Source: Amycolatopsis benzoatilytica AK 16/65 (lineage in GTDB: Bacteria > Actinomycetota > Actinomycetes > Mycobacteriales > Pseudonocardiaceae). From it: a DNA stretch of 64,000 nucleotides. This document shows positions 1-64,000 of the stretch, piece after piece. Position numbers and translations under genes: made by a program. The notes under the pieces are model-generated. The model saw only the letters and a list, made by a program, of their open reading frames with translations. It had not been told where the DNA came from and did no database searches. The stretch spans positions 6,258,564 through 6,322,563 of the forward strand of contig NZ_KB912942.1 in the NCBI RefSeq assembly GCF_000383915.1, written 5' to 3'. Each line of letters starts with the position of its first letter. Positions within the stretch are counted from its first letter, which is position 1.

Positions 1-721
1 CCGGCAGGTCGAACGGGGCGCGGTTCGTCTCGCCGACCATCGAGATCACGTAGATCACGAAGCTCGGGATCAGCATGTAGAAGTACCAGCCGTGCGACTG
101 CGCCTGCACGATCTCCGAGGTCTGCAGCGAACCGGAGTACAGGATCACCGCGACGATCGAGAGGCCCATCGCGATCTCGTAGGAGATCACCTGCGCCGCC
201 GAGCGCATGCCGCCGAAGAGAGGGTAGGGCGAACCGGACGCCCAGCCGGCCAGCACGATGCCGTAAACGCCGACCGACGAGCAGGCCAGGATCACCAGCA
301 CGCCGACCGGCAGGTCCATCAGCTGCAGCACCGTCTGGTGCCCGAAGATCGAGACCACCGGGCCGAACGGGATGGCCGACAGCGCGATCAGCGCGGGCAC
401 CGCGGACAGCACCGGGGCCAGGAAGTACACCTTGCGGTCGGCGCTGTCCGGGATGATCTGCTCCTTGAACGGGAGCTTGATCGCGTCGGCGAGCGACTGC
501 AGGTAGCCGCCGGGGCCGACCCGGTTCGGGCCGGGCCGGTTCTGCATCCGGCCGATCGCCTTGCGCTCCCAGACGATCAGGAAGATCGTCAGGACCGGCC
601 CGATCAGCAGGACCACGACCGACTTGATCAGGACCAGCCACCACGGGTCGTCGGCGAGCAGCCGAGCACGCTCGGCCGCGTCCGGGTACGCGGCGAGGAA
701 CTGCGTGAGCTGCGGGCTCAC
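1..721 (-). CDS. nuoH: NADH-quinone oxidoreductase subunit H (partial, 3' end outside window)
   Basis: This is the membrane subunit of complex I at the junction between the quinone site and the proton-pumping arm. About 240 N-terminal residues are present; the rest lies beyond the window edge. The family signature [20 protein letters not shown] is visible near residues 47-66, followed by several hydrophobic helices and, close to the edge, [11 protein letters not shown] of the quinone-facing loop. The GTG start at 721 overlaps the nuoG stop (GTGA), as expected for translational coupling inside the nuo operon. Identification is firm; only the C-terminus is unseen. Confidence 0.95.
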
Positions 722-3222
722 TGGTCACCTCCGGAGATCTGCACGAGTGCGCCGTGTCCGGCGGCCAGTGCGGCGCGGACGGCCGAGCCGTCGGAGTTGC
801 CGGGCAGCCACACCACGCCGTCCGGCAGGTCGGCCACCTCGACCGGCAGGGTGATCGAGCCGCGTTCGTTCGACACCCGGACCGTGGCCCCGAGTCCCTC
901 GGCGGTCTTCGCCGAAAGCCGGGCGACCGGCGGCCGCTGAGTGCCCTTGAGGTGCGGTTCGTCGTCCTGCAGCGAGCCGTTGTCGATCAGCTGCCGCCAG
1001 GTGGCGAGCACCGCCTGTCCCGGCCCCGGCTCAGAGCGCCCCAATGCCACATTGGGTGCGTCAGCTGCACCCAATGTGGCATTGGTTGCGTGAGATGCAC
1101 CCAATGCCACATTGGGGTGGTTGCCGAGGCGAGCGAAATCGGCGGCCGCGGCGGCGGGGGTTTGGGTGAACAGATCGACGTCCATCTCGACGGCGAGGGT
1201 GTCGAGCACCCGGCCGTCGGAAAGGGATCCGGTGCCCGCGAGCGTGATGTCGAACTCGCGGCGGCGGCCCTCCCAGTTGAGGTAGCTGCCCGCCTTCTCG
1301 ACCGACGGCGCGATCGGCAGGACCACGTCGGCCCGCTCGGTGACTTCGCCGGCCCGCAGTTCCAGGCTGACCACGAAGCCCGCGCTGTCCAGTGCGCGCC
1401 GGGCCAGGTCTGGGTCCGGCAGGTCGTTCGGGTCGACCCCGCCGACCACCAGCGCGTCCAGTTCGCCGTTGGCCGCGGCTTCGAGGATGCCGGTGGTGTC
1501 CCGGCCCGGCTCGGCCGGCAGCTCGGCGCCCCAAAGCTTTTCGACCTCGGCGCGAGCCGCCGCGTCGGCGACCGCGCGGCCGCCGGGCAGCAGCGTCGGA
1601 ACGCAGCCGGTCTCCAGCGCGCCCCGGTCGCCTGCCCGGCGCGGAATCCACGCGAGGCGAGCGCCGGTGCGAGCGGTGAGCCGCAGCAGCGCGGAGAACA
1701 GGCCAGGGATCTCGGCTGCCCGCTCGCCGACCAGGATCACCGCGCCTTCTCCGCTGAGCGCCGTGTCGACGTCCGCCGCGTGCTGCGCGATGCCGTCCAC
1801 CGCGGCCGCTTCGCCGCCCGGGACGCAGGCGAGCAACTCGCCGAAGGTCTTGCGCACCGAGGAAGTCGTCCACTGTCCCAAGTGGACAACGCGGGTGCGG
1901 TTCTTGCGAGCCGCCTTGCGCAGCCGCAGGAACACGATGGGCGCTTCGTCCTCCGGCTCGAAGGCCACGCACAGCACGGTGCGGGCCTTCTCGATCTCGC
2001 CGAACGTCACCCCGGACTCCGGCGTGGTGCCGACGACCGAAGAGCCGAGGAAGTCCAGCTCCTCCGCCGAGTGCGCCCGGGCACGGAAGTCGATGTCGTT
2101 GCTGCGCAGGGCAAGACGGGCGAACTTCGAGTACGCATAGGCGTCCTCGACGGTCAGCCGGCCGCCGGTGAGCACCGCGCCGCCCTTGCCCTCACGCGCC
2201 TTCAGCAGGCCCGCCGCGGCGACCCGGAGCGCGTCGGTCCAGGACGCTTCTTCCAGTTCGCCGTTCTCGTTGCGGACCAGCGGACGGCGGATCCGATCGC
2301 CGGCCTGCACGTACCGGAAGCCGAACCGGCCCTTGTCGCACAGCCATTCCTCGTTGACGTCCGGGTCGTCGCCGGCCAGCTTGCGCTGGACCTTGCCGCG
2401 CCGGAAGTCGGTGCGCTCGGCGCAGCCGGTCGAGCAGTGCTCGCACACGCTCGGCGCGGACACCAGGTCGAACGGCCGCGACCGGAACCGGTAGGCCGCG
2501 CTGGTGAGCGCGCCGACCGGGCAGATCTGGATCACGTTGCCGGAGAAGTACGACTGGAACGGCTCGCCGGAGGTGGTGCGCGAGGCCAGGTCCAGCACGT
2601 CGGCGGTCTCCGCGGTGCCGATCTGCTGGTGTGCGCCGCGTTCCAGCAGCGCGATGAACGGGTCGCCGGCGATCTGGTCGGAGAACCGGGTGCAGCGCTG
2701 GCAGAGCACGCAGCGTTCCCGGTCCAGCAGCACCTGCGACGAGATCGGCAGCGGCTTGGCGAAGGTGCGCTTGGTGTCCACGAACCGGGAGTCGGCGCGG
2801 CCGTGCGCGAGCGCCTGGTTCTGCAGCGGGCACTCGCCGCCCTTGTCGCAGATCGGGCAGTCCAGCGGGTGGTTGATGAGCAGCAGCTCCATCACGCCCT
2901 GCTGCGCCTTGTCCGCGACCGGCGAGGTCAGCTGGGTCTTGACCACCATGCCGTCGGCGACCGTCATCGTGCACGAGGCCTGCGGCTTCGGCATCGGACG
3001 GCCGCCCATTTCGACCTCGACCAGGCACTGGCGGCAGGCGCCCGCCGGATCGAGCAGCGGGTGGTCGCAGAACCGCGGGATGCTGGTGCCGAGCCGCTCG
3101 GCGGTGCGGATCAGCAGCTCGCCCTTGGGCGCGATGACCTCTTCGCCGTCGATGGTCAGCTTCACGTAGCCCTCAGGGACCGGCGTTTCAGCCGTTTCGG
3201 GCTTGTCGGGCGCGATCGTCAT
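718..3222 (-). CDS. nuoG: NADH-quinone oxidoreductase subunit G
   Basis: This is the large iron-sulfur subunit of the NADH-oxidising arm of complex I, 834 aa. The N-terminal 2Fe-2S ferredoxin domain has C52, C63, C66 and C84. Then come an HxxxC...C...C cluster (H118, C122, C125, C131), a 4Fe-4S set starting C171/C174/C177, and a further CxxC cluster (CEHCSTGC) at the start of the molybdopterin-oxidoreductase-like domain. Near residues 702-728 a 10-residue unit is repeated three times ([30 protein letters not shown]). It is encoded by a palindromic DNA repeat and does not look like normal family sequence. The gene overlaps nuoF by 4 nt and nuoH by 4 nt. Confidence 0.96.
1040..1116. repeat. Three-unit palindromic repeat inside nuoG
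   Basis: Three near-palindromic units of CCAATGCCACATTGG type start at 1040, 1070 and 1100, an exact 30-bp period. The middle unit is inverted relative to the outer two. Bases 1041-1059 and 1067-1085 form a perfect 19-bp inverted repeat around a 7-nt loop. Because 30 is a multiple of three, the array adds 10 residues per unit to NuoG without a frameshift. I see no other copy of this repeat in the window. Confidence 0.93.
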
Positions 3223-4499
3223 GCCTGCGCTCCCACCAACTCGCGCTTGTTGCTCTCACACAAGGCCAGGAACTCGTCCCGGAAGTACTTGATGCCGCTC
3301 TGGATCGGCGACACCGCGCCGTCCGCGAGCGCGCAGAACGAGCGGCCGAAGATGTTGTCGCACACGTCCAGGAGGGTGTCGATGTCCTCCTCGGTGCCGT
3401 GGCCCTCGACCATCCGCTCCAGGATCTGCGCCAGCCAGTACGTGCCTTCGCGGCACGGCGTGCACTTGCCGCAGGACTCGTGCTCGTAGAACTTCGTCCA
3501 CTTCATGACCGCCCACGGCACCGAAACGGTCTCGTTGAAGACCTGCACCGCGGTCGTGCCGAGCATCGAACCGGCTTCGGCCGCGCCCTCGAAGTCCAGC
3601 GGGACGTCGATGTGCTCGGCGGTGAACATCGGCGTGGACGACCCGCCCGGGGTCCAGAACTTGAGCGGGATGCCGTCCTTCATGCCACCGGCGAGCTCCA
3701 GCAGCTCGCGCAGCGTGGTGCCGAGCGGGCATTCGTACTGGCCGGGCTTCTCGACATGGCCGGAGATCGAGTAGATCTTCGGGCCGGGCGACTTTTCCCG
3801 GCCCATCTCCCGGAACCAGGACGAACCAGCGTTGACGATGTACGAAGCGGACGCGATGGTCTCGACGTTGTTCACCGTGGTCGGCGCCGCGTACAGACCC
3901 GCGGCGGCCGGGAACGGCGGCTTGAGCCGGGGCTGGCCGCGACGGCCTTCCAGCGAGTCCAGCAGCGCCGTTTCCTCACCGCAGATGTACGCGCCGGCCC
4001 CGGCGTGCACTGTCAGCTCCAGGTCCCAGCCGGAGCCGAAGATGTTCTTGCCCAGGTAGCCCTTCGCGTATGCCTCGCGCGCGGCCGCGTTGAGCCGGCG
4101 GATGCAGTGCAGCGCCTCGCCCCGGACGTAGATGAAGCAGTGATGCGAACGCATCGCGTACGAGGCGATGATGCAGCCCTCGAGCAGCGAGTGCGGGTCC
4201 GCCATCATCAGCGGAATGTCTTTGCAGGTACCGGGTTCGCCCTCGTCGGCGTTGATCACCAGGTAGTGCGGCTTGTCCTCGTTCGGCGGCATGAACGACC
4301 ACTTGACGCCCGCCGGGAAGCCCGCGCCGCCACGGCCGCGCAGACCGGAGTCCTTGACCACCTGCACGAGCTGCTCCGGCGCGGCGGCCAGTGCCTTGCG
4401 TGCCGCGGTGTAGCCCTCAAGCGCCTCGTAGGTCTCGATCCGCCAGGATTCCGGGGACAGCCAGCGCTTCGTGAGGACCGGAGTGATCGGATCGGCCAT
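3219..4499 (-). CDS. nuoF: NADH-quinone oxidoreductase subunit F
   Basis: This is the 51-kDa-type subunit that binds NADH, FMN and the N3 cluster, 426 aa. The glycine-rich nucleotide site [11 protein letters not shown] is at residues 52-62, and a second conserved stretch, [13 protein letters not shown], at 167-179. The 4Fe-4S ligands are C343, C346 and C349 ([12 protein letters not shown]) plus C389. Length and motifs match the family. The start codon overlaps the nuoE stop by one base (TAATG) and the stop overlaps the nuoG start (ATGA), so it sits in a tightly coupled operon. No key residue is missing. Confidence 0.97.
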
Positions 4500-5377
4500 T
4501 ACTTCTTCTCCCCCTCTTTATTGGGCAGAGTTGGAAGCGGAACGTCGTGCATGCCCGGCGCGGACCAGCCGCGGTCGGTCGCGAGCTGCGCGCCACGCAG
4601 GGTCTCGACCGCTTGCGACGGGCCGTCCACGTCAGCGCGGTAGACGGCCTCGTCCTCCGGCCAGAACCCGGCGAGCTGCCGCTCCACACCCTTGAAGTCC
4701 GACAGCGGCGCGCCGCGCGTCGGAGCGGGCTTTTTGCCAGCCCGCAACGCGTCGACGAGCGCGACCGCCTTGTCCGGCGTCTGGTTGTCGAAGTACTCGT
4801 AGTCCACCTGAATGACCGGGCCGAGGTCGCAGGCAGCGAGACATTCCGCGTGCTCCAGCGTGATCGAGCCCGGCTCACCCGGCGTACCCGCGGTTTCCTC
4901 GTGCCCCAGCGGATTTTCCGCCGAACCGAGGTGTGTCTGCAGCTTCTGGTAGATCGCGTCACCGCCCAGCGCCGCGCACAGCGTGTTGGTGCACACGCTC
5001 ACCAGGTGCTCACCGCACGGGCGGCGCTTGTACATGGTGTAGAACGTCGCGACCGCGCTGACTTCGGCGTCGGTGAGGTCCAAGTGCTTGGCGCAGAAGG
5101 TGATGCCTTCCTGGCTCACGTAGCCCTGCACGGACTGGACCAGGTGCAGCATCGGCAGCAGCGCCGACCGCGACACCGGGTAGCGGGCGATGATTTCCTC
5201 GGCCTCGCGGTGCGTGACGGCGTCGAAGATGTCCTCGGCCGGCGCGTTGGCGAGGATTTCCTCGGCCACCGCCGGGTCGGGCGCGATCGCGACGACGTCG
5301 GTGTCCGCACCGGCCGCCATGTGCGTCGTCACCGCGTCACGCGGTCCCGGCTCCGGGACAGCAGTCGGGTTCGTCAT
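4499..5377 (-). CDS. nuoE: NADH-quinone oxidoreductase subunit E
   Basis: This is the 24-kDa-type thioredoxin-fold 2Fe-2S subunit of the NADH dehydrogenase module, 292 aa. Cluster ligands are C129, C134, C179 and C183, in SVCTNTLC and [13 protein letters not shown]. It is longer than the roughly 170-residue E. coli subunit. About 50 extra residues at the N-terminus and about 65 at the C-terminus look polar and poorly conserved, which I recall as usual in actinobacteria. It overlaps nuoD by 4 nt and nuoF by 1 nt. Confidence 0.96.
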
Positions 5378-6708
5378 CGGTCAACTCCCCCCAGGACCGG
5401 GTCGATCGAAGCGATCACCACGACCAGGTCGGCCACCAGGCCGCCTTCGGCCATCGCCGGCATCGCTTGCATGTTCACGAAACTGGGCTCGCGCAGGTGT
5501 ACGCGCAGCGGCCGGGTGCCGCCGTCGGACACCAGGTGCGCGGCGATCTCGCCACGCGGCGACTCGATCGCGGTGTAGACCTGGCCGGGCGGGACGTGGA
5601 AGCCCTCGGTGACCAGCTTGAAGTGATGGATCAGCGATTCCATCGACTGGCCCATGATCTTCTTGACGTGGCCGAGCGAGTTGCCCATCCCGTCGCTGCC
5701 GATGGACAGCTGCGCGGGCCAGGCGATCTTCTTGTCCTCCACCATGACCGGGCCGGGCTCGGCCATCTTCACGACCTGCTTCATGATCCGCAGGCTCTGG
5801 TGGATTTCTTCCAGCCGCAGCAGGTACCGGGCCCAGCTGTCCGCGTCGGTCGAGGTCGGCACATCGAACTCGAACTCGTCGTAGCGCGAGTACGGCTCGG
5901 TCTTGCGCAGGTCCCAGGGCAGGCCCGCGGCGCGCAGCACCGGGCCGGTGATGCCGAGTTCGAGGCACGCGTCCAGGGGCAGCACGCCGACGTCCTTGAG
6001 CCGGTTGCGCCAGATCGGCTGGCCGGTGAACATCTTGTCGTACAGCGGAAGCCGCTTGTCCATGATCTTGCAGAACTCGAGGACCTTCTCTTTCCAGTCC
6101 TCGGGCATGTCCTGGGCGAGCCCGCCGGGCCGGATGAACGCGTGGTTCATCCGCAGTCCGGTCAGGTACTCCAGCAGGTGCATGGCCTCTTCGCGCTCGC
6201 GGAAGCCGAGCGTCATCGCGGTGGTGGCGCCGAGGTCCATCCCGCCGGTCGCGATGAACACCAGGTGCGAGGTGATCCGGTTGAGCTCCAGCAGCAGCAC
6301 CCGCAGGATCTCCGCGCGCGGCGGGGCCTGGATGCCGAGCAGCTTCTCGACGCCGAGGCAGTAGCACATTTCGTTGGACAGCGGCGCGAGATAGTCCGCC
6401 CGGGTCACGAAGGTGACGCCCTGGGTCCAAGTGCGGAACTCGGTGCTCTTCTCGATGCCGGTGTGCAAGTAGCCGACGACCGCGCGCAGCTGCGTGACGG
6501 TCTCGCCTTCCAGTTCCAGTACCAGCCGGAGCACGCCGTGCGTGGACGGGTGCTGCGGGCCCATGTTGATGACCATCCGGTCGTCGTGCTGGGCGTCGCC
6601 GAGAACTTCTTCCCAGTCCCCGCCGGAGACGTGGTAGACGGGACCTTCAGTGGTTTCCCGGACTGCGGCGTACTCGGGCGCTTCCGTCGTTTCTTCGTTG
6701 ATAGTCAC
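5374..6708 (-). CDS. nuoD: NADH-quinone oxidoreductase subunit D
   Basis: This is the 49-kDa subunit that helps form the quinone-binding cavity of complex I, 444 aa. The diagnostic N-terminal stretch [16 protein letters not shown] is present near residues 47-62. The remainder matches the hydrogenase-derived fold, ending with the conserved C-terminal segment rich in Asp, Val and Ile. NuoC and NuoD are separate proteins here, unlike the E. coli fusion. The gene overlaps nuoC and nuoE by 4 nt each. Confidence 0.97.
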
Positions 6709-7484
6709 GAGTACGACCTCCGCTGGTCCGGCGGCGGGATTTCCGCGCCCTTGTATTCGACCGGGATCCCGCCGAGCGGGTAGTCCTTGCGCTGGGGGTG
6801 GCCGTCCCAGTCGTCCGGCATGAAGATGCGGGTGAGGCCGGGGTGGCCGTCGAAGACGATGCCGAACATGTCGTACGCCTCGCGCTCGTGCCAGTCGGCG
6901 GTCGCGTAGACCGGGACGAGCGACGGGACGTGCAGGTCGTCCATGTCCATGGCGACTTCGAGCCGGATCCGGCGGCGGTAGGTCATCGACAGGAAGTCGT
7001 AGACCGCGTGCATCCGCTGCGGGACGTCCACGCCGTAGTCGACGCCGGTCACCGCCATCAGCATCTCGAATCGCAGGCCGGTGTCGTTGCGCAGCACCTT
7101 GGCGATGTCGAGCAGGTGCGCGCGGTCGACGTAAAACGTGATCTCGCCGCGGTCCACCGTGGTCTGCAGGATCGCCGAGACGGGAATCTTGTTGTCCGCC
7201 AAGGCGGCCAGGAACTCGTCGGCGAACTCGTCGAACCAGCCGCCGTACGGGCGTTCCGCGGGCGGCGGGCTGTAGGCGGGCAGCCGCAGGCCGCCGTAAC
7301 CGGAGGTGTCACCGCTGCCGCGGACGCCGAACATGCCCTTGCGCTCGCGACCGGCGACCATCGGCTCGGCGGGCGCGGCGCCCTGGGGTTCGAGACCGGA
7401 TTCCGGCCGCTCCGCGCTGGAGTACGGGCCGCCGGTTTCTGGGTTTTCCGGGGTTTCTTCGGGGTTTTCGGGCACCGTGCTCAC
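6705..7484 (-). CDS. nuoC: NADH-quinone oxidoreductase subunit C
   Basis: This is the 30-kDa-type subunit of the connecting arm, 259 aa. The signature [20 protein letters not shown] followed by [21 protein letters not shown] lies in the C-terminal third. I chose the GTG at 7484, which overlaps the nuoB stop (GTGA) and gives MSTVPEN; the open frame runs further upstream only because it lies antiparallel to nuoB codons. The first 70 or so residues are Pro/Glu-rich and look disordered, a lineage-specific extension on an otherwise ordinary domain. Confidence 0.93.
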
Positions 7485-8029
7485 TTCTTCGCGTACTTGA
7501 TCGAGGACGGGATCAATTCGGTGCGCTTCCCGCTGGCGGCGCGGATGGCGGCGCGGCGAGCGTTGATCGGCTCGTCCTGGATCTTGGCGTGCAGCTTGAG
7601 GATCGCGTCGAGCAGCATTTCCGGCCGCGGCGGGCAGCCGGGCAGGTACATGTCGACCGGCACGATGTGGTCGACGCCCTGGACCACGGCGTAGTTGTTG
7701 AACATGCCGCCGGACGAGGCGCAGACGCCCATCGCCAGCACCCACTTGGGCTCGGCCATCTGGTCGTAGATCTGGCGCAGCACCGGGGCCATCTTCTGGG
7801 TGACCCGGCCGGCCACGATCATCAGGTCGGCTTGGCGCGGCGTCGCGGAGAACCGCTCCATGCCGAACCGGGCGATGTCGTAGCGGGAACCGCCGACCGA
7901 CATCATTTCGAACGCGCAGCAGGCGAGGCCGAAGGTGGCCGGCCACAGCGAGTTCTTGCGTGCCCAGTTGACCAGTCCCTCGAGGCTGGCCAGCAGGATG
8001 CCGTTGGGGAGTTTCTCTTCCAGGCCCAT
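7481..8029 (-). CDS. nuoB: NADH-quinone oxidoreductase subunit B
   Basis: This subunit carries the terminal N2 4Fe-4S cluster that passes electrons to menaquinone, 182 aa. Cluster ligands are seen in [11 protein letters not shown] (tandem Cys), in VCASSGG and in [10 protein letters not shown] start it at ATG 8029, giving [18 protein letters not shown] as in other actinobacteria and lying 4 nt after the nuoA stop. An alternative upstream ATG at 8068 would add 13 residues and overlap nuoA. Confidence 0.95.
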
Positions 8030-8033
8030 GGGT

Positions 8034-8450
8034 TCAGTTCCAATCCAGGCCGCCGCGCCGCCAGACATAGGCGTACGCGAACCCGACCGTCACGATGAAC
8101 AACACGATCTCCACCAGCCCGAATACCCCGAGAGCGTTGGCGTTTACCGCGAACGGGTAGAGGAACACCATCTCGATGTCGAACAGGATGAAGAGCATTG
8201 CCGTGATGTAGTAGGCGACCGGCATCCGGCCGCCGCCCACCAGCGGCTGCGGCGACGGTTCGATGCCGCATTCGTAAGCCTCGTACTTCGCGCGGTTGTA
8301 CCGCTTCGGCCCGACCAGCGGGCCGAGCAGCACGGAGGCCACGGCGAACGCGGCCGCGAGCACGAAGAGCAGGACGAGCGGCAGATACACGTTCAGTCCG
8401 GGCGCTGCCGGTCCGGGATCGGCCTGCGCCAGCACGGGCACCATCAGCAC
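8034..8450 (-). CDS. nuoA: NADH-quinone oxidoreductase subunit A
   Basis: This is a small membrane subunit of complex I, 138 aa, with three predicted transmembrane helices. The family loop [10 protein letters not shown], containing the quinone-site Cys, is present between helices 1 and 2, and [12 protein letters not shown] marks helix 2. It is the first gene of the nuo operon, so its upstream region holds the operon promoter. The start is uncertain: GTG 8450 and ATG 8444 are both possible and neither has an ideal ribosome-binding site. Confidence 0.93.
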
Positions 8451-8590
8451 GGGGTCTTCGCCATCCTTTCCGCGCCGCTGCGGGTTGTCTCGGGTAGTGG
8501 TCCGAGTCCTCGGTGCGGACCCTAAGGGAGCTGGGTCACACCGCCGAGGGTCAGGGCGCCCTTACGGCCCGTGGCCGAACCACACCCTGC

Positions 8591-8608
8591 TTGTGAAATA
8601 GTTCACAA
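8591..8608. promoter_or_regulatory. Rex operator, site 1 (upstream of nuoA)
   Basis: TTGTGAAATAGTTCACAA is an 18-bp palindrome with perfect TTGTGAA/TTCACAA arms, matching the known Rex consensus TTGTGAAN4TTCACAA. It is about 140 bp upstream of nuoA. Rex itself is encoded at 44745-46004. Rex should bind here when NADH is low and release when NADH rises. Confidence 0.88.
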
Positions 8609-8622
8609 GCGACTCGTCGCAG

Positions 8623-8640
8623 CTGTGAAGCGATTCACAA
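8623..8640. promoter_or_regulatory. Rex operator, site 2 (upstream of nuoA)
   Basis: CTGTGAAGCGATTCACAA is a second Rex-type palindrome, with TGTGAA and TTCACA arms and one outer mismatch. Its centre lies 32 bp from the centre of site 1. That is about three helical turns, which would put two Rex dimers on the same face of the DNA. Confidence 0.85.
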
Positions 8641-8810
8641 AGCATGGGGGGAGTGTAGGACGTGAGTCACACCCTTGTCCCTAGGGGTTGCCGTCTAAGG
8701 CTGCCCTAACTCGAAGGTCGCCTCTCCCGGACGACCCGCGGGCGCAATCGCGAGACCAGCGGTAAAGGCCCCTTGAAGAACCGCGCCGCTCCGGTGCCCC
8801 GGCGCGATCT

Positions 8811-8824
8811 TGTGACGTATCACA
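8811..8824. promoter_or_regulatory. 14-bp perfect palindrome TGTGACGTATCACA
   Basis: The two 5-bp arms TGTGA/TCACA are those of Crp/FNR-family sites, but with a 4-bp centre instead of the usual 6. It is about 360 bp upstream of nuoA. The cognate regulator is unknown and a chance palindrome is possible. Confidence 0.4.
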
Positions 8825-8950
8825 CTGACCGGCCGGGCAACCACTGCTCCAGCCGGGTAAACGATCAACCCCCCAGGCCGCTCCCGGCCGGCCCGAACCC
8901 GCCGCGCAACCCACGCCGCCCCGCGGCAACGCGACCCCACGCCCGAACGT

Positions 8951-9001
8951 CCGTGAAGGGACCCTCGAGGGAATCTAAGTCCCTCAAGGTGCCCTTCACG
9001 G
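8951..9001. repeat. 3'-end palindrome family, copy 1
   Basis: This is a 51-bp inverted repeat with arms beginning CCGTGAAGGG and ending CCCTTCACGG around a short AT-richer centre. It lies 79 nt downstream of the menJ stop. The arms carry a few mismatches (for example ACCCTCGAGG against AAGGTG), making it more diverged than copies 6 and 8. Confidence 0.92.
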
Positions 9002-9079
9002 ACACTCTCCGCGCACCCACGCAGCTTCCGGGCCCACCCAGCCTCGGGCCACCCCGCCCAACCCCCGGGCAGAGACGAA

Positions 9080-10372
9080 TCAGCGAGGGCTGGGGGTAAC
9101 CCGCGCCAACGCGGCGATCAGCCGATCCACCCCGTCCCCGCCGCGGGCGTCGTAACACCCGGAAAGCCCCTTGTACACCAACGGAAGGATCTTGTTCACC
9201 CGCAACCCGTACTTGGTCGCCGCGTGCATGATCTTCGGCTTCCCGATCAGCTTCGCGAACACGTTCCCCAGCCGGTAGTACCCGCCCATCAGATCGGCGA
9301 CCGCTCGCGGGTAGCCCTCCAGCGCGCGCTCCCGCGACGGCCCTTCGGGCCGGGCCAGCGCCTGCACGACCGCCTCCGCGGCGAGCTGCGCCGACTCCAT
9401 CGCCGCCGAAATGCCCTCGCCGTTGAACGGGCTGACCATGCCGCCGGCGTCGCCGAGCAGCAGCAGCCCGTCGCGGTAGTGCGGGGTGCGGTTGAACCCC
9501 ATCGGCAGCCCGGCGCCGCCGACCTTGCCGATCGCGTTTTCCTCGCGGTAGCCCCATTCCTCCGGGGTGCCGTCGAGCCACTGGCGCAGCAGCGCGCGGT
9601 AGTCGGTGTTGCGGAAGGACGCCGAGGTGGACAGCATTCCGAGGCCGACGTTCACCGTCCCGTCGCCGAGCGGGAAGGCCCAGCCGTAGCCGGGCAGCAG
9701 CTTCGGGTCGCGCGGGTCGGAGCGGTCCCAGAGTTCGAGGTGGCCCTCGATGAACGGGTCGTCGTGCTTCGGGCTTTTGTAGTAGCGCCGCACCGCGACG
9801 CCCATCGGGCGCTTCTCGTTCTTGTCGATGCCGACGCTCAGCGCGAGCCGCGCGGACACACCGTCGCAGGCCAGCACCAGCGGGGCCCGATAGCTGACTG
9901 GCGTCTTGTCCGGCCCGACCTTCGCCTCGACGCCGACCACGCGGCCTGAGGCGTTGGTGATCGCGCTCGTCACCGTGGTGCGCTCGTACAGCCGCGCGCC
10001 CGCCTTGACGGCGGTCTTCGCGAGCAGGTCGTCGAAGTCCTGCCGGGTGCGGGAGACGCCGTAAGGCGGGTAGTCGGTGAGGTCCGGCCAGTCGAACTCG
10101 AGTGTGAGGTCGCCGGTGAGGATCCGCAGGCCGCGGCTGCGCACCCAGCCGGCGTCGGCGCTGGTGTCGATGCCGAGGTCGATCAGCTGTTTCACGCCGC
10201 GCGGCGTGAGCCCGTCGCCGCACACCTTCTCGCGAGGGAAGGCGGTCTTCTCCAGCAGCAGGACGTCCACGCCCGCCCGGGCGAGGTAGGTGGCCACGGT
10301 GGAACCGGCCGGTCCCGCCCCGACCACGATCACTTCGGCGTCGTGGTCCGGGTTGCGGCGCGAGATCGTCAT
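9080..10372 (-). CDS. menJ: Geranylgeranyl reductase family flavoprotein, probable menaquinone reductase MenJ
   Basis: This FAD-dependent reductase of 430 aa belongs to the geranylgeranyl-reductase family. The dinucleotide fold GAGPAGS is at residues 18-24 and the FAD signature GDAGGMVSPFNGEGI at 307-321; PREKVCGDGLTPRG near 46-59 is the family motif. In M. tuberculosis the homologue Rv0561c (MenJ) saturates one isoprene unit of menaquinone-9 and lies near menG, as here. The role on menaquinone is inferred from that context; reduction of another polyprenyl chain cannot be excluded. It ends 10 nt before the menG start region, same strand. Confidence 0.8.
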   Translation of the reverse strand: MTISRRNPDHDAEVIVVGAGPAGSTVATYLARAGVDVLLLEKTAFPREKVCGDGLTPRGVKQLIDLGIDTSADAGWVRSRGLRILTGDLTLEFDWPDLTDYPPYGVSRTRQDFDDLLAKTAVKAGARLYERTTVTSAITNASGRVVGVEAKVGPDKTPVSYRAPLVLACDGVSARLALSVGIDKNEKRPMGVAVRRYYKSPKHDDPFIEGHLELWDRSDPRDPKLLPGYGWAFPLGDGTVNVGLGMLSTSASFRNTDYRALLRQWLDGTPEEWGYREENAIGKVGGAGLPMGFNRTPHYRDGLLLLGDAGGMVSPFNGEGISAAMESAQLAAEAVVQALARPEGPSRERALEGYPRAVADLMGGYYRLGNVFAKLIGKPKIMHAATKYGLRVNKILPLVYKGLSGCYDARGGDGVDRLIAALARVTPSPR

Positions 10373-10382
10373 GCCGCCGATT

Positions 10383-11072
10383 TTAGGCAGGCTTGCGGCC
10401 GCGGTGGATCGCGACGACGCCGAATGTGAGGTTCAGCCATTCGACCTCGGTCCAGCCGGCGCTCGCGATGATCTCGCCGAGGCCGCGCTGATCGGGCCAG
10501 GCGAGCATGGATTCGGCCAGGTAGGAGTAGGCCTCCGGGTTGGTGGAGGACCGGCTGCCGACCCAGGTGAGCAGCTTGAGGATGAAGCGCCGGTAGACGA
10601 ACCGGATCGGCGGGAACGTGGGCGTCGACACCTCGCAGACGACCAGCCGGCCGCCCGGTTTGACCACCCGGAGGATTTCGGCGAGCGCGCCCTTGGTGTC
10701 CACGAAGTTCCGCAGCGCGAGCGAGATGGTGACCGCGTCGAAGCTCTCGTCGGCGAACGGCAGGTTCAGCGCGTCCGCGGCGACCATCGGCACCTTCCGG
10801 TGCAGGCCGGCTTTGAGCATCCCGACCGAGAAGTCGGCGGCCAGGCACCAGGCCCCGCCGCGCGCGTACTCGACGGTGGACACGCCGGTGCCGGCCGCCA
10901 GGTCGAGCACCTTCTCGCCGGGTTTGGCGTCCAGCACGCGCGCTGTGGTGGTGCGCCAGCGCCGGTCGAACCCGAACGTCATGAACGAGTTCGCCCGGTC
11001 GTAACCGGACGCGACGCCGTCGAACATCGCGGCGACATCGCGGGGATCCTTGTCCAGACTGGCGCGGGGCAT
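10383..11072 (-). CDS. menG: Demethylmenaquinone methyltransferase
   Basis: This is a class I SAM-dependent methyltransferase of the UbiE/MenG family, 229 aa, catalysing the last C-methylation that makes menaquinone. The start [20 protein letters not shown] and FDRRWR are family features. SAM-binding motif [10 protein letters not shown], is near residues 55-63, and [14 protein letters not shown] with the C-terminal [13 protein letters not shown] is typical. The organism makes menaquinone (menA, B, D and E are in the window), so menG is more fitting than ubiE. Confidence 0.93.
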
Positions 11073-11082
11073 GGGACCGAGA

Positions 11083-11742
11083 TTAGTCCGTCCGCGCCGC
11101 GCGGCGATCGCGCGGGAGCAGGACGCTCGCCACTATCAGCCAGACGAGCCCGCCGAACCGGCCGACCGGGATCAGCGGGTAAAGCGCCGGGGACAGCAGC
11201 GAGAAGCTGGCCAGGACCGCCGCCGCCGCGATCGCCAATCCGGCGATGCAGAGCCAGCGAGGCAGGAGTTTCCGGAAGAGGGCGGGTACCGCGAGCCCGG
11301 CGATCAGCAACGCCAACGGCACGACGAAGCCGGGCCCGCCGGAGGCGAAGGCGAGGCTGGTCAACGCGCGCGCGAGCCCCGGCGTGTCGGAGCTCTGGAC
11401 GGACACCCAGGTGACCAGCCCGCTCGTCGCCAGCGCCGCGGCGGACAGGACGCCGCCAGCCAGCCCGATCATCGCGCCTGGCGCGTGCACACCGAGCCGC
11501 CGCTGCCTGCGGTAGACGGTCGCCGCCCAGACGACCAGCGGAACTGACGCCCCGAAGACGGCGAAGGACAGCAGCCGCACGACCCCCTGATGCGCCGCGA
11601 GGTAGGCGGCGGTATCGGTCGCGCTGGTATCCGGTCTGGTGCCGGTCGCGCCGAGTGCGGCGGACGCGATGGTCAGGACCGCGAACGCCAGCGCCGGGGC
11701 CAGCAGCGGCGGGCCGGCCTGAGCACGGTTTAGCGTTGTCAT
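11083..11742 (-). CDS. Six-helix membrane protein, DUF4386-like
   Basis: This protein of about 219 aa has roughly six hydrophobic helices, Ala/Leu/Val-rich loops and a basic C-terminus (RDRRAARTD). It resembles DUF4386-type integral membrane proteins, for which I know no established function. I start it at ATG 11742, which has GGGAG 7 nt upstream; the frame extends to 11760 but that would overlap the ribosome-binding site. It is divergently transcribed from a MarR gene with a palindrome between them, so it is a likely target of that regulator. Confidence 0.75.
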
Positions 11743-11779
11743 GGCGAACTCCCTGGTCAAATAGTTTCACTGATGGAAC

Positions 11780-11797
11780 GATTACACTGGCGTAATC
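11780..11797. promoter_or_regulatory. Candidate MarR operator
   Basis: GATTAC(6 nt)GTAATC is an 18-bp interrupted palindrome in the 81-bp gap between two divergent genes, 26 bp before the MarR start. On the minus strand TTGACA (11806-11801) next to it could be a -35 box, so a bound dimer would overlap that promoter. Size and placement suit a MarR dimer. Confidence 0.6.
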
Positions 11798-11823
11798 AAT
11801 TGTCAAGGGATACGGTTTCGACC

Positions 11824-12282
11824 ATGAACGGATCCCCGCCGATCGGCAGCGCGTTCCTGCTGGCCCAGTTGGGCGCCCACGCGACCCGGCGGTTCGCCGA
11901 ACGGGTCGAGGAACTCGGCTTGTCTCCGGCGCAAACCGGCTTGCTGCGGGTGATCGCCCGCCGGCCAGGGGAAAGCCAGCAGGCACTGGCAGCGGAGCTG
12001 GGCACGCCGGCGACGCGCCTGGTCGCGCTGGTAGACGGACTTGAGCGACGTGGCCTGATCGAACGGCGCCGGAACCCGCAGGACCGCCGGTTGTACGCGG
12101 TCTTCCTCAGCGACCAGGGCGAGGAGATGATGCGCACGCTGGCGAAAATCGGCGCAGCACATGAGGACGAGCTGATGGCAGCCCTGTCCGCGGAGGAACG
12201 GACGGTCCTGCGCGGGTTGCTGGCCAGGATCGCCGCCGAGCACGGGCTCGCGCCGGGAATTCATCCCGGTTACCGCGGCTGA
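11824..12282 (+). CDS. MarR-family transcriptional regulator
   Basis: This winged-helix repressor of about 152 aa has the MarR layout: a helical dimerisation arm, then LSPAQTGLLRVIARRPGESQ and LVALVDGLERRGLIERRRNP, with the wing at QDRRLYAVFLSDQG. I prefer ATG 11824 (MNGSPPIG) over an in-frame ATG at 11773, because the latter would run through the candidate operator. It is divergent from the six-helix membrane protein. The inducer is unknown. Confidence 0.88.
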   Translation: MNGSPPIGSAFLLAQLGAHATRRFAERVEELGLSPAQTGLLRVIARRPGESQQALAAELGTPATRLVALVDGLERRGLIERRRNPQDRRLYAVFLSDQGEEMMRTLAKIGAAHEDELMAALSAEERTVLRGLLARIAAEHGLAPGIHPGYRG

Positions 12283-12296
12283 TTCACTCCGGCCGA

Positions 12297-12318
12297 GGCA
12301 CCGGGCCTCACCGGTGCC
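12297..12318. terminator. Short hairpin between convergent genes
   Basis: GGCACCGG and CCGGTGCC pair as a perfect 8-bp stem around a 6-nt loop. It sits in the 51-bp gap between the MarR gene and the convergent glycosyltransferase, so it could serve both. There is no T tract. Confidence 0.5.
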
Positions 12319-12333
12319 GCCCCGCCGAATCCC

Positions 12334-13437
12334 TCACCCCAACGCAGCCAACATCCCCCGAACGGACGCCGGCCAAGCGAACTCCTCCGCCCGAGCCCGG
12401 GCCGCCGCCCTCCGCGCCCCTTCCGGGCGCTCCAGCAAACCGCTCACCGCTCGCGCGAACTCCGCCGCCTGGTCCCGCACCGCCTCCCCGCACCCCGGCC
12501 GCACGATCTCCCGCAGCGCCGACGACGCCGAAACCACCACCGGCGTCCCCGAAGCCAGCGCCTCCAACGCCGCCAGCCCGAACGTCTCATGCGGCCCGGG
12601 AGCCAGCGAAACATCCGCCGACGCCAACAATCGCGCCACCTCGGCCCGTCCGGACAAGAATCCCAAAAACGTCACCGGCAATCCCCGCGCCCGCCGTTCC
12701 AGAGCCCTCCGCCGGGGCCCGTCTCCGGCGATCACCAACCGCACCCGGATTCCCGACTCGGTCAGCTCGGCGACGGTATCCACACTCCGCTCAACGTGTT
12801 TCTCCGGCGACAACCGCCCACAATGGACGATCAGCACCTCCGCCCCGCCGGCCAGATCGGACCGCCATCCGGAATCCCGCATCGACGGCGCGAAGGTGGC
12901 CAAATCGACGCCCAGCGGCACTCGCCGGACATTTTCCGCGGCGATCCGCTCGAATTCCGCGTGCGCGAAAGCCGTCGTGCACACCACCGTGTCGTAAGAA
13001 GCGGCCATCCGCCGATTCGCGGCATCCGCTACGTGCCGGGCCACCGCCCCGGGCAGCAAGAACTGCTCCAGCAACCGGTCCAGCCGCTCGTGCGAGATCA
13101 CCATGCTCGGCACCCCGTGCCGCCGCGCCCACGCCCCCATTCCGCGCAGCGTCAACCGATCGGAGACCTCCAGCCGGTCCGGTTCCAGCCGCCGCAGGAC
13201 CGCGCGGACCCGCTGCGGGTCCACCGCCCGATAGCCCCCGGTGCCGGGAATCTGCGGCGCGGGCAACGAATACCGCCGAACCCCGGAAGGCAAGGTCTCC
13301 GCCGCGTACCGCCGACCGGGCACGACCAGTGTCACCCGGTGCCCGCTGGCGACATAGCCGGCGCCGAGGTGATTCAACGCGGTCCGCAGACCGCCGGATC
13401 GAGGCCCGTAGAAGTTCGCCAGCTGGACAATGTGCAT
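12334..13437 (-). CDS. GT4-type glycosyltransferase
   Basis: This retaining glycosyltransferase with a GT-B fold, 367 aa, begins MHIVQLANFYGPRSGGLRTA, an acceptor-domain signature of group 1 enzymes. The C-terminal donor domain has VHCGRLSPEKHVERSV and GPHETFGLAALEALASGTPVV, the latter supplying the EX7E motif. It starts 3 nt after the stop of another GT4 gene, so the two form an operon. Donor and acceptor are not evident; the neighbour suggests a lipid or cell-envelope mannosylation role, but this is inference only. Confidence 0.82.
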   Translation of the reverse strand: MHIVQLANFYGPRSGGLRTALNHLGAGYVASGHRVTLVVPGRRYAAETLPSGVRRYSLPAPQIPGTGGYRAVDPQRVRAVLRRLEPDRLEVSDRLTLRGMGAWARRHGVPSMVISHERLDRLLEQFLLPGAVARHVADAANRRMAASYDTVVCTTAFAHAEFERIAAENVRRVPLGVDLATFAPSMRDSGWRSDLAGGAEVLIVHCGRLSPEKHVERSVDTVAELTESGIRVRLVIAGDGPRRRALERRARGLPVTFLGFLSGRAEVARLLASADVSLAPGPHETFGLAALEALASGTPVVVSASSALREIVRPGCGEAVRDQAAEFARAVSGLLERPEGARRAAARARAEEFAWPASVRGMLAALG

Positions 13438-13440
13438 GGC

Positions 13441-14559
13441 TCAAGCCGCGCGGGCGACTCGGCCCTGTACCGCCTCGTAGTGCCCGACCAGTTCTCGGCA
13501 CACTGCGGGCCACGTCCGGCCCAGCACCACTTTCCGCGCCTTCTCCCCCAGCCGGGCCCGCAGAGCCGCGTCGCGCAGCGCGTCGATCTTCGCCACCAGC
13601 GCCGGGCCGAACTGCTCCCGGTCAGCAGGCAGCAGGTACCCGGTCCGGCCTGGCACGACCAGGTCCTTAGGCCCGCCCGCGTCCGGCGCGAGCACCGGCA
13701 GCCCGGACGCCATCGCCTCCTGGACGGCCTGGCAGAACGTCTCATGCGGACCGGTGTGGACGAAGACGTCGAGACTCGCGTACGCGACCGACAGCTCCTC
13801 CCCGTACTTCGCGCCCAGGAACGCCGCTTCTGGCAAGCGTTCCCGCAACGTCGCCAGCTCCGGGCCGTCGCCGACCACGACCACTCGCACGCCCGGCATC
13901 CCGGCCAGCGCGGCCAGCCGGTCGACTTCCTTCTCCGGCGCGAGCCTGCCGACGAACCCGACCAGTAGTTCACCGTTCGGCGCAAGTTCCGCGCGCAACG
14001 CCGGGTCGGCATGCGCCGGCGAGAACCGGCTGACGTCCACCCCGCGTGCCCAGCGATGCACCCGGGGGACGCCGTGCAGTTTCAGCTGCTCGATCGAGTC
14101 CGACGACGGCGCGAGTGTCCGGTCGGCCCGTGAGTGCAGCCGGCGCACCCAGCGCCAGGCCGCACGCGCCCCGATGCCGAAGCCGTACGACGTCGCGAAC
14201 CCGGCGATGTCGGTCTGATAGACCGCGATCGACGGCACGCGCAGCCGGCGCGCCGCGGCGAGCCCGCGCGCGCCGACGACGAACGGCGACGCCAGGTGCA
14301 CGACATCCGGCCCGAAATCGGCCAGAGCGGTCAGCACGGTCCGCGTCGGCAGGCCGATCGGCAGGGAATGCACGCCGGGGAAGTCCAGCGCGGGAATGCG
14401 GACGACCGGGGCGCCGCGGTAGCTGTCCGGACCCGGTCCGGGCGCGACGACCAGCACGTCGTGCGCGGTGTCGACCAGGTGCTCGACGACCCGCAGCACG
14501 GAATTCGTCACGCCGTTCACCTGGGGCAGGAAACTTTCGGTGACTATGGCGACTCGCAC
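13441..14559 (-). CDS. mgtA: GT4 mannosyltransferase of the MgtA type
   Basis: This GT-B glycosyltransferase of 372 aa starts at GTG 14559 ([20 protein letters not shown]). It follows the M. tuberculosis Rv0557 protein (MgtA) almost block by block as I recall it: [56 protein letters not shown] and the EX7E motif in [20 protein letters not shown]. MgtA transfers mannose from GDP-mannose to a glucuronyl diacylglycerol acceptor at the cytoplasmic membrane. Here too it lies near menG and menD. Substrate is inferred from homology. Confidence 0.82.
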
Positions 14560-14736
14560 CGCGCCACTGTCGCAAAACCGCAGGCAGGGCGGGCCAATCC
14601 CGCGTGACGGACCGGCCAACGACAGCGAAACACTGCGCAGCGTCCGCCGCCGGACACGGACCGTCGACCAAGTTCCCCACCACATGTCATCTGCCGGTCG
14701 TGTCCCGGACACCAGAACCGCGCAGACTAAGCAGGC

Positions 14737-15576
14737 ATGACCCTCTTGTCCTCCAGGCCGTCTCGGCCCGTCGAGCCCGGGCTGCTTTCCCGGGCCCTCG
14801 AGGTCGCCGGCCGGCTGGCGAACGACGCCACCGACGTGATCACCGCGACCGCGGGCCGCGGCGCTCACCCGGCGACGCTGGATTCGCCGTTCGACTGGGT
14901 CACCGACACCGATCGGATCCTGGAACGGCACACCCGGCGGGTGCTGACCGCCGAGTTCCCCGGGATCCCGGTGGTCGGGCACGAGTTCGGTGCCGATCAC
15001 GGGGCGGATGTCGCGGAGTACCGGTGGGTGGTCGACTCGGTCGACGGGACCGCCAACTACGTGGCCGGGGTGCCGTGGTGCGCCTACAGCCTGGCGTTGG
15101 TCGACGCCAGCGGGCCAGTGGTCGGAGTGGTGGCGGATCCGTATCGGGCGCAGATCTACGCGGCGGCTCGGGGACGCGGAGCCCGGGCCAACGGGAAGCC
15201 AGTGAGGCTGGTGGACCGGCGAGGGACGGCCGGCGCGATTGTGTGCACCGAGCTCGCCCGGAAGGGGCCGTGGCCGGGGATGGGCTCGTTCATCGAGCGG
15301 GCCGCGGCGGCGCACGCTGGGGTGCGGGTGCTGGGCTCAGCCGCGCTGTCGATCGCGCAGGTCGCGCTGGGCCATGCGGCCGCGGCGGTACTGCACAGCT
15401 ATCACGAGTGGGATGTGGCCGGATCGGTGGCGATGGCGATCGAGGCCGGGGCGGTGGTGCTCGACAAGCACGGGGAGGGGGCGGCCTTGCCGACGGACGG
15501 ACTGCTGGTGGCGGCGCCCGGGGTCGCGGACGAGGTGCTGGGCTGGTGGCAGGAATCGGCCGCCGTCCGAAACTGA
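14737..15576 (+). CDS. Inositol monophosphatase-family phosphatase
   Basis: This is a 279-aa member of the metal-dependent IMPase/HisN/CysQ superfamily. The metal-binding signature [12 protein letters not shown] (D100, D103) and [16 protein letters not shown] near residue 222 are visible. Two deviations stand out: the usual DPLDGT is DSVDGT, and the usual GEE metal ligand is GHEFG (E83). The superfamily acts on inositol phosphates, histidinol phosphate or PAP, and these residues do not decide between them. It is divergent from the mgtA operon and followed by a copy of the 3'-end palindrome. Confidence 0.85.
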
Positions 15577-15599
15577 GCACCCCCGATAGGGTTTGAAGT

Positions 15600-15680
15600 C
15601 CGTGAAGGGCCCCTTCACGGAACCCAAGTCCCCCAAGGGCCCCTTCACGGAACCCAAGTCCCTCAAGGGGCCCTTCACGG
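15600..15680. repeat. 3'-end palindrome family, copy 2 (expanded)
   Basis: This 81-bp composite starts with a compact palindrome (CCGTGAAGGGCCCCTTCACGG). Two direct copies of an element beginning AACCCAAGTCCC and ending CCCTTCACGG follow. It looks like an ordinary copy in which one arm was duplicated. It starts 24 nt after the phosphatase stop and 22 nt before the end of the convergent DUF3592-type gene. Confidence 0.92.
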
Positions 15681-15701
15681 ACTTGCGTCAGCAGGGCGCG
15701 C

Positions 15702-16163
15702 TCAGACCTTGGCCGGGATTGGGTTCTCGTCTCGCGCGGGCTGGTCCCGCTTCATCGCACGGCGCAGCCACCACAGGGTGGGAGCGGCGATCAGCCAGGT
15801 GATCAGCAGGGTCGTGCCCAGCGGCAGCAGGGTCAGCGTGGCGGTTCGGCCGGCGACTCGCGCCACGTCGGGGTTCGTCGCGTCGTACTCGATCGCCACC
15901 AGCTGGCCAGCGGACAGGCCGGACGGGTACAGCACGCCGGTCGCGGGGCTGTGCACGATGCCGTCCGGCGTCTGGTACTGGATGATCGTGCGGTCGAAGG
16001 CCACCGACTGGACGGTCGCGGTGGCGGTGCCCAGGTGCGATTCGATGGCGTTGTCGTTGCGGATCGCCGCGAACACCAGGCCCACGCACATCACCGTCAG
16101 CAGCGACGCGACCCCCAGCACGGCGAACCACGCGACTCGCCGTCCGTGCATTTTCCTGGCCAC
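15702..16163 (-). CDS. DUF3592-type membrane protein
   Basis: This protein of about 153 aa has one transmembrane helix near the N-terminus (VAWFAVLGVASLLTVMCVGL), an extracytoplasmic beta-rich domain (TATATVQSVAFDRTIIQYQT, then LSAGQLVAIEYDATNPDVAR) and a second helix, with a basic tail. That arrangement is typical of DUF3592 proteins, whose function I do not know. The start is unclear: GTG 16163 is used here, ATG 16148 is the other choice, and the frame runs open to 16265. It is convergent with the IMPase-like gene. Confidence 0.72.
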   Translation of the reverse strand: MARKMHGRRVAWFAVLGVASLLTVMCVGLVFAAIRNDNAIESHLGTATATVQSVAFDRTIIQYQTPDGIVHSPATGVLYPSGLSAGQLVAIEYDATNPDVARVAGRTATLTLLPLGTTLLITWLIAAPTLWWLRRAMKRDQPARDENPIPAKV

Positions 16164-16265
16164 CACGTCGGCGAGTTTAGTCCCGTGCGCCGCTTCCGCC
16201 CTGGCCGGGCGGCGACGTTCGCGATGGTGGCGCCTGCGGTGTCGTTCGCGAGCCGGGCACAGCAC

Positions 16266-16299
16266 CCGCCATGCTCGGATGGACGGCCGAGCATGGCGG
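16266..16299. terminator. Strong hairpin downstream of the M1 peptidase gene
   Basis: CCGCCATGCTCGG and CCGAGCATGGCGG form a perfect 13-bp stem around an 8-nt loop, 81 bp beyond the peptidase stop on the minus strand. No T tract follows, as is common in high-GC actinobacteria. It also lies just upstream of the DUF3592-type gene. Confidence 0.6.
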
Positions 16300-16379
16300 A
16301 GCTGCGTCCGCAGCTACCGAATCCGCTCTCCGGACGACGGAACTCTCCCGAATTCCACCTCAGGCAACCGAATTTACCG

Positions 16380-17894
16380 TCAGCTCGCTCCGGCGGCGGC
16401 CAGCGCGCGGTGGTTGTCCTGGATCTGGTCCCACGACTTCGGCTTGGCCGGTGCCGCCGCGAACGCCTTCGCCGCGACCGTCCCGTTAGGACCGACAGCC
16501 GGCTTGCCCTTGGTGAACAGCCAGGTCTGGAAGAACTCCTGCAGCGGCTTGCCGGACACCTTCTCCGCCAGCGCCGCGAACTCCGGGATCACCGCCGATT
16601 TCCCGGCCTTCGCGACCTGCCACTGCTTGAGAATCGAGAAGAACGCGTCATCGCCGACCGTGGTGCGCAGGGCCTGCAGCGCCACCGCTCCGCGGTCGTA
16701 CACGGCGGCGTCGAACTGGTTCGGCTCGCCCGGGTCGCCCGGCAGCACCTGCCAGAACTTGTCGTCGGCCGGGTGCGAGTCATAGGTGTACTGGGCGAGT
16801 TCCGCGGTCGTGCCCTCGCCCTCGTGCTCGGACCACAGGTACTCGGCGTAGGACGCGAAGCCTTCGTTCAGCCAAATGTCGCTCCACTTGCCCAGCGAAA
16901 CGTTGTCGCCGAACCACTGGTGGGCGTTTTCGTGCGCGATCAGCGTGGTGTTGGCGCCGGCCGCGAAATTGCGCGCGCCGTAGACCGGGCGGGTCTGGTT
17001 CTCCAGCGAGAAGGTGATCCCGCTGGTCACCACCCCGCCTTCGGCCTCGAACGGGTACGGGCCGAACTGCCAGGCCAGGAACTCGTTCACCTCCGGCGTC
17101 CGCTCCACGCTCGCCTTCGCCGCGTCGAGCGACGGGCCGAGGTCGGCGCCGTAGGCGTTGACGAACGGCTTGCCGTCCGGCGTGGTGGACTGGACCACGT
17201 CGTACTTGCCGACGACGAACGACGTCAGGTAGGTCGCCTGCGGCTGGGTGCTGCGCCAGTTCCAGCGCGTCCAGCCGGCCCGCTGCTTGGTTTTCTTGAC
17301 CAGCGTGCCGTTCGTGATGGCGGCCAGGCCGTCCGGCGCTTCGATCGACACGTCGTATGTCGCTTTGTCGGTCGGGTGGTCGTTGGAGGGGAACCACCAC
17401 TGCGCGCTCTGCGGTTCGTCGACGCCGAGCGCGCCGAACGAGCCCTTCTTCCAGGCGTTGAGACCGCCGACCTTCGCCGTCGACGGGGTGTCGGCGTAGC
17501 TCACCACGACGGTCGCGGTCTCGCCCTTGGCCAGCGGCTTCGCCGGCGTGATCACCAGCTCGCCGTCGCCGTTCTGGTTCTTGAACTGGGCCGGACGGTT
17601 GTTCACCAGGACCTTCGACGCCTTGAGCGCGAAGTCGAGGTCGAACTGCGACAGGTCCTGGGTCGCGGTGAGCAGCAGGGTGGTGCTGCCGGACAGCAGG
17701 TCGGTCTCGGGCTGGTAGGTCAGCCGGATGTTGTAGTGCTGGACATCGGTGCCGCCGTTGCCGGCGTTCGGGTAGTACGGGTCGCCGACGCCCGGTGCGC
17801 CCGGCGAAGGGGCGGCCGAAGCGGTACCGGTGAGCAGGACCGCCGCGACACCCGCCGCGACCGCACCGATCCCGGCCCTCGTTCTGAGAAGCAT
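16380..17894 (-). CDS. Secreted M1-family zinc metallopeptidase
   Basis: This aminopeptidase-type enzyme of 504 aa has a signal peptide (basic MLLRTR, hydrophobic core, cleavage near TASA-AP at about residue 28). The zinc site HENAH provides H321, E322 and H325, with the third ligand E344 in WLNEGFASYAEYLW. The usual GAMEN exopeptidase motif is replaced by GITFSLENQ. At about 504 residues it lacks the large C-terminal helical domain of PepN, so it resembles the short secreted M1 peptidases of actinomycetes. Substrate unknown. Confidence 0.9.
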   Translation of the reverse strand: MLLRTRAGIGAVAAGVAAVLLTGTASAAPSPGAPGVGDPYYPNAGNGGTDVQHYNIRLTYQPETDLLSGSTTLLLTATQDLSQFDLDFALKASKVLVNNRPAQFKNQNGDGELVITPAKPLAKGETATVVVSYADTPSTAKVGGLNAWKKGSFGALGVDEPQSAQWWFPSNDHPTDKATYDVSIEAPDGLAAITNGTLVKKTKQRAGWTRWNWRSTQPQATYLTSFVVGKYDVVQSTTPDGKPFVNAYGADLGPSLDAAKASVERTPEVNEFLAWQFGPYPFEAEGGVVTSGITFSLENQTRPVYGARNFAAGANTTLIAHENAHQWFGDNVSLGKWSDIWLNEGFASYAEYLWSEHEGEGTTAELAQYTYDSHPADDKFWQVLPGDPGEPNQFDAAVYDRGAVALQALRTTVGDDAFFSILKQWQVAKAGKSAVIPEFAALAEKVSGKPLQEFFQTWLFTKGKPAVGPNGTVAAKAFAAAPAKPKSWDQIQDNHRALAAAGAS

Positions 17895-17985
17895 TCTTCC
17901 TCCAAAGTGGGCAACGCGACCGAACGTATTCAGGCGAAGACTCCACCGGAACGTCCGAAGGACGGGTTCTTACCCACTGGGAAGA

Positions 17986-18330
17986 TCAACCGGATTCGGC
18001 GATCCACCACGCGATCGCGATCGGAATGCCGTACAGCACCGGCCCCGCGTACAGCCCGGGCCACGGTCCCCAGCCGCGCCGCACCGCCAGCAGCGCGGCC
18101 CCGAACGAACCGGCGATCGCGGCCAGCCAGCCCACCCAGGGCAGCGTCGTGACCGCTTGCTGGCCGGCCGCGCTGCAGATCACCCGGCTGTCGCCGGGGA
18201 AGCAGCTGTCGCCGGCCATCACCAGGAAGGACGAGAAGTACGAGCACACCAGCCCGACCAGTGCCAATGCCGCGACGGCCGCGCTGAACCAGGTCCACCG
18301 CGTCCGCGGCCGCACGTCGATCTCGCTCAC
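17986..18330 (-). CDS. Small integral membrane protein
   Basis: This 114-aa protein has about three hydrophobic helices. Two cysteines (GDSCFPGDSRVICSA) sit in the loop after helix 1 and could form an extracytoplasmic disulfide. I do not recognise a family. It lies between menD and the peptidase gene on the same strand, 41 nt after the menD stop, so it is probably cotranscribed with menD. In M. tuberculosis a membrane protein gene also follows menD. Confidence 0.72.
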   Translation of the reverse strand: MSEIDVRPRTRWTWFSAAVAALALVGLVCSYFSSFLVMAGDSCFPGDSRVICSAAGQQAVTTLPWVGWLAAIAGSFGAALLAVRRGWGPWPGLYAGPVLYGIPIAIAWWIAESG

Positions 18331-18371
18331 GCATTCCCCCCAACTCCGGGACGCCCCCGCGTCCCGGCCCC

Positions 18372-20048
18372 TCAGGCCGTCCCCACCGCTTCCGCGACGG
18401 CGGCGCGCAGCCGCGCGTGCAGGGCGCGGTGCTGCCCGCGGTCCGCCCGGACCTCGACGACCCGCAACCCCGGCACCGGTTTCAACGCGGCCCGGAAGTC
18501 TTCGATGGTCTCAGCCACGACGTGCGGTACCCGGTAGCCGGCACACAACGCGCCGAGATCCGCGCCGTGCGGCGTGCCGAATACGCGTTCGAAGCTGGCC
18601 GAGTGTTCCGGCGCGCCTTGCTCCAGCAGCGAGAAAATACCGCCTCCGTCGTCGTTCAGCACGACGATGGTGAGATCCGGCCGCTGCTCGGTCGGCCCGG
18701 TCAGCAGGCCGGACGCGTCGTGCAGGAAGGTCAGGTCGCCGAGCAGCGCGTACGACGGCGCGCGGTGCACGGTGGCCGCGCCGATCGCGGTGGACACCGT
18801 CCCGTCGATCCCGGCGACGCCGCGGTTGCGGTGCACCAGGACGTCTGGCCGCAGCCGTCCGGCCAGCGCGACATCGCGGGTCGGGTTGGACGAACCGACG
18901 ACCAGCAGCGCACCCTCCGGCAGCGCGTCGACCAGCTCGGCCGCGACCCGGACGCCGGTCGGCCACGGCTCGGCGGCCAGCGCGGTCGCGACGGCCTGGC
19001 TGGCCGCGGCGTCCGCGCGCTGCCAGCTCGCCAGCCATTCCGGGTCGGCCGGCTTGGTCGGCTCGGCGAACCACTGCCCGACCTGGCGGACGTTGTGCGC
19101 GGGCGCCGGCCAGTCCGAGTCCGGGCGCACCAGCAGCACCTCGACCTCGGGGTCCGACAGCACCTGCTGCACCTGCCGGAACACCGTCGGCCGGCCGAGG
19201 CAGAGGACCTGCTCCGGCCGGTGCCGGGAGATGAATTCCTCGACGCCGAGCAGCCACGCACCCGACGACATCGCCGTCGCGCCGGTCAGGCCGAGCCCGC
19301 CGGTCTCCGAAACCACCGGCCAGCCGTGTTGTTCAGCCCATTCGCTGGCCGCCTGCGCGCCGGTGTCGCACGCGATGACCAGGCCATGCCGCGCCGAGGG
19401 CACCACGAACGACGGCAGCGCGCCGAAGTCCGGCAGTTCGGTCCAGCGTTCGCCGCCGGACCGGCCCTCGAGCGATTCGTACCACTCGCCGTCGTCGTTG
19501 AGATCGGGCACCAGCGGCTCGCGGAACGGGATGTTCAGGTGCACCGGGCCGCAGCGCCACTCGCCGTAGGCGGCGTTCCAGGCCCGGCAGATCTGGCTCC
19601 GCCAGTAGGAGTTCTGGCCGGCCCGGCGCTCCGCCACGGCCAGCTCGTCGAAGTAGCGCACCGCGTCGCCGTACAGCTCGTACTGGTTGATCACCTGGCT
19701 CGCGCCTGCCGAGCGCAGCTCCGGCGGCCGGTCCGCGGTGAGCACGATCAACGGCACGCCGGCCCGGTCGGCTTCGAGCACCGCCGGGTGGAAGTTCGCC
19801 GCCGCGGTGCCGGAGGTGCAGACCACTGCCGCCGGACGGCCGGTGCGCGCCGCGATGCCGAGCGCGAGGAACGCCGCGCCGCGCTCGTCGATGCGCACGT
19901 GCAGCTGCAGGCGGCCGGAGGCGGCCGCGTCGTAGAGCGCGATGGAGAGCGGCGCGTTGCGTGAGCCCGGGCACAGCACCACGTGCGAAACGGTGTTGCG
20001 GACGAGTTCGTCGACAAGGACCCTGGCCTGCGCGGTGGACGGGTTCAC
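18372..20048 (-). CDS. menD: SEPHCHC synthase (2-oxoglutarate decarboxylase/synthase of menaquinone pathway)
   Basis: This thiamine-diphosphate enzyme of 558 aa joins isochorismate and a succinic semialdehyde unit from 2-oxoglutarate. The N-terminal PYR domain shows CPGSRNAPLSIAL and IDERGAAFLALG, with catalytic E55. The C-terminal PP domain has LGDLTFLHDASG and VLNDDGGGIFS, the Mg-ThDP site. Length is normal. It is divergent from menB with only 57 bp between the two starts, so they probably share a promoter region. Confidence 0.95.
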   Translation of the reverse strand: MNPSTAQARVLVDELVRNTVSHVVLCPGSRNAPLSIALYDAAASGRLQLHVRIDERGAAFLALGIAARTGRPAAVVCTSGTAAANFHPAVLEADRAGVPLIVLTADRPPELRSAGASQVINQYELYGDAVRYFDELAVAERRAGQNSYWRSQICRAWNAAYGEWRCGPVHLNIPFREPLVPDLNDDGEWYESLEGRSGGERWTELPDFGALPSFVVPSARHGLVIACDTGAQAASEWAEQHGWPVVSETGGLGLTGATAMSSGAWLLGVEEFISRHRPEQVLCLGRPTVFRQVQQVLSDPEVEVLLVRPDSDWPAPAHNVRQVGQWFAEPTKPADPEWLASWQRADAAASQAVATALAAEPWPTGVRVAAELVDALPEGALLVVGSSNPTRDVALAGRLRPDVLVHRNRGVAGIDGTVSTAIGAATVHRAPSYALLGDLTFLHDASGLLTGPTEQRPDLTIVVLNDDGGGIFSLLEQGAPEHSASFERVFGTPHGADLGALCAGYRVPHVVAETIEDFRAALKPVPGLRVVEVRADRGQHRALHARLRAAVAEAVGTA

Positions 20049-20105
20049 CGGCAGACCCCGGGTACGAGGGGCTCCGACGCGCAGGCGGCATCAGGCACAG
20101 CGATC

Positions 20106-21056
20106 ATGTCCACACGTCCTATTCTCCCAAACGTGGATGACGCCCGAGTTTCCGAGCTGTTCGACCCCTCCGCCTGGTCCGAGGTCGAAGGTTTCTCCTT
20201 CACCGACATCACCTACCACCGTTCGCGCGAGAGCCGCTCCGGCAAACGGGTGGTCCGGATCGCTTTCGACCGTCCGGAGGTCCGCAACGCCTTCCGTCCG
20301 CACACCGTCGACGAGCTGTACCGGGCGCTCGACCACGCCCGGATGAGCTCGGACGTCGGGTGCGTCCTGCTCACCGGCAACGGCCCGTCGGCCAAGGACG
20401 GCGGCTGGGCGTTTTGCTCCGGCGGTGACCAGCGTATTCGCGGACGGTCCGGGTATCAGTACGCGAGCGGGGAGACCTCGGACACGGTCGACCCGGCCCG
20501 CGCGGGCCGGCTGCACATCCTCGAGGTCCAGCGTTTGATCCGGTTCATGCCGAAACCGGTGGTCGCGGTGGTGCCCGGCTGGGCAGCCGGCGGCGGGCAC
20601 TCGCTGCACGTGGTGTGCGATCTCACCCTCGCCTCGGCCGAGCACGCGCGGTTCAAGCAGACCGACGCGGACGTCGGCTCGTTCGACGCCGGCTACGGCT
20701 CGGCCGGTCTCGCCCGCCAGGTCGGGCAGAAGTTCGCCCGGGAGATCTTCTTCCTCGGCCGCGACTACACCGCGGAGCAGATGCACCGGATGGGCGCGGT
20801 CAACGAGGTGGTCCCGCACGCCGACCTGGAGAAGGTCGCGCTGGAATGGGGCTGGACGATCGTGGGCAAGTCGCCGACCGCGCAGCGGATGCTCAAGTAC
20901 GCGTTCAACGCGATCGACGACGGACTGGTCGGCCAGCAGCTGTTCGCCGGTGAGACCACCCGGTTGGCGTACATGCAGGACGAGGCGGTCGAAGGCCGCG
21001 ACGCCTTCCTGGAGAAGCGCGACCCGGACTGGACCGACTACCCGTACTACTACTGA
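20106..21056 (+). CDS. menB: 1,4-dihydroxy-2-naphthoyl-CoA synthase
   Basis: This crotonase-fold enzyme of 316 aa closes the second ring of the naphthoquinone from o-succinylbenzoyl-CoA. GGWAFCSGGDQRIRG provides the first oxyanion-hole region, and VPGWAAGGGHSLHVVCDLTL and QTDADVGSFDAGYGSAG the second with its catalytic Asp. The C-terminus ends DPDWTDYPYYY, as in actinobacterial MenB. I start it at ATG 20106, since the upstream open frame runs into menD. A strong hairpin follows the stop. Confidence 0.95.
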   Translation: MSTRPILPNVDDARVSELFDPSAWSEVEGFSFTDITYHRSRESRSGKRVVRIAFDRPEVRNAFRPHTVDELYRALDHARMSSDVGCVLLTGNGPSAKDGGWAFCSGGDQRIRGRSGYQYASGETSDTVDPARAGRLHILEVQRLIRFMPKPVVAVVPGWAAGGGHSLHVVCDLTLASAEHARFKQTDADVGSFDAGYGSAGLARQVGQKFAREIFFLGRDYTAEQMHRMGAVNEVVPHADLEKVALEWGWTIVGKSPTAQRMLKYAFNAIDDGLVGQQLFAGETTRLAYMQDEAVEGRDAFLEKRDPDWTDYPYYY

Positions 21057-21091
21057 CCTGGTGAGTGGCTGGTCTCTAGCCACTCACCAGG
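21057..21091 (+). terminator. Perfect hairpin between menB and menE
   Basis: CCTGGTGAGTGGCT and AGCCACTCACCAGG form a perfect 14-bp stem with a 7-nt loop, right after the menB stop and 16 nt before the menE start. It may lower readthrough into menE or protect the menB mRNA end. No T tract follows. Confidence 0.72.
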
Positions 21092-21107
21092 CCGCGGAGG
21101 CCCCACC

Positions 21108-22247
21108 TTGCACGTTTCCTGGCTGGACGGCAGCTCCGACGCGCTGGCCGCACTGGACACGGCCCTGGCCGCGGCCCTGGACGGCGGCCCGGCGGTGCTG
21201 CCGCTGAACGCGGCGGACCCGTCCGCCCCCGCGTTGCACGACGCGATGGCCCCGGACCAACCACTGGAGCCGGACACCGCGGTGGTGATCGCCACCTCCG
21301 GCTCCACCGGCGCGCCGAAGGGCGTGCTGTTGTCGCCGCGCGCGCTCATCGCGTCCGCGACCGCCACGCACGCCCGGCTCGGCGGCCCCGGCCACTGGCT
21401 GCTCGCCACGCCCGCGCACTACATCGGCGGCCTGCAGGTCCTGATTCGCGCCCGGCTGGCAGGCACGAAACCGGCGTACCTGACCGGCACCGGCTTCCGT
21501 CCGGACGAGTTCGCCGCCGCGGCCGCTCCGATCCTGGCCGAGAACGGCCCGCGCTACACCGCGCTCGTCCCGACCCAGCTCGTCCGGCTGCTCGACGACG
21601 GCGGCGCGGGCCTGGCCGCGGCCAAGGCGTTCGACGGCATCATCCTCGGCGCCGCCGCGACCTCGCCCAAGCTGCGCGCCCGGGCGGCCGAGGAAGGCGT
21701 GCGGATCGTCCCCTCGTACGGCATGAGCGAGACCGCCAGCGGCTGCGTGTACGACGGGGTGCCGCTGGACGGCGTCCGCGTCGAGCCCGACGCCGACGAA
21801 CGGATCCGGATCTCCGGTCCAGTCCTGTCGCACGGCTACCGCCTCGCGCCGGAGCTGACCGCCGAGTCCTTCCAGAACGGCTGGTTCCGCACCTCCGACC
21901 GGGGCCGGGTGCTGCCGGACGGGCGGATCGAAATCCTCGGCCGCGCGGACGACGTCATCAACACCGGCGGGGTGAAGGTTTCCGCGGCCGGCGTCGAGCG
22001 GGTGCTCGGCGCGCAGCCGGGGGTCCAGGACGCTTGCGTAGTCGGGATCCCGGACCCGCAGTGGGGCGAGGCGGTCGTCGCGATGGTGGTCGCGGACAGC
22101 GCCGACGAGGCTTCGCTGCGCGCGGCGGTCCGCGCCGAGCTGGGTGGCGCGGCGACGCCGAAGCGCATCGAGTTCACGGCGGCGCTGCCGTTGCGCGGGC
22201 CGGGGAAGATCGATCGCCAAGCGGTGAAGGCCAAGCTCGTTCCGTGA
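21108..22247 (+). CDS. menE: o-Succinylbenzoate--CoA ligase
   Basis: This ANL-superfamily adenylating enzyme of 379 aa activates o-succinylbenzoate to its CoA thioester, the substrate route to MenB. The AMP-binding loop TSGSTGAPKG is at 63-72. SYGMSETASGCVYDG, SDRGRVLPDGRIEILGRADD and the C-terminal LRGPGKIDRQAVKAKL (catalytic Lys) follow. It is short for the superfamily, as actinobacterial MenE proteins are. The start is TTG 21108. Its TGA stop (22245-22247) lies inside the left arm of a 3'-end palindrome. Confidence 0.92.
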   Translation: MHVSWLDGSSDALAALDTALAAALDGGPAVLPLNAADPSAPALHDAMAPDQPLEPDTAVVIATSGSTGAPKGVLLSPRALIASATATHARLGGPGHWLLATPAHYIGGLQVLIRARLAGTKPAYLTGTGFRPDEFAAAAAPILAENGPRYTALVPTQLVRLLDDGGAGLAAAKAFDGIILGAAATSPKLRARAAEEGVRIVPSYGMSETASGCVYDGVPLDGVRVEPDADERIRISGPVLSHGYRLAPELTAESFQNGWFRTSDRGRVLPDGRIEILGRADDVINTGGVKVSAAGVERVLGAQPGVQDACVVGIPDPQWGEAVVAMVVADSADEASLRAAVRAELGGAATPKRIEFTAALPLRGPGKIDRQAVKAKLVP

Positions 22248-22292
22248 AGGGAACCTTGCGGAACTCTGAGTCCCTCAAGGTTCCCTTCACGG
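22242..22292. repeat. 3'-end palindrome family, copy 3 (supplies the menE stop)
   Basis: This is a 51-bp inverted repeat. The TGA that ends menE is bases 4-6 of the repeat (CCGTGA), so the last Pro codon and the stop come from the repeat itself. It separates menE from menA. Confidence 0.93.
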
Positions 22293-22335
22293 CTTTGGAC
22301 CGGGCCCCGAAAGGGTGAAGATCCCATGGCGTTGA

Positions 22336-23214
22336 ATGGACCCCATGGCGACAGTCAGTGAGTGGATCGAAGGCGCCCGGCCGCGGACGCTGCCGAACGC
22401 GATCGCCCCGGTGGTGGCCGGGATCGGCGCGACGATCGCGCTCGACGCGTTCTCCTGGGGCCGCTCTCTGCTGGCCCTGCTGGTCTCGCTGTCGCTGATC
22501 ATCGGCGTCAACTTCGCCAACGATTACTCCGACGGCATCCGCGGCACCGACGAGAACCGGGTCGGCCCGCTCCGCCTGGTCGGCTCCGGCGCGGCGAACC
22601 CGAAGTCCGTGCTGCGCGCCGCGCTGATCTCGCTCGGCTTGGCCGGCGTGCTCGGACTGACGCTGGTGGCGCTGAGCGGCTTCTGGTGGCTGCTGGCCAT
22701 GGGCGCGCTGTGCATCCTCGGTGCCTGGTTCTACACCGGCGGCAAAAAGCCTTACGGTTACTACGGTTTGGGCGAGATCGCGGTCTTCGTGTTCTTCGGG
22801 TTGGCCGGAGTCCTCGGCACGGTCTACGTGCAGGCCGGCCGGGTCAGCTGGGACGCGCTGGGCTGCGCGGTCGCGGTCGGCTCGTTCTCGATGGCGGTCC
22901 TGGTGGCCAACAACCTCCGCGACATCCCGACCGACATCGAGTCCGGCAAGCACACCCTCGCCACCCGCATGGGAGACGCCGGCACCCGCCGGATGTACCT
23001 GACGCTGCTGGCCGTCCCCTACCTGCTCACCGTCGTCATGGGCCTCTGGCACCCGCTGGTGTTCATCAGCTTCCTCACCGCGCCACTGCTGGCGAAGCCG
23101 GTCAAGGCGGTCGGCGGAGGCGGCAAGGGCCGCGAGCTGATCCCGGCGCTGCGCGACACCGGCCTGGCGATGCTGACCTGGGCAATTCTGACCGCGGTGG
23201 CACTGGCAATTTGA
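22336..23214 (+). CDS. menA: 1,4-dihydroxy-2-naphthoate polyprenyltransferase
   Basis: This UbiA-superfamily integral membrane prenyltransferase of 292 aa attaches the polyprenyl chain to dihydroxynaphthoate. The first Asp-rich motif, [17 protein letters not shown], is at residues 59-75; the second region is [20 protein letters not shown]. About eight to nine hydrophobic helices are visible. The start is ATG 22336 or ATG 22345 (MATVSEW). It is the third men gene on this strand after menB and menE. Confidence 0.94.
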
Positions 23215-23254
23215 CCGTGTCCGGACGGACACGGACCGTGTCACTCTGGTATCC

Positions 23255-23530
23255 GTGCCGAACCCACGGACGCGAACGACCCTCCGGATCGCCGCCGTCG
23301 CACTAGGTTCCCTGGCCCTCGCCGCCGCCGGGGTGCTGGTCATCGTCATCGGCGTCGGACTGCACAAGGTCGACGGCTCTTACGTGGTCGCCTTCACCCA
23401 TCGCGAGCACGGCTCCCCCGCAGGCGCGGCCGGCGCTTTCGTCGCGATGATCGGCGGCTTCCTGCTGATCGGCGGAGTCGGCTGGTTCTGGTCGTTCTGC
23501 CGGAAACTCAGGCGTCGAAGCGGCCGGTGA
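23255..23530 (+). CDS. Small two-helix membrane protein
   Basis: This 91-aa protein starts at GTG 23255. It has two hydrophobic helices (roughly residues 11-35 and 56-80) around a short polar loop and a very basic tail, [10 protein letters not shown]. No family recognised. Its last 23 bases overlap the 3' end of the convergent CysK2-like gene. The two-helix pattern and good coding length make it plausible but not certain. Confidence 0.6.
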
Positions 23531-24584
23531 GCAGGAATTCGTCGAACCGCGCCCGGTACGGGGCCAGGTCGATGTCCTGCTCGCGCAGCCACTCGTCGGA
23601 GTAGTAGGTGTTCGCGTAGCGTTCGCCGCCGTCGCACAGCAGCGTGACTACCGAGCCGGCCTGGCCGTCCGCCAGCATCCGCGAGATCAGCTGGAACGCG
23701 CCGTACAGGTTGGTGCCGGTCGAACCGCCCGCCCAGTGTCCGGTGCGCTCGCGCAGCAGCCGGATCGCCGCGAGCGAGCCCGCGTCCGGGACCTGGAACA
23801 TCTCGTCGATCACCCCGGGCACGAACGACGGTTCGCAGCGCGGCCGCCCGATGCCCTCGATCCGCGACGGCATCCCGGTCGCGTAGTCCATCGCGCCGGT
23901 TTCCCAGGCCCCGTAGAACGAACTGTTTTCCGGGTCCGCGACGCAGATCTTCGTGGTGTGCCGCTTGTACCGGACGTACCGGCCGAAGGTCGCGCTCGTC
24001 CCGCCGGTGCCCGCGCCGACGACGATCCACGCCGGTACCGGGTGGCGTTCGGCGCGCATCTGCGCGAACACCGATTCGGCGATGTTGTTGTTGCCGCGCC
24101 AGTCGGTCGCGCGCTCGGCGTAGGTGAACTGGTCGAGGTAATGCCCGTTGCACTCGGCGGCGAGCCGTTCGGCCTCCGGGTACATCGCCGGTGCGGTGTC
24201 CACGAAGTGGCACTCGCCGCCGTAGAACTCGATCAGCGCTACCTTTTCCTTGCTGGTCCGCCGCGGCACCACGGTCACGAACCGCAGGCCGAGCATCCGC
24301 GCGAAGTACGCCTCGGACACCGCGGTCGAGCCGCTGGACGCCTCGACCAGCACGGTGTCCGGTCCGATGTGCCCGTTGACCAGGCCGTACAGGATCAGCG
24401 ACCGGGCCAGCCGGTGTTTGAGCGAGCCGGTCGGATGCACCGACTCGTCTTTCAGGTAAAGGTCGATGCCCCATTCCGGCGGCAGCGGGAAGACGTGCAG
24501 GTGCGTGTCGGCGCTGCGGTTGGCGTCGGCCTCGATGATGCGGACGGCCTCGCGGACCCAGGCTCGGTTGTGCAGCTTGCTCAT
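23508..24584 (-). CDS. cysK2: PLP-dependent cysteine synthase-family protein, CysK2-like
   Basis: This fold-type II PLP enzyme of 358 aa has its Schiff-base lysine K56 in [11 protein letters not shown] and the phosphate-binding loop [10 protein letters not shown]. The SLKHR context and overall sequence resemble M. tuberculosis CysK2 (Rv0848), reported as an S-sulfocysteine synthase using O-phosphoserine, rather than CysK or CysM. A role in sulfur or thiol stress metabolism is therefore inferred. It overlaps the next gene by 4 nt (ATGA), so they are coupled. Confidence 0.72.
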
Positions 24585-24871
24585 GCGGCGGAATCGTCCG
24601 CCGGGCCGTCCCCGCGCAGCTGAGCGCGCAGGTTCGCGCGGGCGCGCGCACGGTTTTCGTTGCGCTTGGCCAGACCAGCGGTCACTCGCTGGTTCAGGCC
24701 GCGCAGGAGCAGCAGGCCGAGCGGCAGGCCGACGACCAGACCGATCAGCACGGCGATCAGCAGCGGCACCCCGACCAGCGACAAAACGAGCGCGACCACC
24801 GCCACGAGGGCGAACCGCGCGATCAGGTAGATCGTCAGGTCACGGGGCAGATGGTCCGGTGTGTCGCTCAC
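24581..24871 (-). CDS. DUF4229-family membrane protein
   Basis: This 96-aa protein has two adjacent hydrophobic helices (about residues 14-36 and 38-60) and a long Arg/Ala-rich cytoplasmic tail ([17 protein letters not shown]). I recognise it as DUF4229, a short actinobacterial family often found near menaquinone genes, function unknown. It is translationally coupled to the CysK2-like gene and lies 11 nt after the AsnC gene stop. Confidence 0.72.
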
Positions 24872-24882
24872 ACCGAAACAGG

Positions 24883-25356
24883 CTACGCCCCGCCTGGGCC
24901 GTCGTCGTCCAGGCCCGCGTTGTTGGGCCGCCCCTCGAACCGGGTGGAGAGCACGACAGTGGTATTCGTGCGCCCGACTCCGGGGATGCGGCGCAGCCGG
25001 CCAAGGCTGATTTCGAGCTCGTCGACGGTCGAGACGCGGACCTTGACCACGAACGCCTCGTCGCCGGCCACCGCGTAGCAGCTCTCCACCTCGGGCAACT
25101 CGCCGAGCGCGGCGGCGACGTCCTCGTCGGTGGCGGTGTCGGTGGGATGGATGCCGACCAGCGCGGTGACGCCGAGGCCGACCGTGTTCGGGTCGACCAT
25201 CGCGTGATAGCCGGTGATCACGCCCGCCGCTTCCAGCTTGCCGACGCGTTCGTGCACCGAGGAGGCGGAAAGCCCCACCGTCCGGCCGAGGTCGGCGTAG
25301 GTGGCCCGGCCATTGGCCCGCAGCTCGGCGATGATCTTCCGGTCCAGCTGATCCAC
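24883..25356 (-). CDS. Lrp/AsnC-family transcriptional regulator
   Basis: This 157-aa protein has an N-terminal winged HTH (LDRKIIAELRANGRATYADL, then VGLSASSVHERVGKLE) and a C-terminal RAM effector domain (ALVGIHP...SCYAVAGDEAFVVKVRV). It starts at GTG 25356 (VDQLDRK); an open frame continues to 25425 without family similarity. It is first in a minus-strand group with the DUF4229 and CysK2-like genes, so it may regulate them. The ligand is probably an amino acid. Confidence 0.88.
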   Translation of the reverse strand: MDQLDRKIIAELRANGRATYADLGRTVGLSASSVHERVGKLEAAGVITGYHAMVDPNTVGLGVTALVGIHPTDTATDEDVAAALGELPEVESCYAVAGDEAFVVKVRVSTVDELEISLGRLRRIPGVGRTNTTVVLSTRFEGRPNNAGLDDDGPGGA

Positions 25357-25718
25357 TAGGCCATTATGCGGCGCGAACCTCCGCCGGGCGCACCCCGGCG
25401 CCCGGTGAAATGTCTGCTGCGTCACAGCAACCTCGGCACTGCTCGCCGCCCAGCAAGAGTCTTTGCCTGGCCTTTACCCGATTCACCGGGCAGCTCAGGG
25501 AAGAATGCCTGGTCAGCGGCCCACAAGTGGCTCCGGAGCGTTCCTGAGAATCCGCTGAGTTATGTCCCTTTTGCACTTTAAGGGCTCTTTACTCAAGGAC
25601 AACCGTTCGAGTACCCGACGGGTGAAGTGCCACGATTGCCGCGTTGGCTACTCCGGCGAGACGGGCGAAACCGCCCGAGGCCCCCGGTATAGCAAGTCAG
25701 GTGTTAAGGAGGCGGAAA
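25357..25718. other. Divergent intergenic region, asnC-type gene / bldC
   Basis: This 362-bp gap lies between divergent genes. I see no ORF or RNA gene. It holds a small hairpin (CGGGCG, AAAC, CGCCCG at 25662-25677), a TATAGC-like box near 25688, and a strong ribosome-binding site, AAGGAGG, at 25706-25712 for bldC. The long leader is consistent with the controlled expression expected of a developmental regulator, but no promoter is certain. Confidence 0.5.
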
Positions 25719-25931
25719 ATGACCGCGACCATGGGCGGACGGTTGCTCACCCCGGGTGAAGTGGCCGCCCTGTTCCGAGTGGACCCCAAGACCGTGACCC
25801 GCTGGGCCACCGCGGGCCGGATCGGTTCGATCCGCACCCCCGGCGGACACCGCCGGTTCCGTGAGTCCGAGGTGAACGACCTGCTGGCCGAGCTCACCAC
25901 GGACGCGAGCGAGCCCGCCCGCAAGATCTGA
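25719..25931 (+). CDS. bldC: Developmental regulator BldC (MerR-like DNA-binding protein)
   Basis: This 70-aa protein is a single winged-helix domain of MerR type with no effector domain. The core LTPGEVAALFRVDPKTVTRW and IRTPGGHRRFRESEV is nearly that of Streptomyces BldC, which binds DNA as head-to-tail oligomers and times development. ATG 25719 is fixed by AAGGAGG six bases upstream. A long imperfect hairpin follows the stop. Confidence 0.92.
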   Translation: MTATMGGRLLTPGEVAALFRVDPKTVTRWATAGRIGSIRTPGGHRRFRESEVNDLLAELTTDASEPARKI

Positions 25932-25948
25932 CCCGTTTCACCGCTCGC

Positions 25949-26021
25949 GACGAAGGGTCGTGGCTGACAAGGGATGTCCCCCTGCTCGCGGGACATCGCT
26001 TGCCGGTCACGACCCTTCGCC
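25949..26021. terminator. Long imperfect hairpin downstream of bldC
   Basis: CGAAGGGTCGTG (25951-25962) pairs perfectly with CACGACCCTTCG (26008-26019). An inner GATGTCCC (25973-25980) pairs with GGGACATC (25990-25997). The middle is partly paired, giving a stem of about 34 bp. It is larger than a simple terminator and could also be a stable 3' UTR or a small RNA precursor. Confidence 0.65.
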
Positions 26022-26114
26022 GCGTTCCGGCGGCGCCTTTACCGATACCGGCTGCACGCGATCGCGCCGAAGAACGGCTAACCTGGGTGGCTGGCACGTC
26101 GGAAGGACCCGGGC

Positions 26115-26300
26115 ATGATTCTTTTGCTCGCAGCGGTGGGCGCGATCACCATCGCCGTTCTGTTGTGGCGGGCACTGGGCGCGCAGCGGATCAGCGTCCC
26201 GCAGCGCCGCCCGGCCATCGCACCGGACGACGACCCGGAGTTCCTGCGCAAGCTCTCCGAACAGCAGCGCAAACGCCCGACCGACGAAACCGACGGCTGA
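26115..26300 (+). CDS. Small membrane-anchored protein
   Basis: This 61-aa protein has one N-terminal helix (MILLLAAVGAITIAVLLW) and a polar tail with DDDPEFLRKLSEQQRKR. Short proteins of this shape are widespread in actinobacteria, with no known function. It lies between the bldC hairpin and a 3'-end palindrome; the next gene is convergent. Coding is supported by the clean helix-plus-amphipathic-tail layout. Confidence 0.65.
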   Translation: MILLLAAVGAITIAVLLWRALGAQRISVPQRRPAIAPDDDPEFLRKLSEQQRKRPTDETDG

Positions 26301-26330
26301 CCAGCCGAAGGTAAAGCCGCCGTCCTTCTG

Positions 26331-26380
26331 CCGTGAAGGGAACTTCGAGAGACTCTGAGTCCCTCAAAGTTCCCTTCACG
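26331..26380. repeat. 3'-end palindrome family, copy 4
   Basis: This inverted repeat of about 50 bp lies between convergent genes. It is 30 nt after the small membrane protein stop and 9 nt beyond the stop of the MinD-like gene. It can therefore serve either gene. Confidence 0.92.
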
Positions 26381-26389
26381 ACCACAAAG

Positions 26390-27706
26390 TCAGCGGTACT
26401 GCTGTCCGCCGAACCCGTCCGCGACGGTCGCCGCGAGCTCCAGCAACGCCAGCCGGGTATCCCCGCCCAGCCGCTCCAGCTCGATCTCGGCACCTTCTTC
26501 CAGGTGCGCGTCGAACGGAATCCGGCACACCGCCCGCACCTTCGCCCCGAAATGCGCGGCCAGCTTGTCCAGGTCGACCGAGCTTCCCTTCGGCCGCACC
26601 GAGTTGATCACCACCACCGACCGCTTCACCAGGTCGCCGTACCCGTGCGCGTCCAGCCAGTCCAACGTGGCCGAAGCACTGCGCGCCCCGTCCACCGACC
26701 CGGACGACACCACGACCAGCGAATCCGCGACGTCCAGCACGCCCTTCATCGCCGAGTGCATCAAACCGGTTCCGCAGTCGGTGAGCACGATGTTGTAGAA
26801 GTGCTCCAGCAGGTTCACCGTCCGCCGGTAGTCGTTCTCGGAGAACGCCTCCGACACCGCCGGGTCCTGCTCGCTGGCCAGGATCTCCAGCCGGCTGGAG
26901 CCCTGCGACGTGTACGACCGGACGTCGCTGTACCGCGTGATCTTGTCCGCGTCCCGCAGCAGATGGCGCACCGTCGCGGTCGTCTCGATGGCGATCTTCT
27001 GCGACAGCGTCCCCCGGTCCGGGTTCGCGTCCACCGCCACCACCCGGTCCCCGCGCAGGGACGCGAACGTCGCCCCCAGGGTGGTCGTGGTCGTGGTCTT
27101 GCCGACCCCGCCCTTGAGGCTCAGCATGGCGATCTTGTAGCACCCGCGCAGCGGCTGGTTGACGCGCGCGATCAACTCCCGTCGACGCGTGTCCGCCGGG
27201 CTCTCCCCCGGGTTGATCAGCTTGCCGCTGCCCCGGTAAAGCGCCTTCCGCCAGCCGGACTGCGGTGCCCGTTTCTGCTGCTTCACCAGGTGCGCCGTCG
27301 CCAGCTCGTCCGCACCGGAGGTCGGCTGCGGCAACCCCGCACCGCCCGGCTGACCGGGTTGCCCCGGGTGTCCAGGCTGTCCGGGAGCCGCCTGTGGCGG
27401 GTACCCGGCCGGAGCTTGCTGCTGCGGATGCGGCTGATGCGGCGGCACGGCCTGCCCCGGATCGCCCGGCGGCTGCAAGGGCGGCAGGTTGTGGTCGTAC
27501 TGCGCTTGATACCCGCCCGGCTGCGGCAGCGGCTGATACGCGGCCTGCGGCGGCGGGTCGACGGCCTGCGTCGGCTGCGCGTCGTACGGCCCGGCGACCG
27601 CCGGATGCGGCGTGGAATCGGTGCGTTCCTCGGAGAACATGGCAGCCGGTTCCTGGGCCTGCTCGGGCTGCTGCTCTCCGGCAGCCCCTTCACTGGGTCC
27701 GGTCAC
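26390..27706 (-). CDS. MinD/ParA-like P-loop ATPase with Pro/Gln-rich N-terminus
   Basis: This 438-aa protein has an N-terminal 130 residues dominated by Pro, Gln, Gly and Tyr, probably disordered. It is followed by a deviant Walker A ATPase domain, SLKGGVGKTTTTTTLGA (residues about 196-212), with VDANPDRG and NIVLTDCGTG as further MinD-type motifs. Proteins of this type include the ATPases linked to ESX secretion and to polar localisation. No ESX gene lies in the window, so the role is open. The nearest neighbour on the same strand is ccsB, 84 nt upstream. Confidence 0.85.
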   Translation of the reverse strand: MTGPSEGAAGEQQPEQAQEPAAMFSEERTDSTPHPAVAGPYDAQPTQAVDPPPQAAYQPLPQPGGYQAQYDHNLPPLQPPGDPGQAVPPHQPHPQQQAPAGYPPQAAPGQPGHPGQPGQPGGAGLPQPTSGADELATAHLVKQQKRAPQSGWRKALYRGSGKLINPGESPADTRRRELIARVNQPLRGCYKIAMLSLKGGVGKTTTTTTLGATFASLRGDRVVAVDANPDRGTLSQKIAIETTATVRHLLRDADKITRYSDVRSYTSQGSSRLEILASEQDPAVSEAFSENDYRRTVNLLEHFYNIVLTDCGTGLMHSAMKGVLDVADSLVVVSSGSVDGARSASATLDWLDAHGYGDLVKRSVVVINSVRPKGSSVDLDKLAAHFGAKVRAVCRIPFDAHLEEGAEIELERLGGDTRLALLELAATVADGFGGQQYR

Positions 27707-27790
27707 CGCTGCTTACCTCCCGGGTACGTCGAAGAGCCCCCTCTGACGAAGGTAGTCGTTGGAAGCGCGATCCGGCTGGCGGACCCCCGC

Positions 27791-28783
27791 TCAGCTCACC
27801 CCGGCGTAGGAATGCAACCCAGCCGTCACCAGGTTGACGAAGAACAAGTTGAAGATGGTCACCGCGAACCCGACGATGTTGATCACCGCCGCACGCGTGC
27901 CACGCCAGCCCGCGGTAGCACGGGAGTGCAAGTACGCCGCGTAAACCACCCAGGCGATGAAGGCGACCGTCTCCTTCGGGTCCCAGCCCCAGAACCGGCC
28001 CCACGCCGCTTCGGCCCACACCGCGCCGCACAGCACGCCGAAGGTGAAGACCGGGAACGCGACGATGGTGGCGCGGTAGGCGATCCGGTCGAGCACGTCC
28101 GCGGCGGGCAGCTTCGGCCCGAAGCCGGCGAACTTCGCCGGGTTGCGGTCGTGCGCGGTGCGGAACAGGTACAGCACGCTCGCCACGCCCGGCACCAGGA
28201 ACACGCCGGACCCGACGATCGCCGCCGAAACGTGGATGACCAGCCAGTACGACTGCAGCGCGGGCACCACCGGCGCGGCCACCGTGTAGAGCATCGTGCC
28301 GTTGATGAACATCAGGATCACGACCGGCAGCAGCAGGAAGCCGGTGAGGTGGCGGACCGGGAACTTCTTCATCACGACAAGCCAGGCGACGACGGTGATG
28401 AAGGTGACCGCCATGCCGTACTCGTACATGTTGCCCCACGGCGCGCGGTGCACCGCGAGTCCGCGCAGCACGATCGCGGACAGCTGCAGCAGCGCGCCCA
28501 GCACGAGCAGCGCCGCGCCCATCCGGCCGATCCGCTCGGCACGGCCGACCGAACGCGGTGCTTCCGGCGCGGCCGGCGCGTCGCCGTCCTCGAGCGCGGA
28601 GTCGTCGGACTCCGGCCCACCGGCGCCGACCAGCACGCGCTGCTTGCTGCGCTCGGCGGCAATCCGGCCCTTCGCTCCGAACGCCTGCTCGAAGAGGGTG
28701 AACAGCAGCGCCAGCACGTAAATCGCCACTGTCGTCGTGTACAGCAGGTCGCTGTACTGCGAGAGAGTCTCGTTGATCTCCAT
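27791..28783 (-). CDS. ccsB: Cytochrome c biogenesis protein CcsB (ResC)
   Basis: This haem-handling membrane subunit of the system II cytochrome c synthase has 330 aa and about eight helices. The haem-binding WWD-type motif WGRFWGWDPKET is at residues 261-272. Nearby His residues (H184 in LVIHVSAA, H286 in AYLHSRAT) fit the external haem ligands. It starts 3 nt after the resB stop, so it forms one unit with resB and ccdA. It exports haem and helps ligate it to CxxCH proteins outside the membrane. Confidence 0.93.
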   Translation of the reverse strand: MEINETLSQYSDLLYTTTVAIYVLALLFTLFEQAFGAKGRIAAERSKQRVLVGAGGPESDDSALEDGDAPAAPEAPRSVGRAERIGRMGAALLVLGALLQLSAIVLRGLAVHRAPWGNMYEYGMAVTFITVVAWLVVMKKFPVRHLTGFLLLPVVILMFINGTMLYTVAAPVVPALQSYWLVIHVSAAIVGSGVFLVPGVASVLYLFRTAHDRNPAKFAGFGPKLPAADVLDRIAYRATIVAFPVFTFGVLCGAVWAEAAWGRFWGWDPKETVAFIAWVVYAAYLHSRATAGWRGTRAAVINIVGFAVTIFNLFFVNLVTAGLHSYAGVS

Positions 28784-28786
28784 GCT

Positions 28787-30394
28787 TCAGCTGCCCTTTC
28801 GGCCCGTGACCAGCCGTTCGCTGATCCGCTGGAACTCCTCGCCGTAACCGGCTTGATCAGTGCGCGCGAGCCCCGCGACCTCGATCACGGTACTCGTCTC
28901 GTCGTCCTTGCCCGGCCGCACCCGCACCCACACCCGACGCCGCTTGACCAGCAACGACGCTCCCAGCCCAGCCAGCATGACGATGGCGAAGCCGAGCACG
29001 TAGCCCTGTGTCGGGTCGTGCGAGACCTGCAGGTTGACCCACTTGTTGACGCCGTCGAAGCGGACCTTGGTGCCGTCGTCGAGCGTCAGCTCCTGGCCGA
29101 CCGCGAGGTTCTTGCGCGCGACCCGTTTGAGCCGGCCGTCCTGCACCCGGGACTGGTCCACCGAGAAGACCGACTGGCCGCGGCCCGCGTCGAGCCCGAG
29201 GTCGCCGCGCAGCACGTCGATCGCGACCATCGGGTCCTTCAGCTCCGGCCCGGTCGAGGTGAGCACGCCGCCGTGGATGAACGACGACGGCGCGAACAGA
29301 CCGGTGATCGCGAGCTGCTTGGTGCGCCGCTGCGCCTCGTCGGTGATGCCCGGCTGGTCGAACTTCGTCGCGCCCTCGGACAGCATGGTGGCCTGGTCGC
29401 TGAACATCCACTGGGTGTTCTGGGTGCGCTTCTCGCCGTTCGGGAAGGTCACCGTGAACTGCGGCGAGTAGCCGTTGCCGAGCAGGTAGACCCGGTCGCC
29501 GACGGTCCGCAGCGGCTCGTTGACCTCGAGGTCGTAGGGCTGCCAGGTACCGGTCTGCAGGTTCTCGCCGGACTGGAACTGGATGTGCGAGTGGTAGTAG
29601 TCCGCCTGGCCGGAGGGGGTGTAGCGGGCGGTGAAGTCGTTGACCTTCACGCAGAACGGGTCGAGGTCGGTGCCGTCGACGCGCAGGCCGGCCTGGAACG
29701 AGTCGTAGTTGTAGATGCCCGAGTTGCAGAACTGGCCGCCGTTGGCCTGCACGATGACCTGGCCCTCGTAGCTGTACAGCTTGCCGAGGGCGAAGAAGAC
29801 GATCAGGCCGAGCATCCCGAAGTGGAAGAGCAGGTTGCCGGTCTCGCGCAGGTAGCCGCGTTCGGCCGAGACGCTGAACCCGCCGCCGTCTTCCTCGCGC
29901 TCGATCCGCCGCCAGCCGGACAGCTGCTTGCGCACGTCGTCGCGGATGGTTTCCGGGGTGCGCGCGGTGCGTGCGATCCGGTGGTGCGGCATCCGCGAGA
30001 GGTTGCGCGGCGTCAGCACCGGCTTGGCCCGCATCTGCTTGAAGTACTCGAAGCTGCGCGGCGTGAGGCAGCCGATCAGCGAGATCATCAGCAGGAGGTA
30101 GATCGCCGAGAACCAGACGCTGGAGTAGACGTCGTAGAACTCCAGCTTGTCGAGCAGGGTGCCCCACCAGCCGTGCGCGCTGATGTAGGCGTCGACCTTC
30201 GGCGCGTTCAGCCGGCGCTGCGGGAGAAGAGCGCCGGGCAGCGCGGCGAGCGCCAGCAGGAACAACAGCACCAGCGCGGTGCGCATGGACGTGAGGCCGC
30301 GCCAGGTGTTGCGCAGGAAGGCAACGACTTGCTGGACGGCCGACGGCCGGTAGGGCTGCTTCGGGTTCTTGGGCGGCGCTTCGGTGGTGGTCAC
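28787..30394 (-). CDS. resB: Cytochrome c biogenesis protein ResB
   Basis: This partner of CcsB in the system II haem lyase has 535 aa. Three N-terminal helices (first near LVLLFLLALAALPGALLPQR), a large extracytoplasmic domain and a last helix near the C-terminus (VLGFAIVMLAGLGASLLVKR) give the expected topology. LLFHFGMLGLIVFFALGKLY is the conserved third-helix region with its His. The start overlaps the ccdA stop by 4 nt. Confidence 0.93.
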   Translation of the reverse strand: MTTTEAPPKNPKQPYRPSAVQQVVAFLRNTWRGLTSMRTALVLLFLLALAALPGALLPQRRLNAPKVDAYISAHGWWGTLLDKLEFYDVYSSVWFSAIYLLLMISLIGCLTPRSFEYFKQMRAKPVLTPRNLSRMPHHRIARTARTPETIRDDVRKQLSGWRRIEREEDGGGFSVSAERGYLRETGNLLFHFGMLGLIVFFALGKLYSYEGQVIVQANGGQFCNSGIYNYDSFQAGLRVDGTDLDPFCVKVNDFTARYTPSGQADYYHSHIQFQSGENLQTGTWQPYDLEVNEPLRTVGDRVYLLGNGYSPQFTVTFPNGEKRTQNTQWMFSDQATMLSEGATKFDQPGITDEAQRRTKQLAITGLFAPSSFIHGGVLTSTGPELKDPMVAIDVLRGDLGLDAGRGQSVFSVDQSRVQDGRLKRVARKNLAVGQELTLDDGTKVRFDGVNKWVNLQVSHDPTQGYVLGFAIVMLAGLGASLLVKRRRVWVRVRPGKDDETSTVIEVAGLARTDQAGYGEEFQRISERLVTGRKGS

Positions 30395-31164
30395 AACGGC
30401 AGCTCGAGATCAGAGGCGACGGAGTTGCGAAGCCAGCCCATGACGTCTCCCCACAGCCCGGTGACCAGCAGAATCCCGACCACCATCAACAACGCTCCGC
30501 CGAAGATCTGCACCCGGCGGCCGTTGCGGCGCAGCCAGTCGGTGGCCCGGACCGCCCAGCGCGCGCCGAGCGCGATCAGCAGGAACGGCAGACCGAGCCC
30601 GAGGCAGTAGACGGCCACCAGCAGGTACCCGCGCGCCGCCGCCCCGCCGGTAGCGCTGGCCAGGCTCGTGACGGCGGAGAGCGTCGGGCCGATGCAAGGA
30701 GTCCAGCCGAGGCCGAACACCGCCCCGAGCACCGGCGCACCCCAGAGACCGCCGCCCGGCACGCGGTGCGACCGGACCTCGCGCTGCAGGCCCGGGATCC
30801 AGCCGAGGAAGACCAGCGCCATCAGGATGGTGAGAACGCCGCCGATGCGCTGCAGGAGGTCTTGGTTGATCAGGAGGGTGTTCGCAAGCCAGACGAGCGT
30901 GCCCATGGTCGCGACGAAAACGACGGTGAACCCGAGCACGAAGAGACCGGCCGCGCCGACGACGGCGTAGCGGCCCTTTTTTCGCTCCTCGCCGTCGCGA
31001 ACGGCTGGAGCGTCGGCACCGACGAGCGCCGCGAGGTACGCGAGGTAGCCCGGGACGAGCGGCACCACGCACGGCGAAGCGAACGAGATGGCCCCGGCCA
31101 CCAGCGCAACCCCCGCGGCGAGCAGCAGCGGTCCGGAGATCGCCAGCTCGGACACGGAGTTCAC
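30391..31164 (-). CDS. ccdA: Thiol-disulfide transporter CcdA
   Basis: This 257-aa integral membrane protein has about six helices. It moves reducing power across the membrane to keep apocytochrome c thiols reduced. The two conserved cysteines are in SFASPCVVPLVPGYLA and LGWTPCIGPTLSAVTS, the DsbD-type pairs. It lies between resA and resB in the cytochrome c maturation operon. A 3'-end palindrome sits in the 222-bp gap that separates it from resA. Confidence 0.93.
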   Translation of the reverse strand: MNSVSELAISGPLLLAAGVALVAGAISFASPCVVPLVPGYLAYLAALVGADAPAVRDGEERKKGRYAVVGAAGLFVLGFTVVFVATMGTLVWLANTLLINQDLLQRIGGVLTILMALVFLGWIPGLQREVRSHRVPGGGLWGAPVLGAVFGLGWTPCIGPTLSAVTSLASATGGAAARGYLLVAVYCLGLGLPFLLIALGARWAVRATDWLRRNGRRVQIFGGALLMVVGILLVTGLWGDVMGWLRNSVASDLELPL

Positions 31165-31280
31165 GCACTTGAGAGTAGGCAGTGAGCTTCGGGTAAGGCG
31201 GGCGGGGCCTGCTCACAGGACCTACGCCACAGCGGGGCTGGGACCTAGGTCCCGCTCGGGCCGCACTCCCCCGGCGGTGT

Positions 31281-31331
31281 CCGTGAAGGGCCCCTTGAGG
31301 GACTTGGATTCCCGGAAGGGCCCCTTGACGG
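31281..31331. repeat. 3'-end palindrome family, copy 5
   Basis: This 51-bp inverted repeat is inside the minus-strand resA-ccdA gap, 56 nt beyond the resA stop. One arm has CCTTGACGG in place of CCTTCACGG. An extra partial arm (GACTTAGATTCC) follows it. Its position inside an operon suggests it modulates rather than ends transcription. Confidence 0.9.
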
Positions 31332-31386
31332 ACTTAGATTCCGAGACACTGCCGAACCGGGCGACCACGACCGTCGGCGATGCCGG

Positions 31387-31965
31387 TCACTTCTCCGCGG
31401 CAAGACCCCGCACTACCGGCACCAGGTCCGCCGCCAGCACCTGCCGCAAAAACACCGCCGCCACCCGATGTTCCTTGTCCAGGACGATCGTCGACGGAAT
31501 GATGTTCCGCGGGTACCCGGACAACTGCAGCAACACCCGTCCGGAGGGGTCCCAGATCGACGGATACGTCAGCCCGCGGTCCCGCACGAAATCCTGCGCC
31601 ACGTCCCGGGCCGGATCCCGCACGTCCAGCCCCAGCACCTGCGCCCCCAGCGGCGCGATCTCCTTGCTGGCCTTCTCCAGCTCCGGCGCCTCCGCGCGGC
31701 ACGGTCCGCACCACTGCCCCCACAGATTGATCACCAGCGCCTTGCCGGGGAAATCCGCCAGGGAAAGCTGCTTTCCTTCCTGCATCAGATCGTCACCGGC
31801 CAGCACGGGCGCCTTCTGCCGTTGCGCCACCGGGTACGAGATATCCACCTTGCCGCCCGGCGAAACGAACGAGAACGTCCCGCCGGAGACCACCGCGTCC
31901 TTGCCGGTCGAGCAGCCGGCCACCCCGAGCGCGGCGGCTAACAACACGAAAAGCAGTCGCTTCAT
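31387..31965 (-). CDS. resA: TlpA/ResA-family thiol-disulfide lipoprotein
   Basis: This thioredoxin-fold reductase of 192 aa is anchored outside the membrane. It has a lipobox, LGVAGC, with the lipid-bearing Cys at about residue 18, and the active site WGQWCGPCRAEAPELE. It should receive electrons from CcdA and reduce apocytochrome c. It starts at ATG 31965, overlapping the previous gene by 4 nt. Its position before ccdA-resB-ccsB matches the M. tuberculosis Rv0526-Rv0529 order as I recall it. Confidence 0.9.
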   Translation of the reverse strand: MKRLLFVLLAAALGVAGCSTGKDAVVSGGTFSFVSPGGKVDISYPVAQRQKAPVLAGDDLMQEGKQLSLADFPGKALVINLWGQWCGPCRAEAPELEKASKEIAPLGAQVLGLDVRDPARDVAQDFVRDRGLTYPSIWDPSGRVLLQLSGYPRNIIPSTIVLDKEHRVAAVFLRQVLAADLVPVVRGLAAEK

Positions 31966-32588
31966 GCCCCGGTCACCTTGGGGTCCGTGGTGCCGGCCGG
32001 CTCGCTGTAGACGATCCCCAGCAGCTCCTCGCCGTCGAACACCAGGCTGGTCAGCGAGGCCAGCGAGCACTGCCGCTGCCGCGGGTCGTGCCACAGCCGC
32101 TTCGCCTCCAGGAACCGGCGGAGCGTCCAGATCGGCAGCTGATGCGAGACGCACAACGCCTCGCGTCCCTCCGCCTTCACCCGTGCCCGATGCACCGCTC
32201 CGAGCATCCGGTGCGCGATCTCCACGTAGGGCTCGCCCCACGACGGCTTGAACGGGTTCACCAGGTGCGGCCAGGCGCGAGGCTGCCGCAGCGCCCCGTC
32301 GCCGACCGCCACTCGCTGGCCCTCGAAGACGTTCGCCGCCTCGATCAGGCCGTTGTCGGTGGCGATGTCGAGCCGGTGCGCGCCAGCGATCGGCGCAGCC
32401 GTCTCCTGCGCCCGCTGCAACGGCGACGCGACGACGTAAGCCAGGTCATGCCCGGCCACTGCTTCCGCGACGGTGAGCGCCTGTCGCTGTCCTCGCTCGG
32501 ACAAGTGGAAGTTCGGCAACCGCCCGTAGAGAATCTTCTCCGGGTTGTGCACCTCGCCATGCCGGAGCATGTGCACCACAGTCGTCAC
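31962..32588 (-). CDS. Histidine phosphatase family protein (phosphoglycerate mutase-like)
   Basis: This 208-aa member of the branch-1 histidine phosphatases has the catalytic [10 protein letters not shown] with the phosphorylated His at about residue 10. The second catalytic His is in [11 protein letters not shown]. Substrate is unknown; it is too short and divergent for a housekeeping phosphoglycerate mutase. It overlaps hemL and resA by 4 nt each, linking haem synthesis to cytochrome c maturation. Confidence 0.87.
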
Positions 32589-33889
32589 GGCTTGACCGCC
32601 TCAGCGGCCGCGCGCGCCGCAGCCGGCAACGCTGCTTCGATGATCCCGAACGCTTCTTCGTCCATCGCCGCGTTCACGAACCACGCCTCGTACGCGCTCG
32701 GCGGCGGGTACACGCCCGCTTCGAGCAGTGCGTGGAAAAAGGCCGGGAAGCGCCAGGTCTCAGTGGCCTGCGCGTCGGCGTAGTTGCGTACCGGCTTGTC
32801 GGTGAAGAAGACGCTCACCAGGTTGCCCGCGAACTGCACAGTGTGCGTGACACCGGCCTCCGTGAGTGCCTTGTCGAACAGCGCACCGAGCCGCTTCGCG
32901 TTGGCGTCGAGCTTCGCGTACACAGCGTCGTCGGCTTCACGCAGCGCGGTGAGGCCCGCGGCGACCGCGACTGGGTTGCCGGACAGCGTGCCCGCCTGGT
33001 AGACCGGGCCGCCGGGCGCGAGCTTCGCCATGATGTCCGCGCGACCCCCGAACGCCGCGGCGGGCAGCCCGCCGGACATCACCTTGCCGAACGTGTAGAG
33101 GTCTCCCGCGACGCCTTCGAGGCCGAACCAGCCGGCCCGCGAAACGCGGAAGCCGGTCATCACTTCGTCCATGATGAGCAGCGCGCCGTTTTCGTGCGCG
33201 ATGTCACGTAGCCCGGCGTTGAAACCGGGGTCCGGCGGCACCGCGCCCATGTTTCCGGCGGCCGCTTCGGTGATCACCGCGGCGATGGTGTCTTTGTTCT
33301 CCGCGAACGACTTCCGGACCGCGTCCAGGTCGTTGTACGGCAGCACAATCGTGTCCGCCGCCTGCGCGCCGGTGACGCCCGGCGAGGTCGGCAGGCCGAG
33401 CGTCGCGACGCCGGAGCCGGCTTCGGCCAGCAGTGCGTCGACGTGGCCGTGGTAGCAACCGGCGAACTTCACGATCTTGGCCCGGCCGGTGAACCCGCGA
33501 GCCAGCCGGATGGCGCTCATCGTGGCTTCGGTGCCCGAGTTGACCAGCCGGACCTGCTCGACCGGGCCGACCCGGCCGATCAGCTCCTCGGCCAGCTCGA
33601 CCTCGCCGATCGTCGGCGTGCCGAAGGAGAGCCCGTTCTCCGCGGCCGCACGGGCGGCGGCCACCACCTTCGGGTGCGCGTGCCCGAGGATCATCGGACC
33701 CCACGAGGAGACGAGGTCGACGTAGCGGTTGCCGTCGGCGTCCCAGAGGTACGGGCCCTCGCCGCGGACCATGAACCGCGGCGTTCCGCCGACCGAGTTG
33801 AAGGCGCGCACCGGCGAGTTCACCCCGCCCGGAACGGCCGCCTTGGCGCGTGCGAACCATGCTTTGGACTGCTCGGTGCCAGTGTTCAC
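32585..33889 (-). CDS. hemL: Glutamate-1-semialdehyde 2,1-aminomutase
   Basis: This PLP enzyme of 434 aa moves the amino group of glutamate-1-semialdehyde to make 5-aminolevulinate, the second step of the C5 haem route. The PLP lysine is K269 in [29 protein letters not shown] binds the cofactor phosphate. I use GTG 33889 ([12 protein letters not shown]); the open frame upstream has no similarity. It partners hemA and hemB elsewhere in the window and heads the operon that continues into resA and ccdA. Confidence 0.95.
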
Positions 33890-33994
33890 CAGCCCAGTCT
33901 TGCAAATCCTCCGTTTGCCCGCCGTTGCCACCCGGCACCGACGCTCGGGCGCTTCTAGGATGGACCGCGCATGGACGCGCTATCTGGAGGAGAA

Positions 33995-34480
33995 GTGACG
34001 GCGCCCACACACCGCCGCAACCCGTGGCTGATGCTCGCGGTGTTCTTTGGGCTGGTCGGCACGATCGCCGTGCTCGGCACGCTGGCGACGATGACCGCGC
34101 CGAACGCCTACGGCCGGTACCTCCTGCCGTCCTGGGCGCCGGCGCCCGAGGCGTTTGGTCCAGTGTGGATCGTGCTCTACGTCGTGCTCGCGTTCGCCGG
34201 CTGGACCTACTGGCGCACCGACGGCGAGAACCAGGGCTTCGCCGCGTACGGCATCGGCCTGCTGTTCCATCTGATGTGGGCCTCGGCGTTCTTCGCTGGC
34301 GGCTCGGCCAAGATCGCCTGCGTGGCCATCGTGCTGCTCGATTTCACCATCGTGGTCGCGATCGGCCTGTTCTACCGTCGCTCCCGCGTCGCCGCGCTGC
34401 TGCTCGTGCCGTACCTGCTCTGGATGCTCTACACGACCGCGCTGAACGTCGCGATCCTCGCGCTCAACGACGTCACTTAG
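33995..34480 (+). CDS. TspO/MBR family tryptophan-rich sensory protein
   Basis: This five-helix membrane protein of 161 aa has family features LPSWAPAPEAFGPVWIVLYV and LLVPYLLWMLYTTALNVAIL. TspO proteins bind porphyrins and have been linked to tetrapyrrole transport and oxidative stress. The location next to hemL, divergently transcribed, fits. I prefer GTG 33995, which has GGAGG just upstream; ATG 33971 in frame is weaker. Confidence 0.85.
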   Translation: MTAPTHRRNPWLMLAVFFGLVGTIAVLGTLATMTAPNAYGRYLLPSWAPAPEAFGPVWIVLYVVLAFAGWTYWRTDGENQGFAAYGIGLLFHLMWASAFFAGGSAKIACVAIVLLDFTIVVAIGLFYRRSRVAALLLVPYLLWMLYTTALNVAILALNDVT

Positions 34481-34526
34481 CAGCCGTTCCACGGCGTCAA
34501 GCCGCGCGCTGGTACGACGCGGCGTT

Positions 34527-35099
34527 TCATTTGCCGGGCTGCGCGACGATCGCCTGCGCGGCCACCGAGCCATCCGAACCGGTCCGCCCTTGCACGGTAA
34601 CCGTCTGGCCCGGCTTCAGGTCGCTGAGCTTGCCCGGCTGAGTCACGCCGACCGTGGTGCTGTCTGAAGTGGACACTGTGACTTCACTGCCCTGCAAGGT
34701 TTTCAGCGTCACCGTGTTGCCATCGACCTTCTCCACGGTGCCGATCGTGCCGCGGCCGCCGCCGGCGGTGCGCCCGCCGAACCCGCCCTGCTGCCCGTTT
34801 CCGGCACCCGCCCCGGTGCCGGCCGTCCGCGCCGCGGAAGAACCCGTACCGCTCGACGACGGCCCGAACGCGGCGTGCGTCCACGCGCCGCCGGCGAACG
34901 CCAAGGCCAGCACCAGAACCCCGGCCAGGATCAGGGTCGGCTTGCCGAACGGGCGGGAGACCTGCTTCAACTCCTCGGTGAGATCGCCCGCGACGGCGGG
35001 CTCGGCGACAACGTCCTCCGGCAGCCGCTCGATGCGCTGAGTGGACGCCGCCGGTTCCTCCGGCGGCGTCGGGATGGGTTGGGTGGTCGACGCGGACAT
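34527..35099 (-). CDS. Membrane-anchored Gly-rich protein in the MacB-like operon
   Basis: This 190-aa protein has a cytoplasmic N-terminal 52 residues, one helix (LILAGVLVLALAFAGGAW), a Ser/Gly/Gln-rich linker, and a small beta-rich C-terminal domain (GTIGTVEKVDGNTVTLKTLQ, then LKPGQTVTVQGRTGSDGSVA). That end resembles DUF5666-type beta-barrel modules. Function unknown. It is the last gene of the export operon, 7 nt after the permease stop. Confidence 0.72.
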   Translation of the reverse strand: MSASTTQPIPTPPEEPAASTQRIERLPEDVVAEPAVAGDLTEELKQVSRPFGKPTLILAGVLVLALAFAGGAWTHAAFGPSSSGTGSSAARTAGTGAGAGNGQQGGFGGRTAGGGRGTIGTVEKVDGNTVTLKTLQGSEVTVSTSDSTTVGVTQPGKLSDLKPGQTVTVQGRTGSDGSVAAQAIVAQPGK

Positions 35100-35106
35100 G
35101 ACGCTC

Positions 35107-36306
35107 CTACTCGTGCCGGAGGGCGTCGATCGGCCGCAGCCGCGAAGCCCGGTTCGCCGGGAAACTGCCGAAGAAAAGCCCGATCAGGGCGGAAACCGCG
35201 AAGGCGAGCGCGATCGACGACGGCACCACGACCGGCTGGATGCCTGCCACGCTGAACCGGCTGCCGACCACGCCGATCACCACTCCGAGCAGCCCGCCGA
35301 ACAGGCTCAGCATGGTCGCCTCGGCGAGGAACTGGCCGAGGATCGCCGAGCGCGGCGCCCCGATCGCCTTGCGGATGCCGATCTCTCGGATTCGCTCGGT
35401 GACGGTGACCAGCATGATGTTCGTGACCCCGATCCCGCCGACCAGCAGCGAGATCGCCGCCACCGCGCCGAGCAGCACGGTGAACGTCTGGATCGCCGAG
35501 GTGCGGGTCTGCAGCAGCTGCGCGGAGTTCTGGATCTGGAAGTCCGGGTTGGCGCCGGCCTGGACGCCGTGCCGGGCGTCCAGGATCGCGGTGACCTCGG
35601 TCTGCGCCAGCCCGATCGAATCGGCCGACGTCGCCTGCACGGCGATCTGGTTCAGCGCGCCGTAGCCGGCGAGCGAGTTCTGCACCGCGCTGATCGGCGC
35701 GATCGCGACGTCGTCCGCGTTCTGCAGCCCGCTGCTGCCCTTCGTCTGCAGCACCCCGATCACGGTGAACTGGATGCTGTTGAGCAGCACGTTCTTGCCG
35801 ACTGGTTCGGCGTCGCCGAAGATCGACTGCGCGGTCGTCGGGCCGAGCACCACGACCTTGCGCGCCTGCGTCACGTCTTCGGCGCTGAACAGCTGGCCGT
35901 CGGCGATCTGCCGGTTCGTGGTGGTGAAGTAGTCGGGTTCGGTGCCGACGACGCTCGACACGTCATAGGAGGTCTGGCCGTAGGTCGCAGTCGCCGTGGT
36001 GTTCACCACCGGAGAGGCCGCTTTGACGTCCGGTGCGCCGACCGGATCGACCAGCGCGTGCGCGTCCTGCACGGTGAGCGGCCGGGCAGTCGCGCTCTGT
36101 CCGCCCCGGACCGGCGACACGTTGACCACGTCGGTGCCGAGGCCCTGGATGCTCGCGGTGATCGCCGCCGACGCGCCGTTTCCGACTGCCACCAACAGGA
36201 TCACCGACGCGACTCCGATGGTGATGCCGAGCGTGGTGAGCACCGAGCGCAGCTTGTTCGATGCCAGCCCGCGCACCGCGAACCGCATGATCTCGACGAA
36301 GTTCAC
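35107..36306 (-). CDS. MacB-type ABC transporter permease
   Basis: This 399-aa protein has one N-terminal helix (VLTTLGITIGVASVILLVAV), a large extracytoplasmic MacB-PCD domain and three C-terminal helices with IREIGIRKAIGAPRSAILGQ, the FtsX coupling region. It starts at GTG 36306, overlapping the ATPase stop (GTGA). MacB-type systems work by mechanotransmission to an adaptor protein, which is encoded two genes upstream. Substrate unknown. Confidence 0.9.
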   Translation of the reverse strand: MNFVEIMRFAVRGLASNKLRSVLTTLGITIGVASVILLVAVGNGASAAITASIQGLGTDVVNVSPVRGGQSATARPLTVQDAHALVDPVGAPDVKAASPVVNTTATATYGQTSYDVSSVVGTEPDYFTTTNRQIADGQLFSAEDVTQARKVVVLGPTTAQSIFGDAEPVGKNVLLNSIQFTVIGVLQTKGSSGLQNADDVAIAPISAVQNSLAGYGALNQIAVQATSADSIGLAQTEVTAILDARHGVQAGANPDFQIQNSAQLLQTRTSAIQTFTVLLGAVAAISLLVGGIGVTNIMLVTVTERIREIGIRKAIGAPRSAILGQFLAEATMLSLFGGLLGVVIGVVGSRFSVAGIQPVVVPSSIALAFAVSALIGLFFGSFPANRASRLRPIDALRHE

Positions 36307-37007
36307 GCGACCACCCCGGTCCGCCGGGTGACCTCGTCCGAGACGATCTGCCCGTCGCTGACCCGGATGACGCGGTGCGCGTGGTGAGCCACTTCGTCCT
36401 CGTGGGTGATCACCACGACGGTGCGGCCCAGCGCGTTGAGCCGGTCGAAGACCCCGAGCACGTCGACCGTGCTGGCGTGGTCCAGGTTTCCGGTCGGTTC
36501 GTCGGCGAGCAGCAAGGCCGGTCCCCCGACGAGCGCACGCGCCACCGCGACCCGTTGCTGCTGGCCGCCGGAAAGCTCGCTCGGCAAATGCTTCGCCCGA
36601 TCGGAGAGCCCGACCATTTCCAGCGCCGCCAACGCCCGCTTCCGCCGCGCCGCTCGCTTGAGTCCGCTGTAGACCAGCGGCAGCTCCACATTGGACAGTG
36701 CACTGGTGCGCGGGACGAGGTTGAACGACTGGAAGATGAAGCCGATCTTTCGGTTGCGCAGCAGGGAGAGCTGCCGTTCGTTGAGGTCGGCCACCGGGAA
36801 TCCGTCCAGGAAGTACCGGCCCGAGGTCGGCGTGTCCAGACAGCCGAGCATGTTCAGCAGCGTCGACTTGCCGGAACCGGAAGCGCCCATGATCGCCACG
36901 TACTCGCCGGGCCATACTTGAAGATCGACCCCGCGCAGAGCGTGTACCGCGGTTTCCCCGCTGCCGTAGGTCTTGCGCAGCCCGGAGACTGCGAGCACCG
37001 GCTTCAT
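36303..37007 (-). CDS. MacB-type ABC transporter ATP-binding protein
   Basis: This 234-aa ATPase has Walker A GASGSGKSTLLN (residues about 40-51), signature LSGGQQQRVAVARAL and Walker B ALLLADEPTGNLD. The MacB/LolD-type sequence FIFQSFNLVPRTSALSNVELPL is present. It overlaps both neighbours by 4 nt, so adaptor, ATPase and permease are translationally coupled. Confidence 0.95.
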   Translation of the reverse strand: MKPVLAVSGLRKTYGSGETAVHALRGVDLQVWPGEYVAIMGASGSGKSTLLNMLGCLDTPTSGRYFLDGFPVADLNERQLSLLRNRKIGFIFQSFNLVPRTSALSNVELPLVYSGLKRAARRKRALAALEMVGLSDRAKHLPSELSGGQQQRVAVARALVGGPALLLADEPTGNLDHASTVDVLGVFDRLNALGRTVVVITHEDEVAHHAHRVIRVSDGQIVSDEVTRRTGVVA

Positions 37008-38269
37008 CCCCGGCCTCCGCCGGTGCCGACGCCGCCCTGGCGGCCGCCCCCGAAGCCGCCCTGCTGCCCGCCGAAGCCGCCGAGCCCGCCGGTGCCGCCG
37101 CGCTGCTGGCCGTTGGTACCGCTCGAAGTGGTCGGCGACGCGGCGGTCAACACCACGCTGTCGCCCTCCTGCAGGCCGGACTTGATCTCCACAGTGGACT
37201 CGCCGCGCACGCCGATCTGCACCTGCCGCGGCACCGCCTGGCCGTTCTGTTCCACGGTGACGACGTTCGTCGTACCGGAGGTCTTCACCGCGGCCGCCGG
37301 AACGCTCAGCACGTTGTCGGACTCCGCGACCGTGATCACGACGCTCGCCGACTGCCCGGGGCGCAGCCCCGAAGGTGCGTTCGTCAGCGCCAGTTTCGCT
37401 CCGTAGGTGACGACGTTGCTGCTCGTGGTCGGCGTGAGGTCGATGCTGGAAACGGTCGCCGGCAACGGCTGGTCCGGCGTCGCGTTCAGCGTGACGGTTG
37501 CCTTCTGCCCCGTTTTCACCTTGCTCACGTCGATTTCCGCCACCGAGGTGTTGACCACCAGGTTGCTCATGTCCGTGATGTCGATGAACCCGCTGCTGTT
37601 GCTGCCGGCGCTGTTGGCACCGCTGTTACCGCTGCCGGACGAGGACTGCCCGGAGCCGCCGTTGCCGCTGGAGGACGAAGCTCCGGAAGAGCCATTGCCG
37701 GAACCGCCGCTGCCGGTTTGCTGCCCGACCGTCCCATTGATCGCGGTGACGGTGCCGGCGCCCGGCGCGGTCAGCACGGTCGCATCGACGGTCGATTGCG
37801 CGTTGTCGACGTCCAGCCGCGCTTGATCCACTTTGGCCTGCAACGAAGTCAGGTTGCTCTGGACCTGCGTCGCGGTCTGGTTGGCGGGCGGGTTGTCCTG
37901 TGCCTGCGTCAGGTTGTCGTCGGCGACCGCGAGGTTGTCCTTGGCGACCTGAAGTTGTTTGCTCGCTTGCGTCGAGTCGATCGTCGCGAGCTTCTGCCCG
38001 GCGCTCACCACGTCGCCGACCTTCACGTCGATCGCGGTGACCTTGCCGGACGTCGTGAAGTTCGCCGCGCCGGTGTACGCGCTGGCGATGGTGCCGGCCG
38101 CGGACACGGTCTCGGTCACGTTCGCCCGGCGTACCGGAGTTGTCCTGGTTTGCGCGCTCGCAGTGGGACTGGCCGGCGTAAATGCCTGGTAGATCCCGAA
38201 AGCCGCGCCACCTAGCAGCACGACGAGCACTCCGTTGACCACCCAGGTACGGGTACGCAGCCGCTTCAT
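37004..38269 (-). CDS. MacA/HlyD-type periplasmic adaptor protein with Ser/Gly linker
   Basis: This membrane-fusion adaptor of 421 aa has one N-terminal helix (VNGVLVVLLGGAAFGIYQAF), a biotinyl-lipoyl hybrid half (GKVTAIDVKVGDVVSAGQKL), a short coiled coil and a second half-motif, VLTAPGAGTVTAINGTVG. Between the lipoyl and barrel parts there is a stretch of about 45 residues made of Ser, Gly and Asn. The C-terminus is Gly/Gln-rich. It is the first gene of the operon. A Gram-positive cell has no outer-membrane channel, so the adaptor probably reaches into the wall. Confidence 0.87.
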   Translation of the reverse strand: MKRLRTRTWVVNGVLVVLLGGAAFGIYQAFTPASPTASAQTRTTPVRRANVTETVSAAGTIASAYTGAANFTTSGKVTAIDVKVGDVVSAGQKLATIDSTQASKQLQVAKDNLAVADDNLTQAQDNPPANQTATQVQSNLTSLQAKVDQARLDVDNAQSTVDATVLTAPGAGTVTAINGTVGQQTGSGGSGNGSSGASSSSGNGGSGQSSSGSGNSGANSAGSNSSGFIDITDMSNLVVNTSVAEIDVSKVKTGQKATVTLNATPDQPLPATVSSIDLTPTTSSNVVTYGAKLALTNAPSGLRPGQSASVVITVAESDNVLSVPAAAVKTSGTTNVVTVEQNGQAVPRQVQIGVRGESTVEIKSGLQEGDSVVLTAASPTTSSGTNGQQRGGTGGLGGFGGQQGGFGGGRQGGVGTGGGRG

Positions 38270-38336
38270 GGCCGCAAGACTGCGGGGCTCGCTTAGGGGT
38301 CAGCTGTTGGTTTCCTGTGGGACAGCTGTGGATCGG

Positions 38337-38738
38337 CTAGTCCTTCTTCTTGCGGTGCCGCGCACGGACCGCGAGCAGCAGCTGCCGGATCGCGTCCACC
38401 ACCAGCACCGCCGACAGCGTGCCCAGTCCGAGCGCCCCGGCGAGGTGCCCGCCGAAGTACCGGTGCGACACCAGTTCGGCACCGTCCAGCGCCTTCGTGA
38501 CGACGGTGACCACACCCGCGTCCCACAGCACGAACGCCACCCAGAGCGCGAGCGCGGCCACCACCACTTCGCCGAGCGCGACGAACGCGCGCCAGGGCTG
38601 GTTGAGCTTCGTCCGCGGCAGCGTTTCCTCCGGCGGCCACAGGTCGGCACCGGTCGGCTGGGGTAGGTCGATCACGGGATCCAGCCTTTCAGGTTCGCGG
38701 TCGTTCCGCTTCCCTCTGCGGGGTTCAGTTCCGGTCAT
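38337..38738 (-). CDS. Membrane protein downstream of the hem genes
   Basis: This 133-aa protein has a charged N-terminal 45 residues, two hydrophobic helices (FVALGEVVVAALALWVAFVL and LAGALGLGTLSAVLVVDAIR) and a basic tail, RARHRKKKD. I do not recognise it. It overlaps the upstream gene by 14 nt, which suggests coupling; ATG 38738 has AAGG five bases upstream. It is the last gene of the rex-hem transcription direction. Confidence 0.7.
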   Translation of the reverse strand: MTGTEPRRGKRNDREPERLDPVIDLPQPTGADLWPPEETLPRTKLNQPWRAFVALGEVVVAALALWVAFVLWDAGVVTVVTKALDGAELVSHRYFGGHLAGALGLGTLSAVLVVDAIRQLLLAVRARHRKKKD

Positions 38739-39219
38739 CGGCCTTGTTTTCGCCGGGTTCCTCGGTGCCGGTGCCGGCGGCCGGTTTCCCGGCGGCGATC
38801 CGGGCCAGTGCCGTCTGGAGCGCTTCGATGTCGCGAGCCCAGGCGAGCACCACCGTGCCGTCCGTCAATTCGACGGGCAGTTCGTCGTACTTGCGGGGCA
38901 CCGACCAGCCGCCGCCGAGGACGCGGGCCCCGACCGGCGCGCCCACGTCGGTGACCGAAGCGATCTTCTCAGCGGGCACCGTTTCCCGCCCCTGCCGCAG
39001 CCCTTCGGTGGTGACCGCCAGTGACAGGAAACGGCGGCGCGCATACACCCACGGCATGGTGAGCACGCAGAGCGCGAATCCGATCATCAGCCACCCGACG
39101 ACGTGCACCGGGCCGCCGGTGGCCAGCTCCGCGAACGCGCCGAGGACCGCGAACAGCGGGCCCCAGATCAGCGCGGTCCAGCCGACCCCGGGCTCGGCGT
39201 ACAGCGTCCTGGCGGTCAT
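38725..39219 (-). CDS. Two-helix membrane protein, possibly DUF3093-like
   Basis: This 164-aa protein has two adjacent helices near residues 12-56 and a cytoplasmic beta-rich domain (LSLAVTTEGLRQGRETVPAE, then DGTVVLAWARDIEALQTAL). The architecture is that of a small PH-like or DUF3093-type protein, but I am not sure of the family. It starts at ATG 39219, overlapping the previous stop by 1 nt (TAATG). Confidence 0.72.
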   Translation of the reverse strand: MTARTLYAEPGVGWTALIWGPLFAVLGAFAELATGGPVHVVGWLMIGFALCVLTMPWVYARRRFLSLAVTTEGLRQGRETVPAEKIASVTDVGAPVGARVLGGGWSVPRKYDELPVELTDGTVVLAWARDIEALQTALARIAAGKPAAGTGTEEPGENKADDRN

Positions 39220-39782
39220 TACAGCTTCTTGCCGACCTTCGGGAAATAGCCCGCGACCTTCGGCAGGTACAGCAGCACCAGCATGGCGATCAGCGCCGCC
39301 GAGCTGGTCAGCGCGAAGATGCTGCGGATCAGGCCGAGCTGGAAAACGATGCCGACGATCGCCAGCAAGGTGGCGATGCTGCGCGCGGACCGGGTGCCCT
39401 CGCGAGCTTTCCAGGCGAACAGCACGAGCAGCGCGGCGAAGCACAGCGCACCGACCAGCATCGCCCAGACCAGCGTGTTCGCGTTGGCGGTGATCTGCTC
39501 GCGGGTGAGGGTGTGCCCCGGCTGCTGCGGCTGCTTGAGCGCCTGCTCGATCAGCTGCGACTTGAGGAAGAGCGTGACGACCTGCCCGGCGATCGTGATC
39601 ACCGACGCGATGATCGCGAGCACGAACGCGACGTGCACCTGCTTCGGCGGGGTCGCCTTCGGCGCGCTCTCCCCCGGCAGCACCGGATCCGGCGCGCGCC
39701 CGCGCTTGCGAAGCTCGTCGTCGGTGAGACCGGCGAGGTCGTCCGACTGCGCACCGGGGTTGGTCTTGTCCTTGTCCGCCAC
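39219..39782 (-). CDS. Four-helix membrane protein downstream of hemB
   Basis: This 187-aa protein has about 45 polar N-terminal residues, then four helices (AFVLAIIASVITIAGQVVTL, TLVWAMLVGALCFAALLVLF, IATLLAIVGIVFQLGLIRSI and a last one). I do not recognise the family. It starts 20 nt after the hemB stop and is coupled to the next gene, so hemB and the three membrane proteins are probably cotranscribed. Confidence 0.75.
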   Translation of the reverse strand: MADKDKTNPGAQSDDLAGLTDDELRKRGRAPDPVLPGESAPKATPPKQVHVAFVLAIIASVITIAGQVVTLFLKSQLIEQALKQPQQPGHTLTREQITANANTLVWAMLVGALCFAALLVLFAWKAREGTRSARSIATLLAIVGIVFQLGLIRSIFALTSSAALIAMLVLLYLPKVAGYFPKVGKKL

Positions 39783-39802
39783 CCGAAAGACCCTACCCGG
39801 AC

Positions 39803-40783
39803 TCAGTCCAGCCAGCCCGCGGCCTCGGCCGCCCAGTAGGTCAGGACCAGGTCCGCACCCGCGCGCCGGATCGACGTGAGCACCTCGAGGATGGTGCGTT
39901 CCCGCTCGAGCCAGCCGTTCGCGGCGGCCGCCTCGACCATCGCGTACTCGCCGGAAATGTTGTACGCCGCGACCGGAACCGGCGAAACGTCGGCGGCCGC
40001 CTTGATGACGTCCAAATAGGACAAGGCAGGCTTGACCATGATCATGTCCGCGCCCTCGGCGAGATCGAGTTCGATCTCCCGCAGCGCTTCCCGCGCGTTG
40101 CCCAGATCCTGCTGGTAAGTCTTGCGGTCGCCCTTGAGCTGCGAATCGACGGCCTCGCGGAACGGGCCGTAGAACGCGCTGGCGTACTTCACGGTGTAGG
40201 CGAGAATGGCGGTCTCGCGGTGCCCGACCTCGTCCAGCGCCCGCCGGATCACGCCGACCTGCCCGTCCATCATCCCGCTGGGCCCGAGCACGTGCGCACC
40301 CGCTTCGGCCTGCGCGACCGCCATGTCGGCATACAGCCGGAGCGTGGCGTCGTTGTCCACCTTGCCGTCCGCGTCGAGCACGCCGCAGTGGCCGTGGTCG
40401 GTGAACTCGTCCAGGCAGGTGTCGGCCATCAGCACGGTGGCGTCGCCGAGTTCGCTGCGCAGATCCCGGAGCGCGACGTTGAGGATGCCGTTCTCGTCGA
40501 TCGCGCCGGACCCCTGCGGGTCCCGGTTCTCCGGAACACCGAACAGCATGAGCCCGCCGACCCCCGCGTTGACCGCGTCGACGGCGGCTTTGCGCAACGT
40601 GTCGCGAGTGTGCTGGACGACGCCCGGCATGCTGGCGATCGGCCGCGGCGCGTCGAGCCCTTCGCCGACGAACATCGGCAGGATCAGCTGCCGTGGGCGC
40701 AGAGTGGTCTCACTGACCATCCGGCGCATCGCCGGGGTGGTACGAAGCCTGCGAGGTCGCTGCTCAGGAAACACGCCAACCAC
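39803..40783 (-). CDS. hemB: Delta-aminolevulinic acid dehydratase (porphobilinogen synthase)
   Basis: This enzyme of 326 aa condenses two 5-aminolevulinates to porphobilinogen. Active-site lysines are K199 in [15 protein letters not shown] and K251 in [12 protein letters not shown]. The metal-binding segment reads [17 protein letters not shown]123 and C133 are kept but the middle Cys of the zinc type is Asp (D125). I use GTG 40783, which has GGGAG 4 nt upstream; GTG 40774 is the alternative. It is separated from hemD by a 3'-end palindrome. Confidence 0.94.
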
Positions 40784-40808
40784 GGTACTCCCGCGCTTAC
40801 CCCGAAAG

Positions 40809-40859
40809 CCGTGAAGGGCCCCTTGAGGGAAGTAGATTCCCTCAAGGGGCCCTTCACGG
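40809..40859. repeat. 3'-end palindrome family, copy 6 (perfect)
   Basis: Two perfect 23-bp arms (40809-40831 and 40837-40859) surround a 5-nt loop, GTAGA. It begins 9 nt beyond the hemD stop and ends 25 nt before the hemB start. This copy gives the clearest consensus of the family. Confidence 0.95.
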
Positions 40860-40868
40860 ACAGAGACC

Positions 40869-42401
40869 TCAGCTGCGCCGGGTCCGCTTGGCCTTCCGAG
40901 GCGGAGGCAGCGCGCCCTCCGCACGAAGCCGGGCGGCGTGCTCGGCGAGGGCGTCCACCAGGTGCGGCACGTCCGCCTTCTCCGGCTGGACGTCCACTCG
41001 CAGACCGAATTCCACGGCGGTCTCCGCGGTCTTCGGCCCGATGCACGCGACCAACGTGCGGGTGTGCGGCTTCCCGGCGATGCCCACCAGGTTGCGCACG
41101 GTCGACGACGAGGTGAAGCAGACCGCGTCGAACCCGCCGGTCTTGATCATCTCGCGGGTCTCGGCTGGCGGCGGGGCCGCCCGGACGGTCCGGTAGGCGG
41201 TGACGTCGTCCACTTCCCAGCCCCGCTCGATCAGGCCGGCCGACAGGATCTCGGTGGCGATGTCCGCCCGCGGCAGCAGCACCCGGTTGACCGGGTCCAG
41301 CACGTCGTCGTACGGCGGGAACTCGGCCAGCAGGCCCTCCGACGACTGCTCGCCGGTCGGCACCAGCTCCGGGATGATGCCGAACGAACGGACCTTCGCC
41401 GCGGTCGATTCGCCGACGCAGGCGATCTTCACGCCGGAGAACGCGCGTGCGTCCAGCCCGAACTCCTCGAACTTCTCCCACACCGCGCGCACCGCGTTGG
41501 TGGAGGTGAAGACGATCCACTGGTAACGGCCGTCGACCAGGCCCTTGACCGAGCGCTCCATCTGCGCCGGGCTGCGGGGCGGCTCGACGGAGATCGTCGG
41601 CACCTCGTGCGAGGTCGCGCCGTGGCCGCGCAGGCGCTCGGCCATTTCGCCGGCCTGCTCCTTGGTGCGCGGCACCAGGACCTTCCAGCCGTACAGCGCG
41701 CGCGACTCCCACCAGGACAGCTTCGAGCGGTGCCCGGCGGCCTGCCCGACCGTCACGACCAGCGGGCCGACGAGCTCGCCCGCGTCGTTGGCGACCGAGG
41801 CCAGCGTGGTGTCGAGGGTGCGCTGGGTGTTGATGGTGCCGTTCGCGGTGACCGCGACCGGCGTCGTGGACGGCAGCCCCTTCTCGGTGAGCCGGCTCGC
41901 CGCCTCGGCCAGGTGCGCCGAGGTCGCGTGCAGCACGATCGGGCCGGGGGAAGCGGCCAGCGCGCCCCAGTCGACCTCGCCGCGCACGTCCGCCTCGGTG
42001 TAGGTGCCGCCGAGCGCGACTCCCGCGTAGGCGGGCACCGCGGTGCCCGGCGGGACGCCCGGGATGACGTCGAAAACAGCCGACGTGCGGGCCACGGCCT
42101 GCACCTCGGCCACGACGGCCGGACTGGTCAGCGGGTCACCGGAGACCAGGCGCAGCGCGAGCCGGCCTGCTTTGGCCTCGGAGGTCAGGTCCTTCGCGAC
42201 GTCGGACGGCTCACCGACGGCGGGCCGGACCTCGGCGCCCGGGGCGGCGAACGCGAGTACGCCGGCCGGCACGTCCGGGTCCGTCACCACGACCTCGGCC
42301 TTGGCCAAGAGTTCCTGGGCGCGGACGGTGAGCAGCCCGGCGTCCCCGGGGCCCGAGCCCACGAAGGCGACACGCCCGGCGGTCTTGCGAGCAGGGGTCA
42401 T
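40869..42401 (-). CDS. hemD: Fused uroporphyrinogen-III C-methyltransferase / uroporphyrinogen-III synthase
   Basis: This 510-aa two-domain protein begins with residues 1-245 as a CobA-like SAM methyltransferase ([52 protein letters not shown]). From about 255 it is a HemD-type uroporphyrinogen-III synthase ([51 protein letters not shown]). The fusion sits at the branch to sirohaem and cobalamin and is usual in actinobacteria. Some methyltransferase motifs look diverged, so that activity is less certain. ATG 42401 has GAGGAG about 13 nt upstream. Confidence 0.92.
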
Positions 42402-42483
42402 CGTTGGTGTTCTTCTCCTCTTGGGCGGCCGATGCTCCGGCCGCGGATGTCGGGCAGGTCGTGCGGGTCGGTGACGGCTGGCG

Positions 42484-43431
42484 TCACTGTGCGGGGCCGG
42501 ACAGCGCACCGGCCCCCAGGTCGAGCAGTTCGGCTGCCAGCTCACGGCCGAGCTTCTCCGCCTCGCCGATCCCGGCGATCGCGGACGCCCGCACCATGTC
42601 GACGGCGCCGTTCTCGTCTTCGACGGCAGCGGTGCCGCGCAGCGAGATGCGTTCCACCACCGCGCCCTCGTCGTCGATGTCCTCGACGATTTCGGCGAGC
42701 GCGCCCACCGGCGCGCTGCACCCGGCTTCGAGCGCGGCGAGCAGAGCTCGTTCGGCCGTCACCGCGACCCGCGTGCTCTCGTCGTTCACCGCGGAGGCGA
42801 GCAGGTGCTCGACGTCCACGTCGGCCGCCCGGCACTCCAGCGCCAGCGCTCCCTGTGCGGGGGCGGGCAGCATCTGGATCGGGTCGAGGGTCTCGGTGAT
42901 CTCCTCGGCCCTGCCGATCCGGGACAGGCCGGCACGCGCGAGCACCACGGCATCGAGCTCGCCGTCGGACACCTTGCGCATGCGGGTGTCGATATTGCCT
43001 CGGATCGGCACGATTTCCAAACCGAGTCCCAGCGCGCGCAACTGGGCGGTCCGCCGGGCCGCCCCGGTGCCGACCTTCGAACCCGGCGGCAGCTCGCCGA
43101 GAGTGAGGCCGTCGCGAGCGATCAGCGCGTCGCGCGGGTCCTCGCGCGGCGGCACCGCGGCGAGCACGAGGCCCGGCTCGGGCGCGGTGGGCAGGTCCTT
43201 GTACGAGTGCACGGCGACGTCGATCTCGTTGCGCAGCAACGCTTCCCGCAGCGCGGAGGTGAACACCCCGACGCCGATCTGGGAGATCGGCGCGCTGGAG
43301 AGGTCGCCCGGCGTGGTGACCGTGACGATCTCCACCTCGGTGCCGGTGGCGCGGATGGTTTCGGCGACGATGCCGGTCTGCGCGAGGGCGAGTTTGCTGC
43401 CCCGCGTGCCGATGCGAATGACTCTGGTCAC
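42484..43431 (-). CDS. hemC: Hydroxymethylbilane synthase (porphobilinogen deaminase)
   Basis: This 315-aa enzyme links four porphobilinogens. It starts [15 protein letters not shown] and has HSYKDLPT (residues 75-82) and the arginine-rich [14 protein letters not shown] and IRGNIDTR. The dipyrromethane cofactor is carried by C238 in EAGCSAPVG. It overlaps hemA by one base and is 82 nt upstream of hemD. Confidence 0.95.
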
Positions 43432-44744
43432 TACCGCTTCTTCTCGATCTCCGGCGCTGTCGGGCTGGCCACGGCCGCAGGTGCCTGCGGATCGAGGCAG
43501 AACAGCTCCCGCAACGCGTTGGCGTAGTCGGTGTCGGCCGTCTCGGCGGCCAGCTGCTTGACCCGCACCGTCGGCGCGTGCAGCAGCTTGTCGACCACCC
43601 GGCGAACCGTGCGGCCGACCTCTTCGCGAATCTGGCTGTCGAGTTCCGGCAGCCGGTTGTCCAGGCGGAGCAGCTCCGCGTCCACTACCTCGGCCGCGCG
43701 CCGACGCAGCGCGGTGACCGTGGGCGTGACCTCGGCGCTGCGCTGTCCGGCGAGGTACTCGCGCACCTCGTCCAGCACGATGCCGTTGGCTTTGGCGGTC
43801 TGCCGGTCGGTGGTCGGGGCGCCCGCCTCCCGCATCCGGCGCTGGATCGTCTCCAGGTCGACCACGGCGACGTCGGCGAGTTCGGCGACCGCCACGTCAA
43901 CGTCCTTGGGCAGCCCGAGGTCGCAGACGACCAGCGCGCGGCCGTTGCGGGCGGGCACGTGCTCGGCCCGGAACACCGCGTCCTGCGCACCGGTGCACGC
44001 CACCACCACGTCGGCCAGCTCGACCGCCTCGGCCAAGGCGGACAGCGGCACCGACCCGGCCGGGATGCCCTCGGCCGCGGTCTTCTCGGCCAGCCGGACC
44101 GCGTTGGCCTCGGTCCGGTTCGCGACCGTGACCCGGCCGATCCCGGCCTTGCGCAGCTGGGAGGCGGTGAGCGCGCCCATCGAACCGGCCCCGACGATCA
44201 GCGCGTGCTTGCCCGCGACATCGCCGGCGGCGGCCAGCGCCTCGGACACCACGGACGCGCCGAGCTGGTCCAGCCCGGTCTCGGCGTGCACCCGCTTGCC
44301 GACCCGCAGGGTGGTCTGGATCAGCTCGTGCAGCGTGCGGCCGACGGTGCCGGCCTCGCGCGCGGTCGCGTAGGCGGACCGGATCTGGCCGAGGATCTGC
44401 GTCTCGCCGACCACCATCGAGTCCAGGCCCGAGGTGACCGAGAACAGGTGCTCGACCGCCGCGCCCGCGTAGTGCACGTACAGGCTCTCGTACAGCTCGG
44501 CCGGCTCCATCCCGGCTTTGCGGGAGAGCACCTCCGAGACGTCGTTGACGCCGCCGTGGAACGTCTCGACTACGGCGTAGACCTCGATGCGGTTGCACGT
44601 CGAGACGAGCATCGCCTCGCTGATGTGCTCCGCCTGCTGCAGGTCGTGCAGGACCTTGGTGAGCTCCGCCGCGGGGATCGCGGCACGCTCGAGCGTGCCG
44701 AGGTCCGCACTGCGATGGGAGAGCCCGACCGCCAACACGCTCAT
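43431..44744 (-). CDS. hemA: Glutamyl-tRNA reductase
   Basis: This 437-aa enzyme makes the first committed step of C5 tetrapyrrole synthesis, reducing glutamyl-tRNA to glutamate-1-semialdehyde. The catalytic cysteine is C50 in [12 protein letters not shown]. The NADPH domain shows [20 protein letters not shown], and the C-terminal dimerisation helix ends before a short tail. Its ATG follows the rex stop with no spacing (TGAATG), so it is the second gene of a Rex-controlled operon. Confidence 0.95.
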
Positions 44745-46004
44745 TCAGCGCACCACCATTCCGAGACCGCCGTCCGTTCCGGCGCCGTTGCGTCCGTCGC
44801 CGGTACTGCCATTGTCAGGCGGCAGGCCCGTGCCGGGTAATCCGGTGTCGCCCTGATTTTCCAGCGCCGCGCCGGCCCGGTCCGCGCTGCGGGCCACGAG
44901 GAACGACAGGATCTGCAGTTCGACCGCCAAGTCGACCTTGCGGACCTCGACGTGCGCTGGAACCTGGAGCACGACCGGAGCGAAGTTGAGGATGCACTGG
45001 ACGCCGCCTGCCACCAGCCTGTCGCACACCGACTGCGCGGCGGTAGGAGGTGTGGCGATGATCCCGACGGAAATCTCCCGTTCGGCGCAGACCCGCGGGA
45101 TGTCGTCGAGGTGCGAAACGGGCAGACCGCCCACCGGGATCCCGATCAGGTCCGGGTCGAGGTCGAAGAGGGCTTCGACCGGGAAGCCCCGGCCGGGGAA
45201 TCCGCCGTAGTTGGCCAGCGCGTGCCCCAGGTTCCCGATCCCGACGACGGCGACGCGGTGCTGCCGGGTGAGGCCGAGGATGCGTTCGATCTGACTGACC
45301 AGGACAGTCACCTCGTAGCCGACCCCGCGGGTGCCGTACGAGCCGAGGTAGGACAGGTCTTTGCGCAGCTTCGCGGAGTTCACGCCAGCCGCGGCGGAAA
45401 GCTCTTCGCTGGAGACGGTGGTCGCCCCCTGCTCGGCGAGGCCGGACAGGATGCGCAGGTAGACGGCCAGCCGCGCGACAGCGGCTTCCGGGATCTGCTT
45501 CGCGCGGACCGCGGTGTCTTCGGCTTCGGAGACGGCGGGCATCTCGGCGGTGGGCGCGTTGTCGGCGTCCGGTGCCGCCGCTGCCACCGCCCGGGCACGA
45601 CGGGTGCGCTTGGGAGCGTCGGCAGGTTCGGCTGCCCGGCCAGCGGTACGCGAGTTTTGCCCGTTGCCGTTCGCGCTCGGCTCGGCGGAGCGGCCGTTTC
45701 CGGCGCCGGTGCCGTTGCCGTTCGCGGCCGCCCGTCCGGTTCCGTTCCCGGCGCTCGCGGCGCGCCCGTTTCCCTTGCCACGGCCGGTGTCCGCGGCGTG
45801 CTCGCCGCCGGTCACGACCTGCCCGTTCCCGTTGTGCGCCAAGCCGTTCTCGCTCACCACCGCCCGGCGACGACCGCCCGCGGCATGCCGCCCGCCAGCG
45901 CTCCGGCGCGGAGCGGCGGGGGCCTCTCCGGCAGCCGCGGAACCGTCCGGAGAAGGCGTGGCCGACGGTTCGGCATCGCTGCGCCCACCCCGCTGTGTCA
46001 CCAC
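44745..46004 (-). CDS. rex: Redox-sensing transcriptional repressor Rex with long N-terminal extension
   Basis: Rex binds DNA when NAD+ dominates and is released by NADH. The winged-helix domain (IPEAAVARLAVYLRIL, then VNSAKLRKDLSYLGSYGTRG) and the Rossmann domain (VGIGNLGHALANYGGFPGRG, IIATPPTAAQSVCDRLVAGG) are typical. GTG 46004 has AGGAG upstream and gives about 419 aa, against roughly 210-260 for most Rex proteins. The extra N-terminal 165 or so residues are Gly, Asn, Ala and Arg-rich with NGNG runs. An internal ATG just before the HTH (MPAVSEAEDT) could give a normal-length protein. Confidence 0.93.
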   Translation of the reverse strand: MVTQRGGRSDAEPSATPSPDGSAAAGEAPAAPRRSAGGRHAAGGRRRAVVSENGLAHNGNGQVVTGGEHAADTGRGKGNGRAASAGNGTGRAAANGNGTGAGNGRSAEPSANGNGQNSRTAGRAAEPADAPKRTRRARAVAAAAPDADNAPTAEMPAVSEAEDTAVRAKQIPEAAVARLAVYLRILSGLAEQGATTVSSEELSAAAGVNSAKLRKDLSYLGSYGTRGVGYEVTVLVSQIERILGLTRQHRVAVVGIGNLGHALANYGGFPGRGFPVEALFDLDPDLIGIPVGGLPVSHLDDIPRVCAEREISVGIIATPPTAAQSVCDRLVAGGVQCILNFAPVVLQVPAHVEVRKVDLAVELQILSFLVARSADRAGAALENQGDTGLPGTGLPPDNGSTGDGRNGAGTDGGLGMVVR

Positions 46005-46145
46005 GCTGACCTCTCCTAGTCCGGCTTCTCGCCCACGCCGGTCCCCACCTGCCGGACCGGCAATGGAAAAACCAGCTCTTGACCCCGCAGCTGCCATCCG
46101 GTTCGATACCGGCGCTCACGGGGACGAGTAACTACGGTAGTCCAC

Positions 46146-46163
46146 TTGTGAACACATGCACAA
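46146..46163. promoter_or_regulatory. Rex operator upstream of rex-hemACD
   Basis: TTGTGAACACATGCACAA matches the Rex consensus, with a perfect left arm and one mismatch in the right. It lies 142 bp upstream of the rex GTG, which fits autoregulation as in Streptomyces coelicolor. On the minus strand TTGTGC and TACCGT, 18 bp apart, could be the promoter it overlaps. Confidence 0.75.
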
Positions 46164-46301
46164 AGTCACTGGTCACCCGCATGACCGGCGGCACATCGAG
46201 GACTCGATCGAGTGAGGCGGACGGCGTTCCGCCCTGCTACCGCCCGGCGCGGCCTATACCCGGTGCGTAACTGTTCCGGCTCGAAGGCTCCCGGAGGCGC
46301 T

Positions 46302-46931
46302 GTGCCGAACTGGCTCTACTACATCCCCGGCCCGGTCGTCCTGGGCGGTTACGGCTACTGGCGTTTCCGCGCCTACCGCGTCCGCCGCGACGGCTACCGC
46401 TCCGCCACGGCCGAGCGCGGCTGGACCTACCAGGAACGAGACCGCGACCTTCTCGGCCGCTGCCACGGCTATCCCTTCGGGAGCGGCCGCCGCCCCCGCG
46501 CTTGGCACGCTGTCACCGGCAACGACGGCGAGTTCACGTCCTTCGAGTACAGCGCCGTCTACGGCGATTCCGACAGCGAATCCAGCGACCGCGCCGAACG
46601 CCGCTTCATTCAGATCTTCGCCCTCCGAATGCCGGGCCAGCTCCCGAGCCTCGCCGTCTACCCGCGCGGCCTGCTCGGGCAGCTCGCCCGCGGCCTCCGG
46701 ATCGCCGCTCCCGGCCAGTCCGACTTCGACCGGAGCTGGGTCATCGACGGTTCCCCCGCCGATGTCACCACTGCGGTCCGGGTCTGGATTTCCGCCCACC
46801 GCCGGCCTTTTCGGCTGCTCGCCGGGGAATTGTGGATCTGGGCGGACGGGCAGATGGACCTCGATCGCATCGAGCCCGCCCTGCACGACCTCCGCCAGCT
46901 GGCCGCCGCGTTGCGCCCGCAGGTCAGCTAG
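46302..46931 (+). CDS. Uncharacterised membrane-tethered protein
   Basis: This protein of about 209 aa starts at GTG 46302 with GGAGG 4 nt upstream. A short N-terminal hydrophobic segment (VPNWLYYIPGPVVLGGYGYW) is followed by a soluble domain rich in aromatic and charged residues. I do not recognise the family. It is divergent from rex across a 297-bp gap and overlaps the convergent sulfite-oxidase-type gene by 8 nt. Confidence 0.7.
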   Translation: MPNWLYYIPGPVVLGGYGYWRFRAYRVRRDGYRSATAERGWTYQERDRDLLGRCHGYPFGSGRRPRAWHAVTGNDGEFTSFEYSAVYGDSDSESSDRAERRFIQIFALRMPGQLPSLAVYPRGLLGQLARGLRIAAPGQSDFDRSWVIDGSPADVTTAVRVWISAHRRPFRLLAGELWIWADGQMDLDRIEPALHDLRQLAAALRPQVS

Positions 46932-48480
46932 CCGTGAACGGCACCGCATGCCATCCGGTCGCCCCGTCCGGCACCGGGTCGGCCACGTGGTCGGTCTGGG
47001 TGTATCCGGACTGATCGGTCGCCCGGACCGTCACCGTGTGGCTGCCCGCGGGCACCGGCACCTCCGCCCACCACATCCGCCAGGTGTCCTTGTTCACCTC
47101 GGCCGACAGCGTCGCGGGCACCCATTCCCCGTGGTCCACCCGCACTTCCACCTTCGCGATCCCGACGTGCTGCGCCCACGCCGTGCCGGCCACCCGCACC
47201 CGGCCCGCGCGCACCGAAGCCCCGCTCGACGGCGTGTCGATCCGGGATTCGGTCTTGATCGGGCCCTGCTCCGCCCAGCCGCGTTCCAGCCAGTACGCCT
47301 GCCGCGCGTCCCAGGTGGTGAACTCCAGGTCGGTGACCCACTTGGTCGCCGACACGTATCCGTACAGCCCGGGAATCACGATCCGCGCCGGGAAACCGTG
47401 TTCGACCGGGAGCGGCTCGCCGTTCATCCCGATCGCCAGCATCGCCCCGCGCGCCGGGTCCAGCGCCACCGACGCCGGGGTGCCGCAGGTCCATCCGTCG
47501 ACGCTGGTCGCGTACATCTGCTGCGCGCCGTGGCGCACGCCCGCCGCGTCGAGCAGGTCCACCAGGTCGACGCCGATGAAGTCCGCGGTGGAGATCAGGT
47601 TGCCGCCGACCTCGTTGGACACGCAGGTGAGCGTCACGGTCCGCTCGACGAGCGGGCGGTTCCGGATGTCCGCGTAGGAGAACCGCACCTCCCGGTCCAC
47701 CATTCCGTGGATCTTCAACGACCAGTCCTCGGCCCGGACCTGCGGCACCACGAACGCGGTGTCGATCCGGTAGAAGTTCGCGTTCGGCGTGATGAACGGC
47801 GGCGTCCCGAGCTTCTGGAAGTCCGCGTCCGCCGGCAGCGGCGGGGCCTTGCGCGCGGCGACCAGCGGCCCGACCGCGGCGCGCGATCCGGCCGCGCTGC
47901 CGGTGCGGGACACGACCTCGCCGACGATCGCAGCGACTCCGGCGCCCGCGGCGAGACCCGCGCCGCGCTGCAGCACCTGACGTCGGCTGAGCCCGGACCG
48001 CGGTTCGGCTTCCAGCGGCAACGCGCGGCGGTGCAGCCAGCTGAAGACCAGCAGGGCCGCCCCCAGCGACACCACCGGGGCCAGCAACGCGAGTTCGCCG
48101 ACGTCCGTGCGCTCGAACACCGCGTAGATCCCGAACGCGCCGACCACGATCACAAGAATCTGCCCCGGCAGCCGGCGGCCGCGCGAAAGCTGTCCGGCCA
48201 GCACCGCGAAACCCAGCAGTACCACCGCCAGGCCGATCTTCAGCACGGTCTTGTCGGCCGTCCCGATGGTCTGTTCCGCCCACACCACGACGGGATGCGG
48301 GCTGTGCGCGATGACGAAGTCCGCGACCGCGACGAACGGCGACGCGTTGTATCCGACGAACGCGGCCACCAGATGCCCGACGCCCAGCGCGACCGCGAGC
48401 GCGACCAGACCGATGGACGTCGCGACTCCCAGCGACAGCCGCGGCTGGACCGGCGGCGGAGCTTCCTTCAACGCACTCAC
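46924..48480 (-). CDS. Sulfite oxidase-family molybdopterin oxidoreductase with membrane domain
   Basis: This 518-aa protein has residues 15-150 as four hydrophobic helices, followed by a twin-arginine-like SRRQVLQRGAGLAAGAGVAA at 165-184. Next is a SUOX-type Moco domain whose cofactor Cys is C286 in VTLTCVSNEVGGN; HGFPARIVIPGLYGY is also typical. The C-terminal 110 residues match the dimerisation domain. The fused membrane part suggests the enzyme sits outside the membrane. Substrate unknown: sulfite, protein methionine sulfoxide and others are possible. Confidence 0.88.
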   Translation of the reverse strand: MSALKEAPPPVQPRLSLGVATSIGLVALAVALGVGHLVAAFVGYNASPFVAVADFVIAHSPHPVVVWAEQTIGTADKTVLKIGLAVVLLGFAVLAGQLSRGRRLPGQILVIVVGAFGIYAVFERTDVGELALLAPVVSLGAALLVFSWLHRRALPLEAEPRSGLSRRQVLQRGAGLAAGAGVAAIVGEVVSRTGSAAGSRAAVGPLVAARKAPPLPADADFQKLGTPPFITPNANFYRIDTAFVVPQVRAEDWSLKIHGMVDREVRFSYADIRNRPLVERTVTLTCVSNEVGGNLISTADFIGVDLVDLLDAAGVRHGAQQMYATSVDGWTCGTPASVALDPARGAMLAIGMNGEPLPVEHGFPARIVIPGLYGYVSATKWVTDLEFTTWDARQAYWLERGWAEQGPIKTESRIDTPSSGASVRAGRVRVAGTAWAQHVGIAKVEVRVDHGEWVPATLSAEVNKDTWRMWWAEVPVPAGSHTVTVRATDQSGYTQTDHVADPVPDGATGWHAVPFTAS

Positions 48481-48537
48481 CCCACCATCTTCGGCGGGCC
48501 CGGCCCCGCTGAACCGGAAACAGCGCTTACGGGTTGC

Positions 48538-48771
48538 TTACCGAAGGGCCGCGCGCAGCCGGTCTTCCTCGACCCGCCAGTACCCGTGCTCGGCCCCGTC
48601 GACCAGGATCACCGGAACCTGGTCGCCGTAGTCGGCCCGCCATTCCGGGTCGCTGTCGACATCCGCGCGCTCCCACGGCACGCCCAGCTCGCCGCAAATC
48701 CGCTCGACGTCCGCCTCCGCCACCTCGCAGAGATGGCACCCTTCGCGGCTCATCACGGTCACTTTGTGCAC
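48538..48771 (-). CDS. Glutaredoxin-like protein (DUF836 type)
   Basis: This 77-aa thioredoxin-fold protein has active site SREGCHLCEVAE near residues 8-19 and cis-proline region VPVILVDG. The C-terminus is short (RVEEDRLRAALR). It is likely a small thiol-disulfide oxidoreductase working with mycothiol or mycoredoxin-type systems; that is inference. It follows the acyl-CoA ligase gene by 4 nt. A homologue sits near rex in other actinobacteria as I recall. Confidence 0.88.
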   Translation of the reverse strand: MHKVTVMSREGCHLCEVAEADVERICGELGVPWERADVDSDPEWRADYGDQVPVILVDGAEHGYWRVEEDRLRAALR

Positions 48772-48775
48772 CGGA

Positions 48776-50281
48776 TCAGCGTAGCTTGAGCCGGCGCAGC
48801 TTCCCGGTCGCCGAATGCGGCAGCGACTCCGCGAACTCGACCGTGTGCGGCACCTTGTACCCCGCGAGCTGCGCGGCGCACTGGTCCACCACCTGCTGTT
48901 CCGACAGCGCCGCGCCTTCGACCGGCACCACCACCGCTTTGACCGCCTCGCCGCTGCGGTCGTCGACCACGCCGACCACCGCCGCCTCGGCCACGCCCGG
49001 CAGCTGCGAGATCACTTCCTCGACTTCGTGCGGGAAGACGTTGAAGCCGTTGACGATGATCAAATCGTTGGCCCGGTCCACCAGGTGCAGGTCGCCGTCG
49101 GAATCGAGGTAGCCGACGTCGCCGGTGCGGAACCAGCCCTCGGCGTCCGGGCCGTGCGCGCCGTCCGGCCAGTAGCCGGAGAACAGGTTCGCCCCGCGCA
49201 CCGATACCAGGCCGGTGCTGCCGCCGGACTCGAACACGTCGTCCGGGTCCTCCGGGTCCAGCGGCAGTTCGCCCGCCGACCCGTCCGGCTCCACCAGCCG
49301 CAGTTCGATCCCGGGCAGCGGACGGCCCACCGAACCGGGCTTCGGATACCCGGTGACCAGCGTCGAGGTGACCACCGGCGCGCATTCGGTGAGCCCGTAG
49401 CCCTCGTACACGTCGAGCCCGGTGGCTTCCCGGATCGAGGCGAGCACCTTCGGGTGCAACGGCGCGGCACCGGACGTCATCCGCCGGACGGTCGCCAGCC
49501 CGCGCCTCAGCTCGTCCTGTCCGAGTGCGGCGAACCCGCCGTACATCGCGGGCACCCCGGTGATCACGGTGACGCCGTACTCGGCGATGTCGTCCAGCGT
49601 CCGCTGCGGCTCGAAGCGCTCGGACAGCACCAGCGTCGCGCCGACCGCGGTGGACATCAGCAGCCCCGGGCCGAGGCCGTAGACGTGGAACAGCGGGATC
49701 GAAACCAGCACCCGGTCGTTCTGTTCGAGCACCCCGTCCACTTCGGACAATTGAGTGAGGTTGGCGAGCAACGCCCGGTGCGACAGCAGCACTCCGCGCG
49801 GTGGACCGGTCGTGCCGGAGGTGTAGGAAATGACCGCGATGTCCTCGCCGGTCCGGCCGAGATCGACTGGTTCCCCGGCGACCGAGCCGCGTGGCGGCAG
49901 GCCGGCGACGCCTTCCGGCAGCTCAGCGTCGTCCCGCTGCACGACGAGCTTCGCGCCGCTGTGCGCCAGCAGCCGCTCCAGCTCGGGTGCGGGCGCCTGC
50001 GGCGACAGCGGCACCGCGATCCCGCCCGCTCGCAGCACCGCGAACAACGCGACCGCGAAGTCCGCCGACGTCGGCAACCGCAGGACGACCGGGTCGCCTG
50101 GTCCGACCCCGGCCGAGACCAGCTGCCGCGCCTGCGCGTGCGCCGCCTCGTCGAGCTCCCGCCAGGTCAGCTTGCCGCCGGTGCCGGTCTCGATGATCGC
50201 CGTGCGCTCCGGCCACCGGCCGGCCGCGTCGGCGAGGAGCCCGGCGACGCCGCGCGCGGTGCTGATCCGGTCCACCCCCAC
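48776..50281 (-). CDS. Acyl-CoA synthetase, AMP-forming
   Basis: This ANL-superfamily ligase of 501 aa has P-loop SYTSGTTGPPRGVLLS (about residues 150-165), VYEGYGLTECAPVV, WFRTGDVGYLDSDGDLHLVD and the C-terminal LPHSATGKLRRLKLR with the catalytic Lys. It resembles medium- to long-chain fatty-acid CoA ligases, but the pocket cannot be read from this. The start is GTG 50281 or GTG 50275. It is divergent from the bldN unit. Confidence 0.9.
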   Translation of the reverse strand: MGVDRISTARGVAGLLADAAGRWPERTAIIETGTGGKLTWRELDEAAHAQARQLVSAGVGPGDPVVLRLPTSADFAVALFAVLRAGGIAVPLSPQAPAPELERLLAHSGAKLVVQRDDAELPEGVAGLPPRGSVAGEPVDLGRTGEDIAVISYTSGTTGPPRGVLLSHRALLANLTQLSEVDGVLEQNDRVLVSIPLFHVYGLGPGLLMSTAVGATLVLSERFEPQRTLDDIAEYGVTVITGVPAMYGGFAALGQDELRRGLATVRRMTSGAAPLHPKVLASIREATGLDVYEGYGLTECAPVVTSTLVTGYPKPGSVGRPLPGIELRLVEPDGSAGELPLDPEDPDDVFESGGSTGLVSVRGANLFSGYWPDGAHGPDAEGWFRTGDVGYLDSDGDLHLVDRANDLIIVNGFNVFPHEVEEVISQLPGVAEAAVVGVVDDRSGEAVKAVVVPVEGAALSEQQVVDQCAAQLAGYKVPHTVEFAESLPHSATGKLRRLKLR

Positions 50282-50455
50282 CCCTCTCGTTCCGTTGCCA
50301 ATTCGTCATCTTCTCACCCGTAATGGGGATGCCGGGCGATCGTCGCACCTCTGCCTGACCGGGACACTACCTACTTCGCGGTAACAACACGTATGCTGCA
50401 CTGCGTCGCCGGGTGGCGTTGATCACTGCCGGGTGACCCGAGAAAGGGAGTTGCC

Positions 50456-50575
50456 GTGCCGAAGCCGCCGGTCCACGACGCAGTGGAAGACGCGCCCCGG
50501 CCTGCGGCTGTGCCCGCTGCGCCCTCGGGGACCGGTCCGGCGACGTCTGGGAGAGCCGGAGGTGCCGAGCGATGA
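50456..50575 (+). CDS. Short leader ORF coupled to bldN
   Basis: This 39-codon ORF starts at GTG 50456 behind AAAGGGAG (50444-50451) and ends in a TGA that overlaps the bldN ATG (ATGA, 50572-50575). The peptide is Pro/Ala/Gly-rich (starting MPKPPVHDAVEDAPRPAA). I do not recognise it. Its ribosome-binding site is good, whereas bldN itself has a poorer one, so it may be translated first and deliver ribosomes to bldN. It could instead be a chance ORF. Confidence 0.5.
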   Translation: MPKPPVHDAVEDAPRPAAVPAAPSGTGPATSGRAGGAER

Positions 50576-51258
50576 CCCTTTCCGCTGAGTCCGCCGCGCC
50601 CGTTTCGATGTTCGCCGAGCGAGTCTTCGGAGCCGCTGTCCCGCTCACGCGGGCCGACGCGGAGCCGGACGCCGCCGAGGTGGCCAAGGCCGAAGCCTGG
50701 GAGCTGGTCCGCTGCGCCCAGGAAGGCGACTCGTCCGCCTTCGGCCGGCTCTACGACCGGTACGTCGACGTCGTCTACCGCTACGCGCTGTTCCGCCTGG
50801 GCGACCGCGACCTGGCCGAAGACGTCACCAGCGAGACCTTCCTGCGCGCCCTGCGCCGCATCACGTCGGTGAGCTACCAGGGCCGGGACGTCGGCGCGTG
50901 GTTCGTCACCATCGCCCGCAACCTGATCCTCGACCACGTGAAGTCGAGCCGTTTCCGCCTGGAGGTCGTCACCGACGAGGTGACCGAACCCGGCGGCATG
51001 CCCGGCGGCTCGGTCGGCCCGGTCGCCCAGGCCGGTCCGGAGCAGCAGGCGATCGCCGGCGCGACCCGTGCCGAACTGCTGCGCTGTGTCGCCGAACTGG
51101 GCGATGACCAGCGCGAATGCATTGTCCTGCGGTTCCTGCAGGGGCTGTCGGTCGCCGAGACCGCGCAGATCATGGATCGCAACGAGGGCGCGGTGAAGGC
51201 CCTCCAGCACCGGGCCGTGCGCCGCCTCGCCCAGCTGCTGCCGACCGGTTTGCGTTGA
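50572..51258 (+). CDS. bldN: ECF sigma factor BldN
   Basis: This 228-aa ECF sigma factor has sigma-2 at about 52-118 (AFGRLYDRYVDVVYRYALFR, then AEDVTSETFLRALRRI) and sigma-4 at about 168-221 (ECIVLRFLQGLSVAETAQIM, GAVKALQHRAVRRLAQLLP). These segments are close to Streptomyces BldN, which drives aerial growth genes. Residues 1-45 form an N-terminal extension; in Streptomyces BldN is made as a pro-protein. The next gene encodes a membrane protein that could be its anti-sigma factor. Confidence 0.88.
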   Translation: MTLSAESAAPVSMFAERVFGAAVPLTRADAEPDAAEVAKAEAWELVRCAQEGDSSAFGRLYDRYVDVVYRYALFRLGDRDLAEDVTSETFLRALRRITSVSYQGRDVGAWFVTIARNLILDHVKSSRFRLEVVTDEVTEPGGMPGGSVGPVAQAGPEQQAIAGATRAELLRCVAELGDDQRECIVLRFLQGLSVAETAQIMDRNEGAVKALQHRAVRRLAQLLPTGLR

Positions 51259-51360
51259 TCGTTCAAGCAAAGACCGTAACTTCTTCGCCTTCTTAATCGT
51301 TTCTCCACGCAGACCGGTGTCAGGACCGGGCGGGTTTGTTTGTGGAGACGGAGCAGCACC

Positions 51361-52446
51361 GTGGGCGTGCCCGGGTGGTTTTCGCGGGGTCGGACCGAGA
51401 GCGATCGGTTCGACGACGCAGTCAACGCGTCTCCCGGCGCTCGTCCGGACGAGTTCGCCGAAGAACTGGCGCTGGTCGGCGCCCTGCGCGAACTGGGCCA
51501 AGCAGGCAGTCCCGACCTGGCGACCCGGACCCGGATCCGCACCGAAATCGAAAGCCGCATCGGCGAGCCGCTGCCCCGTCGTCACTGGCGCCCGCGGATG
51601 GCCGACCTGGTCGCCGCCGGCATCGCGCTGTTCCTCGGACTGACCGGCCTGACTCTGCTGCTGTCCCGCGACGCCGTCCCCGGCGATGCGCTGTACCAGG
51701 TGAAACGAGCCGGCGAGGTGACCTCGCTGGGGCTGACCTTCGGGGACGCCGCCAAGGCCGAACGCCACCTGGAGTTCGCCGCCAACCGCGTCGCCGACCT
51801 GGGCCGGATGGACGAGGCCAGTCCCGCCGCGTACCAGGTCGCGCTGACCGATTTCAGCAGCGACCTGCGAGCCGGCGTCGCCGGGCTCACCGAACTGGCG
51901 ACGAAGAGCAGCGACCACGCCCGGCTGGCGGCCCTGCAGTCCTGGGCGCAAACCCAGTCGAGCGCGCTGCAGGCGGAAGAACCGGCTATCCCGGCCGAAG
52001 CCCGCGACGGCTTCCAGCGCGCCCAGTCGCTCCTGTCCCGGGTCCAGCAGCGCACCACCGCTCTCGGCTCCCGGCTGAACTGCTACCGCATCACCACTGG
52101 AACCACCGACGAGCTGGGCCTGCTGCCCGCCCACGGCGCCTGCACCCAGCAACCGGTCACGCCGCCCAGCCTGCCGACCCCGGACAGCCCAGCCCCCAGC
52201 GTCCCGGCAACCGGCTCGCCGCTGCCGCTGCACTCGGTGTCCTCGCCCAACCTCGGCACCCCCGGCACCTCCGCTCCCACCCGGCTGCCCACCTCGACGA
52301 GCGTGCCGCACCCCGCCGCCCCGCCCACCGTCCCCGCACCGATCCCCGCCCCCACCGCGCCGAGGATCCCGTCCCAGCCACCGCCGCCCCCGGTGATCTC
52401 GGTACCTCCAGTGCTGCCCGGCCTGCCCCCCATCGTCGTCGGCTAA
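51361..52446 (+). CDS. DUF5667 membrane protein, probable anti-sigma factor for BldN
   Basis: This 361-aa protein has a cytoplasmic N-terminal 85 residues, one helix (MADLVAAGIALFLGLTGLTL), an extracytoplasmic DUF5667-like helical domain (RHLEFAANRVADLGRMDEAS) and a C-terminal 100 residues rich in Pro, Ser and Thr, suited to spanning the wall. GTG 51361 has GGAG 7 nt upstream. In Streptomyces the gene after bldN encodes the anti-sigma RsbN; the same position and topology suggest that role here, unproven. Confidence 0.75.
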   Translation: MGVPGWFSRGRTESDRFDDAVNASPGARPDEFAEELALVGALRELGQAGSPDLATRTRIRTEIESRIGEPLPRRHWRPRMADLVAAGIALFLGLTGLTLLLSRDAVPGDALYQVKRAGEVTSLGLTFGDAAKAERHLEFAANRVADLGRMDEASPAAYQVALTDFSSDLRAGVAGLTELATKSSDHARLAALQSWAQTQSSALQAEEPAIPAEARDGFQRAQSLLSRVQQRTTALGSRLNCYRITTGTTDELGLLPAHGACTQQPVTPPSLPTPDSPAPSVPATGSPLPLHSVSSPNLGTPGTSAPTRLPTSTSVPHPAAPPTVPAPIPAPTAPRIPSQPPPPPVISVPPVLPGLPPIVVG

Positions 52447-52448
52447 GT

Positions 52449-52499
52449 CCGTGAATGGCCCCTTGAGAGACTGGGATTCCGTTAAGGGGCCCTTCACGG
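52449..52499. repeat. 3'-end palindrome family, copy 7
   Basis: This inverted repeat starts 2 nt after the DUF5667 gene stop. Several arm positions are diverged (GAATGGCC, TTCCGTTAAGG), but the outer CCGTGAA and TTCACGG ends are intact. Confidence 0.9.
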
Positions 52500-52637
52500 A
52501 CCACCACCGGAACGCGACAGTTCCCCCAACACGGAGTCCCACGCCACACATCTCCAACGGGTGATTCCGGCAATCGCTACCCTGTCCCCCAGGACCCCCG
52601 GTCTCGTCCGTCGGGACCGAACCTGGAGGCGGTGTGC

Positions 52638-53537
52638 GTGTCAGCTTGGCGTGGCAAAGATAAAAGTCAGGAACTGGAAAGGCTCGCCACCCTGGCCGGC
52701 GAGGCGTCCGCCGAAGCGGCCGCGATCTCCGCCCAAGCGCAGGCGGACGCCCAGCTTCCCCCTGCTCCTCCGGACCTCACCGCCGCCGCCTTCTTCGACG
52801 TCGACAACACGATGATGATGGGCGCGTCGATCTTCTACTTCGCCCGCGGCCTGGCCGCCCGCAAGTTCTTCACCTCGTCGGATCTGGCCGGTTTCGTCTG
52901 GGACCAGCTCAAGTTCCGCATCGGCGGTCACGAGAACAAGGCCGACATCAAGACCCACCGGGAACGCGCTCTGTCCTTTGTGGCTGGTCGCACGGTCGAA
53001 GAGCTCACCACGATGAGCGAAGAGATCTACGACGAGCTGATGGCGGACAAGATCTGGTCCGGGACCCGCGCGCTGGCCCAGATGCACCTGGACGCGGGCC
53101 AGCGCGTCTGGCTGGTCACCGCGACCCCGATCGAGCTGGCCGCGATCATCTCCCGCCGGCTCGGCCTCACCGGGGCGCTGGGCACCGTCGCGGAAACCAA
53201 GGACGGCGTCTACACCGGCCGGCTGGTCGGCGACATGCTGCACGGCCGGGCGAAGGCGCACGCGGTCCGCGCGCTCGCGGCGCGGGAGGGCCTGAACCTC
53301 AAGCGCTGCACGGCTTATTCGGATTCGCAGAACGACGTGCCGATGCTTTCGGTGGTCGGCACCGCGGTCGCGGTCAACCCGGACAGCGGCCTGCGCGACG
53401 TCGCCCGGGCCCGCGGCTGGGAGATTCGCGATTTCCGGACCGGGCGCAAGGCCGCCCGGATCGGCGTGCCGTCCGTGCTTGGCGCCGGTGCGCTGGCCGG
53501 AGCCGTCGCCGCCGGAATGGCCTACCGGCGCCGCTGA
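52638..53537 (+). CDS. HAD-IB family phosphatase, SerB-like
   Basis: This 299-aa HAD superfamily phosphatase has nucleophile motif [11 protein letters not shown] (DxDxT), motif [14 protein letters not shown] and motif [17 protein letters not shown]. The N-terminal 40 residues are helical and polar; the C-terminus ends in a hydrophobic segment ([18 protein letters not shown]). It resembles M. tuberculosis Rv0505c, labelled SerB1, but serine phosphate as substrate is unproven. I prefer GTG 52638, 8 nt after GGAGG, over GTG 52632. Confidence 0.87.
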
Positions 53538-53544
53538 ATTCTCC

Positions 53545-53578
53545 TGCGGGGCCGGTCCTGAGCAGGACCGGCCCCGCA
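53545..53578. terminator. Strong terminator hairpin after the HAD gene
   Basis: A perfect 15-bp GC-rich stem (TGCGGGGCCGGTCCT with its complement) surrounds a 4-nt loop and is followed by CCTTT. It starts 7 nt after the HAD gene stop and ends just before the RidA remnant, so it can serve both strands. Confidence 0.85.
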
Positions 53579-53582
53579 CCTT

Positions 53583-53765
53583 TCAGTCCAGCACGGCGGT
53601 GGCTTCGACCTCCACCAGCAGGTCCGGCTCGGCCAGGAACGCGACGCCGATGCCGGTCAACGGAGCTTGCACGCGCACGCCCAGCGCCTTCTCCGCCCGC
53701 TGCACGCCCTCGACGAACTCGCCCATCTTCTCCGGCGACCACTCCACGAAGTACACCGTCGCCAC
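53583..53765 (-). pseudogene. C-terminal remnant of a RidA (YjgF/YER057c) family gene
   Basis: The 60-codon frame reads VYFVEWSPEKMGEFVEGVQR, then GIGVAFLAEPDLLVEVEATA, which matches the C-terminal half of RidA-family deaminases of roughly 130 residues. Immediately upstream in frame is a TGA (53768-53766), and beyond it the DNA reads as a different gene on the other strand. The N-terminal half is absent. It is probably inactive. Confidence 0.72.
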
Positions 53766-53934
53766 TCAGAGCTGGGCGATCGCGCACGGGCTGGTCTCGC
53801 TGGTCGCCAACGGCCCCCTGCCGCGCGCCACCCTGGACCACGGCGCACCACTGCTCACCGCGCTTTTCGTGAGCGTCGGCGATGACCCGAAACGCTGCGA
53901 ACGCTCAGTGCGCGCGGGCTGGAAAACGCACTGA
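53766..53934 (+). pseudogene. C-terminal remnant of a TetR-family regulator gene
   Basis: From 53766 the plus strand encodes TQSWAIAHGLVSLVANGPLP and on to a TGA at 53934. The W-A-x-x-HG-L-x-x-L pattern is the C-terminal domain of many TetR repressors. No DNA-binding domain precedes it: upstream of 53766 the DNA is the RidA remnant. About 55 codons survive. It is read as a deletion product. Confidence 0.65.
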
Positions 53935-53937
53935 GCC

Positions 53938-54954
53938 TCAGCCGCGGAAAATGCTCCGCCGCTGGGAAAGCCGCTGGTACAGCGACTGCTGGATGGACTC
54001 GCGCACCTGGTCGGTGAGCGTGAACACGAGCATCGGGTCGTCCACCGCGTCCGGACCCAGCTCGTCGGTGCGGATCAGCTGGCCGAACTCGATCGTCCAC
54101 TTCGTCGGCAACGGCATCGCGCCGAGCGGACCGAACAGCGGGAAGAACGGGGTGACCGGGAAATAGGGCAGGCCGAACAGCCGGGCCAGCACCTTCAGAT
54201 CGCCGATCTTCGGGTACGTCTCCTCGGCACCGACCACCGACACCGGGATGATCGGCACGCCCGCGCGCATCGCCGCGGACACGAATCCGCCGCGGCCGAA
54301 GCGCTGCAGCTTGTACCGCGCGGAGAACGGCTTGCCGACGCCCTTGAAGCCCTCCGGCCACACGCCGACCAGCTCACCGTTGGCGAGCAGCCGCTCGGCG
54401 TCGGCGTTGCAGGCCAGCGTCTGCCCGGACTTGCGCGCGAACGAACCCACCAGCGGCAGCTTGAACACCAGGTCCGCGCCAAGCCCGCGCAGATGCCGGC
54501 CGCCGGTCTCGTCGTGTACCGCGACGGCCGTCATCAGCGCGTCCAGCGGCAAGGTGCCGGAATGGTTGGACACCAGCAGCGCACCACCGGCCTTCGGCAG
54601 GTTCTCGACGCCGAACGTGTCGACCCGGAACCATTTCTCGTACAGCGCGCGCAGCGGCGGCAGGACGAGCGCCTCGGTCAGCTCGGCGTCGAAACCGAAC
54701 TCGTCCACCTCGTAGTCGCCGGTGAGCCGGTGCCGCAGGAAGGTGAGCGCGTTGCGCACCGGCTCCGACAGCGGATCGGCTTCCGGCGCTTGGGGCGCAG
54801 GCACCGGGAATTCGACGACGGGCGCTTCCGCCCGCGTTTCCACCTGCTGCGGGATCTCGACCGGCTTCTCCCGGCCGGGCTTGTGCAGCGGAATGACCTG
54901 TGCCTCGGCACCGTTCACGGGGTGCACCTCACTTCCGGCCCTCGCGTGGTTCAT
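53938..54954 (-). CDS. Lysophospholipid acyltransferase-family protein (PlsC-like)
   Basis: This 338-aa protein has a Pro/Glu-rich N-terminal 75 residues, then an acyltransferase domain with LLVSNHSGTLPLDALMT, a variant of the NHX4D motif, and GVWPEGFKGVGKPFS as the phosphate-binding motif. A membrane-interacting hydrophobic face is expected. It is coupled by 4 nt to the epimerase gene, the same pair as Rv0502 and Rv0501 in M. tuberculosis. Acceptor unknown. Confidence 0.83.
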   Translation of the reverse strand: MNHARAGSEVHPVNGAEAQVIPLHKPGREKPVEIPQQVETRAEAPVVEFPVPAPQAPEADPLSEPVRNALTFLRHRLTGDYEVDEFGFDAELTEALVLPPLRALYEKWFRVDTFGVENLPKAGGALLVSNHSGTLPLDALMTAVAVHDETGGRHLRGLGADLVFKLPLVGSFARKSGQTLACNADAERLLANGELVGVWPEGFKGVGKPFSARYKLQRFGRGGFVSAAMRAGVPIIPVSVVGAEETYPKIGDLKVLARLFGLPYFPVTPFFPLFGPLGAMPLPTKWTIEFGQLIRTDELGPDAVDDPMLVFTLTDQVRESIQQSLYQRLSQRRSIFRG

Positions 54955-55997
54955 CGGCGCGCCTGCCCGGTGGCGGCGGCCTCAAGCACCTTGCCGGCCA
55001 GACCGGCGAGCGCGGTGCCGTCGAGCACCGGACGCAGGCCGCGGCCGGCCACGTAGTCGTCGAACGCCTCGCGGGTGGTCCAGCGCGGCGTGTACCCGAA
55101 TTCCTTCTTGAGCTTCGTGATGTCGATCGCGCGGCCGTAGTTCAGCAGCCGCACCTGATCGGCGGAGAAATCGACCAGCCGCGCGCCGCGCAGCAGCTTC
55201 CCGACCGACGGCACCACGCCGCGCGGCATCGGCAACCCGACCCGGCCCGCCCGGCGGATCGCCTGCGACAACGTGATCACGCCCTCGGACGCCACGTTGA
55301 ACACTCCCGGCTTGTCCTCCAGCGTCGCCAGTTCGAGCACCGAGAGCGCGTCTGAGGCGTGCAGCAGCTGCAGACGGGCGTCGTAACCGAAGACGGTGGG
55401 TACGACCGGCAGCGAGAAGTAGCGCGCCAGCACGGTGTCGACCTCGGGGCCGATGATGTTCGCGAACCGGGCGAGCGTGATGGTCAGGTCCGGGCGGCGA
55501 CGGGCCAATCCGCGTACGTAACCCTCCATCTCCACCGCGTCCTTCGCGTACCCGCTGGGAGCGGGCGGGATCAGCTCGGACTCCTCGGTGAAGACCGCCT
55601 GCGAACGCGCGCCCGCGCCGTACACGGCGGCACTGGACTTGACGACCAGTTTGCGCACCTTCGGTGCCCGCTGGCACGCCGCGAGCAGCCGCATGGTGCC
55701 GATGACGTTGACTTCCTTGACCGCCGCGCGCCGGCTCGGCCCGGCCGGATGCGCGGTGCACGAGGTGTGCACGACGGTGTCCACCTCAGCGCTGCTGATC
55801 ACCTTCGCGATCAGCGGGTTGCGGATGTCCGCGCGGACGAACTCGGCCCGGCCCATCCGCTGCTGCACGGACTTGGCCGGCGGCGCGGTGTCGACGCCGA
55901 TCACCCGCTCGAACTCCGGGTTGGCGCCGAGCCGGGCGAGAAGCTTCCCGCCAAGGTCGCCGGCGACCCCGGTGACGAGCACGATGTTCGAAGCCAT
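54951..55997 (-). CDS. NAD-dependent epimerase/dehydratase, GalE2-like
   Basis: This extended SDR protein of 348 aa has nucleotide motif LVTGVAGDLGGKLLARL near the N-terminus. The catalytic-type YAKDAVEMEGYV has the Tyr-x-x-x-Lys pattern shifted to YAKDA. ATG 55997 has AGGGAG 4 nt upstream. The M. tuberculosis homologue is Rv0501, named GalE2, but UDP-galactose epimerisation is not shown by the sequence. It is coupled to the PlsC-like gene. Confidence 0.8.
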   Translation of the reverse strand: MASNIVLVTGVAGDLGGKLLARLGANPEFERVIGVDTAPPAKSVQQRMGRAEFVRADIRNPLIAKVISSAEVDTVVHTSCTAHPAGPSRRAAVKEVNVIGTMRLLAACQRAPKVRKLVVKSSAAVYGAGARSQAVFTEESELIPPAPSGYAKDAVEMEGYVRGLARRRPDLTITLARFANIIGPEVDTVLARYFSLPVVPTVFGYDARLQLLHASDALSVLELATLEDKPGVFNVASEGVITLSQAIRRAGRVGLPMPRGVVPSVGKLLRGARLVDFSADQVRLLNYGRAIDITKLKKEFGYTPRWTTREAFDDYVAGRGLRPVLDGTALAGLAGKVLEAAATGQARR

Positions 55998-56198
55998 GGA
56001 TCTCCCTGTCGACGCCGATGCGGCAGTGATCACTCGAGGTGCGCGAGCCTGCACTCAGGGGAAGCATCGCGCGGACGCACCACCCATGTTACTGGCCGTT
56101 CGGGAGCACCTGACCAGCGCTAACCCGGTTTTAACAAGCGATGCTCAGAATGCGATCCGGGCCTCACTCGATCGGAGGAAACGGGTCCGAACATGAGT

Positions 56199-56227
56199 GT
56201 GGCCCGTCCAGAGACTGGACGGGCCAC
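56199..56227. terminator. Terminator hairpin after the bS22 gene
   Basis: GTGGCCCGTCCA and TGGACGGGCCAC form a perfect 12-bp stem with a 5-nt loop, 24 bp beyond the stop of the tiny ribosomal protein gene on the minus strand. It also separates that gene from the epimerase. Confidence 0.8.
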
Positions 56228-56250
56228 GAAACGCTAGCCGCGCGGACGGC

Positions 56251-56352
56251 TCACTTGCCGGCCTTGCGCCGCTGCACGCGCGTGCGGCGGAGCAACTTGC
56301 GGTGCTTCTTCTTGGACATGCGCTTGCGGCGCTTCTTGATTACGGAACCCAT
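56251..56352 (-). CDS. Small ribosomal subunit protein bS22 (AURKAIP1/COX24 domain)
   Basis: This 33-aa very basic protein ([20 protein letters not shown], then [13 protein letters not shown]) is encoded between a hairpin and the upstream region of an HTH gene. It is too short to be caught by simple ORF calling. The sequence matches the actinobacterial 33-residue protein Rv0500B, identified as bS22 in mycobacterial ribosome structures near the decoding centre. Gene order also matches M. tuberculosis. Confidence 0.93.
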
Positions 56353-56552
56353 GGGCGCTCCTCAGTTGTCGTCGGTCACGCTGCCCGGCGCAGCGTCCAA
56401 CGGGTGGAGCGCACAGGCACGAGCGGTTTACCAGGCTACTAGCGTCCCGACGCGGGCCGGTCGGCGGGCATGGTTTGACTCATGCCCGCGACCGATCGCC
56501 CCTTCGCCGCCCCGTTGCCGCGCAGTGCGGAACGGGGTCCGGCGAGGTGGCG

Positions 56553-56768
56553 CTACCCGACGTCGAAGTAGGCGCCCCGCAGGTACTCGTGCACCGCTTT
56601 TTCCGGCACCCGGAAGGACTTCCCGACTCTCACCGCGGGAAGCTCGCCGGAGTGCACGAGGCGGTACACGGTCATCTTGGAGACCCGCATGAGCGTGGCT
56701 ACCTCAGCGACTGTCAAAAACTGGACCTGCCCAACCGCGGGCAAATCCTCCTTCTTGTTCGGCGACAT
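56553..56768 (-). CDS. Excisionase-type helix-turn-helix protein (Rv0500A-like)
   Basis: This 71-aa single MerR/excisionase-type winged helix reads VQFLTVAEVATLMRVSKMTV, then GELPAVRVGKSFRVPEKAVH. ATG 56768 gives MSPNKKEDLP. It is a housekeeping gene in actinobacteria, lying between proC and bS22 as here, and not a phage remnant. It is related in fold to BldC encoded at 25719, but the two are clearly different proteins. Target unknown. Confidence 0.88.
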   Translation of the reverse strand: MSPNKKEDLPAVGQVQFLTVAEVATLMRVSKMTVYRLVHSGELPAVRVGKSFRVPEKAVHEYLRGAYFDVG

Positions 56769-57023
56769 GTTTACCGCGTCCTTCGACACGTGTCGCGCCA
56801 CGAGGCTTCCCCACCTGTGGTATCGACACGCACGTGCTCTTCCGAGAGTAGCGGGACAGGTGGGACTCGTGCGACGCCTGTCACCAGGATGGGCCCTCAC
56901 CTGCGGCTTCCACTAGCCCGGACGGCGCAACGGCACCCGGAATACCGGTTTCGGCGAATCAAGGGCGCGCGGGCAAGGGAGACCGGGACCACCCCGAATG
57001 CCGCCTTGACTCCCGGCTCCCGG

Positions 57024-57074
57024 CCGTGAAGGGAACCTTGAGGGACTCTGAGTACCTCAAGGTTCCCTTCACGG
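57024..57074. repeat. 3'-end palindrome family, copy 8
   Basis: This 51-bp inverted repeat has 20-bp perfect outer arms (CCGTGAAGGGAACCTTGAGG) around a short centre. It lies 39 nt beyond the proC stop, in the gap of 344 bp between proC and the HTH gene. The rest of that gap shows no gene. Confidence 0.95.
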
Positions 57075-57112
57075 CCGACGACCCGAACCCTCGCGGGCAA
57101 ACCTCCGAAGCA

Positions 57113-57925
57113 TCAGCCCTCGTGTGCCCGCCCGAGCTCCTCCGAACGGTCCCGGGCCGCCTCGATCGCGTCCAGCAACGCCGCACGCACTCCGTGCTTC
57201 TCCAGCTCACGAATAGCGTTGATGGTCGTCCCGGCGGGCGACGTCACCGCCTCGCGCAGCAGCACCGGGTGGTCCTGGCCCTCGGCGAGCATCTTCGCCG
57301 CGCCGACCGCGGACTGGATGATCAGCTGACCGGCCAGCGCGCGCGGCAGCCCCAGCAGGATGCCCGCGTCGATCATGGCCTCGACCAGGTAGAAGAAGTA
57401 CGCCGGACCGGACCCGGACAGCGCGGTCACCGCGTCCTGCTGCTTCTCCGGCACCTCCACGACCTGGCCGACATGCGACAGCAGTTCCTTGACGATCGCG
57501 ACGTGCGCGGGCGTCGCGTGCTTGCCCGGCGACACCGCGCTCATCGCCTCGCCGACCAGCATCGGCGTGTTCGGCATCACTCGCACCACTGGGACGCCCT
57601 CGGCGAGACGCCGTTCGTACAGCGCCGTCGGCAGCCCCGCGCACAGCGACACGACCAGCGACGACGGACCGAGCAGCGGTGCCAGTTCGTCCAGCACCGG
57701 CTCGATGTCCTGCGGTTTCACCGCGACCACGAGCACGTCAGCCCGCCGGGCAGCGTCCGCGACGGTCACCGCGGTCATGCCCGGGTACCGGGTTTCCAGT
57801 TCGCGAGCTCGCTCCTCGTACCGCTCCGTGAAGAGCAGCTCGGCCGGCTTATGCCCGCCGCTGAGCAGGCCCGAAAGCAGGGCTTCGCCGATTTTTCCCG
57901 CACCCAGCACCGCGATGACACTCAT
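57113..57925 (-). CDS. proC: Pyrroline-5-carboxylate reductase
   Basis: This 270-aa enzyme makes the last step of proline synthesis, NAD(P)H-dependent reduction of pyrroline-5-carboxylate. Rossmann motif AVLGAGKIGEALLSGLL is at the N-terminus. VRVMPNTPMLVGEAMSAVSP and VTALSGSGPAYFFYLVEAM are the active-site signatures. I use ATG 57925 (MSVIAVLGAG); the open frame upstream lacks similarity. Confidence 0.95.
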   Translation of the reverse strand: MSVIAVLGAGKIGEALLSGLLSGGHKPAELLFTERYEERARELETRYPGMTAVTVADAARRADVLVVAVKPQDIEPVLDELAPLLGPSSLVVSLCAGLPTALYERRLAEGVPVVRVMPNTPMLVGEAMSAVSPGKHATPAHVAIVKELLSHVGQVVEVPEKQQDAVTALSGSGPAYFFYLVEAMIDAGILLGLPRALAGQLIIQSAVGAAKMLAEGQDHPVLLREAVTSPAGTTINAIRELEKHGVRAALLDAIEAARDRSEELGRAHEG

Positions 57926-57948
57926 GCCGCCAGCGTGCCAAACGCGGT

Positions 57949-58779
57949 TCAGCCGCCCGGTGCCGGGGCGAGCGCGAGCTGGCGGACCTGGGAGACGAGC
58001 CGCCCCTGCGCGTCGACCACGGTCGCGTCCGAGTCGAACCACGCCTCGTGCACCGACCGGGATTCGACGGTGATCCGCAGCCAGCCCGGGGCCGGACGGG
58101 TGCGCAGCAGCGACGTCATCTGGACCGTCGGCGCCCAGCCGTTGCGGCCGAGGTTCGCCACCACCGGCGGGTTCAGATCACCCGCCAGCAACGCGAAGTA
58201 CGCGTCCGCCTGACCGGTGCGTGGCCGAGCCCACATCCGCAGCCGAGGCGGATCACCCGTCCTGCCCAGCAGAATTCCCGCGCTGGCCGAGTCCAGCCGG
58301 ACATCGCAGCTGGCGGACAGGTGAAACGGGCCTTCCGGGGTCTCCGCACCGAGCTGCACCGCACTGGCCGGCGGCTCAGCGGGCATCTGCGGCAAGTCGG
58401 TCCACTCGGCCCGCCGCATCGGCAACCGGCCGATCGTGACGCGAGCCTCGACGCACGCCCTCCCCCGCTGTTCAAGCGACACCGCGACCACGGAAACGCG
58501 GCGGCCGACCTTCCGCACGTCCGCGCGCAGCAACACCGGCCCCAACGCCGGCGCGTGCAGGAACTCGGTGCTCACCGCGAGAGGTTCGACGCTCGCGTCG
58601 CCACGCTCGTGCATCGCCGCGACCGCGGTCTTGGCCAGCATCGCGACGAGAAACCCGCCGTGCGGATGCGTCCCGACCGCCCATTCCGCTCGAAGAGTGG
58701 CAGTGAACGTGCCATCCCCCAGCGACCGGACGGCGATAGCCGTGTCGAAGGCGGTCGCGGTGTCGTCCGCCGCGCTCAC
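57949..58779 (-). CDS. Acyl-CoA thioesterase-like protein (Rv0499-like)
   Basis: This protein of about 276 aa looks like a double-hotdog TesB-type thioesterase. THPHGGFLVAMLAKTAVAAM resembles the first hotdog helix, and WARPRTGQADAYFALLAGDL the second. The catalytic residues are not certain. The start is GTG 58779 (VSAADDTATAF); the frame is open to 58839. It is next to proC on the same strand, as in M. tuberculosis. Substrate unknown. Confidence 0.75.
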   Translation of the reverse strand: MSAADDTATAFDTAIAVRSLGDGTFTATLRAEWAVGTHPHGGFLVAMLAKTAVAAMHERGDASVEPLAVSTEFLHAPALGPVLLRADVRKVGRRVSVVAVSLEQRGRACVEARVTIGRLPMRRAEWTDLPQMPAEPPASAVQLGAETPEGPFHLSASCDVRLDSASAGILLGRTGDPPRLRMWARPRTGQADAYFALLAGDLNPPVVANLGRNGWAPTVQMTSLLRTRPAPGWLRITVESRSVHEAWFDSDATVVDAQGRLVSQVRQLALAPAPGG

Positions 58780-59137
58780 GGACGTCCGGCCACGGCGATA
58801 CGGCGCGTGGAACCGGTTCCGGGGCAACAAGGACAACACGATCGCAACGGGGTCACGCCGGTGACTTTACGGTGCCGGGCGGCTTTTGCGGGCCGAGCTG
58901 GCAAGGGACCGCCCGGACAGCCGAGCAAGATCACCCGCCGGCCTGCCGCCGCACCGGCCGCCCAGGTGGCCGGGTAGCTCCGCAAAGGCCGGCGGCGGCA
59001 GCCGGATCAGCGGGAGTTCGACCAGTGACGCAACTTGTCCGGTGCGGTGCTTCGCGGATGCTCGACCCCGAGGGATGAGCTGCGCGACAGGTCCGGTCCA
59101 CGACGGAGGCGGCGTTCGGCGGGTGCCCCGGCTGTGG
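58780..59137. other. Intergenic region without a recognised gene
   Basis: This is 358 bp between the start of the thioesterase gene and the stop of the next minus-strand gene. I found no ORF with family similarity, no tRNA-like fold and no copy of the 3'-end palindrome. It should hold the promoter for the thioesterase-proC group, but none is clear. Confidence 0.5.
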
Positions 59138-60853
59138 TTACGGGAAGTACTTCTGGACCGTCTGCGTCATCGCCTTCTCCGCCTTGCCGAAGGCGTCCTG
59201 CGGCAGAATGTTGTACGCGTCGGGTGTGTCCTTGCCACGGCCGCCCTCACCCTTCACCTGGAAGTGCAGGTTGCCGCGCGCCCGCAGGTCGTTCGTCGGC
59301 GACAGGTAGATGTCGTACTGCGTCTTCTTTTCGTCGGTGTAGGTGAGTGCTGCCTTGCCCGCGATGGTCGTCTCACGCCTCTCCGGCGAGCCCTGGCCGT
59401 AGTCGCCGGGAACATTCACCGGATCCACGTTCACCTGGATCATCACATCGTGCTTGGGGTCCACGAAGAAGCAGTGCGAACCCCAGGTCACCGGCACGAA
59501 TTCCTTGCCGTACAGGGCGACGACGGCGTCGTTGAACACCGCGCACTGCACGTTCCGGTTGTGCCCCGCGTCGGTCATGATCTGCTGCGGCGAGGATGCC
59601 AGCGTGACTTTCTGGTACGGCTCGCAGTCCGGCATTCCACCGGTCACCCCTAGGTCGGCGCACGCACCGCGGGCACCGGTGTCGTTGTCATTCGGGCCGT
59701 ACAGCAGCTCGGTCGCCGGGGAGGTCTGGCCCGGTTTGCCGGTCGCGAGGCCCATCACGTGTTCGGCGAGCGTCGCGGCCGCGTCACAACTGCTGTTCTC
59801 CACCTGCACGGTCACGTCAGAGAACCACTTGTTCTGATTGCCGGAGGCGCCCGCGTCCCATTCGGCGCGGCAATGGTCGCCGAGGGTGGTCAGGCCGACC
59901 GTCTTGCCTGCGATCGACCGCGTCTGACCGGTCAGCTCGGCCGGGGTGTCGTAGAACAACTCGATCTTCGGGCCGACCTTCTCCGCCTCGGACGCGTAGG
60001 TCTCACAGCCGGCAAGCGGATCCTTGCTGCCGCTCGGCTGGTACCGGTACTTCTTCGCCTCGTCGCCCGGCAGCGCCGTGGCCAGCAGCGTGCAGCCGTC
60101 CCAAGCGGAGTAGGGCCTGCTCGCCGGCGCGATCGCAGCCGGGTTCCGGAGCTTCGCGACGGCTGCCTCCGCGTACTGGCGGACGATCGGGCAGACGTCG
60201 CCGTCGCCGCCGGTGAGCTCGTAGGAGAACTCGACCGTCAAGTCGAAGCTCACCGGGAACGCCAGCCGGCACGACGGGTGGTTAGTGGCAGTGGCGTACT
60301 GGTACGCCTTGGCGCCCGCCACGGTGACCGGGGCGCCGAAGTACCGCTGCAACTGATCGGAGTCGCTGCCGACCTTCACCTTTACCCCGGGGTCGCCCGG
60401 CGAGTAGTCCGACGACGCGACCAGAAAGCAGGCGTGCGGCCCTAGCGCGATCGTCGTCGCGTCGGGCTTGCCGCGCTGCCGTGCCACCGCCACATCGGTG
60501 AGCGCGCACGGATCGATGGCACGCAATGCGGCAGTGACCGCGGCCGCGGCGCGGCCCTTCGGCATCGGGGTGTGCGTTTCCGCCGGCATGCCGCCGTCCG
60601 ACGCCGAGTCACCGTTCGACGAACTGCTGAGCAGCAATGGCACCGTGATCCCCGCCGCGACGACGATTACGAGCAGCGGGACCAGCCACAGCCACAGCTT
60701 CTTCTTCCGGGGCGGTGGTTGCGGCGGTCCCCACTGCTGTTGTCCCCATTGCGGTGGCGCGGACGGCTGCTGTTGTCCGAATGGCTGATGCGGCTGCTGC
60801 CCGTACTGAGGCATGCCGCCATACGGCGAAGCCACGTCGTTCCCCCCCGACAT
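59138..60853 (-). CDS. Membrane-anchored exported protein with repeated Cys-containing modules
   Basis: This 571-aa protein has residues 1-50 as Pro/Gln/Tyr-rich and cytoplasmic, followed by one helix (LWLWLVPLLVIVVAAGITVP). A long extracytoplasmic part then carries about three modules, each with a Cys pair (starting near DPCALTDVAV, WDGCTLLATA and ACADLGVTGG). They look loosely like DUF3558-type domains. I do not recognise the whole protein. ATG 60853 is chosen over the ATG two codons earlier. Confidence 0.75.
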   Translation of the reverse strand: MSGGNDVASPYGGMPQYGQQPHQPFGQQQPSAPPQWGQQQWGPPQPPPRKKKLWLWLVPLLVIVVAAGITVPLLLSSSSNGDSASDGGMPAETHTPMPKGRAAAAVTAALRAIDPCALTDVAVARQRGKPDATTIALGPHACFLVASSDYSPGDPGVKVKVGSDSDQLQRYFGAPVTVAGAKAYQYATATNHPSCRLAFPVSFDLTVEFSYELTGGDGDVCPIVRQYAEAAVAKLRNPAAIAPASRPYSAWDGCTLLATALPGDEAKKYRYQPSGSKDPLAGCETYASEAEKVGPKIELFYDTPAELTGQTRSIAGKTVGLTTLGDHCRAEWDAGASGNQNKWFSDVTVQVENSSCDAAATLAEHVMGLATGKPGQTSPATELLYGPNDNDTGARGACADLGVTGGMPDCEPYQKVTLASSPQQIMTDAGHNRNVQCAVFNDAVVALYGKEFVPVTWGSHCFFVDPKHDVMIQVNVDPVNVPGDYGQGSPERRETTIAGKAALTYTDEKKTQYDIYLSPTNDLRARGNLHFQVKGEGGRGKDTPDAYNILPQDAFGKAEKAMTQTVQKYFP

Positions 60854-60974
60854 GTGCAACGGATCATCGTGTCCAGACTGGACGACAGCCTAGATGATCA
60901 CCGCGCCGCCAGAGTGCCACTTTCGGGTGCTCGCCGGTTTCTGCGGCCGGAAAACGGTTTTCCAGCGAATTGGA

Positions 60975-61778
60975 TCACTGCCCCAAATGCAACCGGGCGA
61001 ACAACAGCGCCTCCGCCAGCGCCCGGACCCGCCCCGCCGTTCCGGCCGCCGACCGCGTGTTGACCTCCAGCACCACCTGCCCGGCGAACCCGTCCCGCAC
61101 CAGCTTCTCCAGCAACTCCGCACAAGGCTGTCCCCCGTGCCCGGGGATCAAATGCTCGTCCTTGGGCACGCCGGTCCCGTCCGCCAGGTGCAGATGCGCC
61201 AGCCCCTCTCCCATCCGGTCGGCCAACGCGAGCGCGTCCATCCGCGCCGCCGCCGAATGCGACAGATCCAGCGTGTAATGCCGGAACCCCACGTCGGTGG
61301 GGTCGATCGACGGCCGGAACGCCGAAACCCGGGCGTCCCGGGAGCCGCCAGGCGGCCGCACCTTGAACATGTTCTCCACCGCGATCTGGATCCCGCTGGC
61401 GTCCTCCAGCTCGTCCACCAGATCGCCGAACGCGTCCCCGTACCGCCGCTGCCAGCGGAACGGCGGATGAACGACCACCGTCCGCGCGCCCAGCTCCAGC
61501 GCGGCGTCCACCGACCGCCGCAGCCGGACCTCCGGGTCCGGCGACCAGATCCGCTGGGTGATCAGCAGCGACGGCGAATGCACGGACAGCACCGGCATTC
61601 CGGTCCGTCGCGACCAGCGCCGGACCGCCGAGACGTCCTGGCTGATCGGATCAGCCCAGACCATGACCTCGACCCCGTCATAGCCGAGGTCGGCCGCTAT
61701 CTCGAACGCCGCGCCAGCGCGCAGCGGCCACACCGACGCGGTACTCAGTCCGACGGGGACAGACGCGCTTTCAGTCAC
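60975..61778 (-). CDS. Sugar phosphate isomerase/epimerase-like TIM barrel (Rv0498-like)
   Basis: This 267-aa protein is of the xylose-isomerase-like AP endonuclease-2 superfamily. GLSTASVWPLRAGAAFEIAA, VLSVHSPSLLIT, ARTVVVHPPFRWQ and IQIAVENMFKVRPPG are the beta-strand ends that would carry the metal ligands (His, Glu). Typical substrates are sugar phosphates, but none is implied here. Its position between Rv0497- and Rv0499-like genes keeps the M. tuberculosis order. Confidence 0.82.
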   Translation of the reverse strand: MTESASVPVGLSTASVWPLRAGAAFEIAADLGYDGVEVMVWADPISQDVSAVRRWSRRTGMPVLSVHSPSLLITQRIWSPDPEVRLRRSVDAALELGARTVVVHPPFRWQRRYGDAFGDLVDELEDASGIQIAVENMFKVRPPGGSRDARVSAFRPSIDPTDVGFRHYTLDLSHSAAARMDALALADRMGEGLAHLHLADGTGVPKDEHLIPGHGGQPCAELLEKLVRDGFAGQVVLEVNTRSAAGTAGRVRALAEALLFARLHLGQ

Positions 61779-61812
61779 GCGATCATCCTGCCCCAGCCGT
61801 GCCCGACCGCGG

Positions 61813-63576
61813 CTACTTGGCTACCAGCAGCAAGGCCGCCGGCGACACGGTGACCACCAGGCCGACCAGGATCGCCAGCAAGGTGGTCTGCAGGTCCTCG
61901 GCGCGCCGGATCTTTCGCACGATCCACACCAGCGCGACGATCACCAGCAGCGCGCCCACGAGCGCGGCCGGCGCGAGGTTGACCCACAGCCAGTTGAAGC
62001 CGAGCCACACGCCGGCTCCGCCGACCACGCCCAGCGCCAGCTGGCCGGCCAGGGTCAGCCACTGCTTGCCCGCCGAGGCCGCCGGGGCCTCCTCGGCCGC
62101 CGGGGCTTCGTCGGCGACGGCTTCCTCGGGGTAGTCGTCGTACTCGTCGCCCTGCTCGTAGCCGTCGCCCTGGTCGTAGCTGCCGTCGTGTTCGTAGCCC
62201 TCGGCGTGCTCGTACCCGTAGCCGTCGTCGCCCTCGAAGTCCGGCGAGCCCGCGGGGTATCCGCCCGGCTCGGCGAACTCGCGCTCGTACTCGGACAGAT
62301 CGTCGGCGGCCGGTGCCTGCTTGCCGCCCGGCGCGAACGGCATCGGGGCCGGGTAGCCCTGGGTCGGCGGGCCGGCGTCGTACTGCGCGGCGGGCTGCTG
62401 CGGCGGGTACTCGTCCTCGTACCCGTCCTCGGCGTAGTCGTCGTCCTCGTATCCGTCGTCCACGTAGTCCCCGGCCGGGCCGGGCTCGGCAGCGGCGGGC
62501 ACCGCCGGCATCACGCCGACCTCGGTGTCCTCCAGTTGTTCCTGCTGACGACGCTGCCGCCAGCCGGCCAGACCGGCGGGTTTGCCCTCCTCTGGCTGGC
62601 CGTCGACCGGGACGAACTCCTGGGTGCTCGGTTCGGCCTTCGGGGCCGGGCGACGGGCGGGCGCCCGGCGCGGACGGCCCGGCGCGGCGCCGGGTGCCGG
62701 GAACGCGCCGCTCGCCATCGGCGCGGCGGGCGGTTCCGCGGCTTCTCCGTCGACGCCGTCGAGACCGTCCAGCCGGGCGGACAGGCTGTCCTGCCCACCC
62801 GGCCCGGACGCGGGCGCGGCGGGCGGCTGCGGGGCCGGGCGGCGGCGGACCGGCTGCGCCTGGGCGCGGGTCTCCTCGCCGGGCTGCGGGCGACGGCCCG
62901 GCACCGGCATCTGACCGGACGGCTGCGGCGGCACCGGCATCTGACCGGAAGGCTGCGGGGCAGGCGGACGCGCGTAACCGGTGTCCTGCGGGGCGGCCGG
63001 GCGCAGGAAGCCGGTTCCCTGCGGACCGGCCGCGGGCGGTGCGGGACGGGCGAACTGGCCCGATTCCTGCGGCGGGGCAGGCGGACGCTGGTATCCGGTG
63101 TCCTGCGGGCCGCCGGGCCGCGGGTACTGCCCGGACTCCTGCGGCGCGCGCACGTAACCGGACTCCTGCTGCCCGTTCACCGGGTACTGGCCGGAGTCCT
63201 GCGGCGGAGCCGGCGGGCGCACGTAGCCCGGGTCCTGCGGGCCGTTGACCGGGTACTGCCCGGACGGCTGCGGCGCGCCGTACTGGCCGGAGTCCTGCTG
63301 GCCCGGACGAGGCGGACGCGGCGGCACCGGGTCCGGACGGCGGCGGCCGCCGCCCGGCGGACGCGACGGGGGCGGCGGAGTGCCGCCCTCGGCGGCCACC
63401 CGGTCGATGATCGCCTGCGGGCCGGTGTCGGTGAGTCCGGAACGGCGCGGGGCCTCGTCCTCGTCGTCGGAGGCCCTGCGCCTGCGTCGCCGTCCGCCGT
63501 CGACCTGCTGCCCATGCTGGGCGAGCAGTTCGGCCACGGTCTTCTGGGGCTGGTCGCCGCCGGTCTGGTCCGTCAT
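61813..63576 (-). CDS. Repeat-rich membrane protein (Rv0497-like)
   Basis: This 587-aa protein has residues 1-55 basic (RRRRRRAS), 80-230 as a tandem array of short Pro/Gln units (PQDSGQYPVNG, PQESGYVRA, PQDTGYQRP and variants), 380-495 acidic and Tyr-rich, and then about two to three C-terminal helices (WLTLAGQLALGVVGGAGVWL). It is likely anchored at its C-terminus, with the tail in the cytoplasm. M. tuberculosis Rv0497 is shorter. Function unknown. Confidence 0.78.
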   Translation of the reverse strand: MTDQTGGDQPQKTVAELLAQHGQQVDGGRRRRRRASDDEDEAPRRSGLTDTGPQAIIDRVAAEGGTPPPPSRPPGGGRRRPDPVPPRPPRPGQQDSGQYGAPQPSGQYPVNGPQDPGYVRPPAPPQDSGQYPVNGQQESGYVRAPQESGQYPRPGGPQDTGYQRPPAPPQESGQFARPAPPAAGPQGTGFLRPAAPQDTGYARPPAPQPSGQMPVPPQPSGQMPVPGRRPQPGEETRAQAQPVRRRPAPQPPAAPASGPGGQDSLSARLDGLDGVDGEAAEPPAAPMASGAFPAPGAAPGRPRRAPARRPAPKAEPSTQEFVPVDGQPEEGKPAGLAGWRQRRQQEQLEDTEVGVMPAVPAAAEPGPAGDYVDDGYEDDDYAEDGYEDEYPPQQPAAQYDAGPPTQGYPAPMPFAPGGKQAPAADDLSEYEREFAEPGGYPAGSPDFEGDDGYGYEHAEGYEHDGSYDQGDGYEQGDEYDDYPEEAVADEAPAAEEAPAASAGKQWLTLAGQLALGVVGGAGVWLGFNWLWVNLAPAALVGALLVIVALVWIVRKIRRAEDLQTTLLAILVGLVVTVSPAALLLVAK

Positions 63577-63724
63577 ACCGTGCTGTCCAAAGCGCGCTCG
63601 GGGTTGGTTGTGGTCACTCGGGCACGCACGCCCTCGGCGCCGCGCGCGATCGACCCCGTGCTGTGCATGTCCGTCACCTCTTCACCGTGCCTGGTCCTCG
63701 TCCGCCAAGTCCAGTCCGCTGCTG

Positions 63725-64000
63725 TCACCGGTCCTCCCCGTTCGCCGAAACGCCGACGAGCGCGGCCCCAGCTTCGTCCGATCCGCCGGTGTGGTCCAGC
63801 CGGCGCAGGATGACGCCCTCTCGCAGCGCCCAAGGGCAGATCTCCAGCTCGGTGAGAGAGAGTGCCCGCATCGCGGCCTGTGCCACGAGCGCCCCCGCCA
63901 CGAGCTGGTGCGACCGGCTCGCGCCGACGCCTTCGAGCTGCGCCAGGTCCGCGGCGGTCATCCGCGAAATGAAGGCGATGAGCTGACGCAGGGCGGTGTC
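63725..64000 (-). CDS. ppx: Exopolyphosphatase (Ppx/GppA family), C-terminal part only
   Basis: About 91 C-terminal residues are in the window; the N-terminus lies past the right edge. [36 protein letters not shown] and [18 protein letters not shown] are typical of the C-terminal end of actinobacterial Ppx/GppA phosphatases, which act on polyphosphate and pppGpp. The gene lies 148 bp upstream of the repeat-rich membrane protein, matching the Rv0496-Rv0497 order. Confidence 0.88.

What the first reader, a model, noticed from the sequence alone, without database searches (positions are those of the whole stretch)
8951..57074. A family of about 51-bp palindromes occurs eight times, always just after a stop codon
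Copies at 8951, 15600, 22242, 26331, 31281, 40809, 52449 and 57024 share outer ends CCGTGAAGGG and CCCTTCACGG, with a central GTCCCTCA-like stretch. All eight lie within about 80 bp downstream of some gene's stop codon, and none lies inside a gene body. Arms range from perfect (40809) to diverged. The placement suggests a transcription end, mRNA 3'-end stabiliser or protein-bound site. A REP-like mobile palindrome that tolerates only 3' ends is the alternative.
Basis: partly seen in the sequence, partly recalled or inferred. Interest (0 to 1): 0.78.

Follow-up and report, generated by a model that had tools for sequence, protein, structure and literature searches.

The report
Copied palindromes that end genes
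Hundreds of near-identical 51-letter mirror-image DNA elements sit where genes end in this soil bacterium and appear to stand in for the usual stop-transcription hairpins, which matters because they look like gene terminators that spread by copying yet lack the transposase that normally moves such repeats.

Summary
The eight palindromes belong to a family (F1) with 229 exact-ended copies in this genome, by kinship an Amycolatopsis. Of 180 copies with at most 3 end mismatches in 2.4 Mb, 80 lie between convergent genes, 77 between tandem genes (mostly nearer the upstream stop), 10 between divergent genes, 10 overlap an ORF call and 3 are at stretch edges.

Four results favour a 3'-end function over a merely tolerated repeat. 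Copies per convergent gap hardly grow with gap length. Gaps with a copy are poor in other hairpins: 8 of 54 against 27 matched. At hemD, relatives carry other hairpins at the same place. Shared copies differ by paired arm changes. Against an RNA role: no U-tract, no G-U over A-C excess.

F1 shares one geometry with families of unlike sequence: two half-palindromes centred 30 bp apart (17+13+17 bp). This resembles REPINs, but no Y1 transposase was detected in 80 genus genomes.

Best reading: REPIN-like doublets, spread by an unknown route, serving as U-tract-less bidirectional 3'-end hairpins. No RNA data were available; function is inferred.

The parts
8951..9001 (.). F1 palindrome, 78 bp beyond the stop of the FAD-dependent oxidoreductase-like gene 9080-10372(-)
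   Evidence: relative G012 has a different 59-bp hairpin here
15600..15680 (.). F1 three-unit form (17-13-17-13-17 plus ends) between convergent genes 14737-15576(+), inositol monophosphatase family, and 15702-16166(-)
   Evidence: F1 also in G012
22242..22292 (.). F1 palindrome whose own TGA (22245-22247) is the stop codon of the AMP-binding enzyme gene 21108-22247(+)
   Evidence: F1 with paired arm changes in G012
26331..26381 (.). F1 palindrome between convergent genes 26115-26300(+) and 26390-27706(-), a MinD/ParA-like ATPase
   Evidence: among 30 genus loci only the own one shows F1 as its best hairpin here
31281..31342 (.). F1 palindrome with partial extra 30-bp unit, 55 bp beyond the stop of the AhpC/redoxin-like gene 31387-31965(-)
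   Evidence: F1 in G012
40809..40859 (.). F1 palindrome with perfect 23-bp arms, 9 bp beyond the stop of the hemD/tetrapyrrole methylase fusion gene 40869-42401(-)
   Evidence: same site in relatives
52449..52499 (.). F1 palindrome, 2 bp beyond the stop of the DUF5667 gene 51361-52446(+)
   Evidence: no hairpin of note at the G012 site
57024..57074 (.). F1 palindrome, 38 bp beyond the stop of the proC-like gene 57113-57925(-)
   Evidence: the G012 site holds the F2 family instead
1039..1117 (.). Second family (F2), three-unit CCCAATG..CATTGGG array with the same 30-bp period; lies inside ORF 718-3222(-)

Best explanation
F1 is a REPIN-like repeat: a fixed-geometry doublet of two short palindromes (17+13+17 bp core, 51 bp with the outer CC/GG) that has multiplied inside Amycolatopsis genomes. 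As RNA either strand folds into one long hairpin. Copies are kept where they act as 3'-end hairpins, standing in for ordinary terminators of one gene or of two convergent genes at once. With no U-tract, the likely role is to stop or pause RNA polymerase in the manner of tail-less terminators, or to cap and protect 3' ends made by Rho. SHOWN here by sequence: the family, its geometry, its 3'-side placement, shortage of other hairpins beside copies, swapping of hairpin families at orthologous ends, paired changes, and no detectable Y1 transposase. INFERRED: termination or protection activity, and spread by copying through an unidentified machinery.
For: Placement: convergent 80, tandem 77, divergent 10, against length-based expectations of 34, 89 and 44 for 167 copies; 62 of 68 tandem copies in roomy gaps lie nearer the upstream stop. 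Per-gap occupancy: copies per convergent gap scale as length^0.16 (95% 0.07-0.28), and slope 1 is rejected (2dLL 119). Shortage of other hairpins: joined flanks hold another hairpin in 8 of 54 convergent gaps against 27.1 in length-matched whole gaps (16.9 if those are split at the same place); tandem 5 of 53 against 13.7 (11.4). Orthologous ends: 64 of 80 hemD 3' ends carry a hairpin scoring 10 or more, of several palindrome families or ordinary U-tailed form. Swaps with F2 in both directions between own and G012. Five shared copies: 13 pairs changed on both sides and paired in both, 18 changed on one side, 3 changed on both sides otherwise, 91 unchanged. RNA of two actual copies folds at -45.6 and -48.2 kcal/mol. 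Geometry: half-palindrome score peaks at exactly 30 bp in F1 and F2 and in F3 and genus g59; 30 of 30 copies in two other genera are 51 bp although 40-60 bp was allowed.
Against: No transcript data. No U-tract: mean T 1.24 in the last 5 plus next 8 bases, against 3.08 for ordinary hairpins. In tandem sites, sense G-U and A-C mismatches are equal (39 vs 38 over pairs 1-22; 52 vs 59 over pairs 1-25), so there is no sign of strand-specific RNA pairing selection; a sense-side T excess is marginal (p = 0.049). Within roomy convergent gaps position is uniform (0.252 against 0.25, n = 21). The hairpin shortage in tandem gaps was not significant in the unmatched test (p 0.06, 0.34, 0.13 at three thresholds), and no p-value was computed for the matched one. 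At least one copy follows a U-tailed terminator (gene at window-relative coordinate 90334, outside the window). 7 of 16 own family-bearing ends have no hairpin scoring 12 in G012. Ten of 180 copies sit between divergent genes.
Confidence: 0.62

Rival explanations
1. Neutral REP-like mobile palindrome: copies insert anywhere between genes and survive only at 3' ends because insertions near promoters and in genes are selected out.
For: Presence/absence differences between species; species-specific interior sequences; anatomy like REPINs; tandem copies are rare in the 80 bp before start codons; no sense-strand pairing asymmetry; uniform position in roomy convergent gaps.
Against: In convergent gaps copies do not scale with length; density falls from 7.5 to 0.25 per kb as the gap grows; other hairpins are scarce beside copies even after the flanks are joined.
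Confidence: 0.2
2. DNA-level binding site: the palindrome is bound as duplex or cruciform DNA by a nucleoid, topology or anti-collision factor placed between converging transcription units.
For: Outer ends and the centre are conserved in sequence beyond pairing (the outer ends partly by ascertainment); the fixed 30-bp spacing is about three helical turns; pairing changes show no RNA-strand bias.
Against: Interior sequences are replaced in paired fashion and whole families swap at one site, which a sequence-reading protein would not tolerate easily; ordinary terminator hairpins occupy the same slot at hemD.
Confidence: 0.11
3. Ordinary terminators homogenised by gene conversion: no mobility, only sequence exchange between pre-existing hairpins.
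For: Conserved hairpin position at hemD with changing sequence; copies shared with G012 differ by whole arm types, the G012 ones often of the CTCC type that G010 and G024 also show.
Against: Sites with a copy in one species and no strong hairpin in the other; the same 51-bp geometry with different interiors in other genera; no 30-bp doublet signal in even-length hairpins.
Confidence: 0.07

Closest known systems
REPINs (inverted REP doublets) mobilised by RAYT transposases, as in Pseudomonas fluorescens SBW25 (PMC3116915 and PMC8049555, passages seen)
   Same: Two inverted short palindromes forming one long hairpin, conserved ends, variable interior with compensatory changes, tandem higher-order forms, high extragenic copy number.
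   Different: No Y1_Tnp (PF01797) match in any of 80 genus genomes; a 30-bp spacing shared by families of unlike sequence; near-constant occupancy per convergent gap and scarcity of other hairpins beside copies, whereas that abstract calls REP doublets randomly distributed in extragenic space.
GTAG- and CGTC-tagged REPs (PMC3733652, passages seen)
   Same: High-copy extragenic palindromes; CGTC repeats are also said to lack a dedicated transposase.
   Different: F1 is symmetric and its flanks show no GTAG or CGTC tag. The main text of that paper has 0 hits for actinobacteri*, Amycolatopsis, Saccharopolyspora and Streptomyces.
REP candidates predicted by RepRanger (PMC12306157, passages seen)
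   Same: Extragenic palindromes told apart from Rho-independent terminators by the lack of a T-rich tail; three Actinomycetota genomes are in its table (Arthrobacter, Acidipropionibacterium, Acidimicrobium).
   Different: A generic prediction; the passages seen describe no family with this geometry, and Streptomyces, Mycobacterium and 'convergent' have 0 hits there.
Highly structured U-lacking 3' ends / I-shaped terminators of Streptomyces clavuligerus (PMC8269248, passages seen)
   Same: Strong GC-rich stem-loop at RNA 3' ends without a U-tract; 353 of 535 structured 3' ends there are U-lacking.
   Different: The passages treat them as separate hairpins with no repeat family mentioned; F1 is one dispersed family of fixed length.
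Terminators made of inverted uptake-signal pairs (Haemophilus; PMC5217627, passages seen)
   Same: A repeated word in inverted pairs forms terminator hairpins.
   Different: The F1 10-mer rarely occurs singly (20 of 255 without a partner), so it is not a scattered signal that happens to pair.

Membership tests
REPIN / REP-RAYT system | Doublet of inverted palindromes forming a hairpin, high copy, extragenic | tested here: met
REPIN / REP-RAYT system | Cognate RAYT (Y1_Tnp) in the genome or lineage, flanked by the repeats | tested here: not met
   PF01797 at E <= 0.001: 0 of 80 genus genomes, control genomes 5 of 14 positive (own genome)
REPIN / REP-RAYT system | Demonstrated excision or transposition | not testable with these tools
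   presence/absence between species seen but no strain-level data were held
GTAG/CGTC REP superfamilies | Unpaired GTAG or CGTC tetranucleotide at one end | tested here: not met
   flanks are symmetric, mostly T before and A then C after, on both sides alike
Intrinsic (Rho-independent) terminator | GC-rich hairpin just downstream of a stop codon | tested here: met
Intrinsic (Rho-independent) terminator | U-tract immediately after the hairpin | tested here: not met
   T run of 3 or more in 5% of 237 family ends against 21% of 239 ordinary hairpin ends
Tail-less (I-shaped / HS-U-lack) 3'-end hairpin | Mapped RNA 3' end at the hairpin | not testable with these tools
   no RNA data for this organism
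MITE of a DDE transposon | Target-site duplication | tested here: not met
   direct flank matches of 2-9 bp at offsets 0-5 are not consistently above shuffles; a few small excesses, such as 3 of 180 with identical 9-bp flanks against 0.1, fit the 9-bp spacer of tandem units (that last reading is inference)
MITE of a DDE transposon | Parent transposase carrying the same ends | tested here: inconclusive
   9 of the 45 genes lying between neighbouring copies (400-3500 bp apart) were scanned, plus one gene holding a copy; no transposase. The rest of the genome was not scanned for transposases other than PF01797

The most novel reading that the evidence does not exclude
A superfamily of terminators that spread by copying in Pseudonocardiaceae: palindromic doublets whose sequence is replaceable but whose 17-13-17 geometry and often TCNGA-like centre are kept, multiplied by a non-Y1 machinery that recognises two hairpins 30 bp apart, and recruited in bulk as interchangeable bidirectional transcription ends.
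Probability: 0.4. Interest if true: 0.86.

Novelty: new variant of a known kind. Interest (0 to 1): 0.72.

Why it matters
If right, about a quarter of convergent gene pairs in this genome (77 of 300 non-overlapping gaps) share one spreading repeat at their ends, and terminators can be replaced by copies of an element. It would give REPIN-like repeats a concrete benefit to the host and point to an unknown copying machinery. It also offers compact bidirectional terminator candidates for high-GC actinomycete engineering and makes the disputed role of U-tract-less hairpins directly testable, since hundreds of natural copies and their orthologous replacements can be compared.

Tried and rejected
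Chance palindromes: rejected. A known Rfam RNA: 0 matches in the window at gathering thresholds. RAYT-driven REPIN: no PF01797 in the own genome or in 80 genus genomes. MITE with target-site duplication: no consistent signal. A scattered single signal that pairs by accident: 235 of 255 10-mers are already paired. Transposase between neighbouring copies: none in the 9 of 45 such genes scanned. Carriage on plasmids or phages: no match for the 40805-40863 copy at E 1e-5. Sense-strand G-U tolerance as proof of RNA function: not seen, reported as evidence against. Within-gap position test in convergent gaps: no effect, n = 21. A first gene-calling run trained on the longest ORFs seemed to pick antisense shadows and was discarded; the run seeded on third-position GC was used throughout. 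A first, unmatched hairpin-exclusion test is biased because copies split their gaps, and was followed by a matched one; both are cited.

In print: searches (0 papers) showed no description of this family among the rows they listed; several of them held more papers than were listed. One search covered the two 10-mers, two 17/16-mers and two 14/15-mers as words: 49 papers hold one, and the 20 listed are on unrelated subjects. Most subscription journals are not in the library. Eight papers were seen as passages only; the others only as search listings. 'I-shaped' and Rho are used as in those passages or recalled.
Full report
WHAT WAS CHECKED. The window lies at 6,258,564-6,322,563 of a one-contig, 8.70-Mb genome. 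All eight palindromes exist as described. Two corrections: the copy at 22242 supplies the stop codon of its gene from its own CCG-TGA, and the ends are not exact in every copy (left 7 of 8, right 6 of 8). Ten genes of the window next to copies were identified with Pfam, nine with a match.

FAMILY SIZE. The pattern of the two exact 10-mers with 20-40 bases between gives 229 sites in the whole genome, control 0. In six 400-kb stretches chosen by position (2.4 Mb), 180 sites have 3 mismatches or fewer in the 20 end bases; the reversed control has 1. That is 75 per Mb, or about 650 per genome if the sample is representative. Among the 80 genus genomes held, 32, own included, have exact-ended copies (own 229, next 148). 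In a draw of 120 family genomes 6 have them: own plus 5 from two other genera. None of 24 genomes from other families of the order has them.

PLACEMENT. Of 180 copies, 80 are between convergent genes, 77 between tandem genes, 10 between divergent genes, 3 at a stretch edge and 10 overlap an ORF call. Expectations by free intergenic length, for the 167 clean ones, are 34, 89 and 44. In tandem gaps with 100 bp or more of room, 62 of 68 are nearer the upstream stop. Density is highest within about 80 bp of a stop and low within 80 bp of a start. In convergent gaps the share of gaps with a copy changes little with length: 16 of 59, 28 of 78, 18 of 52, 7 of 33 and 5 of 24 for residual lengths 20-50, 50-100, 100-200, 200-400 and above 400 bp, with 3 of 54 below 20 bp. 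A Poisson fit gives slope 0.16 on log length (bootstrap 95% 0.07-0.28), and slope 1, the neutral expectation, is rejected.

SUBSTITUTION FOR TERMINATORS. If copies were indifferent to terminators, their gaps should contain other hairpins as often as other gaps do. The test used gaps with one copy and 40-400 bp of other sequence (54 convergent, 53 tandem). With the copy removed and flanks joined, 8 of 54 convergent gaps hold another hairpin (score 9 or more) against 27.1 expected from length-matched whole gaps; at score 12 or more it is 4 against 18.1. Tandem: 5 of 53 against 13.7, and 3 against 8.8. The stricter comparison, in which control gaps are split at the same relative place, gives 8 against 16.9 and 5 against 11.4 (score 9). 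Joined flanks showed no more hairpins than separate flanks, so there is no sign that copies landed inside older hairpins, if insertion loses no bases. The earlier unmatched test gave the same direction, significant for convergent gaps only. Across species, the 3' end of the hemD fusion gene was examined in own plus 80 named loci of Amycolatopsis, other Pseudonocardiaceae and a few Rhodococcus and Prescottella. One was truncated; 64 of the remaining 80 have a hairpin scoring 10 or more within about 60 nt of the stop. Sorted by eye these include F1 (own, A. dendrobii, A. jejuensis, A. echigonensis; the truncated A. nivea locus also begins as F1), a GTGAAGGCCCCC version (A. keratiniphila, A. roodepoortensis, with an ATGAAGG variant in A. 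coloradensis), F2-like forms (A. vastitatis, CA-128772, MtRt-6, Prauserella), an F3-like form (A. bullii), and ordinary U-tailed hairpins in others. At the 3' end of the MinD/ParA-like gene, F1 was the best hairpin only in own among 30 loci; others have weak hairpins or other palindromes.

OWN VERSUS ONE RELATIVE. G012 is about 82-92% identical to the window over the main syntenic blocks. At the eight window sites it has the same family at four (40809, 22242, 15600, 31281), a different strong hairpin at two (8951; 57024, where it is F2), a weaker different hairpin at one (26331), and nothing of note at one (52449). Over 160 kb of G012, 141 of 179 own genes had an ortholog and 98 3' ends with at least 45 bp of gap were tabulated, convergent copies being counted once from each side. 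Own-family ends (16): G012 family 7, other hairpin scoring 12 or more 2, none 7. Own ends with another hairpin (20): 2, 10, 8. Own ends with none (62): 4, 2, 56. Four G012 family calls rest on 5 mismatches and look spurious; moving them gives 6/3/7, 1/11/8 and 2/3/57. A family swap also occurs in the other direction, with F2 in own and F1 in G012 (gene at window-relative coordinate 64984, just outside the window).

PAIRED CHANGES. In five copies shared with G012 (the four above and one at window-relative coordinate 155140, outside the window), of 125 pairs 91 are unchanged, 13 changed on both sides and paired in both, 3 changed on both sides otherwise, and 18 changed on one side. Within the own genome, double changes in 158 distinct copies total 157 against 97 (SD 7, maximum 118) in 500 shuffles; relatedness of copies inflates this. 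Interiors differ by species: AACATT and CCCCTT types in own, mostly CTCCTT in the listed copies of G010, G024 and G069.

GEOMETRY. F1 is two imperfect 17-bp palindromes centred 30 bp apart, around a 13-bp core whose centre is TCNGA or a close variant: in 165 copies T24 153, C25 117 (T 46), G27 123 (A 41), A28 153. Half-palindrome score by spacing peaks at exactly 30 bp: F1 own 0.72 against a median of 0.21 over spacings (n = 97); F2 own 0.80 against 0.25 (n = 15); F1-like of relatives 0.64 (n = 35); other odd-length hairpins of relatives 0.45 against 0.26 (n = 42), of which 6 have their best score, at least 6/7, at 30 bp and 1 at another spacing. Some of these 42 are copies of one family, so they are not all independent. 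Even-length hairpins show no peak at 30, and the other odd hairpins of the own genome only a weak one (0.37, equalled at 19). The relative set includes two own loci, L132 and L162. F3 (GTGAATGACTCATTC..) has 41-60 copies in four other species, fewer in five more and none in own; 18 copies score 0.92 at 30 bp with TCNGA in 13. F2 is found in 10 of 80 genomes, own included. In two other genera the F1 ends enclose a different interior, yet 30 of 30 copies are 51 bp although 40-60 bp was allowed. In g59 the score at 30 bp is 0.74 (next 0.49) with TCNGA in 12 and CCNGA in 9 of 24; in g26 the evidence is weak (0.47, next 0.44; CCNGA in 2 of 5). Longer forms have a 30-bp period in both F1 and F2. An ordinary hairpin terminator needs no such ruler, so the geometry is probably a mark of how the element is copied; that is inference.

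RESULTS AGAINST. No U-tract. Sense G-U and A-C mismatches are equal (39 vs 38 over pairs 1-22; 52 vs 59 over pairs 1-25). Copies in roomy convergent gaps are not closer to a stop than chance (n = 21). A sense-side T excess is marginal. One copy follows a U-tailed terminator. No consistent target-site duplication, no Y1 transposase match, no hit in plasmids or phages.

HOW IT MOST LIKELY WORKS. Either strand's RNA folds into a hairpin of 22-24 bp (-48.2 and -45.6 kcal/mol for two copies; mean -36.9, range -51.3 to -16.3, over 158 distinct copies). Because the element is a palindrome, one copy can serve both members of a convergent pair. Without a U-tract it should act as a tail-less terminator, or as a block to exonucleases after Rho termination, as proposed for U-lacking structured ends in Streptomyces clavuligerus (PMC8269248, passages). 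How it multiplies is unknown; REPINs give the nearest model (PMC3116915, passages), minus their enzyme.

LIMITS. One genome was tallied in part, gene starts are approximate, the relatives used for counts are unnamed, pattern searches with exact ends undercount diverged copies, the detailed two-genome comparison rests on one relative, and there is no RNA evidence.

Noticed in passing
window 1039-1117: A second 30-bp-period palindrome family (CCCAATG..CATTGGG, F2); of 17 clusters in 2.4 Mb 12 are in tandem gaps, 3 in convergent gaps, 2 in ORF calls and none in divergent gaps. This copy lies inside ORF 718-3222(-), about 320 bp before its stop.
   Followed up: partly
window 25946-26024: A 35-bp-arm imperfect hairpin (CGAAGGGTCGTG..CACGACCCTTCG) upstream of gene 26115-26300 with similar hairpins in the G012, G024, G026 and G028 loci; a candidate regulatory RNA.
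   Followed up: no
L151, L199, L206, L215, L258: A further set of even-length palindromes with GTGAG.. ends (CGTGAGTGG..CCACTCACG in some) and a GGTTNTAACC-like centre.
   Followed up: no
L078:15511-17586 (+), copy near genome position 3136808: An F1 copy inside a 691-aa ORF with an FGE-sulfatase domain match after it; either a tolerated insertion or two genes called as one.
   Followed up: partly
window 61919-63305: Many overlapping tandem repeats of 9-132 bp within ORF 61813-63576(-), a repetitive protein.
   Followed up: no
genome near 399707 and 331652 (stretch S1): Clusters of three neighbouring F1 copies 9-69 bp apart, some only partly matching, which may be growth or decay intermediates.
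   Followed up: no
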